NCBI RefSeq assembly: GCF_902813185.1
Contig: NZ_LR778301.1
Coordinates: forward strand, 1,860,001 to 1,924,000
Reading direction: 5' to 3'
DNA: 64,000 nt
DNA from: Denitratisoma oestradiolicum
GTDB lineage: Bacteria > Pseudomonadota > Gammaproteobacteria > Burkholderiales > Rhodocyclaceae
Shown here: piece after piece, positions 1 to 64,000 of the stretch
How positions within the stretch are numbered: position 1 is the stretch's first letter
Layout of the letters: each line of letters opens with the position of its first letter
Notes under the pieces: generated by a model
Database searches by the model: none
Told to the model about the DNA's origin: nothing
Seen by the model: only the letters and a program-made list of their open reading frames with translations
Translations under genes and position numbers: made by a program

Positions 1-1652
1 CGTTCATAGTTTTCCTTGGCTGCAGCACCGAGCGAATCGTTGAGTGCCATGTCGGCACGCACATCGCTCTTGGCCTGCTTCACTACAAAGCCGCCGCCGG
101 AAAAGTGGCTGTAGTCGAAGCCGCCCCGCGCCTGATACTGGGTTGCTCCTTGGCGCAGGCTCGGGTTCATATCGACGGCCAGCCCCTTCATGGTGTCGTG
201 ACTGGCATTGTTGAGCGAGGCATTGCCCATCTGCATGTTGCCCATGGCCAGGCTGCTGGCAATCTTCTCGGGGTCGCGAGGTGGCGCAACCAGCCCTGCC
301 ACGGCCTGCATGCCGACCTCGCCGCCCTTCACGACAGCGGCGGCAATGGCGGGAATGGAGATGACCAGCATGCCGGCAATGGCCTGGTCGCTGACAATCG
401 CGGTATTCAGGAAGCTCATCTGTTCGATCGACAGGCCGCTCGATGCGCTGCCGCTGATGTACTGGCTTCTCGAATACATGGTGATGATGAAGTTCATCAC
501 AGCGTACAGCGGCGCCCAAAGCTGTATCCAGAAGAGACTCGCCGCATAGGACTTGATGACCCCGGTCGCTTGGTGGCCGCTCAACACCACGAAAAGCAGG
601 AATACCGGAAAAATCGCGTACTGCACCATCTCGATGGTGTTCCTCACCTTCGGCATGGTCGACTCGGCGACCCGCGCCATCAGTTTGTAGGAATCACTGG
701 TCGAGCGCAGCGATTGCGCCATCGCCAGATTGGTCTGGGCGCTGGCTGCATCGCCCAGTTGCGCCGGCAGCATGTACTGGGCATCGATCATGAAATTGGC
801 GACGATGGCCTGCTTCACCGTGTCCTGTGCCGACGACGAAATCCCGAGAAGATAGTTGGTCGAGGTCGCCAGCGATCCCGCAATGGCAACGCCGGCATCA
901 GCTGTCGTCATGCGGGGATAGAGCCTGGAACCAAGCAATGTCACTTGCCGGCTCGTCTCGGCGGTGATCTGGGTTGTCAGCGTCTGATAGCCCGCGTCAC
1001 AGCCCACAGTGCTCATCAGCGTCGGATCGGCGAGATCGCGGATCGTCACCAACCTCGATGGATTGGTTTTGCCGTTCAGGATGTCCCAGATGTTATTGAC
1101 CTGGAGAATGTCTTCCTTCATGCGGATATAGCCGGTCGCAATGTCGGGCGCAACACACTCCCGGTAGAACTCCAGCAGATTACTGGTCAATACCGGATTC
1201 CCGCTCTTGATCGCCTGCCGTTCCGAAAGGACGCGATGCCCGAAGAGCGTCCCGTTCCTGCGGAACTTCACATCGTCAGGCAGCGAAAAAACCGTCTCGA
1301 AAGAACCGGTGAGCCAATCCCCTACCTTGCTCATCGTGTGCGCGAATGCCCCGAGACCAATCGGCACATTGGCCACGGCCCGCGGTGGCTCGTTGCCCGT
1401 GCGATCAATGATCATGACCGTCACTTTGGGAATAAGCAGCATCGACTGGAAGATTGCGAGGAAGAAAAGCCACTTCCACATGCCGTCAAGCCGCTCCCTC
1501 CCGGTCAAAGTGGCGATGACGACGACGATCATGCCGACGATGGCGATGGTTTGAAGCAGGCCACGGTAATCGCCACTGCCCATGAGCGACGCAACCGCAT
1601 TAAACATCGCCTCCAGCTCGACGACATTCCAGTAGGCATAGACCTCGTACAT
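1..1652 (-). CDS. traG: TraG, mating-pair assembly/stabilisation protein (partial, 3' end outside window)
   Basis: An open frame reads from the ATG at 1652 to the window edge without a stop, giving about 550 residues; F TraG is about 940, so the C-terminal part lies outside. Two hydrophobic segments occur near residues 25-70 and three more near residues 330-450, matching the multi-membrane N-terminal half of TraG. In F-type systems this half helps pilus assembly and the C-terminal part acts in mating-pair stabilisation and entry exclusion. It is the last visible gene of the transfer operon and starts 3 bp after the traH stop, so it is probably translationally coupled to it. Identity rests on membrane layout and position after traF-traH. 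Confidence 0.85.
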   Translation of the reverse strand, partial: MYEVYAYWNVVELEAMFNAVASLMGSGDYRGLLQTIAIVGMIVVVIATLTGRERLDGMWKWLFFLAIFQSMLLIPKVTVMIIDRTGNEPPRAVANVPIGLGAFAHTMSKVGDWLTGSFETVFSLPDDVKFRRNGTLFGHRVLSERQAIKSGNPVLTSNLLEFYRECVAPDIATGYIRMKEDILQVNNIWDILNGKTNPSRLVTIRDLADPTLMSTVGCDAGYQTLTTQITAETSRQVTLLGSRLYPRMTTADAGVAIAGSLATSTNYLLGISSSAQDTVKQAIVANFMIDAQYMLPAQLGDAASAQTNLAMAQSLRSTSDSYKLMARVAESTMPKVRNTIEMVQYAIFPVFLLFVVLSGHQATGVIKSYAASLFWIQLWAPLYAVMNFIITMYSRSQYISGSASSGLSIEQMSFLNTAIVSDQAIAGMLVISIPAIAAAVVKGGEVGMQAVAGLVAPPRDPEKIASSLAMGNMQMGNASLNNASHDTMKGLAVDMNPSLRQGATQYQARGGFDYSHFSGGGFVVKQAKSDVRADMALNDSLGAAAKENYE

Positions 1653-1655
1653 GGC

Positions 1656-3092
1656 TTACCGGTTGAAGACAGCCATCGACTGGAAGATGTTGGTCGGCAT
1701 CCCGGAATTGAGACTCTGGTGCATCAATTGCAGCGAACGGCTGAGTTCGGCGACCTGCATCCCTTTCTGATATTCGGCACGAAGCATGTCCCGCGCTTCC
1801 TGCTCGACCTCGGTCAGCCGAACAAGGATTTTTTCTGCCGCCATCACGGCATCCGGTCCGCTTTTGCCGGCATCGTTCTGCAAGGCATTGCGCAGAGTCT
1901 TTGAAAGGTTCGTGAAGTACGCGTAGGCGACATCCACGGCGATCAGTTGGGCGTAATCCTCGGTGATGCGGTCACCGCCAGGGATACTGCTGGATACCGC
2001 GAGCATCTTCCAGACAGGCAACGAGGAACTACCAATCAGGGCCGCATCCATGGAGGACTGTCCCCCCGTGTCACGATTGACGATCTTGTCGCGCATGGCG
2101 GCAATCCGGGTACGGACCTGGCGGGAAAACGGCGCAACCGTGAATGCCGTTTCCGAAAAACTCGGCGTCATACATTCAGCCAGATCCGTTCCACATTTGA
2201 GGCCGGGGAGATTGACGGTGGCCGACGCGCCGTCACCAACAAACTGGCGAAACGTCAGCTTGCCCCCGGGCAGGTAGGTCCATCTGGCTTTTTCATCTGC
2301 GTTTTCACCAGGTGGCGTAACGATGATGGTGCCGGTCAGACTCATCAACAATTCTCGTGTTTCATCGGTGATGCCGGAAATGCGGTTGAGTGAGCGCCAG
2401 ACCACGTTGCCGGGATCGAAGATTTCCCGCGCGCCCTGCGAGGTGGCTTTTGCGGCATTGCGAATGTTCTTCGCCGTGGTGCGACTCTTCTTCCATTCAT
2501 CCCAGGACTCGAAGACGTCACCGAACATGTTGAGACTGGCTCCAGCCGTCTTGCCTTCCTTTTCCTGGACACGATCCGTGACCATGCTGCCCACCGCGCT
2601 GACTATTCCCTCTGCCGCCTGGCAGGAGTTGATGTTCAGGTTATTCATCTTGGTGGCCTGGTCCTGCAGGTACTTCAGCAGATCGCAAAGGTCGGGCGAC
2701 ATCGAGCACAGGGCCATGTTGAAGGCGGCGCCAATGGCGTTATTGCCGATGTTCCGCAGCAGCGAGACAAACTGTTCCTTGTTGATGAAGGAAAACGACC
2801 CGGCAAAGAGATCAATGCCGCCGCATCCGGCGCTGAAGGACGGCGGCGAGATGCTGGCCAGTTGATAGTTGCGGACAGGCGTTCGCATGTACAGGCTGCC
2901 GCCGGTGTACATGTTCATGGTCTGACCGCGGTAGGCATTGGGGCCGGTGACGTTGCCGTAGGCGCCGATCTCGTTGAACCAGTCCTGCATCGACTGGTTG
3001 ACGGTGGCGTGCGCAGGAATGCAGGTCAGCGCAAGCGCGAAGGATGCAAGTTGCGCACAGCGCCGTGATGAAAGTGCCATGCCGATCTCCAT
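1656..3092 (-). CDS. traH: TraH, F-type pilus assembly protein
   Basis: A 478-residue protein with an N-terminal signal peptide ending near Ala-His-Ala at residue 28. It has the TraH opening, with the SMQDWFNEIGAYGNVTGP region followed by a glycine/cysteine motif (FSAGCGGIDLFAGSFSF) near residue 90. TraH is a periplasmic/outer-membrane-associated part of the F-type pilus assembly machine and works with TraF. Its first ATG overlaps the traF stop by one base (TGATG). The in-frame ATG at 3080 has a better-placed GGAG and may be the true start. The length is normal for the family and no damage is visible. Confidence 0.93.
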   Translation of the reverse strand: MEIGMALSSRRCAQLASFALALTCIPAHATVNQSMQDWFNEIGAYGNVTGPNAYRGQTMNMYTGGSLYMRTPVRNYQLASISPPSFSAGCGGIDLFAGSFSFINKEQFVSLLRNIGNNAIGAAFNMALCSMSPDLCDLLKYLQDQATKMNNLNINSCQAAEGIVSAVGSMVTDRVQEKEGKTAGASLNMFGDVFESWDEWKKSRTTAKNIRNAAKATSQGAREIFDPGNVVWRSLNRISGITDETRELLMSLTGTIIVTPPGENADEKARWTYLPGGKLTFRQFVGDGASATVNLPGLKCGTDLAECMTPSFSETAFTVAPFSRQVRTRIAAMRDKIVNRDTGGQSSMDAALIGSSSLPVWKMLAVSSSIPGGDRITEDYAQLIAVDVAYAYFTNLSKTLRNALQNDAGKSGPDAVMAAEKILVRLTEVEQEARDMLRAEYQKGMQVAELSRSLQLMHQSLNSGMPTNIFQSMAVFNR

Positions 3093-3886
3093 CAGTAAAG
3101 TTCGCCTGGTTTGGTCTGGGTCAGGATGTAGATGCGCTCGACGATTTCCTGCGCCGAGAGGACGCCGGAGCCAATGGGCAGCAGACGCCGATCCTTGACA
3201 TTGCCGAGCACGACCAGCGGCACAACCGATACACCCAGCGCACCGGCCATCCCGTTATCTTTGGCCGGTCTTGGATAGTCGGGAAGACCGCCGCCATCGA
3301 GCGAAACGGGAAACACGGTGATGCCGTATTGCTCGGACAGCAGCTTGAGCGTGGGCGCCAGGCGATGGCAGTAAGGGCAATCCGAGCGGAAGATGAAGAA
3401 CAGGCCCCATTCCTTCGCCAGCGCCGCCATTGTGTCTGTCTCGCGCCGGTTGCGCTGACTGTCACGCACCTGGATGGCCGCGTTGTTCGACGGATTACGC
3501 AGCTGATAGTTGATTTCGGGATTGGCCCAGACCACTCGCCGCCATACATCCGAAAACAACGATGCCCGGTCCATCAGGGCTTCCTGAGCAACGATGTAGG
3601 TCTTCAGGTTTTCCGAAGTCGGCTTGAGGATGGCGATCGCCCGTTTCTGCTCGACCTCCTCGCGCAGCTTCTTGAGCGCATCAACGGCTCGTTCGCCTTC
3701 GCTCTCTGCGCGGTCTGGAGTCTTCTTTGGACTGGCTTCGGCGGCTTCCTCTTCCGCCAGATCGCAATACCAGTGAAACCTGGCTTCATCGCACTGCCAG
3801 GAGGACGGATAGTCCAACGCCTCACGCGCCTGGGCGCTTGAACAAAGCAGGACGGCAAGTAGCGCCAACAAGCGTCTCATCGGCAT
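3092..3886 (-). CDS. traF: TraF, F-type pilus assembly protein with thioredoxin-like CPYC site
   Basis: A 264-residue secreted protein with a signal peptide of about 20 residues. A charged helical stretch (residues 45-90) is followed by a thioredoxin-like half carrying CPYC at residues 170-173. F TraF has the same fold, but its active-site cysteines are often missing; here they are kept, so disulfide chemistry is possible. It probably helps fold cysteine-containing transfer proteins together with the DsbC encoded upstream in the operon. The stop overlaps the traH start by one base. TraF is placed directly after TrbI, with no traW, traU, trbC or traN between them. Confidence 0.9.
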   Translation of the reverse strand: MPMRRLLALLAVLLCSSAQAREALDYPSSWQCDEARFHWYCDLAEEEAAEASPKKTPDRAESEGERAVDALKKLREEVEQKRAIAILKPTSENLKTYIVAQEALMDRASLFSDVWRRVVWANPEINYQLRNPSNNAAIQVRDSQRNRRETDTMAALAKEWGLFFIFRSDCPYCHRLAPTLKLLSEQYGITVFPVSLDGGGLPDYPRPAKDNGMAGALGVSVVPLVVLGNVKDRRLLPIGSGVLSAQEIVERIYILTQTKPGELY

Positions 3887-3889
3887 GGA

Positions 3890-4306
3890 TCACTTGGTCG
3901 TCGACGCCGGCAGGACAAGACCAGTCGCCTGCGCAACCTGCTCGGTCAGGTCTGGAATTCGCGAATCGGAGGTCTTGAGCAGTGCCGCCGTATTTACCAA
4001 AGCACAGGCACATCCCCGGCTGACCTCTTCGAGGCCAGCATCTAGCCTGGCGCCGAAGGCCTTGGCCTCCTCGAAGAGTTTTGCTTGCTCCTGGGCGTCC
4101 AGTCCCGGCTTGATCCGTTGCACCATGGATTGCTGCTGATGGGCGACCAAGCGGGCGATATCGACCCGCCCAAAACGGGGAATCTCCGGCGGATGGCGGT
4201 ACATCCAGACGACCAGAAGCATGGCCCCCGCCAGCAAGGTGGCAATGCTGGTCAGGACGTAGGGCTTGATCGATGGCACGGCACGACTCTCAGGATCAGG
4301 TTGCAC
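3890..4306 (-). CDS. trbI: TrbI, F-type conjugation inner-membrane protein
   Basis: A 138-residue protein with one membrane segment (residues about 15-33), a short basic/proline stretch and a helical periplasmic domain with the RVDIARLVAHQQQ signature of the F-type TrbI family. TrbI modulates pilus extension and retraction in F. The start codon lies 11 bp inside the 3' end of traC, so the two are coupled. Position right after traC is the F-plasmid order. The family is short and weakly conserved, so position is an important part of the assignment. Confidence 0.8.
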   Translation of the reverse strand: MQPDPESRAVPSIKPYVLTSIATLLAGAMLLVVWMYRHPPEIPRFGRVDIARLVAHQQQSMVQRIKPGLDAQEQAKLFEEAKAFGARLDAGLEEVSRGCACALVNTAALLKTSDSRIPDLTEQVAQATGLVLPASTTK

Positions 4307-6866
4307 GTTGGGTTACCAGTTGTTCAATGGCATCCGCCACCGACAATCCTTGATCGCGCAGACGTTTGATCGCCTCGTAATCTTCGGCGCGCGTCGAATA
4401 AACCAACATGGAGAAGGGATCGAGCAGGAGGCGTCCCAGGCCTGACCCCATGGGCGAGTGAATATAGATTTCGGAGAAATTTCCATGCTCGGTACTGACG
4501 GAGCCAAGCTGGCGCTTCAGCCACTCGTCGAGAGAGAGTTTCCCTTCCTTGCCCAGGCGCTCGATGTTCTCCGCTTTCTGGCGCAGCAGGAACAGCCAGT
4601 CGGCGTTGTTGATGGCCGCCTTGGTCGCTTCGTTCTTGTAGTAGTCGTCGACCGACTGGGTGATCGTGCCGAAAGCCCCGCCATACTTGCGGGCGCGCCG
4701 ATAGCCAGCCTCGATGAAGCTGCCGCTTGACCCCGAACCCATCAAATCCCAGCTTTCGTCGATGATGACCAGCTTGCGCCGGGAACGGTCGCGGTACATC
4801 TCCTGAGTGATGCGGTACATGATCAGTTGCATCACTACCGATTGCAGGTCTTTCTTGGATTTCAGTTCTTCCAGCTCGAGCACAACGAAGTCCTTGTCGA
4901 ACTGGATGTTGGCATCGCCCTCGAAGTAACTCGCATACACGCCGTGGCGGGTATAGGGTTCCAGCGCCGTCGCCAGGCGACTCAGATCCCGCTCGTATTC
5001 ACCTTCGCTGGATAGACGACCAGTCTGGAGCAACTCGTAGATATCGGTGATCGTCGCCGAGCGTCCCTTGGCGTCCCAGACACGCTTGATGGCGGACCCC
5101 AGCGCCGTGTAGCCGTAGTTGTCGAGCGGCTCACGCGGGCTGGCCATCTGGGCCAGCAGCGGCAGGACCATCTCCATGTCGGCGTTGATATCGATGATCA
5201 TGGAGAACGGGTTGAGGCAGATCGTGTTCTGCCGCTCGTCGGAAAATTCGATGAACTCGCCGTCCAGTAACTCGCACAGGTTCTTGTAGGAGCGACCGAC
5301 GTCGATGATCCAGACCTTCGCACCCGCGCCAAGGTAGCGATAGGTCATTTCATTGACGAACACCGACTTGCCGGAACCGGACAGCGCCGCGACGGCAAAA
5401 TTGAAATTTCCGCCCGTGTTGTCGAACAGGTCGAAGCCGATGATCTGCCCTCGTCGCCCGAACAGTGTCATCACCGGCGTCTGCGTACCCTTCCACTCGG
5501 CGATCAGCGGCGAGGTCATCACCGCGTTGTCGGCCGTCTTGGTATTGATCCGGCCGAACTGACGTAGGTCGTTTTGCAGGGCCGGGGTCAGTGTCATCGG
5601 CATGGTCGCGGTCAGCGCCTGATGCTGAAGGTAGAAATCCTTGGTCAGATCGAAGCCGCGGGCACGCCAGACGGCGCGCACGGAATGCTCGCAGCGCGAA
5701 GCGTCCTCCACCCGAGAAACCAGGCATACCTGGTGATACATCCCGACCACGGTGCGTCCGCTGTCGAATGCCTTCAGAACCATGTCCCAGTCGCGTTTGC
5801 GCTCCTGCAGATCGGGCTGGAAATGGGCGAGATAAGACCCAGCGCTCTGGGTCGCCCGTGCGGCCTTCATCTGAGCCCGCGTACGCGCCGACTCGTAGTC
5901 AAGTGCCACCGCGCCCATGGTGATGATGAAGGGACAGGGCATCGCGAGGGCCAACTGATAGGGATCGCCGATCAGGTAGTTCATGCCGGACAGCCGGAAG
6001 TATCGCGGATACTGGCGGACAGAAAACAGCTGCAGGACGGACTCGGCCCCGCCGGCCTTGCGAAAGCGAATGTCGCCATCCCCCACCCGCGAAGCGATTT
6101 CCAGATTGGAAATCTGCTTGCGCAACGGCTGATCGGCATTCCAGTCGATCGGCGCCACGGATCCCCCGGAAAACAACCGTGAGTGGTCGAAGAAATCTCC
6201 GACAAAGTTGAGCAGTTCCTCTGGTCCCCAGTCATGGCCAGGCAAATGGGCGGACTTCAGAGTGGCATGAATGCTTTCCCGGATGCGCAAGGCCTCATCC
6301 ACATCGGCCGGCAGTTCGGGATCGAGCGGCAAGGTGACCGAGATGACCGACCGAAAATCTCGCAGCAGGTAGGTCTGATGACCAAAGATCGATTCGCCGG
6401 TGCCTTTCAGGTAGTGATCGATCCGGCGGCGTGCCAGCAAGCGGAAGATGTTGCTGTGCCGACGCTGAATACCCTCGTCATCGGAATCAATCGCAGAGGC
6501 TGGTAGCAAGTTGGCCTGCTTCTTCAGCGCGGGCAGGATGTGCGGGCTGCCATACAGCGAGACTTGGATACCCGTACCGGGTGGGCAGGACACGAACAGA
6601 CTGGCCAGCACCTTCTCCATTTCGTCGTTGGCACCTGTCTGCGGCAGAGTCTCGATGCAAAAGCCGATGGCGTGTTCCTCGCGTTCCCCAAAGCCTCCTT
6701 GATCCAGTGCGAAGAGACGTGTGTCGTCCTGCCAGGCGAGATAGGGAAGAATTCCGCTCAGGCGAGGCATCCGTGAAATTTCCTGCAACAGATGCCGTGG
6801 CAAACGATCGGCTTCGGCGTTCCTTTCAGGCAAGAATGCCTCTCTCAAGATTTCCGCAAATCCCAT
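4296..6866 (-). CDS. traC: TraC, type IV secretion ATPase (VirB4 family)
   Basis: An 856-residue cytoplasmic ATPase powering pilus assembly. The Walker A site SGSGKS is near residue 500 and Walker B KLVIIDESWDLM near residue 700, with the VirB4-type N-terminal half before them. Length matches F TraC (about 875). It overlaps traV by one base upstream and trbI by 11 bp downstream. No frameshift or missing motif is seen, so the transfer motor looks functional. Confidence 0.95.
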   Translation of the reverse strand: MGFAEILREAFLPERNAEADRLPRHLLQEISRMPRLSGILPYLAWQDDTRLFALDQGGFGEREEHAIGFCIETLPQTGANDEMEKVLASLFVSCPPGTGIQVSLYGSPHILPALKKQANLLPASAIDSDDEGIQRRHSNIFRLLARRRIDHYLKGTGESIFGHQTYLLRDFRSVISVTLPLDPELPADVDEALRIRESIHATLKSAHLPGHDWGPEELLNFVGDFFDHSRLFSGGSVAPIDWNADQPLRKQISNLEIASRVGDGDIRFRKAGGAESVLQLFSVRQYPRYFRLSGMNYLIGDPYQLALAMPCPFIITMGAVALDYESARTRAQMKAARATQSAGSYLAHFQPDLQERKRDWDMVLKAFDSGRTVVGMYHQVCLVSRVEDASRCEHSVRAVWRARGFDLTKDFYLQHQALTATMPMTLTPALQNDLRQFGRINTKTADNAVMTSPLIAEWKGTQTPVMTLFGRRGQIIGFDLFDNTGGNFNFAVAALSGSGKSVFVNEMTYRYLGAGAKVWIIDVGRSYKNLCELLDGEFIEFSDERQNTICLNPFSMIIDINADMEMVLPLLAQMASPREPLDNYGYTALGSAIKRVWDAKGRSATITDIYELLQTGRLSSEGEYERDLSRLATALEPYTRHGVYASYFEGDANIQFDKDFVVLELEELKSKKDLQSVVMQLIMYRITQEMYRDRSRRKLVIIDESWDLMGSGSSGSFIEAGYRRARKYGGAFGTITQSVDDYYKNEATKAAINNADWLFLLRQKAENIERLGKEGKLSLDEWLKRQLGSVSTEHGNFSEIYIHSPMGSGLGRLLLDPFSMLVYSTRAEDYEAIKRLRDQGLSVADAIEQLVTQRAT

Positions 6867-7432
6867 TACTCCACCTCACCAGGCACGGACGGCACCGAAC
6901 GCGCAGACGCTCCGGGCAGCAGGGACGGAGGCATTGCACCGCTCGGTGGCGATGCACGCTCCATTTGCAGGGACTGTCCGCCCGTTGGTGGCGATTGCGG
7001 CGCAAACGTCTTCGGCGGCACAACCGGGCGGTAGCCTTCCGTCGCCTTGCGCCGCGAGTGCTCGATTTGCCAGCGGCCGGAATCGACAACCATGTAGAAA
7101 TAGGACTGATCGTGCAGCACCTCGTCGTCATCTTCCCAAGGAGCCAGCCACACGCGACGCACCTTCTGGGCGCTGCGCAAGGGATCGCCGGAGCGCGGAG
7201 CCATCGCATCGATCCTGGCCTGAGCATTCAAGACATTGCCCGGTTTGACCACAGGACGTTGCCCCGGCAGATTGTTCTGCACAGCATTGGCATAGACGCC
7301 TGACAACGAGGCGCAGGAAATCCCGTCCGGCGCCTTGCAGGAAAAGCCCCCCTGTCCATCCAGGCCGGTCATGCTGGCACAGCCGGCCAGCCCGAGCATG
7401 AGCGGGACGAGCAGCGTCTGGCCGACGCTCAT
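6866..7432 (-). CDS. traV: TraV, outer-membrane lipoprotein of the secretion core
   Basis: The frame is open upstream to 7648, but the start at 7432 is chosen because it overlaps the dsbC stop as ATGA and yields a 188-residue protein with a lipoprotein signal (LAGC, cysteine at residue 18). A second pair of cysteines follows near residues 30-40, as usual for TraV, followed by a proline-rich C-terminal half. TraV forms the VirB7-like outer part of the core complex with TraK and TraB. The upstream extension would destroy the lipobox and was rejected. Confidence 0.88.
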   Translation of the reverse strand: MSVGQTLLVPLMLGLAGCASMTGLDGQGGFSCKAPDGISCASLSGVYANAVQNNLPGQRPVVKPGNVLNAQARIDAMAPRSGDPLRSAQKVRRVWLAPWEDDDEVLHDQSYFYMVVDSGRWQIEHSRRKATEGYRPVVPPKTFAPQSPPTGGQSLQMERASPPSGAMPPSLLPGASARSVPSVPGEVE

Positions 7433-8154
7433 CGCCCAGCCTCCAGCAGCCACTGCTCGATACGCTCCTTGGGTGCCGCGCCCGGCAGGGTGCGACCGTC
7501 GGCCGACAGCAGGGTCGGCGTTCCCTGAATGCCCAGACGCTGGCCGAGTTGGATATTCCGTTCGATCGGATGATCGCACTTGCGGCTGGACGGCACCTTG
7601 CCCGATTTCATCAACTCCGCCCACGCCTGCGCACGATTCGCCGCACACCAGACGGCGATCGACTTGTCCCTGGCCTCGGGGTGTAACCCGTCAAGAGGAA
7701 ATGGGAAGGTGTAGAGCGTGATGTTGTCGAGCTTGTCGAGTTCCGATTCCAGGCGTCGGCAATACGGGCAATCCGGATCTGAAAATACCGCCAGCACCCG
7801 TTCGCCCTTGCCGCGCACGATTTTGATGGCATCTGCCAGCGGCAATTCACCAAAGGCAACCCGAGCTGCCTTCTCCACCCGCTCGGCGGTCAGGTCGCGC
7901 TGTTCCTTCATGTCGAACAGGTGCCCGAAAACGAAATAGCGCCCGGTCGCATCGGTATATGCGGCATTCTTACCCATCACGACCTCAAACAACGACGGGA
8001 TTTCAGAGCGCTGCACCCTTTCAATCTTGGTGGCCGGATACATCTCCTTGAGACGGATCGACAGTGCCTCGGCAGACTCATCGGCCGCCACGGTGGTCGA
8101 GCCGGCGACGGCAAGAATGAGGCCGAGCACGGCCATGGGTAATTTGATGCTCAT
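7429..8154 (-). CDS. dsbC: DsbC-like periplasmic disulfide isomerase of the transfer operon
   Basis: With the start at 8154 this is a 241-residue secreted protein: signal peptide of about 24 residues, dimerisation domain, then a thioredoxin fold with DCPYC at residues 128-132 and the cis-proline loop QGTPTL near the C-terminus. That is the full DsbC architecture. It probably isomerises disulfides in TraV, TraH, TraF and other secreted transfer proteins. The open frame extends to 8538, but that part only mirrors traB. A traB-dsbC-traV-traC order is common in SXT- and IncC-type transfer regions. Confidence 0.93.
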   Translation of the reverse strand: MSIKLPMAVLGLILAVAGSTTVAADESAEALSIRLKEMYPATKIERVQRSEIPSLFEVVMGKNAAYTDATGRYFVFGHLFDMKEQRDLTAERVEKAARVAFGELPLADAIKIVRGKGERVLAVFSDPDCPYCRRLESELDKLDNITLYTFPFPLDGLHPEARDKSIAVWCAANRAQAWAELMKSGKVPSSRKCDHPIERNIQLGQRLGIQGTPTLLSADGRTLPGAAPKERIEQWLLEAGR

Positions 8155-8176
8155 GTAGTCGTACTCCTGTTCGAGG

Positions 8177-9445
8177 TCAATTGGCTTGGTAGGGTTCAAG
8201 CGGCTTTTTCTGGATTTCCCTGCCGCGCCGCCAGATATCGGTGTAGGTATCGGGAGCTCCGCCTGCCGATTCGGTTTCGAGGGAGAAGCCTTTGGTGAAC
8301 ACCACATCCACGGTGCGCCCGGCATCGACTTCGATGATCGGGAACATCTTTTCGGCCAGCGTGATGTAGTACTGGGACAGGCGGTCCAGCGCCTTGCCGA
8401 CTCCGGTACCGATGCCAGCCTGGAACTGTTTGCCCGGATCGACAGTGCCGACGGAACCCAGCGGATTGGTCGAAACCGTGGTCGCGCTTTGCTGAAAAGC
8501 CTGCCCAATGCCGGCGCCGATGCCGGCAACCAGCGCATTGGCCAGCACCTGTCCTTGCTTGCTCACCAGGCGGCCGCGCATCCCGGCTTTGCCGTCTTCG
8601 CCGACAACGTAGCCTTTCACCGGAACATCGACGGCCTTGCCGTCGTGGCGAACGCAGGAGAGCGATTCGAGCCGGATATAGGCCCGCTCCGAGCTGATGT
8701 CGCCATGGCTCGCGCCCAGCACCAGGCACTCCTTGATCTTGAAGCGGTAGCGATTGGGCAGGAAGGCGTTGTCCTGAACCCGCATCAGGATCGGATGGGG
8801 ATTGCTCTGCGCCTGTCCGCCGGTCGGCGCATCCAGTCCGCCGAGCAGCGCTGCCCGAAAGAATGACCCCGAAGGCACATAACTGAGTGCGTCGCGTTTG
8901 GCGTCCGGCTTGACTGCAGATTCCTGAGCCGCCACGCGTGCATCGCTCACTTCGAAGGAAGCTATCCCCGGTGGCCGTGGCGGCGGTGGCGGCTCCATGG
9001 TGCGATCCTCCTTCGTGCCATTCAGCGCAGTCTGCACGAGTGGCGGCGGCAGCGGAGGCATGGGCGCCTGTACCGGCATAGGAGCTGGCGGTGGCGGCAA
9101 CGTCAGTGCCGGTGGCAAAACTGACGCAGGTTTTTTGTCGAGCGTATCGACCTGCTGGCGCAAGCCTTGGATCATGTCCTCCATTTGCCGCATCTGTTCG
9201 GCGCTCTTGCTCATCCAGATATCCCTGGGGTCCGCTTGAGCCCCCGGAGTGGCAATCGGCATCGGTTGCGGTCGTGACGGGTTGCTTCCCTGGGGTAGCT
9301 GTACCGGTTTATCCCAGATGGCTACACCGCCAAACACCAGCAGCAGGAAAGCGCCGATTCCCAACCCGAGGATCAGGTATTGCCGATGCTTCGGCGACAG
9401 ACGGGAAATGGCCCCGGCGATCCTGGATGGCGGCGGATTAGCCAT
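8177..9445 (-). CDS. traB: TraB, bitopic scaffold of the secretion core (VirB10-like)
   Basis: A 422-residue protein with a short cytoplasmic N-terminus, one membrane helix (residues about 24-45), a coiled stretch near residues 80-105, a long proline-rich spacer (about 110-165) and a C-terminal beta-rich domain. That is the VirB10/TraB plan, which spans from inner to outer membrane. Its first codons overlap the end of traK by 8 bp. Residues near 320-350 are Gly/Ala-rich and probably form the outer-membrane antenna. Confidence 0.93.
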   Translation of the reverse strand: MANPPPSRIAGAISRLSPKHRQYLILGLGIGAFLLLVFGGVAIWDKPVQLPQGSNPSRPQPMPIATPGAQADPRDIWMSKSAEQMRQMEDMIQGLRQQVDTLDKKPASVLPPALTLPPPPAPMPVQAPMPPLPPPLVQTALNGTKEDRTMEPPPPPRPPGIASFEVSDARVAAQESAVKPDAKRDALSYVPSGSFFRAALLGGLDAPTGGQAQSNPHPILMRVQDNAFLPNRYRFKIKECLVLGASHGDISSERAYIRLESLSCVRHDGKAVDVPVKGYVVGEDGKAGMRGRLVSKQGQVLANALVAGIGAGIGQAFQQSATTVSTNPLGSVGTVDPGKQFQAGIGTGVGKALDRLSQYYITLAEKMFPIIEVDAGRTVDVVFTKGFSLETESAGGAPDTYTDIWRRGREIQKKPLEPYQAN

Positions 9446-10133
9446 TGCGTCCCTCCAGCACCACCATGACCTGAGTCGATTCGCCAGGCTCCAGCTCCAG
9501 CGTCTCGACCATCACCGCGAGAACGCCACGGCGATAAAGTTCGCGCTCGTCGATGACCATCCGTTGCTTGGAAACATTGGTCAGCTGGTACTTCTCGCCG
9601 ACCAGCGCGCCTTCCAGCGTTCTCACCAGGACAAAGCGTGCCTCGTTCCAGAGCGGCACAATGTCCAAGGCATCCTTCGCGCTCATGTCTTCCGGTTCCG
9701 CATCGCGCACCAAGGCCAGCATGACGCGACGAATGGCGGCATTGCGTGATTCATCGGCGCCAAACGCTTTCGGCTCCTGACGCAGCCGACTGCGATCACG
9801 GATCACGATGGTCTCGGCCGGAACATCGGCCACTTTGACATTCAGCTTCCAGTGCCGTCCGGCATCGTCGGCGACAAACAGCGTCAGAAATGACTTCTCC
9901 GCAGCCGGCTTCACATAGGCCACGCCGCTGTCCTTGTCCGGCGTCACCTGGAATTCGCCCTCGACCCCTTGGATGCGTCGAATCTTCCGCCCCTCGACAC
10001 GGATCAGGTTCGGTTCGCTGCGCGACATCGTGGCGATAAGCCCGTCATCCTGGCTGCCTTCCAGGGTTTGACCCGCGAACGCCGCCAAGCTGGCGCTAGC
10101 GAGAAACAGTGCCAGTAACAGCGGCTTGCGCAT
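9438..10133 (-). CDS. traK: TraK, periplasmic core protein (VirB9-like)
   Basis: Starting at 10133 gives a 231-residue secreted beta-rich protein with a clear signal peptide (cleavage after Ala-Phe-Ala near residue 20). TraK forms the ring between TraV and TraB. The open frame continues to 10286, but that part overlaps traE and lacks a signal, so it was not used. It overlaps traE by 38 bp and traB by 8 bp, a tightly coupled arrangement. Confidence 0.88.
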   Translation of the reverse strand: MRKPLLLALFLASASLAAFAGQTLEGSQDDGLIATMSRSEPNLIRVEGRKIRRIQGVEGEFQVTPDKDSGVAYVKPAAEKSFLTLFVADDAGRHWKLNVKVADVPAETIVIRDRSRLRQEPKAFGADESRNAAIRRVMLALVRDAEPEDMSAKDALDIVPLWNEARFVLVRTLEGALVGEKYQLTNVSKQRMVIDERELYRRGVLAVMVETLELEPGESTQVMVVLEGRNG

Positions 10134-10722
10134 TGGTGGCAGCGCTTGCGGCCCCGAAGGGATCCTGGTCGCTGGTTTCCTTGAACTCGGATACATGGAG
10201 TCTCCCGTTGAGGTACCGAAAGCCGACGACATAGGTCGTCTGCTTCTCGGCGGCTTTCTTGTCGCTAACCCAGGTTTGCAACACACCAGAGAGCGCCACT
10301 TTCATGGCCGACTCGTCAACCGTCATGGCCTGCGTGGAAAACTGGGTCGAAGCGTTGTTCTTGCGGATGAAGTCCCCCCGTGCGCCAAACTCGGCTTGTA
10401 GCCGGCCGTAGTCACTGGGAGCGGTGTACTTGAGGAACTGGTCCTTCTGGAAGTCGGCAACGTGGGGCGTGATATTCAGCGCGAGCCCGGCATACCAGTA
10501 CGCCATTTCCTTCAGGTATTCCCCGGAAACCTTCTGCCCGCTCACCCAGAAGGATTGGTGGATTTCAGGGGGGACGAGAATCGTTCGTTCCGAACCGGCC
10601 ACGGTAAGCGAAGCCCCTGCGTTCGCCAGCAGCGCCAGAACCAGGCCGACGAGCGCGATTCTCATGAACAAGATCTCGTTGCGCTGGTTGTCCCGCTCGG
10701 CGGTGAATTTACTGAACTTCAT
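10096..10722 (-). CDS. traE: TraE, inner-membrane secretion protein (VirB8-like)
   Basis: A 208-residue protein with a charged N-terminus, one membrane helix (residues about 20-42) and a periplasmic domain containing the SGEYLKEMAYWYAGLALNITP region typical of F-type TraE. It is expected to nucleate the inner-membrane complex. It starts 3 bp after the traL stop and overlaps traK by 38 bp. Length matches F TraE (188) with a short Ala-rich tail added. Confidence 0.92.
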   Translation of the reverse strand: MKFSKFTAERDNQRNEILFMRIALVGLVLALLANAGASLTVAGSERTILVPPEIHQSFWVSGQKVSGEYLKEMAYWYAGLALNITPHVADFQKDQFLKYTAPSDYGRLQAEFGARGDFIRKNNASTQFSTQAMTVDESAMKVALSGVLQTWVSDKKAAEKQTTYVVGFRYLNGRLHVSEFKETSDQDPFGAASAATNAQAAVTGTVSR

Positions 10723-10725
10723 GGG

Positions 10726-11016
10726 TCAGCCCAGAAAGAACCGATAGTGCGATGGCGGTGTCGCTCGGGCTCGGATCACGATCCAACTGGGCAGCCACCA
10801 ATACAGGGCATGCAGCGCGAACTTCGGATGCTTGCCCGTCTTGATGCGGCCGTATTGCCAAGCGACCACGCCACCGAAGAGCATCCCGGCCACCATCGCC
10901 CCGGAAACGACGCCCATGCCCATGACCAGCAGGAACAGGATCGCCTGGTCGAAATCCCACCACAGGAAGCGCTCCTGCGCTTCCAGGGACTTGGGGATGT
11001 AGCCGATCTCGTCCAT
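10726..11016 (-). CDS. traL: TraL, inner-membrane pilus assembly protein (VirB3-like)
   Basis: A 96-residue protein with two hydrophobic segments (residues about 24-50) and a C-terminal aromatic/basic segment (HALYWWLPSW). Size, membrane layout and position between pilin and traE fit TraL. F TraL is 91 residues. It follows traA by 13 bp. Confidence 0.88.
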   Translation of the reverse strand: MDEIGYIPKSLEAQERFLWWDFDQAILFLLVMGMGVVSGAMVAGMLFGGVVAWQYGRIKTGKHPKFALHALYWWLPSWIVIRARATPPSHYRFFLG

Positions 11017-11029
11017 GCCGGGGGCGACC

Positions 11030-11323
11030 TCAGATCGTCGCGGTCAGGATGCCCGAAGCGATCGTCGGGGCATACTGAAGGAACACCGCGAAACCGATGC
11101 CCGACAGGATGGCGATCGGATTCAGCCGCGCCAGGGAAAACAGTGCACCAAGACCGATAGCGGCGACTGCGGCGGCCTTTCCGAAGTAGCCTTGGACGAG
11201 GCCGGTGAGCCAGGTGTAGAGGCTCTGGAATTCCGTTCCGGTGGTACCCGCGATGGCGCCTGTAGCCGCGACCAGCAACATGAGCGCGAGCGCGCCCTTC
11301 AACGCATTACGACTGCTTTGCAT
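11030..11323 (-). CDS. traA: TraA, conjugative pilin precursor
   Basis: The start at 11323 gives 97 residues: a leader with a hydrophobic stretch ending in Ala-Ile-Ala-Gly near residue 26, then two hydrophobic helices separated by a short loop, as in TraA/VirB2 pilins. The mature part would be about 70 residues, the size of F pilin. The open frame extends to 11407 but that part lies in the upstream membrane gene. No traQ or traX maturation gene is seen nearby. Confidence 0.82.
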   Translation of the reverse strand: MQSSRNALKGALALMLLVAATGAIAGTTGTEFQSLYTWLTGLVQGYFGKAAAVAAIGLGALFSLARLNPIAILSGIGFAVFLQYAPTIASGILTATI

Positions 11324-11510
11324 AACTTGCCCCTTGAAGATCGATAAAACACTTGATGAGCCAGCCGAGGCCCAACCCCACCGAAATACCACCCAGATGG
11401 GCTTCAAACCCGTTCTCGATCGGCGAGCCTGGCGCGAGGATGCCGATGGCGATGAATCCGCCGGCGATGGCGATGTCGCGGATAAATCCGCGGGTACGAG
11501 GTAACTTCAC
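11307..11510 (-). CDS. Small two-helix membrane protein of the transfer operon (GTG start)
   Basis: A 67-residue protein starting with GTG at 11510, one base after the ompA-like stop. This start is preferred because AAGGGAG lies nine bases upstream; the longer frame to 11816 only mirrors the ompA-like gene. Two hydrophobic segments (residues about 10-28 and 38-54) predict an inner-membrane protein. It overlaps the pilin start by 17 bp, so it is coupled to pilin translation. I do not recognise the family. Its place before traA suggests a role in pilin insertion or processing, which is only inference. Confidence 0.7.
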   Translation of the reverse strand: MKLPRTRGFIRDIAIAGGFIAIGILAPGSPIENGFEAHLGGISVGLGLGWLIKCFIDLQGASYAKQS

Positions 11511-11511
11511 T

Positions 11512-12150
11512 TCATTGCACTCCCTTGCTGTTACTGCTGCTGACCGCATCCCGCTTTGCAACGAGATGCACCAAACGGATTTCCGCGCGCCGGTTCTGAC
11601 GGCGGGCGGCTTCGGTACGAGAACTGTCGACGTAGCAACACATGCCCGTAGCTTCCACCTTGACCGGTACCGAAATCCCGTGTCGGACAAGCCAATCCCT
11701 GACGGTGTCGGCACGTTGCCTCGCCAGACGATCATTGAACGCTCGGGTGCCAACATCATCGGTGCGACCGACGACTTCGATACGGATCGACTTATTTGCA
11801 TCAGGCAGAAGAGCATTCATCTTCCTTGCCCCTGCCTCGGTCAGATGACTCTTTCCAAAATCGAAGTGGATGACATGCTCATCGGTCTGCTCACTTGTCA
11901 GCGGCGACGAAAGTGCCGGATCAAGTAGTGGTTGCGGCGAGACGCTGATCGCATTTCTGGATCGCTCGATGACGGCCAAAGTCTTTTGCGTGGGACGAGG
12001 ACAACTCGCCCCCGCGCACGTCGCGAATTGGCGATCTATCCAGCCAATGTCATGACGGATCTGGTCAGATACCGGAAGTTCGGGTGCGGTACTACAGCCC
12101 GCCAGAACGAATACCGATCCGATGCCCAGCATGCGCATCAGGATCGCCAT
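11512..12150 (-). CDS. OmpA/Pal-like peptidoglycan-binding lipoprotein
   Basis: A 212-residue protein with a lipobox (VLAGC, cysteine at 19). The C-terminal OmpA-like domain (residues about 90-195) carries HFDFGKSHLTEAG and the peptidoglycan-contact region GRTDDVGTRAFNDRLARQRA. It would tether the outer membrane or the secretion channel to the cell wall. It overlaps the transglycosylase gene by 13 bp. OmpA-like lipoproteins occur in several conjugative clusters, but the partner here is unknown. Confidence 0.85.
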   Translation of the reverse strand: MAILMRMLGIGSVFVLAGCSTAPELPVSDQIRHDIGWIDRQFATCAGASCPRPTQKTLAVIERSRNAISVSPQPLLDPALSSPLTSEQTDEHVIHFDFGKSHLTEAGARKMNALLPDANKSIRIEVVGRTDDVGTRAFNDRLARQRADTVRDWLVRHGISVPVKVEATGMCCYVDSSRTEAARRQNRRAEIRLVHLVAKRDAVSSSNSKGVQ

Positions 12151-12566
12151 GAATTGAGTCGGGCAGCTACCCGGTGGGAATAGGCGTTACGCTTGGCCGG
12201 TGAGCGTGCGTTATAGGCACCTACTGCCTCCCAACCGTATCCATGCCGGCGAATGTTCTGCGCAAGTATCCAGGCGCCAACATGAGTGTTGAGGCAGGGA
12301 TCAAGCAGCTTCTGTCGATCGATTCCGAAGGCGGCAAGAGTCTCCAGCCATCGACTGTTGATTTGCATGTGACCGAGATCTTCACTGCCGTCCCGGTTCA
12401 CATTTCGGGCCTGCGGATTTCCGCCGGACTCGACGGTCGAGATGGCTTCCAGCAACGCTGGAGCAACGCCGTAGCGCGCCCCGGCCTGTTCAAAGCAATG
12501 GGCTTGGCTCGAAAGCGAAAACAGCAGAAAGTGGGCTGCGACCAGAATGCGATTCATGGCCCGCAT
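12138..12566 (-). CDS. VirB1-type lytic transglycosylase
   Basis: A 142-residue secreted protein with an SLT domain: the catalytic glutamate in ISTVESGGNP (near residue 46), the GHMQINS motif and a C-terminal VGAYNARS region. It locally opens peptidoglycan for the secretion channel. The ATG at 12557 is an alternative start three codons in. A copy of the plasmid-wide 27-bp palindrome ends 31 bp upstream (12597-12623), so a promoter may lie between the DUF4400 gene and this one. Confidence 0.9.
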   Translation of the reverse strand: MRAMNRILVAAHFLLFSLSSQAHCFEQAGARYGVAPALLEAISTVESGGNPQARNVNRDGSEDLGHMQINSRWLETLAAFGIDRQKLLDPCLNTHVGAWILAQNIRRHGYGWEAVGAYNARSPAKRNAYSHRVAARLNSWRS

Positions 12567-12596
12567 GGTAGGGAGCCATCAGCTGCCTGCGCGGCC

Positions 12597-12623
12597 GAAA
12601 TGTGACCTTTATGGACGCATTTC
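12597..12623. promoter_or_regulatory. 27-bp palindrome, copy 1 (upstream of the transglycosylase/tra genes)
   Basis: The left arm GAAATGTGACC and right arm GGACGCATTTC flank a T-rich five-base centre. It lies in the 120-bp gap between the DUF4400 and transglycosylase genes. It is one of six matching sites (15781, 17182, 18299, 24596 and 41454 are the others). It is a candidate binding site for the FlhDC-like activator or for ParB. Confidence 0.65.
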
Positions 12624-12686
12624 GAAAGTCAACGACCGTTGAATAATCGTAGTGAAGCAAATCGGCGTTAGCAGCTCGTCATCGAT

Positions 12687-13301
12687 TCACAATCGCTTCT
12701 GTAGATTGCTCACCCACAGCCAGAGCGAATAAGACAGAGACACCGTCAGTACCGGGGCAATCAGGGCGGGGAGCGGGATCGGCATCAACAGCCAACAGGA
12801 GAGCCCCACCAGCGCTACCCACATGACACGAATCCCCAATTTGTGTCGGATTGGGCTTTGGGCAACAAAGGAGAACTTGCGTATCTCCCGAATGTAATGT
12901 CCGTCCAGATAGGCAACGAGGGCAAGCGGAATACCTGGAACAAGCCACCCGATCAGCACATGCAACCGATACACCAGAAGACCTATCCATAACCAGGTCG
13001 CCTCGATACGCGAACGCATCCATTGACTGAGACTCGCGTTCCCCAAGGGGCCTTGCCCTATGGATTCTGCCTCAGCCAGAAAACCCTTGAAGTCCTTCAC
13101 CATCGAATCTTTAAGGCCACGGACAGCCTGACCATAGACCACGTGCTCACCTTCACCTGCAATGGCATAGACCTCGCCACGCTCAGTCATCCAGGCTGAT
13201 CGAATCACTGCGGGAGGTATGAAAACCCACGTTGCCACGACGGCAATGAAAACGCCAATAGCCAGTACCGTAGCAACCCCGGAGTCATTTCTCTGAGCCA
13301 T
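12687..13301 (-). CDS. DUF4400 integral membrane protein
   Basis: A 204-residue protein with an N-terminal helix (residues about 10-30), a soluble segment with charged residues (about 40-95) and three further hydrophobic helices near residues 102-125, 130-145 and 155-190. This arrangement next to traD matches the DUF4400 membrane proteins of conjugative elements. Its start codon overlaps the traD stop by one base. The function is unknown; it probably works with the coupling protein at the inner membrane. Confidence 0.78.
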   Translation of the reverse strand: MAQRNDSGVATVLAIGVFIAVVATWVFIPPAVIRSAWMTERGEVYAIAGEGEHVVYGQAVRGLKDSMVKDFKGFLAEAESIGQGPLGNASLSQWMRSRIEATWLWIGLLVYRLHVLIGWLVPGIPLALVAYLDGHYIREIRKFSFVAQSPIRHKLGIRVMWVALVGLSCWLLMPIPLPALIAPVLTVSLSYSLWLWVSNLQKRL

Positions 13302-15121
13302 TACCGCTCCGTAACCAGAATCGGGATACGCCCCTTCAAGGTTCGACCACCCGACAATCGAGCAATGAAATGCAAGGGCGGCAACTCCCCCAGCATGGCC
13401 GCGGGAAACAAGTCGGCCTCCTCTTCGAGAATCTGCTCCTGATACGACGCGCTGTATTCGTCGTGAATACGCGTGTCCACATTGTGACCGTAGCGTAGCG
13501 CCATCGACCGCACCTTGGTCTGTGGCATGCCTTCGGCGATGTACTTTTGCGTCTCTGAATCGAGTACCCGCAAGGCGATCTTGTTGTTGGTGTTGGCCAA
13601 TACCTGGCGAGCCTTGTTCTCATCACCGAGGCGGCTGGCAAAGTCAGCAAAGGTCTGCGTCGCTATCGTTACTCGAAAATCTGCGCCTCCGCCCTTGTTC
13701 ATGAGCTGGATCGCCGGCTGATTGAGAACCTCGGCCGCCTCGTCGATGAAGAGATTCACCGGCGTCAGGGTATCAATCCCATAGTTGTAGCGATCCCCCG
13801 CCACAGCGGCAAGATCAGCCAGCATGATGGAACCGATGGCGCTACCAACCGTTGAGTCCGCCAGAGAGTCGAGACCGATATAGACCACCTTGTTGCCGCG
13901 AATTATCTTGGACATGTCGGTCACAAGGCGTTCATGACCAGGCTCGAAGTCCGGCGACAGCAGCTCCTGCAGCGGATCACTGGTAAGCATTGAGAGAATC
14001 GGGATCAAGGATGCCACCATCTTTTGAAAGTGATCCCGGTTGTGCTCGTAGGTCGAAATCAGGCCGTCCAGGTCAACCGACTGGGCTTCATGGATGGCAA
14101 CCTCTTGGTAGAAGGCCACATAGGCCTGGAGCAAGCGGTCCTTGTTCTTCCGAATGTAGGACGAGGCACGTGTCTCCCAGTCGCGAACATGCGCGACAAA
14201 GTGGACTTTCAGCGCTCGTTGCAGAAGACTTTCCGGCCCACCTTCCACGTAGCGCCGAAGCTGGACCAGATTGGGACGATGGCCAGTGGCTATCATGCCG
14301 TTAGTGATGTCGTTCAACACCTTCCAGCCGAATGCAGTGAAGGGATCGGCGCCTGTTTCCGAAGGAATCAATGCGGCGACGCGGCTGGCCAGCTCAGTCT
14401 TGCGGTTCCAGTTGCGCAGCGGGTCAATGCACGCCGATCGGTCCGGGTGTGCCGGATGGAAATAGACGAAGCGATCACCCTCTCCACTGGCATCACAGGC
14501 AGCACGTGCATTCTGGGCGAGACCATGATCCCCTTTGGGATCGATGATGATCACGGTTTCACCGCGAAAGATTGCCTGGGCGATCAAAATGTCGAACAGG
14601 CGAGTCTTGCCGACCCGAGTGCTACCAACGATCAGGCTATGGCCCACCAGGTTTGCCAACTCGGAATAAATATCCTTTTCGGGGGCAAGACCATGAACCC
14701 AGTAGGAACCTTCTGCGTGCTGAGCAGCCGTTCCAAGGGTGCGAACCACACCCATCGACATCAAGGTGTGCAGTTTGGTCGCTTCGATATCGGTCCAGGG
14801 AAAACCACGCCCCAACCAATACGACTTCGATGCGATGGCCTGCCGAGATTTGCACCGCAAGGCTTCCAGATCGATAAATTCCTTACCGAAGAATTTGAGA
14901 CGTCGATCTTCGACATTCCGGCGATAGGCCTGAAAACTGCGCACCGCTGCACCGGCTACACAGCCGATTCCAAGCACGACACCAAAACCCCGGAAGATCG
15001 GCGCCACAGTGGTCAAGAGAAAAATCGAAACTGCGCCAACAGTCCAGACTACCGCCATGCGCGCTTCGAAGTTCGGACGCCATGGGACTTCAAACTGGTA
15101 GGGTGAGGATGCATTGGCCAT
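13301..15121 (-). CDS. traD: TraD, conjugative coupling protein
   Basis: A 606-residue ATPase. The start at 15121 is chosen for its GGAAGGG ribosome site and the two membrane helices that follow (residues about 22-65). Walker A is GSTRVGKT near residue 170 and Walker B NLFIDEAAEV near residue 457, followed by a TraG/TraD-type ATQT motif. It delivers the relaxase-DNA complex to the secretion channel. Length and neighbours (DUF4400) resemble SXT-type TraD more than the longer F TraD. No relaxase gene is adjacent within the window. Confidence 0.93.
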   Translation of the reverse strand: MANASSPYQFEVPWRPNFEARMAVVWTVGAVSIFLLTTVAPIFRGFGVVLGIGCVAGAAVRSFQAYRRNVEDRRLKFFGKEFIDLEALRCKSRQAIASKSYWLGRGFPWTDIEATKLHTLMSMGVVRTLGTAAQHAEGSYWVHGLAPEKDIYSELANLVGHSLIVGSTRVGKTRLFDILIAQAIFRGETVIIIDPKGDHGLAQNARAACDASGEGDRFVYFHPAHPDRSACIDPLRNWNRKTELASRVAALIPSETGADPFTAFGWKVLNDITNGMIATGHRPNLVQLRRYVEGGPESLLQRALKVHFVAHVRDWETRASSYIRKNKDRLLQAYVAFYQEVAIHEAQSVDLDGLISTYEHNRDHFQKMVASLIPILSMLTSDPLQELLSPDFEPGHERLVTDMSKIIRGNKVVYIGLDSLADSTVGSAIGSIMLADLAAVAGDRYNYGIDTLTPVNLFIDEAAEVLNQPAIQLMNKGGGADFRVTIATQTFADFASRLGDENKARQVLANTNNKIALRVLDSETQKYIAEGMPQTKVRSMALRYGHNVDTRIHDEYSASYQEQILEEEADLFPAAMLGELPPLHFIARLSGGRTLKGRIPILVTER

Positions 15122-15140
15122 TGTTTTGGACCCTTCCCGT

Positions 15141-15560
15141 TCAGCGCCATGCTCCCGCGCCGTCTTGGGACGCTTGGGAAAGTAGGTGCATGACCGCAAT
15201 TCCCGACCAAATTGCTACCGGCCATTCTGCCGCCGGCATCCAGGTCGACAGGATCAATCCCATCTGGACCATGATCGAAAGGAGACCCAGTGCGAACGCC
15301 AAACGCCGGTTGATTGTGCCGGCTTGCCGCGACGACCAAAGGAGAATCACAAGCCAGGAAACGGTAACAACGACAGCGGTCAAGAGCTCATGTCCGCGCG
15401 CAAACTGCTCTGCCATCCCGCCAAGGAATACCAGGATCAACACAATACCGAGAAAACTCCTGGAATCTGGCATCGACTTCCAGTCGCCGCGCAGTCGCAG
15501 AAGATTCCACCCATGCCAACACAGTGTTGCCATCAACCCCGGTTTCGTCAGACTCATCAT
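15141..15560 (-). CDS. Small membrane protein upstream of traD
   Basis: A 139-residue protein with about four hydrophobic segments (residues about 36-50, 58-74, 88-105 and 112-130) and a basic N-terminus. It ends 19 bp before traD and is the first gene of the transfer operon as seen here. I do not recognise the family. An ATG one codon in could also serve as start. A transfer-related membrane function is inferred only from its position. Confidence 0.65.
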   Translation of the reverse strand: MMSLTKPGLMATLCWHGWNLLRLRGDWKSMPDSRSFLGIVLILVFLGGMAEQFARGHELLTAVVVTVSWLVILLWSSRQAGTINRRLAFALGLLSIMVQMGLILSTWMPAAEWPVAIWSGIAVMHLLSQASQDGAGAWR

Positions 15561-15780
15561 GATCCCCTTGCTTAGAATTCGTTAAGCCCCGTATCGTGGG
15601 GCAATCGATGCGATCAGACCCGATGGAGGCACCGTATAGCGTGCGGTCAAGTCCTCGCATTGCCGGTGTTGATTGCGAGGCACCGCCGGCCGACCTCGGG
15701 CGGATATCCCCGATGTCTGTCGAGGTGGAAACCTACCGCCTGAAATTCATCTTACGGATTTCCAAAAATATGCAACATCC

Positions 15781-15807
15781 GAAATCGATCCAAATCGGTC
15801 ACATTTC
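15781..15807. promoter_or_regulatory. 27-bp palindrome, copy 2 (oriV / traD operon upstream region)
   Basis: On the minus strand it reads GAAATGTGACC, a five-base centre, then GGATCGATTTC. It lies 220 bp upstream of the first transfer-operon gene and ten bases from the first DnaA box, so it could act on the promoter or on the origin. The right arm is the most diverged of the six copies. Confidence 0.55.
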
Positions 15808-15816
15808 GAATACAGG

Positions 15817-15855
15817 TTATCCACAGGTCGCCTGCCGATGGAGAAGTTATCCACG
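15817..15855 (+). promoter_or_regulatory. Pair of DnaA boxes
   Basis: TTATCCACA at 15817-15825 is an exact consensus DnaA box. TTATCCACG at 15847-15855 differs in the last base and overlaps the first iteron. They are in the same orientation, 30 bp apart. Confidence 0.8.
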
Positions 15856-15991
15856 TGAAATCTGTCTCACCGCAGAATTCAGCTGGATCGTCGACAGACT
15901 GGGGGATCTCCGGCGCCACGAAATTTTGCCCACGTGAAATCTGTCCCGCGACCATGTGACAACTGTCCCCGAATTACGTGACAACTGTCCC
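15851..15991 (+). repeat. Four RepA-type iterons
   Basis: Direct repeats with cores at 15851-15866 (CCACGTGAAATCTGTC), 15930-15947 (the same core), 15952-15970 (CCATGTGACAACTGTCC core) and 15975-15991 (TACGTGACAACTGTCCC). The last three are spaced exactly 22 bp apart, two helical turns. The first stands 79 bp away. They are probable binding sites for the adjacent RepA. Confidence 0.8.
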
Positions 15992-16037
15992 GGCCATCGG
16001 CGGGGATCCCTTATGGGACAAGGCATACAGCCTGCTT

Positions 16038-16077
16038 CAAGTAGTTGCTTGTAGGTTTACAAGTAGATTGCAAGTAG
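16038..16077 (+). repeat. Helically phased CWWGTAG heptamers at the origin
   Basis: CAAGTAG at 16038, CTTGTAG at 16048, CAAGTAG at 16060 and CAAGTAG at 16071 are spaced 10-12 bp apart, next to an A-rich stretch. They may mark the unwinding region or a second set of protein contacts. Confidence 0.55.
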
Positions 16078-16168
16078 AGCACCCCTTTTTCTGTGGAAAA
16101 AATCATAAAAGACCGACACGGGAAAAAGCCCCCCCGATTCTCAGCAGGACTACACCGAAAACCCGTCG

Positions 16169-17056
16169 TCAGAGTCTGGATAGTTTGGCGGAACCGGTAT
16201 GCCGGGTATGCAATCGGCTTGCACCCACAAACAGGCCAGCGTCCTGCGGCGTGGCATTGGCTTCTGGGTAGAACAACTGAGCTTCTTTCAAGCGAAGAAG
16301 AAACCGCTTCTTGAAATCGATCAGGCCTCGCGGACTATCGCCGTAGTCCGCACCGAATTGAAGCTTCAAGGCTGCCCACGGAATCATCACGCCAGGTCGG
16401 TTTTTCACGCGCAACAGAAATATTCGATAGACCAGCCAGGAATAGATATCCATTGCCAACGGCGATTTCGACAGCGCCCGCAGCACGCGCATGTCGATCG
16501 GTACGGGAGAGTCGGTAATGTTCTTGAAGAAGGTATTGGACAGTCTGAGGCTGCTTTCCCAGAGCATCCGATCATCCGGTCGGTGAGGATCCCACAGCAC
16601 AAAGGCCTCGTCGGCGATAGGCATGTTCTTGAGCCCGTACCGTCCTTCGATTTGGTAAGTGATGGACAGCATCGACGAAAACAGTTTCAGCGATTGCGTC
16701 CGCAGGCGCAGACAGTCCCTGCCGTCCGTGCGCATTCCGAGTTTTCTGAGGAATTCGTTCTGACTCCGGCCAAGCCCCAGTGTGGGCGACTTGGTACGTA
16801 CTGCTTCGGTACATATCCATGCAAGCAATAGCCGCGGGACGGTGCCGAAAGGCAATCCGAATTTCGGATTGGCGATGATCGAGAGCGACACGGCTCCGCT
16901 GGAGCGTTCGAAGTACGGAACGCCAGGATCGCTATGCGGCAAGGTTGTCTGCACCAACGCCTGCCCCAGGAATCCGATGGACTCGGCATCGTTCTCGCCG
17001 GCGGCAATATCGGAGGCAAGTCCGATCAATTTATGGACTCGTTCCGAGCCTGTCAT
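16169..17056 (-). CDS. repA: Plasmid replication initiator RepA (RepA_C family)
   Basis: A 295-residue protein whose central part (GLPFGTVPRLLLAWICTEA at about 70-90, then GRSQNEFLRKLGM) is the hallmark of the plasmid RepA_C family, followed by a winged-helix-like half. It would bind the iterons immediately downstream (15851-15991). A 27-bp palindrome lies 126 bp upstream of the start (17182-17208). The basic C-terminus is close to the family norm. This gene is the main argument that the backbone is a plasmid. Confidence 0.88.
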   Translation of the reverse strand: MTGSERVHKLIGLASDIAAGENDAESIGFLGQALVQTTLPHSDPGVPYFERSSGAVSLSIIANPKFGLPFGTVPRLLLAWICTEAVRTKSPTLGLGRSQNEFLRKLGMRTDGRDCLRLRTQSLKLFSSMLSITYQIEGRYGLKNMPIADEAFVLWDPHRPDDRMLWESSLRLSNTFFKNITDSPVPIDMRVLRALSKSPLAMDIYSWLVYRIFLLRVKNRPGVMIPWAALKLQFGADYGDSPRGLIDFKKRFLLRLKEAQLFYPEANATPQDAGLFVGASRLHTRHTGSAKLSRL

Positions 17057-17181
17057 GGCAATGCAACGGCTCGCAAGGGTTGGCGAATCCTCATGCAGCA
17101 GAAATCGAAAACGGCCGTGGGAAGAATTGCATCGAAAATCATTCCCACGCTTTTAGCAGGACGAAAAACTCACCGGCGGCC

Positions 17182-17208
17182 GAAATGCGCCCTTCCTGGC
17201 CGCAATTT
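17182..17208. promoter_or_regulatory. 27-bp palindrome, copy 3 (upstream of repA)
   Basis: Left arm GAAATGCGCCC, right arm GGCCGCAATTT, with the same spacing as the other five copies. It lies in the 196-bp gap between repA and the next gene upstream, about 125 bp before the repA start. Confidence 0.6.
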
Positions 17209-17252
17209 GAAATAGGGTTGGAATCCGGTCAGCACCGGAGTCCAAGGAAATC

Positions 17253-17543
17253 TCAATCGACTATTTCCACCTGAACCCACTTCATGACGTCCCCCTGTGC
17301 TGTCTGTACTTGATTTGCTACCAGCAGGATTGGTCCGTTGGGTACCAACGCGGTGGCGAGCGGATGCTTGAGACCATCTGCCCAGCCGCCATGAAGGCCC
17401 ATGCGTTGTTCCTGTTCCGCCCGCTCGATCAGATCGCAAACATCGCTCAGCGACAGCTCTTTCAGCGTGATGCCAACAGTCAACGATGCCAGCATGCGCA
17501 AGTCGAACGTGTCGGTCACGAGATACCGCGGCGGCATGTTCAT
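17253..17543 (-). CDS. Hypothetical protein downstream of the MobI-like gene
   Basis: A 96-residue soluble protein whose start overlaps the stop of the MobI-like gene as ATGA, so the two are co-translated. The pattern, a short strand then TDTFDLRMLASL, a charged helix, and GLKHPLATALVPNG followed by two strands, is loosely like the STIV B116/DUF1874 fold. That resemblance is weak and from memory. There is no signal peptide or membrane segment. Role unknown. Confidence 0.55.
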   Translation of the reverse strand: MNMPPRYLVTDTFDLRMLASLTVGITLKELSLSDVCDLIERAEQEQRMGLHGGWADGLKHPLATALVPNGPILLVANQVQTAQGDVMKWVQVEIVD

Positions 17544-18064
17544 GCTGCGTCCTCCTCTGGCAGCGACTCTCCGGCACAGTCGGCCAAATAGCGCTCCATT
17601 CGCCCAAGGATCACCAGCATCGAAGAACAGTAATGAGCCTGACGGCGGAGGGATGCCGCCTCGGTCTCCGCCTCCACAACCCGCTCACGACTCCACTCAG
17701 GTGCGAACTTGAACAGGTCGCCCATGTCATAGCTATACACAAGATCGGTGCCGCGCTTGTTCTTGTTGCGCTTGCGAATGTAATGATGCTCTGTGGTCCG
17801 ATTGCCCTTGGCGTCGCGCTTCCATACCCGTTGATACCATTCCAGCATGAGCGTATTCTTCTCATGCCGAACGCGATATTTCAGGGTATTCTGGTCGTCC
17901 CAGCCCTTACGGAGGGAATTCCCCTCGACAGTAAAGAGCTCAAATCTGACCGCCGTGTTGGAGGCCTGATCGAACAGATCACCAATGTAGTTTTTGAGTA
18001 TCGTTCGAACCTGCCCGAGTCGTTCATCCATACCATCTCTCCAAGCTTTAAGCTCCGGTTGCAT
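17540..18064 (-). CDS. MobI-like conjugative transfer protein
   Basis: A 174-residue reading from the ATG at 18064; the frame stays open to 18217 (225 residues) and the true start is uncertain because neither ATG has a well-placed ribosome site. The middle has alternating strands (LKYRVRHEKNTLMLEWYQRVW), then a basic KRNKNKRG segment, a tyrosine stretch, and a C-terminal helix rich in Glu/Arg. This layout resembles MobI of SXT and IncC elements, which is needed for transfer and is encoded beside oriT. The intergenic region at 18065-18506 could therefore hold oriT. Medium-low certainty. Confidence 0.5.
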   Translation of the reverse strand: MQPELKAWRDGMDERLGQVRTILKNYIGDLFDQASNTAVRFELFTVEGNSLRKGWDDQNTLKYRVRHEKNTLMLEWYQRVWKRDAKGNRTTEHHYIRKRNKNKRGTDLVYSYDMGDLFKFAPEWSRERVVEAETEAASLRRQAHYCSSMLVILGRMERYLADCAGESLPEEDAA

Positions 18065-18298
18065 CCCCCGCACAATCCACAGCGGGGCTTTCGACCTGTT
18101 TCTCAGCCACGCTGAGAATTGGATCGCCCGTTGAATCCATCTGAAAGTAGGCCCGACCCGGCATTCGGGGCAATCTGACGTTCGTTTGCACCCGTCGTAC
18201 CAGTGAAACCACAGCAAGCCCAGCTATGACGCTGGAACCCCTGTTGTTCCGGATTCAACGGACGCCATCGTAGAAAGCATCCGTGTCCCTGCGCGCTC

Positions 18299-18325
18299 GA
18301 AATGTGACCTTTTTGGGCGCATTTC
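18299..18325. promoter_or_regulatory. 27-bp palindrome, copy 4 (mobI / parM intergenic region)
   Basis: Left arm GAAATGTGACC, centre TTTTT, right arm GGGCGCATTTC. It is very close to copy 1. It sits between two divergent genes and could serve either. Confidence 0.65.
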
Positions 18326-18450
18326 AAAATCCGCAACCACGGGGCGCGCCATAGGATCAGGTGCTCTGGCGGTGCTCTCGCGATATGCACTCTCGCAATC
18401 CCAGACATTACGTTCTGTCGCGGGGTGCCCTGCAGTGCTACTGCCAGGTC

Positions 18451-18473
18451 TCATGACCCGATGTCGGGCATGA
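18451..18473. promoter_or_regulatory. 23-bp dyad upstream of parM-like gene
   Basis: TCATGACCCGA and TCGGGCATGA face each other around a two-base centre, 33 bp before the parM-like start. Flanking AGTGCTAC repeats lie at 18434 and 18484. It may be an operator or a partition site for the small downstream protein. Confidence 0.45.
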
Positions 18474-18506
18474 CAGTCACTGAAGTGCTACGGGAGAGAA
18501 CCTGAA

Positions 18507-19481
18507 ATGAATGTGCTCGGAATCGACATTGGCTATTCCAATCTCAAGCTGGCGTTTGGCAAGGCGGGCCACAATCCACAAGTTCTGTTGCGCCCTGCCG
18601 GCGCGGCACCAGCGGACCGCTTGGGAGAGAAAATTTCCGGCAAGGCAGAAGATGACTTTCTGCGCGTGATGGTCAACGGCAACCCGTTCGTTGCAGGACT
18701 ATCGCCGGACCGTGCCGAATTGTGGAGTCGCGAACTTCATGAGGATTACCCATCGACAGAGTCGTATCGCGCGCTCTTCCATGCCGGATTGCTGCTTTCG
18801 GAACTCGATCAGGTAGACGTGCTCGTCACTGGCCTACCCGTCAATCAATACTTGAACCCGGACCTCCGCGAACGGCTTCAATCGCAGATGCAGGGAGAAC
18901 ACCAGGTCACCCCACGGCGACGGATCACCGTCCAACAAGTCAAAGTAGTGCCGCAGCCGGTCGGAGGATTTGTCGATCATGTCTGGAACTTGACCGACGC
19001 CTCCGAGTTTGAAGAGTCGCGAGTCCTGGTGGTCGACCCAGGTTTCTTTTCAGTTGATTGGGTGCTGATCAGCCATGGAGAGCTGCGTCGCCAATCCTGC
19101 GGCACCAGTCTCGAAGCATCTTCCGTCATCCTGGATGAAGCGGCGAAGCTGGTCGCCAATGACTTCGGGGGAAACATCGGACGCGAGCGGCTTGAAAACG
19201 CCATCAGGCAGAATCAGACTGAGGTTCGATTGTTTGGAGAGCGAATCGATTTCGCCTCCTACCTCAAAAAAGCTGCCGACAAAGTAGGGCCGATTGTGGC
19301 CACACGGCTAAGAGAATCTCTGCGCAAAGAAAATGCAGGTGCCGACATCGTACTGTTGGTTGGTGGCGGCGCAGGATTCTTTGAGCCATCGGTGAAAGAA
19401 GCATTTCCGAACCTCAAGGTCTCCACATCCGATCTGCCGGTCTTTGCCAATGCCCGCGGTTTCTGGCGGATAGGAGCTTGA
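18507..19481 (+). CDS. PRTRC system protein D, ParM/StbA-like actin ATPase
   Basis: A 324-residue actin-fold protein. The phosphate-1 motif GIDIGYSNLK is at residues 4-13, phosphate-2 VVDPGFFSVD near residue 175, and the adenosine motif LLVGGGAGFF near residue 287. In ParM-type systems such filaments push plasmid copies apart. PRTRC protein D belongs to this group and normally accompanies the other PRTRC genes; here those lie 12-19 kb away on the other strand. GAGAG lies upstream of the ATG. The next gene starts one base after the stop. Confidence 0.85.
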   Translation: MNVLGIDIGYSNLKLAFGKAGHNPQVLLRPAGAAPADRLGEKISGKAEDDFLRVMVNGNPFVAGLSPDRAELWSRELHEDYPSTESYRALFHAGLLLSELDQVDVLVTGLPVNQYLNPDLRERLQSQMQGEHQVTPRRRITVQQVKVVPQPVGGFVDHVWNLTDASEFEESRVLVVDPGFFSVDWVLISHGELRRQSCGTSLEASSVILDEAAKLVANDFGGNIGRERLENAIRQNQTEVRLFGERIDFASYLKKAADKVGPIVATRLRESLRKENAGADIVLLVGGGAGFFEPSVKEAFPNLKVSTSDLPVFANARGFWRIGA

Positions 19482-19482
19482 G

Positions 19483-19731
19483 ATGTCCTCGATCAGGGTC
19501 GTCGTCAAAATCCCGACCAGCATTTACCCGGAACTTGTTGCGGATCTATCGAATGTTCAACTCCGAGACCGGGCCGAGCGACTTCGGATACTGGCTTTGC
19601 TTGGTCTCAGAGATGTACAAAGACTGCCACCACCGTCGGTCCGAGAATCTCCAGCAACCGAGGACGTGTCAAAGCCGGATCAAAGGGCAACGGCGACCAA
19701 GCTGATACAACGGCTCAAGGGCAGTTTGTAA
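19483..19731 (+). CDS. Small ParM partner (StbB/ParR-like adaptor candidate)
   Basis: An 82-residue protein starting one base after the ParM-like stop. The N-terminus has a short strand (SIRVVVKIP) followed by helices with RAERLRILALLGLRD, compatible with a ribbon-helix-helix adaptor, then a disordered basic tail. Its place behind parM is where the DNA-binding adaptor ParR/StbB is encoded in plasmid partition operons. No firm family match; the function is inferred from context. Confidence 0.6.
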   Translation: MSSIRVVVKIPTSIYPELVADLSNVQLRDRAERLRILALLGLRDVQRLPPPSVRESPATEDVSKPDQRATATKLIQRLKGSL

Positions 19732-19762
19732 TTCGCCGCTCTGGTACCGATTTATGCCCTGA

Positions 19763-20296
19763 TCATCCTCTGCTGCTTAACTCGCAGTATGGGCAGGATC
19801 GGGCGTGGAATTCGTTTATGTCGAAGATGTAGTAGGTCTGGCAGCGACCACATCTCCGCCACTCGACGATCTTGGCGCGAACGTCTCGCACGGCGAAATA
19901 GGCGGCATTGATATCGAGTTCCCGATGCGCCATCCGCCGATGTATTTCCCTCGCCCGTAACAGCATCGGGGCAGAAACCCTGCTGTCATCAGCGCCACCA
20001 AGGCGTTGATACACTGCGACGAAACTCGCCAGCTCTGCCGCCGAGAGGGCATCGATGATGAAAGGTCGAACCGACTCGGGGAGCCTGCCATTCGGCGGAC
20101 TTTCGGCATGAATCACGCGCCAGCGAAGTCGGAGTGGCTTGATATGAATCTGGGTCAGATGATTCACGATCGGTAGCCTGAGCTTCAGTCTGACCAGCTC
20201 GTGGGCTATCCGATGATTTTCCAACTCCTCAGGGGAAAGTAGCGCCGCCACGACTATTGCCTGCCAGCGTTGCCTCGGCGTACGTACTTCGAGCAT
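19763..20296 (-). CDS. FlhC-like transcriptional activator subunit (SetC/AcaC-type)
   Basis: A 177-residue protein. The segment HAESPPNGRLPES (about residues 80-92) matches the FlhC element that reads SPPPKGMLPFS, and the C-terminus has the FlhC zinc pattern, two cysteines in CGRCQTYY followed by SCPYC. FlhC pairs with FlhD to activate transcription; SetCD in SXT and AcaCD in IncC plasmids are FlhDC relatives that switch on conjugation. The gene overlaps the FlhD-like gene by 68 bp with the ATG at 20296; a GTG at 20251 would shorten this to 23 bp. The open frame to 20410 only mirrors flhD. Confidence 0.8.
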   Translation of the reverse strand: MLEVRTPRQRWQAIVVAALLSPEELENHRIAHELVRLKLRLPIVNHLTQIHIKPLRLRWRVIHAESPPNGRLPESVRPFIIDALSAAELASFVAVYQRLGGADDSRVSAPMLLRAREIHRRMAHRELDINAAYFAVRDVRAKIVEWRRCGRCQTYYIFDINEFHARSCPYCELSSRG

Positions 20297-20531
20297 CTCG
20301 TGGCAGTTGCAATAACCGGGTGAATACCGAATCGGAGAACCGCAAGGTATAGAGCGAGACACCGACTGTCTCAGCCAACTCTTCGATCTCTTCCATATCC
20401 AAGGTGGCAATCTTGTCGATGACGGGCTTTGATAGACCTGTCATCAATTCGGCGGCATCGCTGTCGTTGGCCATTTGACGGGTCAGAAGGAGAAGCTGCC
20501 GGTTGATTTTGAGAATGTCGCGCTGTTCCAT
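20229..20531 (-). CDS. FlhD-like transcriptional activator subunit (SetD/AcaD-type)
   Basis: A 100-residue helical protein with the FlhD opening ILKINRQLLLLTRQMANDSDAAELMTGLS and LAETVGVSLYTLRFSD further on. FlhD forms a complex with FlhC and shapes DNA recognition. It is transcribed divergently from the repressor at 20613, separated by an 81-bp AT-rich region that must contain both promoters. No flagellar genes surround it, so this is a plasmid regulator, most likely of transfer genes. Confidence 0.8.
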   Translation of the reverse strand: MEQRDILKINRQLLLLTRQMANDSDAAELMTGLSKPVIDKIATLDMEEIEELAETVGVSLYTLRFSDSVFTRLLQLPRDARSTYAEATLAGNSRGGATFP

Positions 20532-20612
20532 AATATAAATTCCAATGAATGGTCACGAGTGCGCATTTTATATTACAATTACCCTAAATGTAACTGCCAC
20601 AAGGAATAAATT
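20532..20612. promoter_or_regulatory. Divergent operator/promoter region between flhD-like and repressor genes
   Basis: 81 bp, AT-rich. TTACA (20573-20577) and TGTAA (20589-20593) form an interrupted dyad, and TATTAC at 20571 recurs in the perfect palindrome after the repressor gene (21282-21296). These are candidate repressor operators. AAGGAATAAATT precedes the repressor ATG. Confidence 0.55.
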
Positions 20613-21257
20613 ATGACGACCGCTATGGAGGCAACCTTCCTTGGACAAAACCCCGTCGCAGAGATTCTGGAAGCGCTGATGGACAAGCACAGCCTGAATC
20701 AGACTGACTTAGCGCACCGCTCCGGAGTCTCCCAGCCCGCGATCAATCGCATCCTCAAGGAACGCAACAAGGCCAAGAAACCTCGCCGCGAAACTTTGGA
20801 GAAAATTAGCGGCGTGCTGGGCGTCACACCCGAGCAACTCACGGGGCAAGACCCCATTTCAGTACGCTTGTTTGACAAGGGTGCAGTACCCATCGGACGC
20901 TGGGAAACGCTGACCCACGTCCCGTACTCGGGCGATATGCCGCCGGGCCAAGCTTTGATTTGCCCGATACCCCATAGCGATATGTGCTTCGCTCTGCCGG
21001 TAATTGGGGAAGCCATGGTGGGTGAAGACGGCTATCGGGAAGGTGAAGTGATTTTTGTTGATCCGGCCGTGAAACTCACGCACGGTTGCGATGTTGTCGC
21101 AGTCAGCCCGAAAGGCGGACTATTCAGGCGATTCGTAGAGACGCCGGAAGGCCAGTTTCTCAAGACACTGAACCCGTGTTGGCCCAACCCAATCCTACCG
21201 CTCACATCGGAGATCATCCTAATGGGAACGGTGATTTTTTCTGGCCGAATTCGTTAG
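20613..21257 (+). CDS. CI/SetR-type repressor with inactive S24 peptidase fold
   Basis: A 214-residue protein. It has an N-terminal XRE helix-turn-helix (NQTDLAHRSGVSQPAINRIL, residues about 28-47) and a C-terminal LexA/CI-like domain. Where CI has the serine of GNSM, this protein has GEAM, and the FKKL lysine region reads FRRF. The autocleavage dyad therefore seems lost. In SXT, SetR represses setCD and is cleaved after DNA damage; a variant like this should not be. The ATG at 20625 is an alternative start. It is divergent from the FlhDC-like pair. Confidence 0.82.
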   Translation: MTTAMEATFLGQNPVAEILEALMDKHSLNQTDLAHRSGVSQPAINRILKERNKAKKPRRETLEKISGVLGVTPEQLTGQDPISVRLFDKGAVPIGRWETLTHVPYSGDMPPGQALICPIPHSDMCFALPVIGEAMVGEDGYREGEVIFVDPAVKLTHGCDVVAVSPKGGLFRRFVETPEGQFLKTLNPCWPNPILPLTSEIILMGTVIFSGRIR

Positions 21258-21281
21258 CCATTACGATAGCGCATCTAATAT

Positions 21282-21296
21282 GTAATACGCTATTAC
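21282..21296. promoter_or_regulatory. Perfect 15-bp palindrome after the repressor gene
   Basis: GTAATACGCTATTAC is a perfect palindrome 25 bp after the repressor stop. It shares the TATTAC half-site with the operator region at 20571. It may be a distal repressor site. Confidence 0.45.
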
Positions 21297-21305
21297 CAAT
21301 AAAAT

Positions 21306-21335
21306 GACCCCGCACACCAATTGGTATGCGGGGCC
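21306..21335. terminator. Bidirectional hairpin terminator between repressor and radC
   Basis: CCCCGCA and TGCGGGG enclose ACCAATTGGT, giving a nearly perfect 26-bp hairpin (21308-21333). It is followed by ATTTTATT on the minus strand and AAATTGTT on the plus strand. It separates the convergent repressor and radC genes and ends the long minus-strand block. Confidence 0.75.
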
Positions 21336-21341
21336 AAATTG

Positions 21342-21941
21342 TTAAATCAGTCCCCGTTCTGCAAAGGACATGACCGAGGCATCGGTCACAATGAAGTGAT
21401 CGAGCACCTTAACGTCAACCAGCGCAAGCGCCTGACGAAGCTGCTGTGTCAGCATCTCGTCGGCTCGTGATGGCTCCGCGCTACCACTAGGGTGGTTATG
21501 TGCAACGATCACCGCCGACGCATTCAGCTTCAAACCAACACGCACCATTTCGCGTGGATACACCGATGTTTGCGTGGTCGTACCGCGAAACATCTCCATG
21601 CCGGCGATCAACCGGTTCTGGGCATCGAGCCACAGCGCCACGAAGCTCTCATACTCCTGACCTCCTAGAAACAATCTCAAGTAGCTTTTCACGGCATCGG
21701 GAGATGCCAGAGAGTCCGAAGGGTCCGTTAAAGTTTCCTCCAGCGCACGTCGCAGCAGTTCCCGCGCCGCAAGCAGCCGGTCGGAAACGGCATACGCCGG
21801 AATCTCCTCAGCAATACCTGGAACGGTTGCCGGAAAATTTCGCCGCAGGCCAAACAGCTCAGCCAGCGAACGATTGAGACAATTGGCCGCCGACGATCCG
21901 AGCAGGATGTCCAGTAGCTCACGGTTGGTTTGATTCATCAT
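21342..21941 (-). CDS. radC: RadC-like JAB-domain protein
   Basis: A 199-residue protein. The start at 21941 has GGAGGC seven bases upstream; the open frame to 22292 runs through the leader and was rejected. The JAB/MPN metal-binding motif is intact (AHNHPSGSAEPSRAD near residue 160), and the UPF0758 RadC signature lies before it. RadC proteins are frequent on plasmids and genomic islands; their biochemical role is not settled, and older DNA-repair claims are doubtful. It is the last gene of the minus-strand block and has its own structured leader (21942-22017). Confidence 0.9.
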   Translation of the reverse strand: MMNQTNRELLDILLGSSAANCLNRSLAELFGLRRNFPATVPGIAEEIPAYAVSDRLLAARELLRRALEETLTDPSDSLASPDAVKSYLRLFLGGQEYESFVALWLDAQNRLIAGMEMFRGTTTQTSVYPREMVRVGLKLNASAVIVAHNHPSGSAEPSRADEMLTQQLRQALALVDVKVLDHFIVTDASVMSFAERGLI

Positions 21942-22017
21942 CTTGGGTGCCTCCAAAGTATTGCAGGACGGCCCCTCCCCCAAAGGGCGATGAGTCGCCC
22001 CATAGGGTGAAATGAAT
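21942..22017 (-). ncRNA. Structured leader 1 (before radC)
   Basis: One of fifteen leaders of a common plan in this window. On the minus strand CACCC is followed by an outer stem (GGGGCGAC with GTCC-type partners), an inner CCC-TTTG-GGGG hairpin, an unpaired U/A-rich link and GGAGG before the ATG. Presence before radC, ardC and ssb suggests the radC RNA motif; an Rfam covariance search is needed. Confidence 0.6.
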
Positions 22018-22026
22018 GGATTTGGA

Positions 22027-22824
22027 TTACTGCAACACGCCCGCTTCGTCAGCGGTTTTTCCCGCAGCAAGGATCTTCTGGCTTGCGCTGAAAATCCGCT
22101 GCGCCGACTTCTCCGGCAATACATCGCCATCGAGCCAGGACTGGATGTAGCCTCGCGACTCATCGCGTCCGGGCAGTTCGAGGATGGAACACAGCAGGAA
22201 GGCCACGCCCTCTGCCTCGACCTCCTGAATACTTCTCGGGATCGTCGCGGCGTCATGGCAATCGCCTTCTTCGGTATGGCCAAGCACCACATGCGCCATT
22301 TCGTGAAACCGGGTCTTGTGCGGATACTCGGCGATCGGACTCACGGCAATTCGCCGTTTGACCGCATAGCCCTGCACATTCCCATCCATGAACTCGAATG
22401 GCTCCTGCGAGATACCGAGTTCCGCCAAGGCAGCTTCGGCATTCCACTGGGGCGATTCGATGGCTTCGACGTAGTCCTCGCCTTCGGTCTGATCCAGGCT
22501 GAACCAGCGTGGTGCCAGCCTGAATAGCGTCAGCAACCGACTGTTTTCTTCCATCGATTCGTCGTCGGACTCCGGTTCACGGCGCTTGACCGTGATCGGC
22601 ATCCAGAGCGACAACGCCTTCTGGCCCTTGGTGACGGAGCGTCCCAGTTCCTTCCATCGGAGGAAACTGGCGATCGGCGCCATGGGGAGCTCGCGCTCTT
22701 GCAACTGAATGGCTGCCAGAATCTGGTTGCCGATGCTGAAGCGATGGAACCGGCCATAAGCGGCACTGACGATTCCGGGCTCCGAGAGCGCCTGCGTGAG
22801 CAGGGGTGCAAACTTGTCATGCAT
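22027..22824 (-). CDS. ardC: ArdC-like antirestriction protein (ssDNA-binding plus zincin)
   Basis: A 265-residue protein starting at 22824, five bases after GGAGG. The N-terminal ArdC domain includes GRFHRFSIGNQILAAIQL and WKELGRSVTKGQKALSLWMP; the C-terminal metallopeptidase-like domain carries FHEMAHVVLGH (HExxH) near residue 180 and a downstream glutamate in EVEAEG. ArdC-type proteins protect incoming single-stranded plasmid DNA from restriction during conjugation. It lies between a small gene and radC, and has its own leader. Confidence 0.9.
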   Translation of the reverse strand: MHDKFAPLLTQALSEPGIVSAAYGRFHRFSIGNQILAAIQLQERELPMAPIASFLRWKELGRSVTKGQKALSLWMPITVKRREPESDDESMEENSRLLTLFRLAPRWFSLDQTEGEDYVEAIESPQWNAEAALAELGISQEPFEFMDGNVQGYAVKRRIAVSPIAEYPHKTRFHEMAHVVLGHTEEGDCHDAATIPRSIQEVEAEGVAFLLCSILELPGRDESRGYIQSWLDGDVLPEKSAQRIFSASQKILAAGKTADEAGVLQ

Positions 22825-22893
22825 GATGCCTCCAAAGAAAAATGGGGAGGCACCGTCCCCGTTGGGGAGCAATGCGTTCCCCGTGGGATGAAA
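22825..22893 (-). ncRNA. Structured leader 2 (before ardC)
   Basis: Minus strand: CATCCCACGGGG, then an inner CTCCCC-AA-CGGGGA hairpin, then GGTGCCTCCCC closing the outer stem, a T-rich link and GGAGGC four bases before the ATG. Same plan as leader 1. Confidence 0.6.
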
Positions 22894-22946
22894 TTTCCGG
22901 TCGAAGCCGGATGACTGATGGAAAATCCGATGGACTTCCGGTTCTG

Positions 22947-23210
22947 CTACTTCCTTCTTGCCGACCACACCGACAGGGCAAACTCTTTGGCCTCGACTGC
23001 ATGCGGCCCAAGGAATTCGCTGGGCTTGCCTTCGATCTTGATGAAGAGTCGCCTTCCGACCACAGCAATGTGCTGACGCGCACCGCAATCGGAGTCGAAG
23101 CGCGTGCGCAGGAATTGCCGATAATCGCCTTGCCATCCTGCCGGCGGAGCAAACGCGCCCTGCCCACCCGGCATGGTGTCGATCAGACTGAAATCGATAA
23201 CGCCGTACAT
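22947..23210 (-). CDS. Hypothetical small protein between primase and ardC
   Basis: An 87-residue protein. The start at 23210 is chosen because AGGAGAG lies five bases upstream, overlapping the primase stop region; longer frames mirror the primase. It is predicted soluble, with a WQGDYRQFLRTRF stretch and a C-terminal helix ending KEFALSVWSARRK. Ten bases separate it from the primase gene, so it is co-translated with it. Family not recognised. Confidence 0.6.
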   Translation of the reverse strand: MYGVIDFSLIDTMPGGQGAFAPPAGWQGDYRQFLRTRFDSDCGARQHIAVVGRRLFIKIEGKPSEFLGPHAVEAKEFALSVWSARRK

Positions 23211-23220
23211 GACCGCTCTC

Positions 23221-24285
23221 CTAGGCGGCTTGATGCAGCGCTTGCTCCACGCTGACCAAGGCGGGAAATCCCGCTTTACCCTCAAGAACGAACACGTCCA
23301 GCCAGTCGATTCCCTTCTTGCCTTCGGGGATCTCCATGGCCGGTGCAATGGCGCCGGCACGGATACCCAGGGACCACAGCCGTTTGACCAGCTCACGCGC
23401 CGCTTCCTGCCCGTGTCCGGACGGATGTTGGCGTGAGGGCCGGTCCTTGTCGGCAAAGACCAGAATCTGGTCGATGCCGGCCGGTGGCTGGAAAGTCGCC
23501 AGCAGATGCGCGTTACCAGTAGCCCAGGCGGGAATGCCCGTGGCCTCGGTGACGGCAAGTGCCGTCTCGATCCCCTCGGTGACTGCCAGGCGATGATTCG
23601 CCGGCACCAGCCGAATGGCGCCCCCGGTCATTTGACGCGCCAAGGGATGGCGCATCAGCTTCTTGGGGGAATCGACCGGCGCCTTACGGCCCTCGGGGGT
23701 GAGATAGGTTCGGTGGATGGTGACTGCATCGCCACCTTGCCCCGTCACTTGCGCAATCAGGGTCGGGTAATCAGCAAGTCGCCGGTTGTCCTCGTAGTAT
23801 CCGAGTGCTGCATGAAACCGCAGCGTCTCAGGCACCTTGACCGACAGACCGCGACGAGCCAAATATAACCGTGCCGGCTCGGCGCTCGGATGGGACAAGG
23901 CCACAGACTCCCGCCAGGTGCGATTCAGCTGCTCCCGACGCATCTCATCCTCGGATTTATCCGCCGCCGATTTGGCACTGCGCGACCGGCTGCCGACCTG
24001 TTCAGCCACTTCGCGGATCGTCTGGCCAAAATCCCATCCATTGATCCACATCAGCAGCGCAAACCCGTTGGCAAAACTGCCGCAGGTATTGCAAATGCCT
24101 CCCCCCGTATCGGCGACATCCCGAAACAGGCGAAAGCCATCCCGACCGCCGTGAACCGGACAAGGCACATGCTTGCCTGTCCGTTCCAGTGCGGCTTTCA
24201 GCGGTGACGCGAGAGCAAGCAGAACCCGCTCCCAGCGACCTCGCGCATCTTCCTTGACTTGCTGCGTCTCGTACTCGTGCTTCAT
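23221..24285 (-). CDS. Toprim-domain primase (zinc-binding, phage P4 alpha-like N-terminus)
   Basis: A 354-residue protein starting at 24285, seven bases after GGAGGC; the ATG at 24300 overlaps that ribosome site and is unlikely. A zinc-ribbon (CPVHGGRDGF then ICNTCG, residues about 40-70) is followed by a toprim domain with the glutamate motif AVTEGIETALA (about 230) and FADKDRP (about 275). It would prime DNA synthesis, for example on the transferred strand. It lacks a helicase domain, so it relies on another protein. Leader 3 and a hairpin module precede it. Confidence 0.85.
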   Translation of the reverse strand: MKHEYETQQVKEDARGRWERVLLALASPLKAALERTGKHVPCPVHGGRDGFRLFRDVADTGGGICNTCGSFANGFALLMWINGWDFGQTIREVAEQVGSRSRSAKSAADKSEDEMRREQLNRTWRESVALSHPSAEPARLYLARRGLSVKVPETLRFHAALGYYEDNRRLADYPTLIAQVTGQGGDAVTIHRTYLTPEGRKAPVDSPKKLMRHPLARQMTGGAIRLVPANHRLAVTEGIETALAVTEATGIPAWATGNAHLLATFQPPAGIDQILVFADKDRPSRQHPSGHGQEAARELVKRLWSLGIRAGAIAPAMEIPEGKKGIDWLDVFVLEGKAGFPALVSVEQALHQAA

Positions 24286-24373
24286 TGTCGATGCCTCCAT
24301 GTAAAAACTCCGTGTGGAAATCTCCGCGCGGCATGGAGCGATCCCGTCCGGGAATAGCTCCCCGGCGGGGTTG
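24286..24373 (-). ncRNA. Structured leader 3 (before primase)
   Basis: Minus strand: CAACCCCGCC, outer stem GGGGAGC with GCTCC, inner TCCCG-GAC-GGGA hairpin, then a longer link than usual and GGAGGC. It is preceded by the hairpin module at 24374-24510. Confidence 0.6.
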
Positions 24374-24510
24374 ATGAATGCTGTTTGTTTTCTCGTGGCC
24401 AGCTACCACACGTCCGTCCAATGCCTTACGGCGTCAGACTGAATCCCATGTTCAGGCTTTGCACAGCAGGCTCGAATTGCGCATCGAACCTGTTCTGAAA
24501 AGCCCCGGCG
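24374..24510 (-). ncRNA. Leader-associated hairpin module A (upstream of leader 3)
   Basis: It contains hairpin GTGG-TAGCTGG-CCAC (24395-24409 on the minus strand) and a long hairpin GGCTTT...AAAGCC with inner CAGG/CCTG and TCGA/TCGA pairs (24455-24504). The same design recurs at 30990, 39893 and (short form) 41352 with different but matching stem bases. Confidence 0.6.
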
Positions 24511-24712
24511 CACAGAGCGTGCGCGCCGGGTAAGTGGACACAGGAGGGAGGAAACTGGATGCGATGCTACGCACCCGATCCCCCTCTCGGATTTTGAAAT
24601 GCGCCCTTTTTGGCTCGACTTCGGCTTTCCACTGAAACAGTTCCATGCAGTGCAAGACAGGTATGTCCGCCGTCACCCATTCGGGCAACAGCGGCACACC
24701 CTCACAACACCT
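24511..24712. other. Intergenic stretch with palindrome copy 5
   Basis: About 200 bp between the large methylase-helicase stop (24713) and the hairpin module. The only feature seen is the 27-bp palindrome at 24596-24622. With leader 3 and module A, the whole gap 24286-24712 is non-coding and probably carries the promoter for primase, ardC and radC. Confidence 0.5.
24596..24622. promoter_or_regulatory. 27-bp palindrome, copy 5 (upstream of primase operon)
   Basis: Left arm GAAATGCGCCC, centre TTTTT, right arm GGCTCGACTTC. It lies 311 bp before the primase start. Confidence 0.6.
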
Positions 24713-27700
24713 TCACGCGACTTCGGTTTCCGCTTCCATCGCGCCGGCATTGCCCTTGTCGAGATCGAGACTGGCATTGATCTCGCGTTGGCGCACCAGC
24801 AATTGCGTCAGTCGATCCTCCTTGTCGAAGGGCTTGGATATCTCGGCGAGGATGTCGGCCAGGCGCTTTTCTGCCCGTGCCAGATCCTCATGGACTTCCG
24901 CCAGCCTGCCTTCCAGAGCGTTGGCCACGTTTTCGATCACCCTGACCATCCCGATGGGATTGTCGGAATGATGTGCCACGTAGGCTCGCCGCTTTTTCAG
25001 CAGAAAGCTTGGTCCATCGGCTGCCGCCGTCGGTATCGACACCGCCAGATCGAAGCCGGCAAACTGCCCGACGACGATCTCCCCCGTAGAAGTCTTCCAG
25101 TTCCCGATCTTCCGGGTTCTGGCCTTGGCGTCGACGTAGTACCGAACGAGCGCATTGCCGGCTTCCGTACGATCCACATAACGCTGACCGTCGATCACCA
25201 TGCAAAAACGCTGGCCACGAACATCCACCCGATCGGCGATATCCGCTTCGATCGCCTCGATCCGTTGCCGGAGTTTCTCGATGCGACCGGGCAAGGTGGC
25301 CGACTCCCTCTGGTTGGACCATCGCTGGTTGTCCCATTGGGATTTGAGCAAGGACAGCTTGGCGACCTCGGCATCGATGCCGGCCTTTTCCATGACCAGC
25401 GGATTGCCGGACGCCAGTGCCTTCACTTCGGCATAGGACAGCGCCGCCAGCTCCACATCCTCCGCGCTACGCATCCCGGTATCCCCCCGCATCACCTGGG
25501 CGATGAAGCGTGCCTTGGTTTCGAGGGTCTGCCAGATGTAGGCGTCGAACGAGGCCTCCGTCACGTAACGGACGATACGCACCTCCTCATTCAGGTTGCC
25601 CTGACGAATGATGCGTCCCTCCCGCTGCTCGACGTCGGACGGACGCCATGGCGCATCCAGATGATGCAATGCCGCCAGGCGCGTCTGGATATTGGTGCCC
25701 ACCCCCATTTTCAGGGTGCTGCCCAACAAAACGCGAATCCGCCCTTCCCGTACGGCCTTGAACAACTCGGCCTTCGCGGTATCGCTCTCGAAGTCATGGA
25801 TGAAGGCGATCTCCGTTCCCGGAACCCCCATCTCCACGAGCTTCGCCCGTATGACGTGATAGACACTGAACCGTCCATCGTCCGTTGGCGTACTCAGATC
25901 GCAAAACACGGCCTGAGTGCCGCGGAAAGCCGTCGTATCGCGCCAGATGCCATGAATCCGCTCGGCGCACAGGCTCACTTTCCCATCCGGTGCCTCCGGC
26001 GCACAAGGAACTACCAGCCGCAGGTCCAGCGCAGCCTTGCGGCCATCGTTGGTTACCGCCAGCATGTTGTCCTCGTTGGGTGACACAGTGCCATTGCGAA
26101 TAGCTTCGGCACGTTCCACCAGCGTTGCCACAAACGCCTTCAGGGCCGCCGTGGGTTTCGCTGTCACCGTCTCCAGATGGAAACGCGGCACCGGTAGCTT
26201 CAACATGTCCGCCGTTCGAATGTCCGCCACTTCGCGGAACATCGTCATCAGCTCGGGCAGATTCACGAAGCGGGCAAACCGCGTGTTCATGCGGTATCCC
26301 CCACCATCGGGCGACAACTCCAGGGCCGTCACCGACTCGCCGAAATTGCCCGCCCAGGTATCGAACTGCGCCACATGATTCCCCCGCAGCGTCGCGGGTT
26401 GCAGATAGCGTTGCATGGTCCACATCTCCGCCATCGAGTTCGATACCGGCGTTCCTGTTGCGAACACCACCCCCGACCGGCCGCCATGCTTGTCCATCAC
26501 ATGCCGCGTCTTCACGAACATATCGAAAGCACGTTCCGAGTTGGCATTGGGCAGTCCTGCGACCCGTGCCATCTTTGTGAACCGGTAGAGGTTCTTGAAG
26601 TAGTGCGCCTCGTCGATGAACAGGAAATCGACGCCCAGTTCCTCGAACGTGAGCATGTCATCCTTCTTCGACTTCGCCGCCAGCTTCTCCAACCGCGCGA
26701 GCCAGCTCTTCTTGGCCCGCTCCAGCTCCTTGACGATCCGATTCCCCCGCTTCTGCGATTTCGAGGCCCGAATGGCACACTCGATCTCATAGACACGCGC
26801 TTCAATGAACGTGGTCATGGCCTCGTCGCTCATCTTGATCCTCTCGAAAGAGGCATGGGTAATCAGCACGCCATCCCAATCCCCAGTGGCGATTCGTGAC
26901 AACAGCGTCCGGCGTTTGTCGCCGACCAGGTCGTCCTTGCTCGCCATCAGGATGTTGGCCCCGGGATAGGCTCGTAAAAACTCCGCTGCAAACTGCTCCA
27001 GCATGTGGTTTGGCACCACATAGCACGGCTTGCTGGCCATTCCCAGACGCCTCAACTCCATACCGCCACAGATCATCGTCAGGGTTTTGCCAGCACCGAC
27101 CACATGGGCCAGCAAGGTATTCACCCCGCCCGACACGATGCGCCAGATGGCGTCCTTCTGATGCCGATGAAGGTTGAACACTTCGGAGAAGCCCGGCAGA
27201 GCTAGGCCCGACCCATCAAACTCCCGCAAGCGCACAGAATTGAATTGGTCGTTGTACAGCCTGACCAAGCGCTCACAGCGATTCGCATCGGCAAACACCC
27301 AGGCACCAAATGCTTCCTTGAGCGCCTGCTGCTTCTCACGTGCGGCAATGGTTTCCTCCGTGTTCACGAAGTACCGGTCGGTCACCGGATCGCGATCCCG
27401 AATCGTTGGCACCATCTGGTTCAGCGTCACGACAAACAACTCGCCTGCCGAGATACGTCCGGTACCGAAGGTTTGGGTCGATGCGACCGACCGTTCACCT
27501 TGCCAGGGCACATCGATGTTCCACGCCCCGGCTTCCGCACAGAACTCCACCGTGCATCCCTCGCACTCCAGCAACTGATCGAGGAATTCGGCATAGTCCC
27601 TCGCCGGTATCCAGGTCGATCCGATCCGGGCATCGATTTCTCCCGGCCCCAGATCAGCAGGCACCACCGCTTTCAAGGCATCCACATTGCGAACAAATTC

Positions 27701-29713
27701 TCCGCCCGCTGCTTCTGCCATTTCCAGCTTGCTGCGCACGTTCCCGGCCAGGTAAGCATCCGCGGTTTCCCACTGCGATGTTTCCGGATTCAGGAAGATC
27801 AGACCGCGATCCGCCATGTCCGGGAGGAACGCCGATGACGCCTGCCCAAGCAGGGATGCCATCAACGCAACATCCACACATCCGCGCTCATGCAGCGACA
27901 CCAACAGGGCCTCTTCCGGCGTATTGCAGCGGTCGACCTTGCGGACGACCCCCACGGTCCGACGGAAGAACACATCGGCCTTTTCCGCCACGCCGCCCTC
28001 CGGATCGTAATTCTCCAGAGACAACAGCAATGGCAGGTCGGGATCTCCCTTGAATGCCAGCTTGTTGGCCTTGGCATGCAGGTAACCATGCCGCGCCACA
28101 AAGCCGTCATAGGCCATGTTGAGCATCGTGCGGTAACTGCCAAGACGGCCATCGTCATCCGTGAGATGCTGGACATGCAGCAACTTCCTCGCCGCATCAC
28201 GAATCGCCATCATGCCGACGATGCGCTTGGCGGCCGTTGCCGATACCCTTCCCTCGACGACCAGCAGCTCCTGGCCTTCCGAGACAGCCAAACGGCCATC
28301 GTTGGTGAGGCAGAATGCGCCCGGCTTCACGAACTCCGGCGCTGCGACACGAATGTCGCGCTGCGGCTTGCCACTGGGCTCGGAATTTCTCGCCGCCCGG
28401 GGGTGATGAACGCCCTCTGGCAAACGCGCAATCCGTTCCCGTAAAGCAGTGCCGATATCGCCATCGAAAATGGCGGCATTCGACAAGCCATAGCCATTCG
28501 ACTTTTGTCCCATGCGCCCGATCAGCATCTCCGGGTTCTGGACATACCAGTTCGAGACATACAAACGGCGGTAGCCATCGCACATCGCATAGGGCGCTTC
28601 GACCACGCTGATCCAGTCGTCAGTGTCCTTTTCGCCTGCCCCCAACTTCTGGAGAAAAACGATATCGGTCGTGACGTCGGTATTGGCGATCTGCGAAAAA
28701 GTCCCGGACGGCAGACGGATCGCCCCCAGCAGCCTTGCCTGGGAGGCCATGTAGCGCCGCGCCCGGTCTTCCCACTTGTCGAGTGTTCCGGCCGACGTAA
28801 TGAACGCCACCAGACCACCCGGACGGGTCACTTCCAAGGCACGTCCGAAAAAGTAATCGTGAATCAGGAAATTTGCATAAGGGACATTCCGATCATCCGG
28901 CACCTGATAGTTCCCGAAGGGAACATTCGAGATCACCAGATCGAACCAGTCTTTGGGCAATCGCGCCTTCTCGAAGCCCACCGTCAAGGTACGAACCCCG
29001 TGTTGCCCATACAGGCGCGACAGTATCCGCGACGACAGACGGTCGATTTCGATGGCCGTGATTTCCGATACTTCGGCCAGTTCCTTTGGCATGGCACCGA
29101 TGAAATATCCGGTACCTGCCGAGGGATCGAGGACGCGACCACCCCGAAAACCAAGTCGGCGCACCGCTTCCCAGATCGCATCGATCACGAAGACTGCCGT
29201 GTAATGGGCATTGACCACACTCCCCTTGGCGCTCGTGTAATCCTCGCCCAACAGATCCGGCAATGACTCGGCTCTCGCCCGCCACGATGGATCGTCCTGC
29301 TCGGGATTGAACGCTTTGGGAAGCCCGCCCCATCCGGTATACCGATTGAGGATGGATCGCTCTTCGTCAGTCGGAAATCGGTTCTCGGCATCCAGCAACG
29401 ACAAAACTTCGATCGCTGCCAGGTTCGCCTCGAACTTACCGACCTCCCCACGCAAAATCGCGTGCAGAGAGCCATCCAGCGCGGGCCATACCGAGCGGAG
29501 TGGCTTGGGTGCCGGAACGTCGGCAGCCACTTCGACAACCCGTTCTGCGATGTCGCTCGACTTTCCTTCATCGATGATCAGTACCGCGTCATGTACTTGG
29601 CTGACCAAGGGAAAGGCGATGATTTCCGCCGTGCATCTTGCCTCCGGCAATGGATCGTCCGGGGCAAATCCGGGAAGCCACATCGTGACCTCCGCGAGTT
29701 TCTTGAGTTTCAT
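24713..29713 (-). CDS. Giant N6-methylase/SNF2-type helicase (DarB-like)
   Basis: A 1,666-residue protein. The start at 29713 follows GGAGACCCGT; the open frame to 29818 runs into the leader. The N-terminal third has an adenine-methylase fold with DPSAGTGYF (motif I) and SNVPFGNY, a variant of the NPPY motif. The rest is a superfamily 2 helicase with VGAGKTLT, a DEAHYFKN box and a C-terminal helicase half with LREGRIIRQGN-like spacing. Phage P1 DarB, an antirestriction protein injected with phage DNA, has the same methylase-helicase combination. Proteins like this are common on plasmids and integrative elements. Antirestriction is inferred from this likeness and from nearby ardC. Confidence 0.85.
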   Translation of the reverse strand: MKLKKLAEVTMWLPGFAPDDPLPEARCTAEIIAFPLVSQVHDAVLIIDEGKSSDIAERVVEVAADVPAPKPLRSVWPALDGSLHAILRGEVGKFEANLAAIEVLSLLDAENRFPTDEERSILNRYTGWGGLPKAFNPEQDDPSWRARAESLPDLLGEDYTSAKGSVVNAHYTAVFVIDAIWEAVRRLGFRGGRVLDPSAGTGYFIGAMPKELAEVSEITAIEIDRLSSRILSRLYGQHGVRTLTVGFEKARLPKDWFDLVISNVPFGNYQVPDDRNVPYANFLIHDYFFGRALEVTRPGGLVAFITSAGTLDKWEDRARRYMASQARLLGAIRLPSGTFSQIANTDVTTDIVFLQKLGAGEKDTDDWISVVEAPYAMCDGYRRLYVSNWYVQNPEMLIGRMGQKSNGYGLSNAAIFDGDIGTALRERIARLPEGVHHPRAARNSEPSGKPQRDIRVAAPEFVKPGAFCLTNDGRLAVSEGQELLVVEGRVSATAAKRIVGMMAIRDAARKLLHVQHLTDDDGRLGSYRTMLNMAYDGFVARHGYLHAKANKLAFKGDPDLPLLLSLENYDPEGGVAEKADVFFRRTVGVVRKVDRCNTPEEALLVSLHERGCVDVALMASLLGQASSAFLPDMADRGLIFLNPETSQWETADAYLAGNVRSKLEMAEAAGGEFVRNVDALKAVVPADLGPGEIDARIGSTWIPARDYAEFLDQLLECEGCTVEFCAEAGAWNIDVPWQGERSVASTQTFGTGRISAGELFVVTLNQMVPTIRDRDPVTDRYFVNTEETIAAREKQQALKEAFGAWVFADANRCERLVRLYNDQFNSVRLREFDGSGLALPGFSEVFNLHRHQKDAIWRIVSGGVNTLLAHVVGAGKTLTMICGGMELRRLGMASKPCYVVPNHMLEQFAAEFLRAYPGANILMASKDDLVGDKRRTLLSRIATGDWDGVLITHASFERIKMSDEAMTTFIEARVYEIECAIRASKSQKRGNRIVKELERAKKSWLARLEKLAAKSKKDDMLTFEELGVDFLFIDEAHYFKNLYRFTKMARVAGLPNANSERAFDMFVKTRHVMDKHGGRSGVVFATGTPVSNSMAEMWTMQRYLQPATLRGNHVAQFDTWAGNFGESVTALELSPDGGGYRMNTRFARFVNLPELMTMFREVADIRTADMLKLPVPRFHLETVTAKPTAALKAFVATLVERAEAIRNGTVSPNEDNMLAVTNDGRKAALDLRLVVPCAPEAPDGKVSLCAERIHGIWRDTTAFRGTQAVFCDLSTPTDDGRFSVYHVIRAKLVEMGVPGTEIAFIHDFESDTAKAELFKAVREGRIRVLLGSTLKMGVGTNIQTRLAALHHLDAPWRPSDVEQREGRIIRQGNLNEEVRIVRYVTEASFDAYIWQTLETKARFIAQVMRGDTGMRSAEDVELAALSYAEVKALASGNPLVMEKAGIDAEVAKLSLLKSQWDNQRWSNQRESATLPGRIEKLRQRIEAIEADIADRVDVRGQRFCMVIDGQRYVDRTEAGNALVRYYVDAKARTRKIGNWKTSTGEIVVGQFAGFDLAVSIPTAAADGPSFLLKKRRAYVAHHSDNPIGMVRVIENVANALEGRLAEVHEDLARAEKRLADILAEISKPFDKEDRLTQLLVRQREINASLDLDKGNAGAMEAETEVA

Positions 29714-29783
29714 ACGGGTCTCCTGAAAAGCCGGAGACACGCTCCCCCTCCGGGGGGTGTCCCCGGATGGGTTGAGAAACATT
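29714..29783 (-). ncRNA. Structured leader 4 (before methylase-helicase)
   Basis: Minus strand: CAACCCAT, outer stem CCGGGGACAC with GTGTCTCCGG (nine to ten pairs), inner CCCCC-GGAG-GGGG hairpin, then GGAGACCCGT before the ATG. It is the clearest example of the nested structure. Confidence 0.7.
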
Positions 29784-29845
29784 GGTGGATCGGATGCCGA
29801 AGGCGCGAGCCCTGACAACCGACCGGGTGATGCAAAGACGACTGC

Positions 29846-30421
29846 CTACATTTCGCCGCGCCCGCCGACTTCGATCTTTCGCCACAGGGACTTGGAATCA
29901 CTCAACCAGTGATAGCGAACGAAGGCCGACAAGTCGGCGTCATCGTCGATGGAAAGGATGAAGCGCTCGATACCGTCCCCGCTGCCGTTGAGCGCCAGAC
30001 CGGTCCGGTTTTCGCGGAGCTTGGCCAGGCACTCGGCGTCGTAGCGATCGCGCATCTTCTGCGTGTCGATATCGATACAGAGTGAAACCCGGACGCCCCG
30101 GTTTCTGGCTTCCTCCAATGAGACGGCATCCGCCGCCACCCGCCGCAGGCGAGCGATGTAGGCCTCCGGCTTCATCCAGCGACCATGCGGCTTGAGCGAT
30201 CCGCCTTCACAGGCGGCCGCAAACTCCACGACGGTTTGCATGACCTGCCAGGACATGCCCAGGGCCATGCAGGACCACCGACGCGGACGCTTGCCATCCT
30301 GCCGATAGACATTGTTGTCACCCCCCAGCGAAGCCAGAATGAAATGGTCCTCGTAGGCGGATTCGATACGTTCCTTGGGCAGACGAATTGCCACCCAGTC
30401 ATACTCGATGCGATACGACAT
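29846..30421 (-). CDS. Hypothetical protein, 191 residues
   Basis: A soluble protein with many charged residues and several tryptophans. Near residues 30-60 it has LASLGGDNNVYRQDGKRPRR, and the C-terminal half has SLCIDIDTQKMRDRY. No known domain is recognised. It has its own leader (30422-30487) with GGAGGCATCAC before the start, which places it in the same regulated set as ardC and parB. The long coding frame with plasmid-typical codon use supports a real gene. Confidence 0.7.
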   Translation of the reverse strand: MSYRIEYDWVAIRLPKERIESAYEDHFILASLGGDNNVYRQDGKRPRRWSCMALGMSWQVMQTVVEFAAACEGGSLKPHGRWMKPEAYIARLRRVAADAVSLEEARNRGVRVSLCIDIDTQKMRDRYDAECLAKLRENRTGLALNGSGDGIERFILSIDDDADLSAFVRYHWLSDSKSLWRKIEVGGRGEM

Positions 30422-30487
30422 GTGATGCCTCCAGAATTGAATGCCGGAGACACCTATCCCTTCCGGGCGATGTCCCCGGACGGGTGA
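30422..30487 (-). ncRNA. Structured leader 5 (before the 191-residue protein)
   Basis: Minus strand: outer stem CCGGGGACAT with GTGTCTCCGG, inner GCCC-GGAA-GGGAT hairpin, then TGGAGGCATCAC and ATG. Its outer stem is nearly the same as in leader 4 while the inner stem differs. Confidence 0.65.
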
Positions 30488-30508
30488 TGGCCGTGAGGCC
30501 GAATGGAT

Positions 30509-30868
30509 TTACAGCTGTTCCGCCTTGGCTTGCGAACACAGGTAGAGCAGACAGCTCGAATTGCGCGGCCCCCACCAGCGATGCCAGCGGACCTGAACTT
30601 TGGCTTTCTGCTCCGCCGGCAAACCGAAATAGGTATGCCGGGCGATTCGCCACCATTTGGCGGTGAATTGGCGCCGTTCGACCTCGACGACGTCGGCACG
30701 CTGTGCACGGCGGGTCATGACTTCATCTACCGAGGGTTGCAATGCCGCGACCTGATCCGCGAAAAGCGGCAAGGCCTCGCGTTCTGCCTTCTGCTTGCGC
30801 AAAACGGCTGAACGCTTTCTCGGGGTATCCCGAAAACCTTCATAGCGGGGATAGCGATCGAACATCAT
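30509..30868 (-). CDS. Hypothetical basic protein, translationally coupled to a 19-codon ORF
   Basis: The start at 30868 gives 119 residues: AAGGGG lies six bases upstream and the ATG overlaps the stop of a short upstream ORF (ATGA). The protein is rich in Arg/Lys and Trp (QFTAKWWRIARHTYFGL, then VRWHRWWGPRNSSCLLYLC) and has no membrane segment. Such density of aromatic and basic residues would suit nucleic-acid binding, but no family is recognised. The longer frame to 30979 runs back into the leader and is unlikely. Confidence 0.6.
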   Translation of the reverse strand: MMFDRYPRYEGFRDTPRKRSAVLRKQKAEREALPLFADQVAALQPSVDEVMTRRAQRADVVEVERRQFTAKWWRIARHTYFGLPAEQKAKVQVRWHRWWGPRNSSCLLYLCSQAKAEQL

Positions 30869-30924
30869 GACCATCCCCTTGCCACGCGAATCGCTTCGCG
30901 CAGCATTCGTACATCGTGCTTCAT
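30865..30924 (-). CDS. 19-residue short ORF directly after leader 6
   Basis: ATG at 30924 follows GGAGGCACC; the peptide reads MKHDVRMLREAIRVARGWS and stops within the start codon of the next gene. The leader's ribosome site belongs to this ORF rather than to the 119-residue gene, so the short ORF either couples translation or is a microprotein. It is an amphipathic basic helix. Confidence 0.5.
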   Translation of the reverse strand: MKHDVRMLREAIRVARGWS

Positions 30925-30989
30925 GGTGCCTCCAGTAAATAATCGGGAGGCAGCGACCCTGTCGGGAGCAAGCCCCCACAGGGTTGAGA
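30925..30989 (-). ncRNA. Structured leader 6 (before the short ORF)
   Basis: Minus strand: CAACCCTGT, outer GGGGGC with GCCTCCC, inner CTCCC-GACA-GGG hairpin, A/T-rich link and GGAGGCACC. It is preceded by hairpin module B (30990-31110). Confidence 0.6.
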
Positions 30990-31110
30990 AATGCTGTTTG
31001 TTTGGCGCGGCCAGCTACCGCTTTTCAGTCGTTCCCATATGGGAACGGCCAAACTCGGGTTTTCCACAGCGGGCTACGGAAATGCACAACCCGTTCTGGA
31101 AAACCCGGCA
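30990..31110 (-). ncRNA. Leader-associated hairpin module B (upstream of leader 6)
   Basis: Three hairpins on the minus strand: GCGG-TAGCTGG-CCGC (31007-31021); a perfect 18-bp palindrome CGTTCCCATATGGGAACG (31030-31047); and a long hairpin with GGGTTTTCCA and TGGAAAACCC arms (31057-31106). It begins 40 bp after the thiF stop. Confidence 0.65.
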
Positions 31111-31149
31111 CACGCAAACGCGCATGCACCGGGAAAATGGCTCCCACCC

Positions 31150-31953
31150 TCAACTCCCCTGCCCTTTGCGCTTACGACGGCGCGCAGGCTTGGGATAGCC
31201 GAATCGGGACCATGCCGCCGGATCGACGGGAAGCGGTGTCGTCCGGGCATTTTTGAGATTCACGAAAACACCGTGATAGGCGATCTGGCCGTAGCGGAAC
31301 AACTCCCACAGCAGATTCAGGGCATACAGCGAGACCCCGCGATTGACGAAAAGCGACTGTTTGTCGAGGGCATCGGCCAGCGAGCAGGATGGCGTGTCAT
31401 CTTCGGCTTCCTGCGACTCATCGACGATCTCCGGGAGAAGATCGCCGGCATGAGGCAGCCGGTTCGCATCGGGCTTGGCCCAACGAGCCGGCACAACGCC
31501 GAGAATGACCTGACCATCATGCAAGCGGTTGCCCAGATCGAGCCAATACCCGCCGCCAGCGCGTCCCACCGACTCCAGGATTGCTTTGCGCGCCAGACGA
31601 TTGTCCACACAACCAATCGCCAGATCGGTGCGCAAACTCTCGGCTGCAGTCACTCGCCTTGTCTCCGCCTTCCAGCCGGTGCCCATCGCCATGTTGATGC
31701 GATTGACGAGCACCGTGGCCTTGGGCAACCCCACGTCGGACGGATAGAACATCTGCCGCCCCACATTGGCTTCCGACACTTGATCGGCATCGATGACGGT
31801 CACATCCAGACCACCGGGATGGCCCAGCGCGAGCATGGCCGTGTGCAGCTGGGCCAGACCCATCAGCATCTGGGAACCGGTTCCCCCGGCCCCAATCACG
31901 GCGACACGAACCTCCCGCGAGAGCAACTCAGGCGCAAGATGATGGATAGCCAT
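31150..31953 (-). CDS. PRTRC system ThiF-family protein
   Basis: A 267-residue E1-like protein. The nucleotide-binding motif AVIGAGGTGSQM is at residues 18-29, with VIDADQVSEANVGRQMFYPSDVG following, as in ThiF/MoeB adenylating enzymes, and GCVDNRLARKAI further on. In E1-like enzymes this fold activates a carboxyl terminus with ATP; the substrate in PRTRC systems is unknown. It ends with a basic tail. It overlaps protein A by 26 bp and forms one operon with A, B, F, C and E. Confidence 0.9.
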   Translation of the reverse strand: MAIHHLAPELLSREVRVAVIGAGGTGSQMLMGLAQLHTAMLALGHPGGLDVTVIDADQVSEANVGRQMFYPSDVGLPKATVLVNRINMAMGTGWKAETRRVTAAESLRTDLAIGCVDNRLARKAILESVGRAGGGYWLDLGNRLHDGQVILGVVPARWAKPDANRLPHAGDLLPEIVDESQEAEDDTPSCSLADALDKQSLFVNRGVSLYALNLLWELFRYGQIAYHGVFVNLKNARTTPLPVDPAAWSRFGYPKPARRRKRKGQGS

Positions 31954-32581
31954 CGCTTCCTCCTGCCTGATCGCTCAAACCGGTAGCGTCGAATGCCAAC
32001 GGCACGAACAGCCCATTGGCACAGAGACGAAACGCCGTCGAACACTGCCCGCGATCGCAATTGCCAATCACGCCGGCAATCTTGAACTCGCCGCGATCAT
32101 CTCGATCATCCTCTATCGAAAAGAACGCTGACAAGCGACCGTGGGAATGCAGATCGACTACCAGATGTTCATCCTCGTCGAGCAGCGGACGGTGATAGCG
32201 CACATGACAGCATCCCGCCGAAACTTCCGGCGGGAACACCAGCCGCATTTCCCCCGACGTAGCGTTCCACACGATCCAGCCCACGCATTCCTCCGGACAC
32301 CGATCAAGGGCATACCGGTAGAACTCCGTGACCAGATGGCACGGAATCTTGCCAAAGGTAAGTGACAGTTCCCTGCCTACCCAGCCATAAGGCATAGGCA
32401 CGCTCTTCTGACTGGCCAGCGGCACCCGTAGGTACAGCCATGGTCGCCGAGCTTCAAGCCAGAGGCCGTCGCCCGTCACCAAAAAGCGATGACCATTGTC
32501 GGACAAGGGAGTGAAGCCACCGTAACGCGGCACCGCCACCACCGGCGCTGACTGCTGCAATGCTATGTCTCTCGCATCCAT
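31928..32581 (-). CDS. PRTRC system protein A
   Basis: A 217-residue protein with a JAB-like look in its C-terminal half: HLVVDLHSHGRLSAFFSIEDDRDD gives an HxH plus Ser/Asp arrangement resembling the JAMM metal site. PRTRC protein A is always near ThiF. A ThiF plus JAMM pair suggests a ubiquitin-like conjugation/deconjugation chemistry, which is an inference. Its start overlaps the protein B stop by one base. Confidence 0.85.
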   Translation of the reverse strand: MDARDIALQQSAPVVAVPRYGGFTPLSDNGHRFLVTGDGLWLEARRPWLYLRVPLASQKSVPMPYGWVGRELSLTFGKIPCHLVTEFYRYALDRCPEECVGWIVWNATSGEMRLVFPPEVSAGCCHVRYHRPLLDEDEHLVVDLHSHGRLSAFFSIEDDRDDRGEFKIAGVIGNCDRGQCSTAFRLCANGLFVPLAFDATGLSDQAGGSDGYPSSCA

Positions 32582-33318
32582 CAGGCCTCTCCTTCAATCA
32601 CGGCTGCTTCGAAAGCTTGCCGTAACGTCAAGCCCGTCGGAACGAGCGTGCGCGTCGGAAAGCGACTCAGGCGACCCTCCAGCAGATCCCGCCACAAGGC
32701 AAACGGACCGGCCCGGTAACGGGTCAGCCCCCTTGGGGTATGGATGTTCGGATGCGTGAAGTAGGAGCGGAAAAAGGCCTCCTCCCAGGCAAGGTGGTTG
32801 TGCACCTGATCGCCTTTCGGCAATCGGGCGCTACCGACACAGATCGTGCCGTTTTGCCAGACATTGAAGAATGGCGCGACGAACAGCGGCTTATCGGCAT
32901 CGGGACGTTGCCGCCCCTTGAACGCAAACACCTTCCATGCCTTCGTGGTCACCACGAACACCAGTCCCGGACAGGGAACGCGCGCGGTACGTGCACCCAG
33001 TTCTTTGCAGTCGAACCAGACCTGCCTGTCCTGCGGGAAGCTGTACCAGACGACGAACCCCGATCCTTCCGCGAGCACATGCGCCGGCTTGATGGCCGGC
33101 TTGAGCAGCGTTTCAGGATCGAGAATCCGCATCAGCGCCAACAGTCCCGCCTTGCTGGCCGGAACGCCTGCTTGAATGACCGGACGATTGCCATCGTCCG
33201 ATCCCACATCATGGACAGACACGAAAGCGGGCTTTCGTTGCGCATCCTGATAGACCAGCACGGCATGAGTCAGCCGATACGACTGTTCGCTGGAAAACGT
33301 ACTGACATTGATCGCCAT
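32581..33318 (-). CDS. PRTRC system protein B
   Basis: A 245-residue protein starting at 33318 with AGGAGG five bases upstream. The opening (SYRLTHAVLVYQ) and the central FNVWQNGTICVGSARLPKG segment are characteristic of PRTRC protein B, including the tight NGTICVG turn. Some B-family text resembles E2-like proteins, fitting a ThiF partner. Leader 7 lies directly before it, inside the PRTRC operon. The open frame to 33399 runs back through the leader. Confidence 0.85.
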   Translation of the reverse strand: MAINVSTFSSEQSYRLTHAVLVYQDAQRKPAFVSVHDVGSDDGNRPVIQAGVPASKAGLLALMRILDPETLLKPAIKPAHVLAEGSGFVVWYSFPQDRQVWFDCKELGARTARVPCPGLVFVVTTKAWKVFAFKGRQRPDADKPLFVAPFFNVWQNGTICVGSARLPKGDQVHNHLAWEEAFFRSYFTHPNIHTPRGLTRYRAGPFALWRDLLEGRLSRFPTRTLVPTGLTLRQAFEAAVIEGEA

Positions 33319-33387
33319 CGCGACCTCCTTGTTGAAATGGCGCAGGCGTGTCGAGCCCGGCGGGCAGGACATCACCCGCACCGGGTT
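33319..33387 (-). ncRNA. Structured leader 7 (before PRTRC B)
   Basis: Minus strand: TAACCCGGT, inner GCCCG-CC-GGGC hairpin, flanked by GATGTC and GACAC pairing, then AAGGAGG before the ATG. It sits between genes of the same operon. Confidence 0.5.
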
Positions 33388-33395
33388 AATGGAAC

Positions 33396-34472
33396 TCACA
33401 GCGGCTCGGCGATCAGAGCAAGTAGCCGATCCAGTGACGACAACAACTGCAACCCCAGACCGGTCTTGTTGAGCCAGACATGGAACCCCTCGGCATCGAG
33501 AGGGACCGCCTGGGCGCCGAACAGATCGGTATAGCCATCGCTGGCGCAGTTCGCGTATTCGATAAAGTCATCGAACACCCGATCCATGGGGTCATCGACA
33601 TCCCACCTCAGGTAGGCCCCGAAATAGACGCACTCGACCTCCATGCCGTCCAGGCCGGGAAGCTGCCCGCCGTCCGCCAGCAACTGCCCGATTTCGAGCA
33701 CCACGGCAGCCACCGGAGCGACTTCAGGCAAAGTGGCCTGGATGCCTGACAGGGCATCCTCATCCAGCACCGGCTTGGCGCAAAGCACCCAATCCGGGAA
33801 ATGACCGTCATACCAATCCGGAGAAATTGCATCCCCCAGATCCTCTTCGGTCATTCCCATCGAGCGCATTTCTTCCAGCCAGTCGGCCTGATCGCCACTC
33901 CCTTGCCAGTGGATGTACTCGCACAGATCGCGCGCCGATTGCGGCGTCAGGGCATACAGCGTGCGCCCCGAAGCCCGTTGCAACCAATGCAGCGCCGTCT
34001 CGCCCAGACCGGGACATAAGGTCTCGATCCGGGTCAGCCGATCTTTCATGCCAAGCCATTCCACCTGTTCAGACTGGATGGCCCAGTACCACCGGGCATC
34101 GTCGTCACTGGCATCGGGAAACAGCGATCCATAGCCCAATGTTGCTGGACTAGCGGCCGCATGAACCTCGAAGGCAATGTGCTGCAATTGCCCCACCATG
34201 CGGTTGATCCACGCAACCAACGCTTGTTGCACCAGCGTAGGCGGCAGACCGCTCGCAGACTCGGGAAGCTCCCCAACCTCCAGCCAGCGTAAGGCCAGCA
34301 TCGCCCAGCGACGAACATCGAGACTGGGATTGAGGCTGACCGTGAGGCCAGCGCCAAACTGCGGCAGGCTCAGAGGATCAGGGCCTGGATGGAAGCGGCC
34401 ACCTGACAGCGATCGCCGGGTGCGACGGTTGCTTGAGACCGTATCACCAAGCGTTGCAAGGCTTGTACGCAT
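33396..34472 (-). CDS. PRTRC system protein F
   Basis: A 358-residue protein. The segment LSLPQFGAGLTVSLNPSLDVRRW (from residue 34) is the usual beginning of the conserved part, and acidic/aromatic motifs (DWYDGHFPDWVLCAKPVLDED) follow. With the ATG at 34472 it overlaps the preceding small gene by 103 bp; a CTG at 34373 that overlaps that gene's stop as CTGA would remove the overlap. Function unknown beyond its place in the PRTRC cassette. Confidence 0.8.
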   Translation of the reverse strand: MRTSLATLGDTVSSNRRTRRSLSGGRFHPGPDPLSLPQFGAGLTVSLNPSLDVRRWAMLALRWLEVGELPESASGLPPTLVQQALVAWINRMVGQLQHIAFEVHAAASPATLGYGSLFPDASDDDARWYWAIQSEQVEWLGMKDRLTRIETLCPGLGETALHWLQRASGRTLYALTPQSARDLCEYIHWQGSGDQADWLEEMRSMGMTEEDLGDAISPDWYDGHFPDWVLCAKPVLDEDALSGIQATLPEVAPVAAVVLEIGQLLADGGQLPGLDGMEVECVYFGAYLRWDVDDPMDRVFDDFIEYANCASDGYTDLFGAQAVPLDAEGFHVWLNKTGLGLQLLSSLDRLLALIAEPL

Positions 34473-34582
34473 CGTTTCATCTCCTCGTGATCGAAGGCAG
34501 GAACCCCGTTCGGGATTCCGCCTTCAAAGTGCGAGAAGTCGCCATCGGCAGCGGCTTGCAGCCGTTCCTTGAGCGACACCAT
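34370..34582 (-). CDS. Small hypothetical protein within the PRTRC operon
   Basis: A 70-residue helical protein with AAGGAG six bases before its ATG, the site also spanning the protein C stop. It is acidic near the middle and ends in AASIQALIL. It is the only gene between proteins C and F and overlaps the F frame. I do not recognise the family. Confidence 0.6.
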   Translation of the reverse strand: MVSLKERLQAAADGDFSHFEGGIPNGVPAFDHEEMKRCVQALQRLVIRSQATVAPGDRCQVAASIQALIL

Positions 34583-34585
34583 GAC

Positions 34586-34972
34586 CTACTCCTTGCGCAG
34601 GACGACAGGCCAACGCCGATCCAGCCACCTGACCAATCGTCCCAAGGCGATCGTCAGGCGTTCAACCGGTGTCACAACAGCCGATTGCGGTTCGACATAG
34701 CTCAGGCCGTCATCGCGCCGCCGCACCACGATCCGGGAGGTTCGCGATGCATTGGCCGACAAGGCACCCTTGGTGCCGACGGCACGCCGGAAGGTGTAGA
34801 TCAATCGATCACCCTTCTGCTCCGGCCCCTCGATCGAGGCCGTCGTGATCTCCGGGTAGGTGGCGGAATAGACATCCCGCACCTGCTCCGTCGACAAATC
34901 GCAGCCGGGATCGGGCAAGGCAATGCCGTTGTAGGCAAACGAACGCTGAAGCTTCTGAACGGTAATGGTCAT
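34586..34972 (-). CDS. PRTRC system protein C (extended)
   Basis: A 128-residue protein starting at 34972 with GAGGAGG five bases upstream. Its first 75 residues follow the protein C pattern: a strand, FAYNGIALPDPG, RDVYSATYPEITTASIEGP, then YTFRRAVGTKG. This small beta-grasp-like domain is plausible as the ubiquitin-like partner of ThiF, which is an inference. The C-terminal 50 residues are an addition with a basic, Trp-containing tail. It overlaps no neighbour except by the leader of E. Confidence 0.85.
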   Translation of the reverse strand: MTITVQKLQRSFAYNGIALPDPGCDLSTEQVRDVYSATYPEITTASIEGPEQKGDRLIYTFRRAVGTKGALSANASRTSRIVVRRRDDGLSYVEPQSAVVTPVERLTIALGRLVRWLDRRWPVVLRKE

Positions 34973-34982
34973 GACCGCCTCC

Positions 34983-35402
34983 TCATGCGAAAAGGTTGTC
35001 TTCGACCGAAACATCGGCGACTGCCGGCGTCCCGCTCTCGACTTCATTGTCATCATCGACATCGGCCGCCGCCGTTACCTTGGCGGTGCCTTTCCTGAGC
35101 GCGCCTTCGGCTTTCTTGCTGGCGTCTTTCTTCGCCGCTTCAAGAATGCTGCGGGTCGCCTCCAATTGCTCGGCAAGCGACTGGTGCTCTTCAGCAAAGC
35201 TGCGAAGCAGACCGACGAACTGTGCATCCAGCTCCTCCGCCGTTCCGGTCAGGACCAACGGGATCGCCAATGCCTCGGCATCCTTCGCATCTTTCGGGGT
35301 GGGTCGCACCGTGACGGTGATCAATCCTTCCCGGGCAGATGACAACGTGACTGCCAGTGCCGCGCAGCCGTCCAACAACGATTTGAGTTCCTGAAAAAAC
35401 AT
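34983..35402 (-). CDS. PRTRC system protein E
   Basis: A 139-residue protein. The N-terminal half (FFQELKSLLDGCAALAVTLSSARE, then strands) matches PRTRC protein E; the C-terminal half is Lys/Ala-rich then acidic, and probably disordered. It follows parB by 84 bp with leader 8 between them, and the first gene of the E-C-F-B-A-ThiF series. It precedes protein C by 10 bp. Confidence 0.82.
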   Translation of the reverse strand: MFFQELKSLLDGCAALAVTLSSAREGLITVTVRPTPKDAKDAEALAIPLVLTGTAEELDAQFVGLLRSFAEEHQSLAEQLEATRSILEAAKKDASKKAEGALRKGTAKVTAAADVDDDNEVESGTPAVADVSVEDNLFA

Positions 35403-35477
35403 GGTGGTACCTCCAAAGAGAAAATGGCAGGCGCACCACGCCCCTTGCGGGGAACGTGGTCCCCGCTTGGGTGGAAA
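35403..35477 (-). ncRNA. Structured leader 8 (before PRTRC E)
   Basis: Minus strand: CACCCAAGC, stem CCACG with CGTGG around an inner CCCC-GCAA-GGGG hairpin, then a T-rich link and GGAGGTACCACC before the ATG. Confidence 0.6.
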
Positions 35478-35486
35478 GAAATTGTC

Positions 35487-37166
35487 TTACGCGATGTTGA
35501 AACGCATCGACCGCGGCACCTTGCCCTCATAAGGGAAGGCCGCCACGTTCAACAGCGCCTTGACGATGTCGTCCTTCTTGCCGCTCATGGCCTTGGCAAA
35601 TGCCCCGCCCATCGCTGCCTTCAAGCCGATCTCGTCGCACATCGCCTCGATTTCGCTCTTGGTGAGCAGCTTGAGAAACTCTTCACAGAGCTTCCAGTGC
35701 CGCCCGAGATCGATCTCGAGATAGTTGAGGAGCTGGACCAGGGTCTTTTCCTCAATGCCGTCCGCAGCGGATGCCGCCAGTCCCAGAAACAGCTTGTCCC
35801 GAACAGACTCATCCGACTGCGCAACCAGGCGTGCTGCCTCATCCGTCTTGAACACGAAGCTGGTGAACTCCTGCTTGGTGATCGCGGCGAATGCCTTGCC
35901 CAGCTTGGTATCGCTGATATGCCGGGCATTTCCCGATAACGCCAGAGCGATGAGTACCGTGAGATTGTTGTCACGGTTGGCCATCAACTCCCGACGCAGC
36001 GCCTTGCGCCAGACTTCCAGCCGGTAGTCCTTGACCCGTTGCGAGTCCTGGACCTTGGCCTCCGACTTGGCTTCGGCCTTGCCGGATGACTTGGCAGGAG
36101 TTGCCGACTTGCCTGACGCTGTCTTCGCAGAACCTTCCGCCGGCGTTGCCTTGTCCTTTTCCAGCTTGATGCGCGCTGCCACCTTCTTGGCATTGCAGCT
36201 CGCATCGAAGCACAGGTCGGGATAGACATTGCCCAACTTGCCCGGCACAGCCGAGATCGCGGCACCGAAGTTCTTGCAGGCGCGGCAGGCTTTCGCCTGT
36301 TCGCCGCCCACCCCGGTATCGCCCTCCGCCAGCAGTCGCAGGAGCGTGAAGTTCTCGCCGGGTCGGACGATCCGAATGGTCGGATAGTCGTCGGCCAGTG
36401 ATGCCTTCTTCACGTCAAGTGACGCCTCGGTCTTGCCATCGAAACACGCCCCGTGGGTGCAGTGTCCGGCGGCAATCGCCTCGCCAAACAGTGCCTGCTG
36501 GTTCCCCGAGTTGTGGGGACACGACGTGCACTCGTCCTTGTCGAAGATGGCGCTGCTCAACGCCCGTGAGATCTGCTCAAGTTGCCCGCGAAACTGGGCG
36601 ACCGTTGGCAGACTGGACTGTGACAGCAACTTCTCCAACACAGCATCCTGCTTGTCGCGGGTGACCGCAGCCAACAGCTCTGCGTGACCCAGCTGGATGC
36701 GCCGCTCGGACAAGGCCCGACGGACCCGTTCCGAACAGTTCATCAGCGCCAGGCGCTTGTCGAGCGTGGTTCGCGACCATCCCAGACGACGCGAGGCCTC
36801 GTCCCGATCCCCCTGACAGCGACCAAGAATCTTGGCTGCCGCTTCGGCTTCTTCGGTCGGACTCATGTCGGCACGCTGAATGTTCTCGATCAGCGCCGCC
36901 TCGTCGGCTTCGCCATCGTCCAGATCGCGCACCAGTGCCGGGATTTCATACTCGTCCCCGAACACCTTCTTTGCTGCACGCCAGCGACGCTCGCCGGCGA
37001 CGATCTCGTAACGCCCCGCATCGCGGGGGCGAACGAGGATCGCCTGCAGTACGCCCTTGGATTTCACAGAATCTTCCAACGCCGTCATTTCCGAGGGATC
37101 GAAGTAGCCTCGGGGATTGCGGCCGGGAAGGATGTTCCCGACCTTGATTGATGCTTGCAGTTGCAT
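35487..37166 (-). CDS. parB: PRTRC system ParB-family protein
   Basis: A 559-residue protein starting at 37166 with GGAGGC four bases upstream. It has the ParB/Srx domain (VRPRDAGRYEIVAGERRWRAAK near residues 45-65), ENIQRADMSPTEEA, and a helix-turn-helix RRLGWSRTTLDKRLALM. A long cysteine-rich centre follows (CTSCPHNS, CTHGACF, CRACKNF, CFDASC), probably zinc-binding, then a Lys/Ala linker and a helical C-terminal domain. ParB CTPase motifs (GERRxR) look intact. It would bind centromere sites; the six 27-bp palindromes are one candidate set. Confidence 0.9.
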   Translation of the reverse strand: MQLQASIKVGNILPGRNPRGYFDPSEMTALEDSVKSKGVLQAILVRPRDAGRYEIVAGERRWRAAKKVFGDEYEIPALVRDLDDGEADEAALIENIQRADMSPTEEAEAAAKILGRCQGDRDEASRRLGWSRTTLDKRLALMNCSERVRRALSERRIQLGHAELLAAVTRDKQDAVLEKLLSQSSLPTVAQFRGQLEQISRALSSAIFDKDECTSCPHNSGNQQALFGEAIAAGHCTHGACFDGKTEASLDVKKASLADDYPTIRIVRPGENFTLLRLLAEGDTGVGGEQAKACRACKNFGAAISAVPGKLGNVYPDLCFDASCNAKKVAARIKLEKDKATPAEGSAKTASGKSATPAKSSGKAEAKSEAKVQDSQRVKDYRLEVWRKALRRELMANRDNNLTVLIALALSGNARHISDTKLGKAFAAITKQEFTSFVFKTDEAARLVAQSDESVRDKLFLGLAASAADGIEEKTLVQLLNYLEIDLGRHWKLCEEFLKLLTKSEIEAMCDEIGLKAAMGGAFAKAMSGKKDDIVKALLNVAAFPYEGKVPRSMRFNIA

Positions 37167-37237
37167 GATGCCTCCAATGAAAAAAGGCAGGCAGCCGCAT
37201 CCCCGGACGGGAATGCGACTGTCCCGCCAGGGGTGAA
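37167..37237 (-). ncRNA. Structured leader 9 (before parB)
   Basis: Minus strand: CACCCCT, outer GGCGGGACAG with CTGCCTGCC, inner GCATTCCC-GTC-GGGGATGC hairpin, TTTTTTCA link and GGAGGCATC before the ATG. Confidence 0.65.
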
Positions 37238-37245
37238 ATAAATCG

Positions 37246-37566
37246 TCAATGAGTGTGTCGCCGCCGGTAACGTTCCAGCACCCGATCCCGAATTTCTTCG
37301 TCATCGAGGCCAAACAGACGACAACACGCCCGGTAGGTAAAAGCACCGGACTCCGAACGTGGCGCCCGCATCCAATCGAGAATGTCTGCCCGCGTTTTGG
37401 CGGACACCCTCAGATCGAACAGGTCGTGCAGCGATTTCTCCAGAAGCAGACCATGCAGCCGCAGGATGTCATCCTCGGTCCATGGGATCTCGTCATCGAA
37501 GTTCGCTTCACGTCCTGCCATGCGAGCTGGATCGGGTCGATGGTCCTGACCGCTTTCCTTGTGCAT
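37246..37566 (-). CDS. Hypothetical protein upstream of parB
   Basis: A 106-residue protein. The start at 37566 has GGAG six bases upstream; ATGs at 37587 and 37572 are alternatives. It is helical and acidic-basic (EDDILRLHGLLLEKSLHDLFDLR, then YRACCRLFGLDDEEIRDRVLERY), with no membrane segment. It ends with a His/Arg tail. Family not recognised. It lies between the 70-residue gene and parB without a leader, so it is probably read through from upstream. Confidence 0.55.
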   Translation of the reverse strand: MHKESGQDHRPDPARMAGREANFDDEIPWTEDDILRLHGLLLEKSLHDLFDLRVSAKTRADILDWMRAPRSESGAFTYRACCRLFGLDDEEIRDRVLERYRRRHTH

Positions 37567-37601
37567 GGCCATCTCCGTCATCAGCACGTGAATTGCCTGT
37601 G

Positions 37602-37814
37602 CTAGTGATGGTCGCCGGCCTTGACCAGGCGGTAGCTGTCGTACTCCAACTGATAGCCGTTGCCCTGAATCACGCTCAGAAGTTCGTTGCGCGCCAGTAC
37701 CACAGCGGCATCGTCTTCCTTGTTCAGGGTCAGAAATCCGACCTTGTCGAGCACTTGCACCGCCCGCGCACAGATCCGGATGGCTCCGAACTCCGTGTCA
37801 CCGAGCATGGTCAT
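37602..37814 (-). CDS. Hypothetical 70-residue protein downstream of recT
   Basis: The start overlaps the recT stop (ATGA at 37811-37814), so translation is coupled. The protein is small, helical then beta (CARAVQVLDKVGFLTLNKEDDAAVVLARNEL). It contains no known motif. Co-translation with recT suggests a recombination-related helper, which is only inference. Confidence 0.6.
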   Translation of the reverse strand: MTMLGDTEFGAIRICARAVQVLDKVGFLTLNKEDDAAVVLARNELLSVIQGNGYQLEYDSYRLVKAGDHH

Positions 37815-38908
37815 TTGCCATCCTCCCCGAAAATGTCATTCGCCGAGGAAGACGGATTGGCCAGTGCAGACTTGCGGCTACGGTAGGCGCGCAGCACCTG
37901 TTCCAGCTCGGGGCCCTCGAACGAACCTTCGGCCCGGACATAGACTTCATCCAGTTCGTCGGTCGTGGCCGCCCTGCCGATAATGGCCAGAGTGTCCTGC
38001 AGCAGCTTGCCGGAGGCTTGAGGCTCCGCAACTTTAGGCGACCCGGCCTTGTCAGACTTGCTTTCCTTGTCACCGGACTCGGTCGTGGGTTGAATGATCT
38101 CCCCCGTTTCCTCATCGATGATTGGCGCCCAGGAACCTTCGATGGCTTCGGTGATGCCGATGTTCTGGTTTTCACCACGCTCGGTCACTTCATCGAGCGC
38201 CAGCGCCATCGCCAGTTCGGGCGACTTCGGCAACAAGTTGCACAGCCGGCGAATCACGGTCTTGAGGCCCATCGGGACGAAATGCGTATCCCACGGACTT
38301 TCCTTGCCGTACTTCTTGGCCATCTGGTAGCCCCGCGAGTTGTCGCGCACCTGTTCGATCTGTTCCTTCGACAGGGCGTGAAACGTGCGAGTGCCGTCCT
38401 TGAACACCGCGACGGCATAGAAGCCCACGATCACACCGCGCTCCTCGTCGGAGGCAGGGAATCCGTTCTTCTTCAACGGTTCGTGCATCAGGGTCCGGTT
38501 AAGGCCCAGGACGATGTCGAACTTGTCGTTGATGCGAACTTCGTGACCGTAGATGTCCTGCACGATGCCGCTGTTGCGGGCCAGCTTCATGAGCCCCTGA
38601 TAGCCGGGGATCAACTGGCACTGATTGCCAAAGGGCACCAGGTGCGCTTCGCCCATCAGGCCGACTTCGAGCCCGAGCTGGCTGGACTGGATCACCGCCG
38701 CAAAGACGCTGCGGGGATCGGTCTGGGCCAGTTTCGGGTTCATGCGGAACGCGGTCAGAGCGATGCGCACCATGCGATCTGGACTCAAGTGCTTGGGCAG
38801 TGCGCGGGCAATTTCGCCTTTGAACTGCTCCAGCATGGCCGGGAAAGGCACCACGTTGGACTGAACGCCTTGGCGGGACTTCTGGATGTTGCGTAGGGTT
38901 TGAGACAT
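37811..38908 (-). CDS. recT: RecT-family single-strand annealing protein
   Basis: A 365-residue protein starting at 38908, seven bases after GGAG. The RecT core covers residues about 25-240 with FRMNPKLAQTDPRSVFAAVIQSSQLGLEVGLMGEAHLVPF and GYQGLMKLARNSG. It anneals complementary DNA strands and normally works with an exonuclease (next gene upstream) and SSB. The C-terminal 100 residues are a charged linker and a helical end. Leader 10 precedes it. Such recombination pairs also occur on SXT and IncC elements (bet/exo). Confidence 0.92.
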   Translation of the reverse strand: MSQTLRNIQKSRQGVQSNVVPFPAMLEQFKGEIARALPKHLSPDRMVRIALTAFRMNPKLAQTDPRSVFAAVIQSSQLGLEVGLMGEAHLVPFGNQCQLIPGYQGLMKLARNSGIVQDIYGHEVRINDKFDIVLGLNRTLMHEPLKKNGFPASDEERGVIVGFYAVAVFKDGTRTFHALSKEQIEQVRDNSRGYQMAKKYGKESPWDTHFVPMGLKTVIRRLCNLLPKSPELAMALALDEVTERGENQNIGITEAIEGSWAPIIDEETGEIIQPTTESGDKESKSDKAGSPKVAEPQASGKLLQDTLAIIGRAATTDELDEVYVRAEGSFEGPELEQVLRAYRSRKSALANPSSSANDIFGEDGK

Positions 38909-38981
38909 GGTTTTCTCCAAAGAAGAATGGCGAAGACACCTGTCTCCCATGACGGGGATGGGTATCCCCGCCGGGGTTGAT
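38909..38981 (-). ncRNA. Structured leader 10 (before recT)
   Basis: Minus strand: CAACCCC, outer GGCGGGGATACC with GGTGTCTTCGCC, inner CATCCC-CGTCAT-GGGAG hairpin, then TTTGGAGAAAAC and ATG. Confidence 0.65.
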
Positions 38982-39003
38982 GACCTACAAAAGTTGCCGC
39001 GGT

Positions 39004-39826
39004 TTAGGCGGCGTCCAGCTCGAAGGCTTCTGTGTTGGCAGCCCAGCGTGGCAGGGAGATCAGTTCAATCTCGCCACCCGGTTGGTACGCCGGCCAGTTG
39101 CCCGATGCCTGGCACCACTTCAAGAGCTGAAGTGCCGCCCGGTATTTCTTGCGCCCGATCTCGATCACATCGGGATCGGCGCGATAAACAGCTACCGCGT
39201 GCGGCGCGTCCTTCTCCACAGCGACAAACAGGAACGGAAGTTCCATTCCAGTCACGGCCGACGTAGTACGCCGTCTGGATGTCGTAGCCGAAGTTCGCAA
39301 TGGATTTGGAGAAGCCGCTACTGCTGGCATCGACGCAGGTCTTGAGATCAACGATGGCATCACCGTTGAACCAGTCCGGCCGACACTTGCAGTTGAGGCC
39401 CGTGTCCGCATCCGTCCAGAACGCCGAGAGCTCGGCGTCACCAACGGACAGAAGTTGTGCCGCCCCTTGATGGGCAAACACGGCACGCTGCACCAGGGTG
39501 AGCGTGGACATCTCCTCGGAAGTAATCACGATCTTGCCCTGATTGGCTTCCTCGAAGCGTGCTGCGGCTTCCTTGCCTTCCTTCGTGCGACGGTCGAATT
39601 TCTCCGCCACCACGAATTCCTCGGCAAAGCGATCCTGCTCCAGTACATAGGTATGCACTGCCGTACCGAATGCCATGGCGGGCGTCGGTTGATGCGGATG
39701 ATCCAGATACTCGCGCAGGTGGGCCGGGCTTTTGAGCATCTTGACGATACCCGAATGGCCGATGGCTTTCTCCGCGTGATACTGCGTGGCCGGCATGACG
39801 AGCAGGCCGGGATGATTGAGTTTCAT
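39004..39826 (-). pseudogene. YqaJ/RecE-type exonuclease, frameshifted
   Basis: The first 200 residues from the ATG at 39826 form a PD-(D/E)XK exonuclease: AFGTAVHTYVLE, CKCRPDWFN, IVDLKTCVDASS (the D..K catalytic region) and YDIQTAYYVGRDWNG. Near 39243 the homology moves to the frame that reads LPFLFVAVEKDAPHAVAVYRAD and runs to 39004. Skipping one base near the GGAACTTCC at that point restores a single protein of about 273 residues. It is a sequencing error, an inactivating insertion or a +1 frameshift; I see no classical slippery site. It would degrade one strand for RecT to anneal. Confidence 0.75.
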
Positions 39827-39892
39827 GATGCCTCCAGAGTGAATGCCGGAAGCACCGACCCGAACCGGGGCGTTGTCCCCGGCTGGGTTGGA
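39827..39892 (-). ncRNA. Structured leader 11 (before exonuclease)
   Basis: Minus strand: CAACCCA, outer GCCGGGGACA with GTGCTTCCGGC, inner CCCGG-TT-CGGGT hairpin, then TGGAGGCATC and ATG. Hairpin module C lies upstream. Confidence 0.65.
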
Positions 39893-40010
39893 AAATGCTG
39901 TTTGTTTCGCGCGGCCAGCTACCGCTTTTCAACCGAACGGATAACCGTCCGATCAAATCTGGCTTTCCGCAGGACGCTCGGGGCGAACGCCCTCGGGAAA
40001 GCCCCGGAAG
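39893..40010 (-). ncRNA. Leader-associated hairpin module C (upstream of leader 11)
   Basis: Minus strand: GCGG-TAGCTGG-CCGC (39911-39925); CGGACGG-TTAT-CCGTTCG (39934-39951); and a long hairpin with GGCTTTCC and GGAAAGCC arms (39961-40003). The order and spacing match module B although the second and third stems have other bases. Confidence 0.65.
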
Positions 40011-40025
40011 TCCGGGGCGATGGGA

Positions 40026-40187
40026 TCATTCGATGGTTCCGGCTTTGCGCGCCATGTCGAGTGCCTTCAGCAACATGTCACGGGTTTCCATGTCCCGCTT
40101 GCCTTCCCTCAGCCGTTGATAGAGATCACAGGCAAAGGCCATGGGCAGCGGGTCGAACAGTCGAACGAGATAGGGATTGAGTTTCAT
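40026..40187 (-). CDS. 53-residue hypothetical protein with its own leader
   Basis: The start at 40187 follows CTGGAGAAAATC. The peptide is helical (LVRLFDPLPMAFACDLYQRL, then ETRDMLLKALDMARKAG). The open frame to 40259 runs through the leader. Family not recognised. The start MKLN is shared with the exonuclease gene next to it, which also reads MKLNHPG, hinting that the leaders and first codons were duplicated together. Confidence 0.55.
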   Translation of the reverse strand: MKLNPYLVRLFDPLPMAFACDLYQRLREGKRDMETRDMLLKALDMARKAGTIE

Positions 40188-40318
40188 GATTTTCTCCAGA
40201 GGTTGTTGAGATTCCCTGGCGAAAACCGCATCCAATATGGAGCGATCCCCGCAGGACAAAGGGCTCTTCGAGAAAAGCGCTTTGTGCTGCGGGGAAGCCC
40301 CCCACAGGCAATACTGCG
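40188..40318 (-). ncRNA. Structured leader 12 with extended inner stem
   Basis: Same plan but longer: the inner hairpin has CCCCGCAG and CTGCGGGG arms continuing as ACAAAG and CTTTGT, inside an outer GGGGGGCTTC / GATCGCTCC stem, then TGGAGAAAATC and ATG. Confidence 0.55.
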
Positions 40319-40320
40319 AA

Positions 40321-40398
40321 CTACAGACCGAGCGCGCGAACGATCGGACGGCTGATGATCCAGCCAGAAATGCAGCATGCGAGAAGAACGAGTTCCAT
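40321..40398 (-). CDS. 25-residue hydrophobic peptide with its own leader
   Basis: ATG at 40398 follows AGGAGGCATCTC. The peptide reads MELVLLACCISGWIISRP with IVRALGL to the stop at 40321. It is one short membrane segment with two cysteines. Its strong ribosome site and complete leader 13 argue for expression. Function unknown; small-membrane-protein or toxin-like roles are possible. It is too short for usual gene calling. Confidence 0.55.
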   Translation of the reverse strand: MELVLLACCISGWIISRPIVRALGL

Positions 40399-40468
40399 GA
40401 GATGCCTCCTGAGGTAAAAAAGGGGGCACCCCTCCCCTAGCGGAGGCGATGCCCCCGCTGGGGTTGAA
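40399..40468 (-). ncRNA. Structured leader 13 (before the 25-residue peptide)
   Basis: Minus strand: CAACCCCAGC, outer GGGGGCA with TGCCCCC (perfect), inner CCTCC-GCTA-GGGGAGG hairpin, TTTTTTACCTC link, AGGAGGCATCTC and ATG. Confidence 0.7.
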
Positions 40469-40471
40469 ACT

Positions 40472-40744
40472 TCAGGCAATGACTTCGAAGGAAGCCTTTG
40501 CCGTGTTGCCGGAATCGTTGCCGATTCCGTTCCGACGCAGATACGCCGGTACGTCGTACTGCCGCCAATCCGTTACCGGTTCCTCGGCGGGTAATTCATC
40601 TACTTCAGCCACCACCTCCTCGACCTTGGCCTGGAGCGGAACTCGCAGGAAAGAACCACGAATGGCTTCCAGCGCAAACTGAAGAAACGAAAGGATCAGA
40701 TGCAGTCCTGCCAGCATGGCCAGGACGAGAATGACGCGCTCCAT
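40472..40744 (-). CDS. 90-residue hypothetical membrane-anchored protein
   Basis: The start at 40744 lies eight bases after GGAGG. One N-terminal membrane segment (residues about 3-25, ILVLAMLAGLHLILSFLQF) is followed by an acidic tail (EEVVAEVDELPAEEP) and RQYDVPAYLRRNG. It is the gene directly after ssb. Family not recognised. Confidence 0.65.
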   Translation of the reverse strand: MERVILVLAMLAGLHLILSFLQFALEAIRGSFLRVPLQAKVEEVVAEVDELPAEEPVTDWRQYDVPAYLRRNGIGNDSGNTAKASFEVIA

Positions 40745-40812
40745 GAACAAACCTCCAAAAGTGATGGAGGCCTGTCCCCCAAGGGAGGAAGACCTCCCGG
40801 TGGGGAAACTAG
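40745..40812 (-). ncRNA. Structured leader 14 (before the 90-residue protein)
   Basis: Minus strand: outer GGGAGGTC with GGCCTCC, inner CCTCCC-TT-GGGGGA hairpin, CACTTTT link, GGAGGTTTGTTC and ATG. Confidence 0.6.
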
Positions 40813-40823
40813 AAACGTGCGAC

Positions 40824-41276
40824 TCAGAACGGCTCGATGTCGGGTACATCCTCGAATGCTGGTCCCGAAGCGGCTGCAGGCTTGCCTTTACCGTTGCCGG
40901 TACGCTTGCCTTTGCCTGCGTCGGGCGCATCGTCATCCGCAGGACGAGTGCCGAGCATCTTCATCTCGCTGGCGAGAATTTCGACGACATAGCGATCCTG
41001 ACCCTCTTTGTCCTGCCATTTGCGGGTCTGGATGCGACCTTCGACGAAGACGGGCGAGCCCTTTTTCAGGTACTCGCCGACGACCTCTGCCGTGCGACCA
41101 AAAAAAACGACACGGTGCCATTCGGTGATTTCCTTCTTTTCACCGGACGACTTGTCCTTGTACGTCTCCGTCGTTGCGATCCGAATCGTTGCGATCGCTT
41201 CGCGGTTCTGCGTGTAACGAACCTCAGGGGCGGCACCCAAGTTGCCGATGAGGGTGACTCTGTTTAGTGATGCCAT
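40824..41276 (-). CDS. ssb: Single-stranded DNA-binding protein
   Basis: A 150-residue SSB. The OB-fold (residues 1-110) has the usual opening [20 protein letters not shown] and [31 protein letters not shown] glycine/lysine-rich linker leads to DIEPF, close to the canonical DDDIPF tail that recruits other replication and repair proteins. It is the first gene of the minus-strand DNA-handling block. It has leader 15 and would protect the transferred single strand and help RecT. Confidence 0.95.
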
Positions 41277-41351
41277 GACTACCTCCTGACAAAAGTTGAA
41301 ATTGGCAGGAAGGCCGTCATTACCTGACGGGGTATCCCCGCCGGGGTTAGT
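41277..41351 (-). ncRNA. Structured leader 15 (before ssb)
   Basis: Minus strand: AACCCC, outer GGCGGGGATAC with a CCTTCCTGCC partner, inner CCGTCA-GGTAA-TGACGG hairpin, AACTTTTGT link, AGGAGGTAGTC and ATG. Short module D precedes it. Confidence 0.6.
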
Positions 41352-41390
41352 GAATGCTGTTTATTTCGGAAGGCCAGCTACCTTCACCGT
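41352..41390 (-). ncRNA. Leader-associated hairpin module D (short form)
   Basis: GAAGG-TAGCTGG-CCTTC on the minus strand (41369-41385) with the same AAAYAAACAGCATT-like link to the leader. The two further hairpins of modules B and C are absent. Confidence 0.6.
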
Positions 41391-41541
41391 GGCCTCCATA
41401 AGGAGGACATGAGATGGACAGATTCTGGCTATCGTGCATCACTGTGTGTGATCGAAATGCAGCCAAAAATGGCGCATTTCGGAATCCGTGACCGGCATGC
41501 GCTGACTACTCTCCCGAGGCTATTTCAACCGGGAGACAGTC
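41391..41541. promoter_or_regulatory. Divergent promoter region between ssb block and DUF1845-like gene
   Basis: About 150 bp with palindrome copy 6 near the middle (41454-41480). GGGAGACAGTC precedes the plus-strand ATG at 41542. The ssb-block promoter should also lie here. There is no coding frame of note. Confidence 0.5.
41454..41480. promoter_or_regulatory. 27-bp palindrome, copy 6 (ssb / DUF1845-like intergenic region)
   Basis: On the minus strand GAAATGCGCCA, centre TTTTT, then GGCTGCATTTC. It ends 61 bp before the DUF1845-like ATG and lies 177 bp before ssb. Confidence 0.65.
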
Positions 41542-42198
41542 ATGGCCACACGTCAGTACAAGCTTTCAACCAACATACCCACCGTCAGGCTGAGCAATAG
41601 CCGACCGTTCATTACTCAGAAGGCCATGCTGAATTCCTTGCATGCCCAGCAAATATTCGAACGTGGCTACGACATGTGTGCCAACGGCCTGTTCTCGCTG
41701 ACTGTCGTTTTGCGCTTCATCGGTACCGAAGACCAGGCCCAGGCGGTGGAAGCAATGGTTGATGACCTTCTCGATAAGACGCTGGAGGAGATTCGCCAGG
41801 AGATCAAGCGCATGCAGGATATGAGCGAAGCCAATGGCTGCGAGACGATGATCGGCTATACCAACGCCCGTCATGTCGAGATTCAGATCACCTCGCCGCG
41901 CTCGATCCGATTCCTCGCCATCATCCGCGAATTCGATCAGTTGATCGCCGCGATGGATACCTTGTGGCTTGCCTGCCTCATCGACGACACGCACTACGCC
42001 ATCGAGGCCTATCAATGGAAACGCAGGATCCTTCGAGTAGCCGGGCAAATTCGCACCCTGGCCACGCGCGCGATTCTGGCGGCGCGCAAGAAAGAAACCG
42101 TGGAACTTGCAGCGGAGGAAAAAGAGTCGGTGACAATCAGAGAGTTCACAACGACAACAAATGACCACCGCATTACCGGAGATATCGTTGATTCGTAA
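41542..42198 (+). CDS. DUF1845/AcaB-like protein of conjugative elements
   Basis: A 218-residue protein. The helical middle (HAQQIFERGYDMCANGLFSL, then EAMVDDLLDKTLEEIRQEIKRM) and YTNARHVEIQITSPRSIRFLAIIREFDQLIAAMDTLWLACLID follow the layout of the DUF1845/PFL_4669 family found in integrative elements, to which the IncC activator AcaB is related. AcaB works together with AcaCD. A 27-bp palindrome lies 61 bp upstream, which would place this gene under the FlhDC-like activator. Family assignment is from remembered pattern and is moderate only. It is the last backbone gene before the copper cargo. Confidence 0.5.
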   Translation: MATRQYKLSTNIPTVRLSNSRPFITQKAMLNSLHAQQIFERGYDMCANGLFSLTVVLRFIGTEDQAQAVEAMVDDLLDKTLEEIRQEIKRMQDMSEANGCETMIGYTNARHVEIQITSPRSIRFLAIIREFDQLIAAMDTLWLACLIDDTHYAIEAYQWKRRILRVAGQIRTLATRAILAARKKETVELAAEEKESVTIREFTTTTNDHRITGDIVDS

Positions 42199-42363
42199 TT
42201 CTTCTCTCCGCTGTGTAGGCTGCATCGCTCCTCTCGGAGACAACAACCTGACCAAAAGGTAATTTCGGAGTCATCTTCCTGTTTGTATGCGACTCCTAAG
42301 ATGGCATCACGGTCGGACGAGAAATGTCCGGCGCGATCAACCCAATGTCACTAGGAGAACACC
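42199..42363 (+). promoter_or_regulatory. Upstream region of the CzcE-like gene with CusR-like box
   Basis: 165 bp without a gene. TGACCAAAAGGTAATT (42249-42264) resembles the TGAC-N3-AATGTAATC boxes found elsewhere in the cargo and ends 100 bp before the start codon. AGGAGAACACC precedes the ATG. Confidence 0.5.
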
Positions 42364-42756
42364 ATGAAAACCACGCTTACCAAAATCGCTCTGATCGCTT
42401 CCCTGAGCGCCATTGGCACGACAGCCGCATTGGCCCATGAGGACTATTCCGAAGGCGGAAGCCTACATTGGCTCTCGCACGCTTCGGAATCAAAGAGCCA
42501 ACCGACAGCCAACCAGCTTGCCCCCTTCGGGTATCAATCCACCGGCACCGCAGCGCGTGTGGTGAGCGTTGACGCCGATACCAAGTACCTGAATGTCACA
42601 CGCCTCGAAACCGTCCAAATCAAGGCCGGCGGGAAAACGGTCACGTGGATGTTCGATACGCGCGGAACGGCGCCGTTTCCGCTATCCAAGATCATTCCGG
42701 GAACCGACGGCGTAACGGTCTACGTTGCAGAAAATCCGGCCTACATCGGCGGTTGA
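42364..42756 (+). CDS. CzcE-family periplasmic metal-binding protein
   Basis: A 130-residue secreted protein with a signal peptide ending near Ala-Leu-Ala at residue 24. The C-terminal half (DADTKYLNVTRLETVQIKAGGKTVTWMF, then VTVYVAENPAYIGG) matches CzcE, a periplasmic copper-binding protein of Cupriavidus. A His-rich segment near residues 25-45 adds possible ligands. It is separated by 131 bp from copK, which has its own box, so each probably has its own promoter. Confidence 0.75.
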   Translation: MKTTLTKIALIASLSAIGTTAALAHEDYSEGGSLHWLSHASESKSQPTANQLAPFGYQSTGTAARVVSVDADTKYLNVTRLETVQIKAGGKTVTWMFDTRGTAPFPLSKIIPGTDGVTVYVAENPAYIGG

Positions 42757-42772
42757 TCGACTTACCGGATGG

Positions 42773-42786
42773 TTACATAGATGTAA
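42773..42786. promoter_or_regulatory. CusR/CopR-like box before copK
   Basis: TTACAT and ATGTAA form a perfect inverted repeat around two bases, 102 bp before the copK start. It is embedded in a wider ACCGGATG ... CATCCGGT dyad (42764-42806), which may be a terminator of the upstream gene or part of the operator. Confidence 0.55.
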
Positions 42787-42887
42787 TCATTAGGTAAGCA
42801 TCCGGTTAGGATGGAGCGAGCAAAATAAACTTTGCGGTGTATGACGAATTCCGCGTTTTATGAAGTTTCCACAGAGGAGTATGAAAA

Positions 42888-43172
42888 ATGCTGAAGAAAT
42901 TTTTGCTGGTCGTTGCAATCAGTTCTGCCGCCGCTTCCGCGTTCGCAGGTGATGCTGCCCGTGCCGAAGCTAAGCAGGTAATTGATCTCAAGGATGGTTC
43001 GACGGTCTACATTTTCAAGGATGGCAAGATGGCCATGGAAAATAAGTACGGTCATGCTGTTCGGATGAAGGAAGATACCGTCATGGAAACCAAGGATGGT
43101 CAAAAAATCATCATGCATGGCGATGAAGTAATGCGCCTGGATTCGTTGCTACGGAAGGGGCACGAAGGCTGA
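42888..43172 (+). CDS. copK: CopK, periplasmic copper-binding protein
   Basis: A 94-residue protein with a 20-residue signal peptide. The mature part, with KQVIDLKDGSTVYIFKDGKMAMENK, VMETKDGQKIIMHGDEV and LLRKGHEG at the end, is very close to CopK of Cupriavidus metallidurans, including the methionine-rich surface that binds Cu(I). CopK buffers periplasmic copper under stress. Its stop codon abuts the stop of the convergent HD-GYP gene with no gap (TGATCA). AGGAG lies upstream of the ATG. Confidence 0.93.
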   Translation: MLKKFLLVVAISSAAASAFAGDAARAEAKQVIDLKDGSTVYIFKDGKMAMENKYGHAVRMKEDTVMETKDGQKIIMHGDEVMRLDSLLRKGHEG

Positions 43173-44489
43173 TCAGCGCGCCATGTGGAATGGAGTGGCT
43201 TCTTCGGGAGCCACTTCCAAGTTGAAGTATTTTTGGAGCATACCTCGCATTCCCTGTTGCAGATCGTACGCATCGGCTTGGATCATCTTCTGGTACAGGT
43301 CTCCGGCAATCCGTTTGAAACTTGCCACAACGACTGGATCAAAATGCCGCCCCGAATCGTTTTCGATGATGGTGAGCGCCTCGGCGAGTCCCATCGGCTT
43401 CTTGTAGGGACGCTCCGAGGTCAGTGCATCGAAAACGTCGACCACGGCGAATATCCTGGCAACGCGTGGGATTGCATTACCGACCAGTCCGTCGGGATAC
43501 CCGGTTCCATCAAATCGTTCGTGGTGATGCCGTATCGTACATGCCGCTCCGGTCAGCCACGGGTTGTCCGCCACGATTTCGATGCCCAGAAGCGCGTGGG
43601 TCTTCATGATCCGGAACTCATCATCAGTCAGCTTTCCCGGTTTGAGCAGAATGCTGTCAGGAATGCCGATTTTCCCCACATCGTGAAGAAAGGCACCCGC
43701 GACCAGATCGGCGATTTCATGTCTTGGCAGTTCCAATGCTTCGGCAAGCGCAACCGCATAGAACGTCACCCGATAGTTGTGGGCATCGGTATCGGAATCG
43801 CGTTTGGCTATCGCGTTCCCCAAGGACTGTATCAGAGATAGATTGGAGTCCAGCAGGCGACGCGACAGCCCCACTGATCGGTGCAGCATGGCCAGCAATA
43901 GCGGATAGAGAAGGAGAGCGGTAATCAAAACAGATGAGGACGCCGTCAATGCACCATTGCGAATCTGCGCTCTTTGCGACTCCAGGGCCTTGCTATCGAG
44001 GCGGCTAACGCCTTCCAGATATCCCGCAAGCTCGCCGTCAGTTCCAAATAAAGGGAGAACAACTTGTATGAGCCGTTCGTCGGATGCCTCGATCCAGCTT
44101 GTATGGCTTCGACCTCGCCCAGGCCATTCATGTTGCCTCGATTTCGCAGCCTCGATAAGAACTCCCGTGACATCTTCCCAAGACTCGTAGATCTGCCTTT
44201 TGTCATTGGCGAATATGCGAACGCCGATAAACCGGTTGCGATCCAGTAAGCGATTGAGTTCACCATGGTCCGTGGTTGAGCCGGCACTGATTGCTAACTG
44301 CATGGCCGGCGACTCGAAATGTCGGGCGCTGTCTAGAGCGTAGTCAAGCGCTGCTTGCTCCGCTCGATAACTTTCGATCAGATACGACGCGCCGCCCGCA
44401 GCCAAACCGATGACAACCGCGGCCGCTCCCACCCTTCGGGCAAGCATCCAGCGGAGTTCCCGAGGACTTACGGGCAGTGCAATGGGCAT
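43173..44489 (-). CDS. Membrane-bound HD-GYP cyclic-di-GMP phosphodiesterase
   Basis: A 438-residue protein. Two membrane helices (about 18-37 and 185-205) flank a periplasmic sensor domain of about 145 residues; the HD-GYP domain follows (about 220-420) with HDVGKIGIPD, HHERFDGTGYPDGL and all usual metal ligands visible. It should hydrolyse c-di-GMP in response to a periplasmic signal, moving cells from biofilm to motile state. It starts one base after the FlgB-like gene stop and is therefore co-transcribed with it. The setting inside copper genes suggests a copper or stress signal, which is inference. Confidence 0.9.
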   Translation of the reverse strand: MPIALPVSPRELRWMLARRVGAAAVVIGLAAGGASYLIESYRAEQAALDYALDSARHFESPAMQLAISAGSTTDHGELNRLLDRNRFIGVRIFANDKRQIYESWEDVTGVLIEAAKSRQHEWPGRGRSHTSWIEASDERLIQVVLPLFGTDGELAGYLEGVSRLDSKALESQRAQIRNGALTASSSVLITALLLYPLLLAMLHRSVGLSRRLLDSNLSLIQSLGNAIAKRDSDTDAHNYRVTFYAVALAEALELPRHEIADLVAGAFLHDVGKIGIPDSILLKPGKLTDDEFRIMKTHALLGIEIVADNPWLTGAACTIRHHHERFDGTGYPDGLVGNAIPRVARIFAVVDVFDALTSERPYKKPMGLAEALTIIENDSGRHFDPVVVASFKRIAGDLYQKMIQADAYDLQQGMRGMLQKYFNLEVAPEEATPFHMAR

Positions 44490-44490
44490 T

Positions 44491-45177
44491 TCAATCCTTC
44501 AGGCTCTGGAGCATTTCCATCATGTGCTTGAAGTGCCCACTGACGCGGTCACGCGAAAATTCCCACATTACCGAATTCTCTGCAAATTTCGCACGCTCCA
44601 CATTCATATCCACGGTGTTGCCATCGGCACTGGGTTGCGTTGGAACGTGATATTTGAGCGGATACGGCGAAAGGCCGACCTGTGCCTGCCCTTGAACATG
44701 CCCTGAGGCCGTGGTGGCGAGCGAAAGCGGTGGTGTATTGGCGATGGATCGTGCAACCCGTAAGGCCTCTTGGAAATCGATATCAACCGCCTTGTATCCG
44801 GGGGTATCGGCGTTGGCGATATTGGAAGCAATCAGTTCTTGTCGATAGGCGCGTACCCCGAGCGCCGTTTCGTGAAATCCGTGTTTTTCACCTTGATGGT
44901 TTTCACCGATGGTGAAATGCCGAGGATGAGTGCTTCCGCTCTGGCTGCCGGCAGTGGCATGCGAACTGTTGGCGTGCGGAAGAGCGGGAGTGCTTGGGCC
45001 GGCCCCATGACCGGCATGTCCGCCGCCCGTCGCTTGGCCGATGGCTTGCGATAGCGTGGAAGCAAAGGTTTGCCCGGAGGCAGATGACGACTGATCGCCG
45101 GGATGATTCCCATGCCCACCGCTATTGGATACAGGCGCGATAGACTGCGCACCCCCGACTCCCGCGACCGGCGCCAT
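44491..45177 (-). CDS. FlgB-like flagellar rod-domain protein with His-rich N-terminal extension
   Basis: A 228-residue protein. Residues about 105-228 match the flagellar basal-body rod protein FlgB: ALGVRAYRQELIASNIANADTPGYKAVDIDFQEAL, then DGNTVDMNVERAKFAENSVMWEF. The first 100 residues are a Gly/Ser/His-rich extension absent from normal FlgB, with several His-Gly-His type pairs. No other rod, hook or motor gene is nearby. It ends one base before the HD-GYP gene. It is either a stray flagellar part or a repurposed domain; its extension may bind metal. Confidence 0.78.
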   Translation of the reverse strand: MAPVAGVGGAQSIAPVSNSGGHGNHPGDQSSSASGQTFASTLSQAIGQATGGGHAGHGAGPSTPALPHANSSHATAGSQSGSTHPRHFTIGENHQGEKHGFHETALGVRAYRQELIASNIANADTPGYKAVDIDFQEALRVARSIANTPPLSLATTASGHVQGQAQVGLSPYPLKYHVPTQPSADGNTVDMNVERAKFAENSVMWEFSRDRVSGHFKHMMEMLQSLKD

Positions 45178-45179
45178 GC

Positions 45180-45584
45180 TCAGGTCACCTCGATCGGCCC
45201 GATTGGCTTCAGTTCATGATGCCATCGATCACCATGCGTGGCTTGCGCGTCGGCCGAGAATGCCGAAATATCTGCTCGGCCTTGCCATTGAACGTGTCCA
45301 GATGCCTTGACTACAAGGGGAAATGGTGCCGTGCCTCCAGTCCCATGGGCTCCGGCGACGATTGCCGCCACGGGCCGCTGCTGCAATCCCGTGCCAGGGG
45401 TGTTGGTGTCTTGCGCGGCACTACCTGTCATTTTGGCGCTGTGGGCAATCGCGCTCGCAAGTGCACGCGAAAACGATTCCCCGGCAACCGACGGCGAGGC
45501 GCCAGACAGATGGTTCGAAAGCTTCCCTGTACTGGAGGGTGATGGTTCAGCCGATGGATACCCGATTTCGTGAGAGGAATGCAC
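45180..45584 (-). CDS. Hypothetical protein paired with the FlgB-like gene
   Basis: A 134-residue protein, Ser/Ala/His-rich and probably disordered. Its segment SFSRALASAIAHSAK resembles TFASTLSQAIGQATG in the N-terminal extension of the FlgB-like protein, so the two probably share an origin or an export/assembly signal. It starts 9 bp after the Cys-rich gene and ends 2 bp before the FlgB-like start. Function unknown. Confidence 0.6.
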   Translation of the reverse strand: MHSSHEIGYPSAEPSPSSTGKLSNHLSGASPSVAGESFSRALASAIAHSAKMTGSAAQDTNTPGTGLQQRPVAAIVAGAHGTGGTAPFPLVVKASGHVQWQGRADISAFSADAQATHGDRWHHELKPIGPIEVT

Positions 45585-45593
45585 GATTGGCCC

Positions 45594-45836
45594 TTACTCG
45601 TTCATGATCAGAATCGTCTTGACCGGATCCATCGGTCCCACGTCATGCCATTTATCATCGCGTCCGGCGACTACCGCCTCATCGCAACATCCATGGTTGC
45701 ATTCGACAATCCAGCGCTTCATCAGAACTGCATGGCAGTAGGCGTAACGAACCGTCTTGGGACTGCACCCAACGGCCTCGGCGAGCAAACGACACGAACA
45801 CCGGTTGCCGTGATCAACATGTTTGGTTTCGCTCAT
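45594..45836 (-). CDS. Small Cys/His-rich protein
   Basis: An 80-residue protein with seven cysteines and four histidines (NRCSCRLLAEAVGC, YAYCHAV, ECNHGCCDEA). The spacing suggests metal binding, possibly a zinc or copper site. Family not recognised. It heads the operon that continues with the 134-residue, FlgB-like and HD-GYP genes. A terminator hairpin lies immediately upstream (45840-45869). Confidence 0.6.
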   Translation of the reverse strand: MSETKHVDHGNRCSCRLLAEAVGCSPKTVRYAYCHAVLMKRWIVECNHGCCDEAVVAGRDDKWHDVGPMDPVKTILIMNE

Positions 45837-45839
45837 CGC

Positions 45840-45869
45840 AAAAATGCCGAGGCCCCGGAGCGGGGCCTC
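45840..45869 (-). terminator. Rho-independent terminator after the first PHSHMEEK gene
   Basis: Perfect hairpin GAGGCCCCG-GAG-CGGGGCCTC (45849-45869), followed on the minus strand by GGCATTTTTG. It lies between the PHSHMEEK gene and the Cys-rich gene, so only leaky transcription would pass on, or the latter has its own promoter. Confidence 0.8.
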
Positions 45870-45881
45870 GCGATACCGGAC

Positions 45882-46145
45882 TTACTTGCCGTCCCGGGGA
45901 TGCAGGTGCCTGTTCTTGTCCTTGGTCGGATCTGGCTTTTTCGCTTCCGCCGAAGCCACCTTTGACGCTACGCCGGTCTTCTCTTCCATATGGGAGTGCG
46001 GCTTCATGTTCTTGTCGCCTTGCATGTCTGCCGGCGGCGTCTTGGCTTCCACCGCCGTATTCGTATCCGAGGCCGCTTGCGCGTTGATGGAAAGAGCGGC
46101 TAGTGCCGCCAACACACTCGCTGCAAGAATGGATTTCAGTTTCAT
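45882..46145 (-). CDS. Small periplasmic protein with PHSHMEEK and HLHPRDGK motifs (copy 1)
   Basis: An 87-residue protein with a signal peptide of about 24 residues and a short, charged mature part with NMKPHSHMEEKTG and a C-terminal HLHPRDGK. The same two motifs end the protein at 50209-50499. Histidine and methionine spacing suggests a copper ligand. A CusR-like box lies 104 bp upstream (46249-46263). Function unknown; a periplasmic copper-binding or sensing role is inferred from context. Confidence 0.7.
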   Translation of the reverse strand: MKLKSILAASVLAALAALSINAQAASDTNTAVEAKTPPADMQGDKNMKPHSHMEEKTGVASKVASAEAKKPDPTKDKNRHLHPRDGK

Positions 46146-46229
46146 GGCAATTTCTCCAAAGGTTAATGCGGGGTGAATTCATGGCGTCCAGCAAAGATCG
46201 GACAAACAAAGTCTGCTCCTGGGTAGCCG

Positions 46230-46478
46230 TCAACAACATGACCCGCGGATTACATTTGCGTCAGCTTTTGCCATTCGACAATTCCACGCCTGCACGGCAG
46301 CTGTGGCCGAATCCTTCACAGGACCGGTGGAATGGCAATCGACGCATTCGACCATCCAACCGCCGAGATCGATTTCCTGCAAGGCGGATCGGGCACTGCC
46401 ACAAAACGGGCAGGCATCGGGACTGCTCACGAAGGCCGTCTTCGCTGCTGTTGCCACGAGACCGTGAGATGCAGGCAT
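46230..46478 (-). CDS. Lar-like zinc-ribbon protein
   Basis: An 82-residue protein with CPFCGSARSALQE near residue 23, WMVECVDCHSTGP near 41 and AVQAWNCR near 63. That is the zinc-ribbon plan of Lar-type restriction-alleviation proteins and their relatives. Restriction alleviation itself is not shown for most of this family. The last part of the gene overlaps a CusR-like box for the next gene. Confidence 0.65.
   Translation of the reverse strand: MPASHGLVATAAKTAFVSSPDACPFCGSARSALQEIDLGGWMVECVDCHSTGPVKDSATAAVQAWNCRMAKADANVIRGSCC
46249..46263 (-). promoter_or_regulatory. CusR/CopR-like box before the first PHSHMEEK gene
   Basis: Minus strand TGACGCAAATGTAAT, lying inside the 3' end of the Lar-like gene, 104 bp before the start at 46145. 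Confidence 0.5.
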
Positions 46479-46481
46479 CGG

Positions 46482-46712
46482 CTACAAACCGCCTGTACCC
46501 GAGGAATTTCCAAGCATGCGTTCCACGTCGGCTTCGGCATCAAACCAGTCGGCCATCTCGCTTCCAGGCTGGAACCCGCGCTGTTCGGCTTTGTAATAGG
46601 CGGCTTCGGAAATCAACTGCTCGCGCGGAATGGCGGCAGCATCGCTTACCTGGGTCCCTTGCTGCGGCTGATCACCAGTCCTGGTTTGCCCTGCGGAATT
46701 GTTTTTGCCCAT
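46482..46712 (-). CDS. DUF2934-type protein
   Basis: A 76-residue protein. AYYKAEQRGFQPGSEMADWFDAEADVERML near the C-terminus is the DUF2934 pattern; the first half is Gln/Gly-rich and disordered. Such proteins often accompany stress or metal genes; the function is unknown. It is flanked within 3 bp by the Lar-like gene and within 1 bp by the next gene upstream. Confidence 0.7.
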   Translation of the reverse strand: MGKNNSAGQTRTGDQPQQGTQVSDAAAIPREQLISEAAYYKAEQRGFQPGSEMADWFDAEADVERMLGNSSGTGGL

Positions 46713-46973
46713 TTATGCCTCCTTGCGGTCGAAGTTGACTTGCGAATAAGGGTTGATCAGGCGGTCTATCACTTCATGGAAGGCCTGCCGGAGTTGCGCC
46801 TCCGAGCAGCCCATCAACATGCCATCGTCAAAGGCATCCTGCGCTATCTGCGATAGTTCGTCGATGTTCTCGTTCAGTACCTTGATCTTCTCGATGCAGG
46901 CGATCGCCCGACCGCAATCGGAACGCCAGATCGAGGCGTGTTTCCTATCGATCGAGGAAGCGCGCGTATCCAT
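46713..46973 (-). CDS. Hypothetical protein, 86 residues
   Basis: A helical protein with ACIEKIKVLNENIDELSQIAQDAFDDGMLMG. It directly abuts the DUF2934 gene and starts 5 bp after the phasin-like gene, so it is in the same operon. No motif recognised. Confidence 0.55.
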   Translation of the reverse strand: MDTRASSIDRKHASIWRSDCGRAIACIEKIKVLNENIDELSQIAQDAFDDGMLMGCSEAQLRQAFHEVIDRLINPYSQVNFDRKEA

Positions 46974-46978
46974 GACTT

Positions 46979-47263
46979 TTACTTGTTCGTCAAATTGGCA
47001 AAAACCTGCCGCTGAAAATCGATTCCGTGCGAGACGGAGGCGGTCCAGTGGGCAACAGCGATCTTTCCGCCAGTGACAAGCACCTCGGCAAGATTCCCTT
47101 GATTCGGGGGTTCCGTGATCGGAATCGCCAATAGCTGACGAGCCGTCTCCGTGTTGGCTTCGACGGTTTCTTCGCAGTATCCCAACCCTGCGCGACTGAT
47201 GCGAAATATCAGATCAAGCTGGGACTGATAGTGGTTTCGTAGCTGCTCAATTGCGGGCCTCAT
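46979..47263 (-). CDS. Phasin-like protein
   Basis: A 94-residue reading from the ATG at 47263 (GGGAGCCCGCCC upstream); the frame is open to 47317. The helix QLRNHYQSQLDLIFRISRAGLGYCEETVEANTE resembles the phasin family of granule- or stress-associated amphipathic proteins. The family assignment is moderate. It is the first gene of the small operon to 46230 and follows a CusR-like box (47388-47403). Confidence 0.5.
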   Translation of the reverse strand: MRPAIEQLRNHYQSQLDLIFRISRAGLGYCEETVEANTETARQLLAIPITEPPNQGNLAEVLVTGGKIAVAHWTASVSHGIDFQRQVFANLTNK

Positions 47264-47387
47264 GGGCGGGCTCCCTATAGATGAATCCAGAGTATTCGCA
47301 GGCAGCCTCCCTCGCATCGAGTCGGCAGACCTAGCTGAATTTCTTGGGATCTTAGGACTGACGGGCTGACGAGAGCATGTCCGCCTG

Positions 47388-47403
47388 ATTACATCTTTGT
47401 CAT
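47388..47403 (-). promoter_or_regulatory. CusR/CopR-like box before the phasin-like operon
   Basis: Minus strand ATGACAAAGATGTAAT, 125 bp before the start at 47263, in the gap between the two operons. Confidence 0.55.
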
Positions 47404-47460
47404 CGAAATGTCAGGAAAACGGCTGCGTCAATCCCTGAGCAGGGTTCGGAACTGGTCGTC

Positions 47461-48735
47461 TTACCGAGACAGGGATTTTGAGATGGAAAATATCGGCTTC
47501 AGTCCCGAGCCAAAGCGGACAATGGCTTTTTGTTGACCGAGCAACTCGCCATAGGGCAGATACCGGAAATTCAGCTCCCCGATCTTGGAAAATGCCGGTC
47601 GGCGAATCTGTTGCAAGACGTCGTTTTCGCGGCCATCCGGTGCCACCAGGAACAAAGCTTCGCATGTCCGAAGTTCATTGCCATAGGCCAAATCCAGAAG
47701 GCGGACGATGCCCGAATAAATGGATGTCGTGTGCTCCACCTCAAAGGCTGCGATGACGTTGCCAGTCGTCCTGTCCAGCCAGATCACGTCGATCATTCTC
47801 ACCGACTCGGCGCCCGACACAGTGGACAGATGATCCGGCAACGCAGTCAGGCAACCATCGCCCAGGACACCCGTCTCGTGGGCACGGTTGCGGTCGTTGG
47901 CGGCAATCCAGACCCCAAACCCCATCGCCAATCCGATATCGCGAAGACACCCTTGAATCTGGGTATGGGATTGATCACCCGCCGACGCGGACGTGGCCGC
48001 TTTGGATTGCGCAGCGGATTCTTCACGGACCCGCATCAAATCCTGCCGCCATGCCAGTTCGGCAGCCTCGTCGCCATCAAGCGGCGGTACGGGATAACGC
48101 TTGTTGCCGACATCGAACAGCAAGCCGGCCAAGGCACCCAGATCATTGGACAGCATCTGTCGATAACGGCCATTCAGAGCGAGAGCGCCCTGCCGCATCG
48201 CCAGATAGTGATCCCACCGACCGAGTTTCACCTTGGCACCGGTCAGTGCGTTATATCCGTTGACGATGGCGGTATTGAACGGCAGGACCAAGGTCGGGTG
48301 AATAAAATACAGCAGATTTGCGACCGCAGGCCCCAATCCCTTGATGGCGAGGGAGTCAATCTGGTTGATGGCCTGGAGGATGGCCTCCTCGGTATCGCAG
48401 CAATTGCAGGTATGCAGCAGGCGGGCGAAGGCTTTCTGGTTCTCGGGATGCTCGTAGATATCGGGAATCCGCAGTTTTGGCTTCCACAGGAAAGCGTGGT
48501 CTGCCCCCTTGAAGATTTGCCGCTGCTCGGCAATCGATGCCACAACCGTTTCCAGCGAGGAACCGCGATAGGCATTGCCAAAGGTGCCGGCCTCGATATC
48601 CCGGACGACTTCGGCAATACCACGACGGATGGAGCGAAAGTTTTTGAGACGTTCCGACCACAAAAACCAGGTCGAAAAAGTGCTGCGGGGATCGTCCTTC
48701 CAACGGGTGATGAGCGTACCGACGGAGTCAGTCAT
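47461..48735 (-). CDS. HhH-containing protein with PD-(D/E)XK-like C-terminus
   Basis: A 424-residue protein. Residues about 130-150 read SLAIKGLGPAVANLLYFIHP, a helix-hairpin-helix of the kind in DNA glycosylases. Near residue 320, MIDVIWLDRTTG and NVIAAFEVEHTTSIYSGIVRL fit the strand-D-strand-ExE core of PD-(D/E)XK-like nucleases of restriction type. A role in DNA defence or repair is plausible but unproven. It has no methylase partner nearby, sits alone between copper operons and starts 188 bp downstream of the methyltransferase gene end. Confidence 0.55.
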   Translation of the reverse strand: MTDSVGTLITRWKDDPRSTFSTWFLWSERLKNFRSIRRGIAEVVRDIEAGTFGNAYRGSSLETVVASIAEQRQIFKGADHAFLWKPKLRIPDIYEHPENQKAFARLLHTCNCCDTEEAILQAINQIDSLAIKGLGPAVANLLYFIHPTLVLPFNTAIVNGYNALTGAKVKLGRWDHYLAMRQGALALNGRYRQMLSNDLGALAGLLFDVGNKRYPVPPLDGDEAAELAWRQDLMRVREESAAQSKAATSASAGDQSHTQIQGCLRDIGLAMGFGVWIAANDRNRAHETGVLGDGCLTALPDHLSTVSGAESVRMIDVIWLDRTTGNVIAAFEVEHTTSIYSGIVRLLDLAYGNELRTCEALFLVAPDGRENDVLQQIRRPAFSKIGELNFRYLPYGELLGQQKAIVRFGSGLKPIFSISKSLSR

Positions 48736-48923
48736 GGTGATGGCAACGGTATGAAATTGGCAAGATTATCGGTGATTCCCCTCATGCCGTATATCGCCGC
48801 AGGGAATGAGTTCGCCCGACTCAAAGCAGTGGTCGATGCACATTGCCCGGCGCTGAACCTGTTCAGTTACGGAACATCGGCGGGAATCGCCGTCGTCTGT
48901 CATGCCCGACCGCCAACGAATCG

Positions 48924-49580
48924 CTAGTTGCGTTGGCTATTCAGCAGGCCGCTCCAAAGGGGCCACCACCCCGGGGTCGCCTGCGCATAGGCTTGGTAGG
49001 CGTCACCGAAAGCCTCCCGGGCCTGCTGCTCTTCCCGCTTGGACAGTCGGACGTAGATGATTACCAGAATGGGAAACAGCATCAGAGTAATCAAGGTCGG
49101 CCACTGGAATAGAAATCCGATCATGACCAGAATGAAGGCAGCGTACTGAGGATGCCGGACCCACTGGTATGGGCCGCTACAGGCCAGCTTGCCGGCGCGC
49201 TGTGCGCGGTACAGCACCGGCCAGGCGGAGGACAGCAGCCAAAAGCCGCCCAGGATGAAGGCGCTGGAGAGCAGGTGGAACGGTCCGAAATGAGGATTGC
49301 CTTTCCAGCCGAAGATCATCTCCGGTAGATGACCCGCATCATGGGATAGCCAGTTGATGTCGGGGAAACGTTCAGTCAGCCATCCGGACAACAGGTAGAT
49401 CGTCAGCGGGAAGCCGTACATCTCGGTGAAGAGCGCGACGATGAAAGCCGAGAACATGCCAAGCGTTCGCCAGTCCTGTTTCGACTGCGGCTTGAAGAAG
49501 CTGGCGGCGAACAGAATGAAGAAGACCGAGTTGATCAGCACCAGGGACCACAGGCCGTAATCGTAGTTCTCGGGCGTCAT
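48924..49580 (-). CDS. Isoprenylcysteine methyltransferase-like membrane protein
   Basis: A 218-residue protein starting at 49580 as ATGA over the DUF2933 stop. It has about five membrane helices and the C-terminal signature CSGPYQWVRHPQYAAFILVMIG plus KREEQQAREAFGDAYQAYAQ of the ICMT/PEMT-like methyltransferases. Homologues often accompany DUF2933 proteins and copper ATPases on plasmids, where their substrate is unknown. The open frame to 49760 lies over the DUF2933 gene. Confidence 0.8.
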   Translation of the reverse strand: MTPENYDYGLWSLVLINSVFFILFAASFFKPQSKQDWRTLGMFSAFIVALFTEMYGFPLTIYLLSGWLTERFPDINWLSHDAGHLPEMIFGWKGNPHFGPFHLLSSAFILGGFWLLSSAWPVLYRAQRAGKLACSGPYQWVRHPQYAAFILVMIGFLFQWPTLITLMLFPILVIIYVRLSKREEQQAREAFGDAYQAYAQATPGWWPLWSGLLNSQRN

Positions 49581-49837
49581 GGTTTGCGCTCCGTGTCCTT
49601 GTCGTTTCCACCACCATGGTGATCGTGGTTGCCGTGCATGAAGAAGTGCATCAAAGGACAGGCCAGCAGGAGCAAATAGGGCAACGCTCCAAACAGGTGG
49701 GCGCGATGTTCGGTCAGCAGGTAAAACAGCGCGATAGCGGCAAAGACCCACCAACCCCACGCCATCTTGCGGGCATGGCGATGATCGTGATCCGTTGTCT
49801 CCGATGCCGGTTCTTGTCGCGGTTGTTCATTGACCAT
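49577..49837 (-). CDS. DUF2933 small membrane protein
   Basis: An 86-residue protein with a His-rich N-terminus (TDHDHRHARK), two membrane helices (about 26-42 and 50-65) and a His-rich C-terminus (HGNHDHHGGG). This is the DUF2933 pattern. The histidines suggest metal contact near the membrane. Coupled to the methyltransferase by ATGA overlap. Confidence 0.82.
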   Translation of the reverse strand: MVNEQPRQEPASETTDHDHRHARKMAWGWWVFAAIALFYLLTEHRAHLFGALPYLLLLACPLMHFFMHGNHDHHGGGNDKDTERKP

Positions 49838-49855
49838 GATTTCTCCAAGCGTTCA

Positions 49856-50191
49856 TCATCGCCGTGCGGGCGGCCGATTGCAGCAAGCTCCATCACCGCT
49901 GCGGGTGGCGTTCGACAATTCGTTGGTTTCCCCGAACTTCCACCAATCGCGCTGTAGTCGATGCCATCCACCCTTGAGCGTCAGACCCGCGCCAGCGGTT
50001 ACTTTCTCAATTTGGTCCAGGGTTATCCGCCGCAGGTCATACTCGACTGCCAAGTCAATGCCATTCCAACTCGACGAAATGACTCCCTGGAGCCTGGCAA
50101 TCCTAATCCGGGCCTCGTCGACATTGAAAGTCGCCGACGCTGCAGGACGCAACCCATGCCGCTTCAGGATTGGCACGGCTTCAGGGGGCAT
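49856..50191 (-). CDS. Hypothetical HMA-like protein
   Basis: A 111-residue protein. The pattern FNVDEARIRIARLQGVISSSWNGIDLAVEYDLRRITLDQIEKVTAGAGLTL looks like the beta-alpha-beta fold of heavy-metal-associated domains, but the CxxC ligand pair is missing. It lies 17 bp after the PHSHMEEK copy 2 gene and 18 bp before DUF2933. Function unknown. Confidence 0.55.
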   Translation of the reverse strand: MPPEAVPILKRHGLRPAASATFNVDEARIRIARLQGVISSSWNGIDLAVEYDLRRITLDQIEKVTAGAGLTLKGGWHRLQRDWWKFGETNELSNATRSGDGACCNRPPARR

Positions 50192-50208
50192 CCGATTCTC
50201 TCCTCGGC

Positions 50209-50499
50209 TTACTTGCCATCCCGGGGATGAAGATGTTTCGACTTGTCCTTATCGGCTCTCGGCTTGTCGCTTGTCGGTGTATCGGTCTTCTTGTCGGCAT
50301 CCGCACTCGTGGATGCCGGCGCCATCCCACCCTTTTCTTCCATGTGGGAGTGGGGCTTCATTTTTTTCTTGGCGGGCATGGTGGCCTTCTCGCCAGGGGC
50401 GTCGGCAGCAGGCTTGTCGCCATCGGCCGCGAGTGCGCCAGCGGACAGGGAGGCAGAAGTAGCAAGCAGCAGGCCGGCAAAGAGATTGTGCAGTTTCAT
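50209..50499 (-). CDS. Small periplasmic protein with PHSHMEEK and HLHPRDGK motifs (copy 2)
   Basis: A 96-residue protein starting at 50499; signal peptide of about 24 residues, then KKKMKPHSHMEEKGG, a Lys/Asp/Thr-rich linker and the terminal HLHPRDGK. It is a paralogue of the gene at 45882. A CusR-like box lies 91 bp upstream. The longer frame to 50652 runs into the copA end and was rejected. Confidence 0.7.
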   Translation of the reverse strand: MKLHNLFAGLLLATSASLSAGALAADGDKPAADAPGEKATMPAKKKMKPHSHMEEKGGMAPASTSADADKKTDTPTSDKPRADKDKSKHLHPRDGK

Positions 50500-50589
50500 G
50501 ATCAGGTTCCAATAGTCAGTAGAAAGGGATGAATCGGTGAGACAAGGCATAACTTGCGCCCATCTTGCTGTCGCGGAAATGACTGCGCG

Positions 50590-50604
50590 ATTACATTTTT
50601 GTAA
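50590..50604 (-). promoter_or_regulatory. CusR/CopR-like box before PHSHMEEK copy 2
   Basis: Minus strand TTACAAAAATGTAAT, close to the CusR/HprR recognition pattern, 91 bp before the start at 50499 and 20 bp after the copA stop. Confidence 0.6.
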
Positions 50605-50623
50605 GCATGTCGGATGTAGCCCT

Positions 50624-52954
50624 TTAAGAGACTTGGCGCAGACGCAAGGCATTGCCTACGACGCTGACAGACGACAGGCTCATGGCCGCCGCCGCAATGA
50701 TCGGCGATAGCACCAGCCCGAAGACCGGGTACAGGATGCCGGCGGCGATGGGTACGCCGAGGGCGTTATAGAGGAAAGCGAACATCAGGTTCTGCCGCAT
50801 ATTCGCCACAGTGGCCATCGACAACTCGCGTGCCCGGGCGATGCCCCGCAAATCGCCCTTGACCAGGGTGACCTGCGCGCTGTTCATGGCGACATCCGTT
50901 CCCGTCCCCATGGCGATGCCGACATCGGCCTTGGCCAGGGCCGGGGCATCGTTGATGCCATCCCCCGCCATTGCTACAACCCGTCCTTCCCGCTGCAGGC
51001 ACTCGACCAGTGCCAGTTTGTCCGCCGGCTTGACTTCACCATGCACCTCGTCGATGCCCAGTCGCTTGCCGACTGCCAGTGCGGTGGTGACACCATCGCC
51101 GGTAGCCATGATGACCCGCATGCCAGCCTGGCGCAAAGCAGCCAGGGCGTCGGGGGTACTCTGCTTGACCGGATCGGAGACGGCCAGCAATCCCCGCAGC
51201 CGGCCATCGGCCGCCAAGTACATGACGCTGGCACCTTCCTGGCGCAGGGCTTCGGCAGCGATTCCAAGTTCCGCGACATCGATGCCTTCCTGAGTCATCA
51301 GCACTGTATTGCCGAGCACTACGCGCCGTCCAGCGACGATACCGCGCACGCCGATGCCGCTCGACGATTCGAACTGGTCGGCTTTGTCCAGCAGCAGTCC
51401 CTTCGCCCGCGCCGCCTGCACGATGGCGTCGGCCAAGGGGTGCTCGCTGCCTTGGTCGAGACTGGCGGCCAGGCGCAGGATTTCCTCCTCCTGCCCAGCC
51501 TGAACGGCCACGGCTCGCTCAAAACTGGGTTTCCCTTCCGTCAGGGTGCCCGTCTTGTCGACGATCAACGTATCCACTTCGCGCAAGCGCTCGATGGCCG
51601 CCGCGTCGCGGAACAGGATGCCTTGGGTGGCCGCCTTGCCGGTCGCCACCATGATCGACATCGGCGTGGCCAGGCCCAGGGCGCAGGGACAGGCGATGAT
51701 CAGCACCGAGACACTGTTGATCAGCCCGAAGACCCAACCCCGCTCCCCGCCGAACAAACCCCAGGCGAAGAAACTCAACAGGGCGATCAACACGACGCCA
51801 ACCACGAAATAACCCGCGACCACGTCAGCCAACCGCTGCATGGGAGCCTTCGAGCGCTGGGCCTGAGCCACCATCTGGATGATCTGAGCCAGCACGGTTT
51901 GGGAGCCGACTTTTTCGGAGCGGATCACCAAGCTGCCCGAGGTGTTGAGCGTCGCGCCAATAACCTTGTCGCCCGTGCGCTTGGTCACTGGTAGCGGTTC
52001 GCCGGTCAGCATTGACTCATCGACCGCGCTACCACCCTCGGTGACTTCGCCATCCACCGGCACTTTCTCGCCGGGCCGGACCCTCAACAGATCGCCGACA
52101 TGGACATGATTCAGGGGCACGTCTTCCTCGCTGCCGTCCGCCCTGATCCGGCGCGCCGTCTTCGGCGCCAGGCCCAACAGGGACTTGATCGCCGCCGAGG
52201 TCTGGGAGCGGGCTCGCAGCTCCAGCATCTGCCCGAGCAGCGTGAGGGAAATGATGACGGCGGCGGCCTCGTAATAGACGCCAATGCGGCCGTGAGCCTG
52301 GAACGAGTCCGGAAACAGGCCAGGGGCAAAGGTGGCAACCACGCTGTAGGCGAAGGCAGCCCCGGTGCCGAGGCCGATCAAGGTCCACATGTTGGGGCTG
52401 CGCAAGACGACGGATTGCCAGCCGCGCACGAAAAATGGCCAGCCAGCCCAGAGTACGATCGGCGTGCTGAGCAGCAGTTCCAGCCAGGTTCGCTGGGCCG
52501 GCGATACCGACGTTAACTGGTGTCCCAGCATCGCCAGTGCAACGACGAAGACCGTCAGCGGCAGGCTGTACCAGAAGCGACGACGAAAATCCCGGTATTC
52601 GGCGTTTTCCTCGTCATCTTCCAGCAATGGCAAAACCGGTTCCAGCGCCATGCCGCATTTGGGACAGGTGCCAGGCCCGGGTTGGCGCACTTCCGGATGC
52701 ATCGGACAGACGTACTCGGCGCCGGCCACTGGAGCCGGTGCCGGCGACGGAGCCAGATAGCGAGCGGGCTCGGCATCGAACTTGATTTTGCACTTGGCGC
52801 TGCAAAACCGGTAGTGCATCCCCTGGTAGTGGGATGCATGAGGAGACTCGGGCTTGACCGTCATGCCGCAAACCGGATCGATCTGCGAATCCGGGGACGT
52901 TTCCGGTGATGGCACCTCTTGTGCGTGGTGATGCTCAGAAATCTCGTGTGCCAT
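50624..52954 (-). CDS. copA: Copper-translocating P-type ATPase
   Basis: A 776-residue P1B ATPase. The N-terminus has a His cluster, a YHS domain (DPVCGMTV and HYRFCSAKC) and a YVCPMHPE ... CPKCGM metal-binding region instead of HMA repeats. Membrane motif [22 protein letters not shown], the [10 protein letters not shown] histidine-proline loop and [10 protein letters not shown] are intact. It exports Cu(I) from the cytoplasm to the periplasm, where CusCBA and CusF can take over. It follows the cytochrome gene by 8 bp. Confidence 0.93.
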
Positions 52955-52962
52955 GAATACTC

Positions 52963-53391
52963 CTATTGGATTCCGACCTTCTTCTGTGCGGCGCGGACAT
53001 AAGCCGTAATGTGTGCCACATCATCCGGTGTCACCTGCGGCACGGGTGCCATGTCACCAAACTGCCAGTGATGGGCACGCACGCCATTCTTGGCGGCAAG
53101 CTGAAATGCAATGTCGGCGTGGTGCGACGGCTCATAGATGCGGTGCAGGAGCGGTGGCCCCTTGTCTGAACCATTCAGCGCGATGCCATGGCACGAGGCG
53201 CAATTTTTCGCATACAGGGCTTTCCCGACAGCGGAATTGGGTATCAGGCCAGGGCTGGGTTTGGGTATCTGCCAGCCTTGGGCATATGCTGTGATGCCCG
53301 CCACAACGAGCACCCCTGCCACGAGCTTTTGGCGAACGGTTTTGCGCATATGGGATGCGGAAGGACGCGCCCGATTGATCGCCAGTGGCAT
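52963..53391 (-). CDS. Mono-heme cytochrome c
   Basis: A 142-residue protein with an N-terminal anchor or signal helix (about 22-38) and a heme site CASCHG near residue 67 with a later methionine (GDMAPVPQ) as probable sixth ligand. The ATG at 53349 would shorten it to 128 residues; neither start has a good ribosome site. Similar cytochromes occur with copper oxidases and pumps. It could take electrons from periplasmic Cu(I) oxidation, which is inference. Confidence 0.82.
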
Positions 53392-53397
53392 AACAAA

Positions 53398-53520
53398 TCA
53401 GTGGGAGTGGCCGGAACTTGTCCCACCGCCCGATCCGCTCCCGTAATAACCGCTACCGGCACAGCCGCCAAGCAATGCCGCAACTACAACAGCTATCGCT
53501 GCTAGAACTTTTCTTGACAT
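53398..53520 (-). CDS. 40-residue small lipoprotein
   Basis: ATG at 53520 with AAGGGAG upstream. Signal with LLGGC (cysteine near residue 20), then a Gly/Ser/Tyr-rich tail ending HSH. It is a typical small lipoprotein; function unknown. It lies between the cytochrome gene and another lipoprotein gene. Confidence 0.6.
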   Translation of the reverse strand: MSRKVLAAIAVVVAALLGGCAGSGYYGSGSGGGTSSGHSH

Positions 53521-53558
53521 CACAATCTCCCTTGCGTTGAAAAAGAGTTTCAACCATC

Positions 53559-53978
53559 TCAATCGAAATGAACTTGATATTCCACCCCCGCCTTGTCCTG
53601 GCAAGCGCCTTGCGGCGTCTTGCCGGCGCCCCAGGCCAACTGGCAGGTCAGTTCGGCGCCGTCCGCCGACTTCGGAACCGGCTCGGCTGAATACGTCTCG
53701 TGGCTCCTGTCGAGTCCTGCGAAAATACGATCCCAGTGCTTGGGATTAGTGTTCCTGTAGCGACGTTGCAGCTCAGCCAGATTGGTGTGGCGGTGAATTT
53801 TGAAGCCCTCTGCGATATAACACCGATCGCCGATTGTCAGGGTAAGGCGGCGGGGATTCTCGTGGATGAACTCACCGCGGACCAATGCCGGCGAAGAGTC
53901 GGCCCGCAACTGGTGCAAATGAGGAGCACAGCCGGCGATAACGGCGGCACCGGCAACAATCAAACCTGTCTTGAACAT
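53559..53978 (-). CDS. Hypothetical lipoprotein downstream of cusA
   Basis: A 139-residue protein with a lipobox (IAGCAPHLH, cysteine at 17) and three later cysteines that could form disulfides. It begins 20 bp after cusA, so it is part of the cus operon. No family recognised. Confidence 0.65.
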   Translation of the reverse strand: MFKTGLIVAGAAVIAGCAPHLHQLRADSSPALVRGEFIHENPRRLTLTIGDRCYIAEGFKIHRHTNLAELQRRYRNTNPKHWDRIFAGLDRSHETYSAEPVPKSADGAELTCQLAWGAGKTPQGACQDKAGVEYQVHFD

Positions 53979-53998
53979 GATGTCTCCTTCATGATTTC

Positions 53999-56900
53999 TT
54001 ATCGATCAGCTCCGACAATTGGTACCCCTTCGCTTCCGCGCTTCAAGCGCCATTCCTTGACCAGCGCATAGATCGCCGGAATCACCGCCAGCGTCAGTAC
54101 CGTCGACGAAATCATGCCGCCGACCATCGGTGCGGCGATGCGGCTCATGACTTCCGAGCCGGTTCCGGTGCCCCACATGATGGGCAACAGGCCGGCCATG
54201 ATCGCCACGACGGTCATCATCTTCGGTCGAACGCGCTCGACGGCGCCCTCCATCACGGCTGCATACAGGTCTTCAGCGCCCGGTTGCCGTCCCGCCAGCG
54301 CTGACTTTTTCTTCACCGCTTCCCATGCATGATCGAGGTAGATCAGCATGACGACCCCCGTCTCAGCTGCCACTCCGGCCAGCGCGATGAAGCCGACCGC
54401 CACCGCCACCGACAGGTTGTAGTTGAGCAGCCACATCAACCAGACTCCGCCGACCAGCGCGAAGGGCACCGAAAGCATGACGATGAAGGTCTCGGTCAGG
54501 CGCTTGAAATTGAGGTAGAGCAGCAGGAAGATCGACAACAGAGTCACCGGGATCACGACCTTCATTTTTTCAATGGCCCGCTCCATGTACTCGAACTGGC
54601 CGCTCCACGTGACGTAATAGCCGGGCGGGAACTTGACGTTTTCCGCCACGGCCTTCTTTGCGTCGGCGACATAGCCGCCGATGTCCCGGTCGCGGATGTC
54701 GACGTAGATGTAAGCTGAAAGTAGCGCATTCTCGGTACGAATCGACGGCGCCCCCTTGGCCACCTCCACTTTCGCCAGCTGCCCCAAGGGGATCATTGCC
54801 CCCGCCATTGTCGGCACCAGTACCTCGCGGGCGATCTGCTCCGGATCGGAGCGCAGTTCGCGCGGATACCGAACGGTGACGCCGAACCGCTCCCGTCCCT
54901 CGACCGTGGTGGTCACCATTTCACCGCCCAGGGCGGTACCGATCACATCCTGCAAGTCGCCAATCGCCAGACCATAGCGCGCCAGCTGCTCGCGGTCCGG
55001 TTTGATGTTGATATAGAAGCCCCCGGTAATGCGCTCGGCAAAGGCGCTGGTGGTGCCGGGAACGGCTTTCACGGCAGCTTCGATCTGCTTGGCCAGCTTC
55101 TCCATTTCACCGAGGTCCTTGCCGAAAACCTTGATGCCGATCGGGGTGCGAATACCGGTGGAGAGCATGTCGATGCGCGCCTTGATCGGCATGGTCCAGG
55201 CGTTGGCCACGCCGGGGAATTGCAGGGCCTTGTCGAGTTCGGCAATCAGTTTGTCGGTGGTCATGCCGGGGCGCCATTCGGATTCCGGCTTGAGGTTGAT
55301 CACCGTCTCGAACATTTCGGTTGGTGCCGGGTCGGTCGCCGTGTTGGCGCGACCGGCCTTGCCGTAGACCGAGCTCACCTCGGGAAAGCTCTTGATGATC
55401 TTGTTCTGCGTCTGCATGAGCTCCGCTGCCTTGGTGATCGACATGCCCGGCAGGGACGCTGGCATGTAGAGCAGGGTTCCCTCATTCAGCGTCGGCATGA
55501 ACTCGGAACCGAGCTTTGCGGCCGGATAGATCGAGACGCCAAGGGCGAGCAGCGCCAGCGCGATGGTCATCTTCTTCCAGCGCATCACCCCGGCAATGAT
55601 CGGTCGATAGACCCATATCAGGAAGCGGTTCACCGGGTTCTTCGCTTCCGGCATGATCTTGCCGCGAATGAACAGCATCATCAGCACCGGCACCAGGGTG
55701 ATCGACAGCAGGGCGGCGCCGGCCATGGAGAAGGTCTTGGTGTAGGCCAACGGCGAGAACAATCGCCCCTCCTGCCCTTCAAGGCTGAAGACCGGCAGGA
55801 AGGAAACGGTGATGATGAGCAGCGAGAAAAACAGTGCAGGTCCGACCTCCTTACATGCTGCGAGCATCGCATCGGCGCGATCGCTGGTCGAATGTCCTTC
55901 GGGCAAACGCTCCAGATGCTTGTGTGCGTTTTCGATCATGACGATGGCGGCGTCAATCATGGCGCCAATGGCGATGGCGATACCGCCCAGGCTCATCAGG
56001 TTGGAGTTCATGCCCAGCGAGCGCATGGCGATGAAGGCGATCAGCACGCCGACCGGCAGCATCAGGATGGCGACCAGGGCGCTGCGCACATGCAGCAGGA
56101 AGACGATGCAGACCAAAGCGACGATGATCGACTCCTCAAGCAGCGTTCGCTTGAGGGTGTCGATGGCGCGGTGGATCAGCTCCGAGCGGTCGTAGACGGT
56201 CTGCACCGTCACCCCCTCGGGCAGGCCTGGACCGATTTCGGCGATCTTGGCTTTCAGGTTATGGATGACTTCCAGCGCATTCTGACCATAGCGGGCCATG
56301 GCGATGCCAGACACCACTTCACCCTCGCCATTGAGTTCGGTCAGGCCGCGCCGCTCGTCCGGCGCCAGTTCGACGCGGGCGATGTCACGGATCAGCACTG
56401 GCGTGCCCTTGTCGCTCTTGACGACCAGCATCTCGATATCGCCACGGCCTGTGAGATAGCCCTCGCCGCGCACCATGTATTCGGTCTCGGCCATCTCCAC
56501 AACCCGGCCACCGACGTCGCGATTGGAGTCGCGGATCACCTGAGCGACCTTCATTAGCGGGATGCCGTAAGCGCGCAACTTCACAGGATCGACCGTGACC
56601 TGATAGGTCTGGACGAAACCACCTATCGAGGCGACTTCGGCAACGCCGTGCGCCTTAGTCAGTTGGTAGCGCACATACCAGTCCTGAATGGTACGTAACT
56701 CGGCCAGCGTCTTGTCCTTGGCCAGCAGCGCGTACTGATAGACCCAGCCAACCCCGGTGGCATCCGGCCCGAGCGACGGCGTGACGCCCTTGGGCATGCG
56801 GCTTGACGCAAAATTAAGATATTCGAGCACACGCGAGCGTGCCCAGTAGATATCGGTACCGTCCTCGAAAATGATGTAGACGAAGGACGCACCGAAGAAG

Positions 56901-57157
56901 GAGAAGCCTCGCACCACCTTGGATTTCGGCACCGACAGCATGGCGGTGGTCAAGGGATAGGTCACCTGATCCTCGACCACCTTCGGCGCCTGGCCGGGGT
57001 ACTCGGTATAGACGATGACCTGCACGTCGGAAAGATCCGGCAGCGCGTCAATCGGCGTCCGCAGCACGGCGAAAACGCCCCAGAGGATGATGAACAGCGT
57101 GGCGAGAAGAACCAGGAAGCGGTTCCGGCCCGACCAGTCGATGATATTGGCTAGCAT
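53999..57157 (-). CDS. cusA: CusA-type heavy-metal RND efflux pump
   Basis: A 1,052-residue inner-membrane pump with the HME-RND plan: two sets of membrane helices and large periplasmic loops. DLSDVQVIVYTEYPGQAP near residue 40 and GAMIDAAIVMIENAHKHLE (proton-relay region) near residue 405 are characteristic; methionine-containing SLPGMSITKAAELM fits a Cu/Ag pump. It works with CusB and CusC to expel periplasmic Cu(I). It starts 24 bp after cusB. Full length with no damage seen. Confidence 0.94.
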   Translation of the reverse strand: MLANIIDWSGRNRFLVLLATLFIILWGVFAVLRTPIDALPDLSDVQVIVYTEYPGQAPKVVEDQVTYPLTTAMLSVPKSKVVRGFSFFGASFVYIIFEDGTDIYWARSRVLEYLNFASSRMPKGVTPSLGPDATGVGWVYQYALLAKDKTLAELRTIQDWYVRYQLTKAHGVAEVASIGGFVQTYQVTVDPVKLRAYGIPLMKVAQVIRDSNRDVGGRVVEMAETEYMVRGEGYLTGRGDIEMLVVKSDKGTPVLIRDIARVELAPDERRGLTELNGEGEVVSGIAMARYGQNALEVIHNLKAKIAEIGPGLPEGVTVQTVYDRSELIHRAIDTLKRTLLEESIIVALVCIVFLLHVRSALVAILMLPVGVLIAFIAMRSLGMNSNLMSLGGIAIAIGAMIDAAIVMIENAHKHLERLPEGHSTSDRADAMLAACKEVGPALFFSLLIITVSFLPVFSLEGQEGRLFSPLAYTKTFSMAGAALLSITLVPVLMMLFIRGKIMPEAKNPVNRFLIWVYRPIIAGVMRWKKMTIALALLALGVSIYPAAKLGSEFMPTLNEGTLLYMPASLPGMSITKAAELMQTQNKIIKSFPEVSSVYGKAGRANTATDPAPTEMFETVINLKPESEWRPGMTTDKLIAELDKALQFPGVANAWTMPIKARIDMLSTGIRTPIGIKVFGKDLGEMEKLAKQIEAAVKAVPGTTSAFAERITGGFYINIKPDREQLARYGLAIGDLQDVIGTALGGEMVTTTVEGRERFGVTVRYPRELRSDPEQIAREVLVPTMAGAMIPLGQLAKVEVAKGAPSIRTENALLSAYIYVDIRDRDIGGYVADAKKAVAENVKFPPGYYVTWSGQFEYMERAIEKMKVVIPVTLLSIFLLLYLNFKRLTETFIVMLSVPFALVGGVWLMWLLNYNLSVAVAVGFIALAGVAAETGVVMLIYLDHAWEAVKKKSALAGRQPGAEDLYAAVMEGAVERVRPKMMTVVAIMAGLLPIMWGTGTGSEVMSRIAAPMVGGMISSTVLTLAVIPAIYALVKEWRLKRGSEGVPIVGADR

Positions 57158-57181
57158 AGCGTTTTCCGTTTCCGTGGCGGA

Positions 57182-58828
57182 TCAGTGACCGGCATGGGCC
57201 GCCGGACGCGCCGCGCCGGTTCCCGCCAGTTTGACGATGACCCACTCGCCGGGCTTGCGTTCGATGAAGGTGAATTCGATGCTTGCCCCCGGCTTGAGAT
57301 TACCGATCAGGCCGGAATTGGCCAGCGTGAAGTCCATCGTCATGCCGGGCCATTTGAGTGTGGCAACCGGGCCATGGGTAATGGTGACGGTCCCGGCCTT
57401 GAGATCAATGGCGTCGAGTTTCCCCTCGGTGCGATGATCGGCGCTGGCTGATTTGGCGCCCTCGCGACGCTCAGAACCGACAGCGGCGGCCGGTGCTGCT
57501 GGTGCTGCTTGTCCCGGCGCCGCAGCCCCGCCGCCGTGGGAAGCATGACCAAAGCCACCAACCGCCGCCTTGAGGTTGCTTTCGGCATCGATCAGGAAAT
57601 TGGCTGCCACCACCACCGGCTCGCCGTCCTTGACTCCATCGATGACCTCCACATAGGTATCGCTGCGGGTACCAAGCTTGACCTCGCGCGGTTCAAACCG
57701 ACCTTCTCCGGCCTGGATCAGGACGATGCGGCGGGTCCCGCTATCGATGACAGCTGAGGTGGGTATCGTCACCACTGAGCCCTTGGCAGCCACTGGCAAT
57801 TCGACCTGAGCGAACATACCCGGCTTGAGAAGTTGGCCGACATTGGCTACCTCGACACGAACTGGGACAGTACGCGTCTCGGCATTCAGCGTCGGATAGA
57901 CGTAGGTAATGGCCCCCGTGAAGGCTTTGTCCGGATAGGCGTTGATGCGCACCGTCGCCTTGGCGCCAGACTTGACCAGGCCGATATCCTGCTCGAACAC
58001 GTCGGCCACCACCCAGACGGCCGAGAGGTCGGCAACCTGGTAGAGCGCCTCGCCTGGCATGAAACGCATACCTTGCAGCGCCTTCTTCTCCGTAACGACG
58101 CCGGCGACCGGCGAGCGAAAAGTCAGCGTGCGTTTGGTCTCACCGGACTTGGCCAGCGCCTTGAGCTGTTCTTCGGAGATGTCCCAGTTTTTCAGGCGCA
58201 TCAGGCTGGACTCGGCTAACTGGCGCATGCCGCGCTGCGCCTCGCCTCCAGCTTCCTTCAGCGAATCGATGCCTTGCGCGGCAATCGCGTATTCGCGCTG
58301 GGCGGACACCAGTTCCGGACTGTAGACTTCGAACAGAGGCTGGCCTTTGCCGACCGGCTGTCCAGTGACGTTTACATGCAGACGCTCGACGTAGCCTTCG
58401 AACTTGGGCGTGATGGCGTAGATGCGCCGCTCGTCCGGCTCGATGCGGCCGGCGGCGCGGACGACGCGGTCGAGGACGCGCAGTTTTGCGGTTTCGCTCC
58501 TGACGCCGAGCTTCTGCACCTTGTCGGTGCTGATCTTGATCTGGTTGGCGGCGGCAGGTTCATTGTCCGGTTCGCCTTCATAGACCGGGACATAATCCAT
58601 CCCCATGGGGTCCTTCTTGGGTGTCGGCGAGGTATCGAGCAGTCCCATTGGATTGCGGTAGTAGAGCAGCTTGCGTGCCTTGCTTTCGCCGGTAGGTGCC
58701 GCCGCCGATTGCGCCGACGTAGCCGCCGCACCGTGGTCGCCGCCCTTGCGCGTACCCATCCAATAGCCCCCCCCCGCCGCCACGACCGCCACGACCGCCG
58801 CCAGCACCACTCCCGATCCCTGCCTCAT
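57182..58828 (-). CDS. cusB: CusB membrane-fusion protein with fused CusF-like domain
   Basis: A 548-residue protein starting at 58828, ATGA-coupled to cusC. Its N-terminal membrane anchor is followed by a heavy-metal binding stretch (YYRNPMGLLDTSPTPKKDPMGMDYVP), then hairpin, lipoyl and beta-barrel domains. After a His/Gly/Ala linker near residue 435, the last 90 residues form a CusF-like domain with LKWPGMTMDF, the Trp and Met ligands of CusF. Fusion may pass copper straight to the pump. The open frame to 59209 only mirrors cusC. Confidence 0.92.
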   Translation of the reverse strand: MRQGSGVVLAAVVAVVAAGGGYWMGTRKGGDHGAAATSAQSAAAPTGESKARKLLYYRNPMGLLDTSPTPKKDPMGMDYVPVYEGEPDNEPAAANQIKISTDKVQKLGVRSETAKLRVLDRVVRAAGRIEPDERRIYAITPKFEGYVERLHVNVTGQPVGKGQPLFEVYSPELVSAQREYAIAAQGIDSLKEAGGEAQRGMRQLAESSLMRLKNWDISEEQLKALAKSGETKRTLTFRSPVAGVVTEKKALQGMRFMPGEALYQVADLSAVWVVADVFEQDIGLVKSGAKATVRINAYPDKAFTGAITYVYPTLNAETRTVPVRVEVANVGQLLKPGMFAQVELPVAAKGSVVTIPTSAVIDSGTRRIVLIQAGEGRFEPREVKLGTRSDTYVEVIDGVKDGEPVVVAANFLIDAESNLKAAVGGFGHASHGGGAAAPGQAAPAAPAAAVGSERREGAKSASADHRTEGKLDAIDLKAGTVTITHGPVATLKWPGMTMDFTLANSGLIGNLKPGASIEFTFIERKPGEWVIVKLAGTGAARPAAHAGH

Positions 58829-60105
58829 AGTTCTTCTCCGATCAATCGTTCGATATCCGCCAGGCGTCCTTGCTGTTCGGCCTGTGCCTTGATGACATCC
58901 TGTTTGGCCTTGCGGATCTGCCGCTGCGCATCGAGCAGCGTGGCGAAGTCCACCTTGCCGGTCTCGTAGCCGGCCAGCGCGGCCTTGAAGGTCAGTTCCG
59001 CCTGCGGCAGAAGACTCGTCTGGGCCAACTGCTCCATGCGGCGCGCAGCATCGATGCCGGAGAGGTTTTCCGAAAGGTCGGCAAGCAACTGGTTGGCCGT
59101 GGCGTCCTTGCGCGCCTTGGCCGCATCGAGCATCTTCTCGGCTTCGCGCTCCTGGCTGCGCCGGCTCTCTTGTTGCAGCGGAATGTTCAGTTCGAACATC
59201 AGTTCCCATTCATTGACCCGGCTGCGGGTCTGGATCGGCGACACGCCAACGGTGAAATCCGGGTAGCGATTGCGATAGGTGAGATCACGGTTTTTTTCCG
59301 CCGCGCGAATCTTGGCGTCATCGGTAAACAACTGCGGATTCCTGCCGCGTAGCCGGTCTTCGAGCGTTGTATAATCGAGTTTGGCTGGAATCGGCACCGG
59401 CCGCAGTTGTTCGGGATCGGCCAGCGACGACTGGGCGGGACGTGCCAGTAGCGCATTGAGGCGGGCGCGCGCGTGATGGTGTTCCGTCTCCATCTGGATC
59501 AGTTCATTGCGCATGGAGGTACGTTCGACCTGGGCACGGATCGCATCCTGCTGCGGCGCCAGGCCGCCGGCATAGCGTGCCTGACTGATGCGTTCCATGC
59601 GGTCGATCAGGTCGATGACCTCCTGATTGAGGCGGATCAATCGCGCGACGGCGAAATACTGCGCATATGCCGTCTTGATGCGCGCCGCCTGTTCGGTCCA
59701 GGTCAGACCGGCCTTGCCTTGCGCCGCCTGAGCCTCGGCTTCGGCCGCTTCGCGCTTGAGATCGCGCTTGCCCCAGAACGGTAGCGATTGCATCACCGTG
59801 TATTTGGTGCTGCCGACACGGCTTGGCAGCAGATTGAAACTGGTGCCGGATTCGGCGCCGAAGTTGGTCACGTTCTGCAATTCGGTGCGCAGCACCGGAT
59901 CGGGCAGCGCACCGGCCGGGTAAACCCGCTCACTGGCCGCTTCGGCCTCCAGACGCATTGACGCATACTCCGGATTGCTCGACTTCGCGTAGTCGAGCAG
60001 GCTCTCGACCGTTCGTCCCGGCAGCGTTTCCTGCGCGATAGCTGAACCCATCATCGCCAGAGCCAACAGCATCGCCAATGCCTGCGTGGCAGTCACGCTT
60101 CGCAT
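58825..60105 (-). CDS. cusC: CusC-type outer-membrane efflux channel (TolC family)
   Basis: A 426-residue protein with a cleavable signal peptide and two OEP repeats rich in Glu/Ala/Gln helices (EAEAASERVYPAGALPDPVL; LAGYETGKVDFATLLDAQRQI). It forms the exit channel of the CusCBA pump. Unlike E. coli CusC, the signal shows no lipobox cysteine. A weak CusR-like box (ATTACACGACATCAT at 60185-60199) lies about 80 bp upstream. Confidence 0.9.
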   Translation of the reverse strand: MRSVTATQALAMLLALAMMGSAIAQETLPGRTVESLLDYAKSSNPEYASMRLEAEAASERVYPAGALPDPVLRTELQNVTNFGAESGTSFNLLPSRVGSTKYTVMQSLPFWGKRDLKREAAEAEAQAAQGKAGLTWTEQAARIKTAYAQYFAVARLIRLNQEVIDLIDRMERISQARYAGGLAPQQDAIRAQVERTSMRNELIQMETEHHHARARLNALLARPAQSSLADPEQLRPVPIPAKLDYTTLEDRLRGRNPQLFTDDAKIRAAEKNRDLTYRNRYPDFTVGVSPIQTRSRVNEWELMFELNIPLQQESRRSQEREAEKMLDAAKARKDATANQLLADLSENLSGIDAARRMEQLAQTSLLPQAELTFKAALAGYETGKVDFATLLDAQRQIRKAKQDVIKAQAEQQGRLADIERLIGEEL

Positions 60106-60230
60106 ACAACCTCCCCTAGAAAATCGGATAGTTCGTTATGTCTTTGCTTCAATCAAAATGGTATGCCACAAAAACCAGTGCAGCATTACACGACATCATT
60201 TTCTTGCCCGCCCGGTGATACCCATTGTGC

Positions 60231-60614
60231 TTACTTCACGCCCGTTACCGCGTACCCTTTGCCTTCTTTGACGAATTCGAATTCGACCTTCTTGCCCACG
60301 GCCAGTTTGTCGAGCAGCGCCTTGTCCTTGACGACAAAACCCATGGTCATTGCCGGCCAATTGAGGCTCTTCACCGGCTCGTGGGCGAAGGTCACCATCC
60401 CGGCCCTGGAATCGATCTCCTTCACCACGCCAACAGCCTGGTGGGTGGCACTCGGCTTGGCCTTCTGGCTACCCATATCCATAAGCTTTGCGTCATCCAT
60501 CTTCTGCTTGCCCATGTCCATCCCCTTCATGTCGCCCATCATGTCGGCGGCAAATGCTGTGCTGGCCCCGAGGGCCAGGGCGACCAAGAGGGTGAGGGTT
60601 GCCGGTTGCTTCAT
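60231..60614 (-). CDS. cusF: CusF-like periplasmic copper chaperone (copy 1)
   Basis: A 127-residue protein with a signal peptide ending near Ala-Phe-Ala and a Met/Asp/Lys-rich spacer (MGDMKGMDMGKQKM). The CusF domain follows, with LNWPAMTMGF holding the Trp and Met copper ligands. It hands Cu(I) to CusB. The ATG at 60629 is an alternative start without a good signal. It is upstream of cusCBA in the same direction, 125 bp away. Confidence 0.9.
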   Translation of the reverse strand: MKQPATLTLLVALALGASTAFAADMMGDMKGMDMGKQKMDDAKLMDMGSQKAKPSATHQAVGVVKEIDSRAGMVTFAHEPVKSLNWPAMTMGFVVKDKALLDKLAVGKKVEFEFVKEGKGYAVTGVK

Positions 60615-60636
60615 CGTGGTTCCTTTCACTACGGGT

Positions 60637-60689
60637 TAAAAATCGACTCTCATCGTCGGACGATGGCGGACGGCTGGCGGGCCGTCCGC
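60637..60689 (-). terminator. Terminator region between copK-like and cusF genes
   Basis: Two consecutive hairpins: GCGGACGGC with GCCGTCCGC (60666-60689) and CATCGTC-C-GACGATG (60651-60665), followed on the minus strand by AGAGTCGATTTTTA. It ends transcription after the copK-like gene. Confidence 0.6.
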
Positions 60690-60696
60690 AGCTAAC

Positions 60697-60975
60697 TCAG
60701 AACTTCGGGTTGAGGGTGCCCTTTTCGGTGAGCGTCTTCCAAAGGGCGTTGTTCTTCATGACGAACTTGCTCCCATCCTTGGCTTCCATGACCACCTTGT
60801 CTCGCATCTTGACGCGGTTTCCGCCGGCATCGATATGGACCATGGTGCCGTCCTTCTGGACAGTGACTTTGCCGCCGTCCTTTAGCTCGATGGTCTCTCC
60901 GGGCTTGACCCGTTCGTCGGCGGCAAACGCGGACAGGGACAACAGCATCAGCAGGGGAAGTATGTATTTACGCAT
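60697..60975 (-). CDS. CopK-family protein (copy 2)
   Basis: A 92-residue secreted protein starting at 60975 with AGGAGAATC upstream. KPGETIELKDGGKVTVQKDGTMVHID, VVMEAKDGSKFVMKNNALWKTL resembles CopK but it lacks several of its methionines and the C-terminal LRKGH. It may have a changed metal preference. It is distinct from the plus-strand copK at 42888. Confidence 0.78.
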   Translation of the reverse strand: MRKYILPLLMLLSLSAFAADERVKPGETIELKDGGKVTVQKDGTMVHIDAGGNRVKMRDKVVMEAKDGSKFVMKNNALWKTLTEKGTLNPKF

Positions 60976-61035
60976 GGTGATTCTCCTTTGAGAAATGAAC
61001 AAAAATCGGCGCACTGGCTGCGCCGGGTGAAACAA

Positions 61036-61319
61036 CCAACATGGGCTTTACACTGCCTTCGAATGGCCAATCCCAAGTTAGTTGAAATGAATGCAGGGAA
61101 ATTCCACGCCCCGCCACCAAAGCTCCACTCGCTGATGGGATAGAACGTCCGCACGGGGTAGTAGTCGGCCGAATGCGTGAAGGTACAGAAATGGCGTGCA
61201 TCAAATCGGGGAGTAGCGCTCCGGCGATAACCCAACCGAGCAGGCATTGTTTCTGGGACGAAGTCCGATAGGACCCGTCGTCCGATATCTGCCCAGAGCG
61301 CATGGGAAAGCATGTCCAT
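61036..61319 (-). pseudogene. Decayed fragment of a membrane-bound metal-dependent hydrolase
   Basis: This stretch has no intact gene. On the minus strand, MDMLSHALW at 61319 and ADYYPVRTFYPISEWSFGGGAWNF further on are in one frame, and LLGWVIAGALLPDLMHAI in another. In this order they resemble the ends of DUF457-like metal-dependent hydrolases with the middle deleted. Moderate to low certainty. Confidence 0.4.
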
Positions 61320-61340
61320 TGGTTGTTCTATCCACGTTGT

Positions 61341-61523
61341 CTATCTGACGCTTCGCTTGCGCTTGTTTTCGCGCTGGTTGCTATTTTTCTGGCAGGGCTG
61401 CGGCTTCCTGCTGAAATGAAAAACGATGACAAAGGCAATGACGATGCCGATGAGGCTGCCGTAAATCATGTAATCAAGTAATGCCGGGGGCGCATTCTCG
61501 ATGTGGTGGATACGGATGCTCAT
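61341..61523 (-). CDS. 60-residue membrane protein
   Basis: One membrane helix (residues about 18-42) followed by a Lys/Arg/Gln-rich tail. A 36-codon ORF (61520-61630) just upstream ends over its start as ATGA, so the two may be coupled, but neither has a strong ribosome site. Function unknown. Confidence 0.45.
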   Translation of the reverse strand: MSIRIHHIENAPPALLDYMIYGSLIGIVIAFVIVFHFSRKPQPCQKNSNQRENKRKRSVR

Positions 61524-61631
61524 CGACCGAGTGCGGCGTCGCTCCGGTGTGTTTCACGCGAGTCGGCGTGTTGCGAGGCGACCAGCGGATTGCTGCGCAA
61601 CCGCCCATCGGCGATTTCCAAGCGGGCCATG

Positions 61632-61976
61632 CTATTGCTCCAGCACGAAGCGGACAATCGTCATCGCCCCGTAAATCTGGTCGGCTGCGAAACGAATCTT
61701 ACCGCCATCCTTCATCTGGTCGAGCCATGCCATGTCCTTGACCTTGAAGACCATGGTCATCGCCGGCATGCCGTTCGGCAAAGGGCCATGGGATACCGTG
61801 ACCTTGCCGGCGGATTTGTCTATTTTCTTCACCAAGCCATCTATCAGCGGGGCATCCGCACTTGGCTTTGCGGACATCGTGTCGTGTCCGGCGTGCGAAT
61901 TGTGATCTGAGGCGGCAATTCCCGGCATGGAAATTCCGGCGGCGACAACGAAGGCGATGGCGGCAATGGTTTTCAT
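61632..61976 (-). CDS. CusF-like periplasmic copper-binding protein (copy 2, Trp missing)
   Basis: A 114-residue protein starting at 61976, eight bases after AGGAG. Signal peptide, a His-rich spacer (SDHNSHAGHDTMS), then a CusF-like domain. Where CusF has WPxMTM this protein reads NGMPAMTMVF, so the methionines remain but the tryptophan that caps copper is lost. It may bind metal differently. It follows the DUF411 gene by 23 bp in the same direction. Confidence 0.82.
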   Translation of the reverse strand: MKTIAAIAFVVAAGISMPGIAASDHNSHAGHDTMSAKPSADAPLIDGLVKKIDKSAGKVTVSHGPLPNGMPAMTMVFKVKDMAWLDQMKDGGKIRFAADQIYGAMTIVRFVLEQ

Positions 61977-61999
61977 GATGTTCTCCTGTGACAAGCGGT

Positions 62000-62434
62000 T
62001 CAGTGTTGGGCGAATACGCGTGTCGATCCGTCGGATTGGACCAGCAACGTTTGATAGGGCATCGGCTTCGAACTTTCCATTCCCGGCGAGCCGGGCGGCA
62101 TGGAGGGAACCGACAGGCCCAGGGCCTTCGGCTTCTCTTTCAGCAGACGCTGGATGTCGGCGGCAGGGACGTGGCCCTCGACGACATACCCGCCGATCTT
62201 GGCGGTATGGCAGGAACCCAACCGGTCCGGCATGCCGAGCTTCTGCCTGACGGCAGGCACGTCCTCCACGTCATGCGCCTTGACCTCGAAACCGCTCTGC
62301 CGCAGATGCTCGACCCATTTGCCGCAGCATCCGCAATACGGACTTTTGAATACCTCGACCACAGTGGCTTGCGCCATGGCGGCGGAAGCGCCCAGAAGGG
62401 AGATCAACAGTAGTGCATATCGGTTGAGCTTCAT
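62000..62434 (-). CDS. DUF411 periplasmic metal-binding protein
   Basis: A 144-residue protein starting at 62434. Signal peptide ending near Ala-Met-Ala; the thioredoxin-like core has SPYCGCCGKWVEHL with three cysteines and then LGSCHTAKIGGYVVEGHVPAADI, the DUF411 pattern seen in copper-resistance clusters (CopG-like). The frame open to 62569 was not used because the signal peptide starts at 62434. A CusR-like box lies 71 bp upstream. Confidence 0.88.
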   Translation of the reverse strand: MKLNRYALLLISLLGASAAMAQATVVEVFKSPYCGCCGKWVEHLRQSGFEVKAHDVEDVPAVRQKLGMPDRLGSCHTAKIGGYVVEGHVPAADIQRLLKEKPKALGLSVPSMPPGSPGMESSKPMPYQTLLVQSDGSTRVFAQH

Positions 62435-62504
62435 GACGGAGTTCCTCGGTTGTTCGGATGGAAGCAGTCTGACCCATTCATCCCGACAGGAAGCTGACCC
62501 GGAA

Positions 62505-62520
62505 ATTACATTTCCGTTAT
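62505..62520 (-). promoter_or_regulatory. CusR/CopR-like box before the DUF411 gene
   Basis: Minus strand ATAACGGAAATGTAAT, 71 bp before the start at 62434, in the short gap after the 151-residue gene. Confidence 0.5.
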
Positions 62521-62565
62521 CTGCGCCTTCCTCTTGCAGTCGTTTCCGGCGGGTGGCCTGCATCA

Positions 62566-63021
62566 TCAATGCTTGTGATCAGCATGCCCATCCTTCGCGA
62601 CAGCCAGCGGGGTAAAGCGCGCCTGTTCGGCCGCCTTGCCCGGAAAGGCGATCGACACGACGACCTTCATATCCAACGCCGAGATGTACTTGGCCATCCC
62701 CTTGAGCCGGTTGTCGCCGTCCGGAGCCAGTGTCGCGGTCGCCTTGGCCTTGCCGGCCAAGATGGTTGCCGTGCCGCTTGCGCCGCTGGTGGCAACCTTC
62801 TTACCGTCGTGATCGGTGACATACACGACCACCGCGTTGTCCTTCGCTTCCTTGCTGTCCTTGACGACCACCAGTTCGTAGTGATAGACCCCGGCCATGC
62901 GCAGCTGGCCGCCGTTGGGCGCTTTCTGGGTATCCAGGACTTCGTCGGTGTGGGCAAGCAACGTCGGGCTCGCCAGACCAAATGCACTGGCGGCGGCAAT
63001 CAGGAACAGGGCTTTCTTCAT
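62566..63021 (-). CDS. Hypothetical periplasmic protein associated with metal RND pumps
   Basis: A 151-residue protein starting at 63021, nine bases after AAGGAG. Signal peptide of about 24 residues ending Leu-Leu-Ala, then a beta-rich domain (GGQLRMAGVYHYELVVVKDSKE; VVVYVTDHDGKKVATSGASG) and a C-terminal DGHADHKH. Similar small proteins sit beside czc/cus-type pumps; the function is unknown. The frame to 63450 mirrors the RND gene. Confidence 0.7.
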   Translation of the reverse strand: MKKALFLIAAASAFGLASPTLLAHTDEVLDTQKAPNGGQLRMAGVYHYELVVVKDSKEAKDNAVVVYVTDHDGKKVATSGASGTATILAGKAKATATLAPDGDNRLKGMAKYISALDMKVVVSIAFPGKAAEQARFTPLAVAKDGHADHKH

Positions 63022-63050
63022 GGCAAACATCTCCTTGGTATTGGAACGGA

Positions 63051-64000
63051 CTAGAAACTTTCTTTTTCCTGGCTGGCCAACAGATGATCGAGGGGGCGTT
63101 GGCCCCACAGCCAGAACATCACCGGGGTCAGCAGGGTATCGAGCAGGGTCGAGCTGACCAGGCCGCCGAAGATCACCACCGCCACCGGATGCAGCACTTC
63201 CTTGCCCGGGGCGTCGGCGGAAAGCAGCAGCGGCATCAGCGCGAAGGCGGCCACCAGCGCGGTCATCAATACCGGTGTCAGCCGCTCCAGCGAGCCGCGC
63301 ACGATCATGTGCTGCCCGAAGGTTTCGCCTTCGAACGCACACAGGTTGATGTAATGGCTGATCTTGAGGATGCCGTTGCGCGTGGCGATGCCGGTCAGCG
63401 TGATGAAGCCGACCAGGGCCGCCACAGACAGCGGCTGCCCGGAAATCCACAGCGCGATCACGCTACCGATCAGCGCCAGCGGGATGTTGCCCATGATGAT
63501 CAAGGTCAGCGCCATCGAGCGGTAGCGGCTGTAGAGAACAATGAAAATCATCGTCAGCGACACCAGCGCGAGCAAGGTGATCAGCCGGGCCGCCTGCTCC
63601 TGCGCCTGGAACTGTCCTTCGAGCGCGGTGAAATAGCCCTCGGGCAAAGGTTTGGCGGCCAACTCGGCACGGATGTCGGCAATCACCTTCGACATGTCGC
63701 GGCCGTCGGTGTTGGCCGAGAGCACGATACGGCGACGGGAGTTCTCGCGGCTGACCTGGTTGGGGCCGTCGCTTTCCTCGACGCTGGCGATCTTGGACAA
63801 GGGCACGTAACCGGTCGGCGTCTCGATCAGCAGGTCGGCCAATGCCTGCGGCCCGCGCGCGGACTCCGGCAAGCGCACCAGCAGGTCGAAGCGACGGTTA
63901 CCCTCGATGATCTGGGTGATTCTCTCGCCCTCGATCATTTGTTCCAGCCCGCGTAATAGGTTACCTGGCGCCACGCCGTAGCGTGCTGCCTGCTCGTAGT
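63051..64000 (-). CDS. Heavy-metal RND efflux pump, C-terminal part (continues beyond window)
   Basis: About 316 residues without a start; the gene enters from the right edge. LVSLTMIFIVLYSRYRSMALTLIIMGNIPLALIGSVIALWISGQPLSVAALVGFITLTGIATRNGILKISHYI is the membrane half typical of CzcA/CusA pumps. It differs strongly from the cusA at 53999, so it is a second pump. A CzcCB-like pair should lie beyond the window. Confidence 0.9.
   Translation of the reverse strand, partial: YEQAARYGVAPGNLLRGLEQMIEGERITQIIEGNRRFDLLVRLPESARGPQALADLLIETPTGYVPLSKIASVEESDGPNQVSRENSRRRIVLSANTDGRDMSKVIADIRAELAAKPLPEGYFTALEGQFQAQEQAARLITLLALVSLTMIFIVLYSRYRSMALTLIIMGNIPLALIGSVIALWISGQPLSVAALVGFITLTGIATRNGILKISHYINLCAFEGETFGQHMIVRGSLERLTPVLMTALVAAFALMPLLLSADAPGKEVLHPVAVVIFGGLVSSTLLDTLLTPVMFWLWGQRPLDHLLASQEKESF

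Follow-up and report, generated by a model that had tools for sequence, protein, structure and literature searches.

A family of structured leaders precedes a set of genes in a conjugative element of Denitratisoma oestradiolicum, and each leader is probably a cis-acting translational switch on its mRNA. The 64,000-nt stretch analyzed here (NZ_LR778301.1, positions 1,860,001-1,924,000; the window) carries 14 members, in which three helices, B:C, B:E, and E:F, covary. These helices share strands and cannot all form fully at the same time, and E:F covers the Shine-Dalgarno. Judged from sequence comparison, the anatomy would be that of a translational switch in which B:E exposes the ribosome-binding site while B:C together with E:F hides it, and RNA-level control of the leader-bearing genes is likely. 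The initial annotation had proposed fifteen leaders of one family, which holds for 14 of the 15; the site at 40188 has diverged, with the outer stem alone retained. The positions given there for leaders proved to be gene starts, with the leaders lying in the ∼60-90 nt upstream on the minus strand (Table 1). Its outer stem and inner G/C hairpin represent just one fold of a competing pair, and it had overlooked that the Shine-Dalgarno region pairs as well.

Table 1. Leaders, leader segments, and upstream hairpin modules in the window (R2, leader model)
Feature	Position	Strand	Remarks
Leader before ssb (41276-40824)	41277..41354	-	R2 43.4 bits; SSB families
Leader before 90-aa gene (40744-40472)	40747..40813	-	R2 30.8 bits; gene without family match
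Leader before conserved 25-aa ORF (start 40398)	40400..40471	-	R2 61.0 bits
Divergent leader before 53-aa ORF (40187-40026)	40188..40264	-	B:E stem present, B:C hairpin absent
Leader before RecE-like exonuclease gene (39826-39065)	39826..39895	-	R2 65.1 bits
Leader before RecT recombinase (38908-37811)	38909..38984	-	R2 62.9 bits
Leader before PRTRC ParB (37166-35487)	37166..37240	-	R2 59.7 bits
Leader before PRTRC E (35402-34983)	35405..35479	-	R2 68.5 bits
Leader before PRTRC B (33318-32581)	33319..33393	-	R2 40.0 bits
Leader before conserved 19-aa ORF (start 30924)	30924..30991	-	R2 53.3 bits
Leader before 191-aa gene (30421-29846)	30423..30492	-	R2 52.5 bits
Segment A of 30423..30492 leader	30482-30485		
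Segment B, same leader	30469-30481		
Segment C, same leader	30462-30468		
Segment D, same leader	30457-30461		
Segment E, same leader	30444-30456		
Link, same leader	30435-30443		
Segment F, same leader	30422-30434		Shine-Dalgarno region
Leader before 1666-aa helicase/N6-methylase-like gene (29713-24713)	29714..29779	-	R2 64.3 bits
Leader before primase-like gene (24285-23221)	24289..24378	-	R2 37.3 bits; Zn ribbon + Toprim
Leader before ArdC-N-like gene (22824-22027)	22824..22896	-	R2 55.2 bits
Leader before radC gene (21941-21342)	21945..22015	-	R2 42.6 bits
Upstream hairpin module	41355..41386	-	GGUAGCUGGCC + AAAYAAACAGCAUU
Upstream hairpin module	39896..39927	-	
Upstream hairpin module	30992..31023	-	
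Upstream hairpin module	24379..24411	-	

What had been described as fifteen copies on one replicon is in fact a conjugative element, with an F/SXT-type transfer system, inside a 4.17-Mb contig. A model built from the 14 window leaders found a second cluster of 14 further leaders on the same contig, and no match at E ≤ 1 outside the two clusters (150 of 2432 first-look candidates scored). Many of the genes that follow the window leaders handle DNA (Table 1). The product of 39826-39065 matches the exodeoxyribonuclease VIII model at E = 4.3e-29, under that model's cut-off. Of the radC, antirestriction, and methylase context anticipated earlier, radC, ArdC-N-like, and N6-methylase/helicase-like genes do follow leaders. 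The divergent 40188 leader matches neither leader model (R1, R2); together with three orthologous sites, it retains a long B:E stem and lacks the B:C hairpin.

The segments of each leader are, successively, ACCC (A), a GCGGGGAYACC-like strand (B), a CCCCGC-like strand (C), GGG (D), an GGUGUCUCC-like strand (E), a pyrimidine-rich link, and an GGAGGCAUC-like strand (F) that carries the Shine-Dalgarno. In the putative closed fold, B would pair with C in a hairpin (plus A:D) and E with F, burying the Shine-Dalgarno; in the open fold, B would pair with E, with C:D possible inside, leaving F accessible to the ribosome. We infer that the choice of fold governs translation. The nascent RNA could traverse the open fold until F emerges from the polymerase, and the closed fold would be the default end state. 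Most leaders adjoin a start codon: a Shine-Dalgarno-like word with ATG occurs in 137 of the 150 rows of a set of leaders termed A2 (GTG in 7 more), and in A3, a 125-row alignment fitted to B:C and E:F, ATG, GTG, or TTG opens a frame of at least 20 aa in 118 rows.

The initial annotation had held that structure rather than sequence is conserved and had proposed a covariation test; covariation does support B:C, B:E, and E:F. The consensus structure that RNAalifold returned on a plain MAFFT alignment of the 14 leaders has 90.1% of cells paired versus 81.4% in shuffles, a covariation score of 0.306 versus 0.156, and 18 cells with two-sided change versus 8.4 (0/500 shuffles as high in each case); five pairs show two-sided change, a number that 166/500 shuffles attain. 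An alignment-free test, in which pairing with a leader's own partner strand is compared to pairing with the partner strands of other leaders, is significant for the same three helices in 14 hand-cut window leaders (B:E, z = -6.6; B:C, z = -5.9; E:F, z = -3.4) and not for A:D (p = 0.055) or C:D (p = 0.14), which are nearly invariant and without covariation support.

The same test was applied to wider sets. In the first, cut by rule from 148 of the 150 A2 rows (the other two have no start codon) and thinned to 25 representatives at <68% identity from 18 loci, B:C (z = -8.1), B:E (-8.7), and E:F (-8.7) each reach the floor of p = 5e-5; at <60% identity, nine representatives give -4.6, -6.0, and -4.4, respectively. 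A second set, from other elements (35 representatives, 17 loci), gives B:C -7.9, B:E -11.0, and E:F -8.7; seven of the 125 A3 rows, which lack a start codon (including L091:16268-16327, after a radC RNA), and two antisense mirror matches were left out. Removing those of its 116 leaders that are related at ≥68% to one of the first set, 82 in all, leaves a stricter set (19 representatives, 12 loci), where the values are -6.6, -7.9, and -5.3, each at p = 5e-5. The control pairing B:D is not null (z = -4.2 in the second set, -3.9 in the stricter), a signal that we read, short of proof, as the B:C helix extending beyond its fixed window; the control C:E gives -2.9 and -1.2. In A3, two-sided change is present in 4/4 E:F pairs and 6/7 B:C pairs, and 0/500 shuffles were as high on any of five measures. 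The strands of the helices overlap: on average, 6.2 of the 7.0 B bases in B:C and 7.1 of the 9.1 E bases in E:F also serve B:E, and the conflicting portion, B1:E2, coevolves by itself (z = -8.0).

The leaders were also compared with known RNAs. No Rfam family reaches cut-off in the window, radC RNA included, and in the loci scanned nothing in Rfam 15 does so on a leader, except for radC RNA beside some; at that cut-off and in those loci, the leader is a cis-regulatory RNA family new to Rfam 15. Hits to Spi-1 at 29683-29831, overlapping a leader (E = 4.4; 20.7 bits versus a cut-off of 40), and to ceN40 across 40188 on the plus strand (E = 1.7, below cut-off) are taken as chance. In the expression platforms of translational riboswitches, too, hairpins exclude one another and an anti-Shine-Dalgarno strand competes with an anti-anti-Shine-Dalgarno strand, and by evolutionary evidence the leaders do have mutually exclusive folds that reach the ribosome-binding site; the leaders differ in their many copies per element, and their 5′ 14 nt and Shine-Dalgarno segment (82 representatives) showed no conserved ligand-binding core.

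The radC RNA (RF01754), the presumed 5′ UTR of radC, antirestriction, integrase, and methylase genes, had been suggested as the leaders' probable relative. The two are alike in their mobile-element gene context, but radC RNA is a distinct, more conserved RNA of 149 positions. Nothing in the window reaches its gathering score, 20000-43500 has no match to it even at E ≤ 10, and the whole genome gave none (150/434 candidates scored), and membership of the leaders in it was rejected on covariance-model scores. A connection of another kind appears in other elements, where all 13 radC RNAs examined are followed by a leader match in the same orientation, at gaps of -39 to +27 nt, with a start codon next in 12 of the 13; in six loci with radC RNA, 13 of 25 leaders are not preceded by one. 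Since each of the 13 precedes a leader match, the leader looks like the expression platform of radC RNA, and radC RNA like a module that can be present or absent upstream; the radC RNA model apparently ends slightly before this likely platform. In a subset of leaders, the choice of fold may be biased by an upstream module, whether radC RNA or the GGUAGCUGGCC hairpin.

Genome scans give lower bounds, with 13 candidates per genome scored in a scan of 369 genomes and 10 in another; protein scans covered 59 proteins chosen from 118. Leaders occur in at least 25 of the 369 sampled genomes of the class and in plasmids typed MPF_G and MPF_F. Forty of 46 sources have a leader match; L003, L011, L014, L043, L049, and L050 have none. 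Two of these are PRTRC plasmid stretches, of Aromatoleum (L011) and Rhizorhabdus (L014), with no leader match at E ≤ 1, and a Xanthomonas PRTRC plasmid stretch shows weak matches only. E. coli A31, one of 64 genomes with a distant ICE-gene match, has one leader (38.3 bits), itself without an Rfam match, and a weak match at E = 0.15. Phage records searched with radC RNA and viral contigs searched with the upstream-module pattern returned nothing.

Fold energies were predicted with pseudoknots left out. Among 236 leaders, the closed fold is lower by a median of 8.2 kcal/mol (open lower in 11%), while prior to synthesis of F, B:E is lower by a median of 1.9 kcal/mol, in 62%, and not favored in 38%. 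These values are consistent with an intrinsic timer, in which a fresh transcript would be translated briefly while B:E keeps it open, before settling into the closed fold (lower in 89%), giving a limited burst of protein with no ligand, much as inhibitory folding is delayed in the MS2 maturation gene and hok leaders. In the 5′ 14 nt and the Shine-Dalgarno segment of 82 representatives, few bases outside the pairing strands are conserved, apart from a UCAA-like flank. The timer is somewhat unlikely, however; the median direct-path barriers, 22 kcal/mol from B:C to B:E before F and 18 from open to closed, may be too high, or rely on an unmodeled pseudoknot toehold. Free exchange between folds is thus unproven, and a kinetic route or a helper would be required. 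Another candidate is a factor that binds the leaders in trans, either a protein or a small RNA, from the element or from its host, and sets a regulon-wide state, as T4 gp32 and ribosomal proteins regulate by binding mRNA leaders. Fourteen copies in one element, many ahead of DNA-handling genes, and retention of the G-poor UCAA-like 5′ flank speak for such a binder, which we regard as a possibility worth serious thought, if still a doubtful one. The flank is only moderately conserved, and leaders coexist with transfer systems of F/SXT type in the window and of MPF_G and MPF_F type on plasmids, making a single element-encoded binding protein less likely. With few bases conserved outside the paired strands and such varied transfer systems, we consider a host factor or folding kinetics a more likely trigger than a small-molecule aptamer within the leader. 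An RNA thermometer is unlikely because the predicted E:F duplex averages ∼-13 kcal/mol. The T4 gene 32 autogenous leader is also a structured leader of a DNA-binding gene; it and the MS2 and hok leaders differ from the present family in being single-gene devices.

Other readings give the structures a different task. Translation of each gene could be tied to, or shielded from, ribosomes finishing the preceding gene, a rather improbable reading that would fit the distance from upstream stop to ACCC, which has its mode at 15-19 nt (32/184) and falls at 10-24 nt in 63/184 (frames of at least 70 codons, unverified as genes, with related leaders not thinned). Neither PRTRC A nor ThiF has a leader match, and both overlap the preceding gene. 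Compact operons by themselves would give the same placement, however, and for 72 of 275 rows the stretch searched contains no frame of this length. A transcription attenuator, with B:E plus the U-rich link as terminator and B:C as antiterminator, seems quite improbable. A GC-rich B:E hairpin is followed by a U-run at some leaders, such as 37166 and 40400, and at least 5 U of 8 nt follow that hairpin in 7 of 14 window leaders but in just 26 of 82 representatives, so that some leaders could terminate transcription instead while the terminator as a general rule is rejected. Terminator-like sites in the region show no excess (18 versus 16.7 in shuffles), and coevolution of E:F through the Shine-Dalgarno is left unexplained. 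That coevolution also counts against a role as single-stranded DNA in transfer, an idea printed for STAXI (RF01728) in PMC2864571. STAXI too lies near ssb, antirestriction, and integrase genes and has pseudoknots, according to that text, but it is a small pseudoknot in 2 or 3 repeats while the leader is a single copy per gene, and its sole match is chance-level (E = 5.4), elsewhere and on the plus strand; on model scores, the leaders were rejected as STAXI. The mobile-element setting and the stem-loops would suit a DNA role, yet 149 of 150 A2 rows share the strand of the other leaders in their locus, and we give this reading hardly any credence.

These findings support the notion of the leader as a translational switch and bring to mobile elements a further family of cis-regulatory RNA, of which a single element can carry 14 copies. 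The family was not found in the literature searched, and a literature search on the radC RNA motif gave no match. The result speaks to a loose end from 2010, when radC RNA was described as certainly RNA, probably cis-regulatory, and of ambiguous riboswitch status (PMC2864571, in whose main text radC is given in a table only). It is an unlikely extension that the leader is a portable, ligand-free timer ahead of many separately started conjugative-element genes; each new transcript would be translated for a short time and then close itself, so that fresh transcription of the element would yield SSB, RecT, ParB, antirestriction proteins, and others related to them in a pulse, and radC RNA and the GGUAGCUGGCC hairpin would be interchangeable upstream modules that retune the timer. 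If the switch works as the strand competition suggests, these elements would tune their maintenance genes at translation, each leader separately.

The leaders of the window occupy the 60-90 nt before minus-strand start codons. We divide them, 5' to 3', into segments A (ACCC), B, C, D (GGG) and E, a pyrimidine-rich link and F, the Shine-Dalgarno region; a closed fold pairs B with C (with A:D) and E with F, burying the Shine-Dalgarno sequence, and an open fold pairs B with E and leaves it free. Alignment of 14 leaders (MAFFT and RNAalifold) gave two helices, a G/C hairpin and one in which the Shine-Dalgarno sequence takes part. A covariance model built from these 14 (R1) found 28 matches in the whole genome at E<=1 (150 of 2432 first-look candidates scored), namely the 14 training leaders and 14 new ones, which make up a second leader cluster on the same contig. 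In 46 sources, mostly loci surrounding PRTRC ParB genes, R1 gave 178 matches at E<=0.1 in 40 sources, training sequences counted in. Among the best 150 of these 178 (set A2), a Shine-Dalgarno-like word and ATG follow 137 and GTG follows 7, and a single match is on the opposite strand. The window leaders form one family. The initial annotation had assigned fifteen to it; alignment and R1 bear out fourteen, and the fifteenth, at 40188, escaped both R1 and a wider covariance model (R2). This divergent leader keeps the long B:E stem and lacks the B:C hairpin, as at three orthologous sites, and is predicted to be mostly in the open fold. The positions first listed are themselves the start codons of minus-strand genes, and the leaders precede them.

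Features of the leader-bearing regions (window coordinates unless stated otherwise)
Feature	Position	Strand	Remark
GGUAGCUGGCC hairpin module	41355-41386, 39896-39927, 30992-31023, 24379-24411	-	conserved, fixed distance before 4 leaders
ssb, RecE-like exonuclease, RecT, PRTRC ParB, PRTRC E, PRTRC B		-	leader-preceded
Primase-like, 1666-aa helicase/methylase-like, ArdC-N-like, RadC, several unknowns		-	leader-preceded
Tiny 25-aa ORF MELVLLACCISGW...	40398	-	full leader before start; peptide conserved in other elements
Tiny 19-aa ORF ...LREAIRVARGWS	30924	-	full leader before start; peptide conserved in other elements
Divergent leader	40188-40264	-	
PRTRC A and ThiF genes	32581-31150	-	as listed, overlap preceding gene; no leader match
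Second cluster, 14 leaders (L009, L010)	contig 2064643-2083932		R1 E 1.4e-10 to 7.6e-4
E. coli A31 ICE leader	L100:14432-14496	+	starts just past stop (14426) of STY4534-family gene

PRTRC A and ThiF, among the leaderless genes examined, would fit a pattern in which a leader is the mark of a separately started gene. At the A2 loci and those of A3 (125 R2 matches at E<=0.05 in 21 further loci), the leader's ACCC most often lies 15-19 nt past the stop codon of the preceding frame, counting frames of at least 70 codons. At coordinates below those of the leaders are conjugation genes: TraC and SXT-type TraD exceed their curated cut-offs, and TraH-, TraB- and PRTRC D-like proteins in the same part score below theirs. 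Because the window lies within a 4.17-Mb contig, we term the element a putative integrated conjugative one.

To detect coevolution, each strand's pairing with its own leader's partner was compared with its pairing with partners from other leaders. The 14 window leaders gave z=-6.6 for B:E, -5.9 for B:C and -3.4 for E:F, in segments cut by hand and hence prone to bias. Relatedness inflates such scores, and representatives were chosen to share less than 68% identity, measured in a way that tolerates gaps. With rule-cut windows (25 representatives, 18 loci), z was -8.1 for B:C, -8.7 for B:E and -8.7 for E:F, with p at the 5e-5 floor; A:D reached -1.8, C:D -0.1, and non-model pairings lay between -1.8 and +2.4. 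Leaders of other elements (35 representatives, 17 loci) gave -7.9, -11.0 and -8.7, respectively, and here the non-model pairings B:D (-4.2) and C:E (-2.9) were not null. Since 82 of these 116 leaders have a relative of at least 68% identity in the first set, we repeated the test without them; the remaining 19 representatives (12 loci), which share no close relative with that set, gave B:C -6.6, B:E -7.9 and E:F -5.3 (p=5e-5 each), with B:D still at -3.9 and C:E down to -1.2. Direct pair counts agree: among 122 distinct sequences, E:F column pair 80/146 is U-A in 48, C-G in 37 and gapped in 27; at pair 83/144, also of E:F, 38 sequences lack a base pair. Of the three helices, B:E is affected least by bias, because the models behind A2 and A3 contain B:C and E:F, not B:E. 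On average, 6.2 of 7.0 B bases are common to B:C and B:E, and 7.1 of 9.1 E bases to E:F and B:E; the conflicting B1:E2 portion alone coevolves (z=-8.0). As three helices coevolve on overlapping strands, these comparisons show selection maintaining two competing folds: a single hairpin over B to E with the Shine-Dalgarno sequence predicted free, and two hairpins, the second predicted to bury it.

Among 236 folded leaders (126 in the previous set), the median advantage of the closed fold is 8.2 kcal/mol, and the open fold is lower in 11%; before the Shine-Dalgarno sequence is made, B:E is lower in 62%, by a median of 1.9 kcal/mol, these energies leaving out tertiary contacts. Three of the window's 14 leaders (37166, 33319 and, by a narrow margin, 38909) have their lower energy with B:E. 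Direct-path barriers, computed without pseudoknots, are 18-22 kcal/mol, so that fold exchange would need a kinetic route or a helper.

The initial annotation also proposed kinship with radC RNA (Rfam RF01754). None of the window's leaders matches any Rfam family at gathering score, yet radC RNAs elsewhere adjoin leader matches. At least one of 274 class genomes holds radC RNA (10 candidates scored per genome), and its copies have an R1 match directly downstream, found before some of these matches joined R2. With five of eight plasmid records resembling radC RNA added (Pseudomonas veronii, Tistrella, Enterobacter, Rhizobium, Stutzerimonas), a same-strand leader match follows all 13 distinct radC RNAs at a gap of -39 to +27 nt, the weakest at E about 0.02; for one of the 13, no start codon was found after the leader. 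At six loci that hold radC RNA, 13 of the 25 leaders have no radC RNA before them. A different hairpin, GGUAGCUGGCC, with compensated stems (GCGG/CCGC, GUGG/CCAC, GAAGG/CCUUC) and a AAAYAAACAGCA tail (AAAYAAACAGCAUU), stands 28-29 nt before four window leaders; across the loci scanned for this pattern, 29 of 34 occurrences lie 27-38 nt before a leader. Its loop GCUG could pair with CAGC of the tail.

R2 at E<=1e-4 places leaders in at least 25 of 369 class genomes, the window's own included, and in 24 of 272 genera; with 13 candidates scored per genome, counts are lower bounds, as are the 3-8 matches in 12 of the other 24 leader-bearing genomes. Immediately after 118 of the 125 A3 matches comes a start codon with an open frame; two of the 118 are antisense mirror hits. 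Among 59 downstream proteins scanned were RadC (6), SNF2 (3), DNA methylase (2) and AAA_5 (2), with single matches to RecT, ArdC-N, Antirestrict and several DUFs.

We propose that the leaders would control translation of the gene behind them. The default state would be the closed fold, with the open fold arising briefly on newly made RNA, or else in response to some factor that favours B:E. Profiled leader parts show slight conservation outside the paired strands, which disfavours a small-molecule aptamer within the leader itself. The leader of the E. coli A31 ICE may serve as a laboratory test bed.
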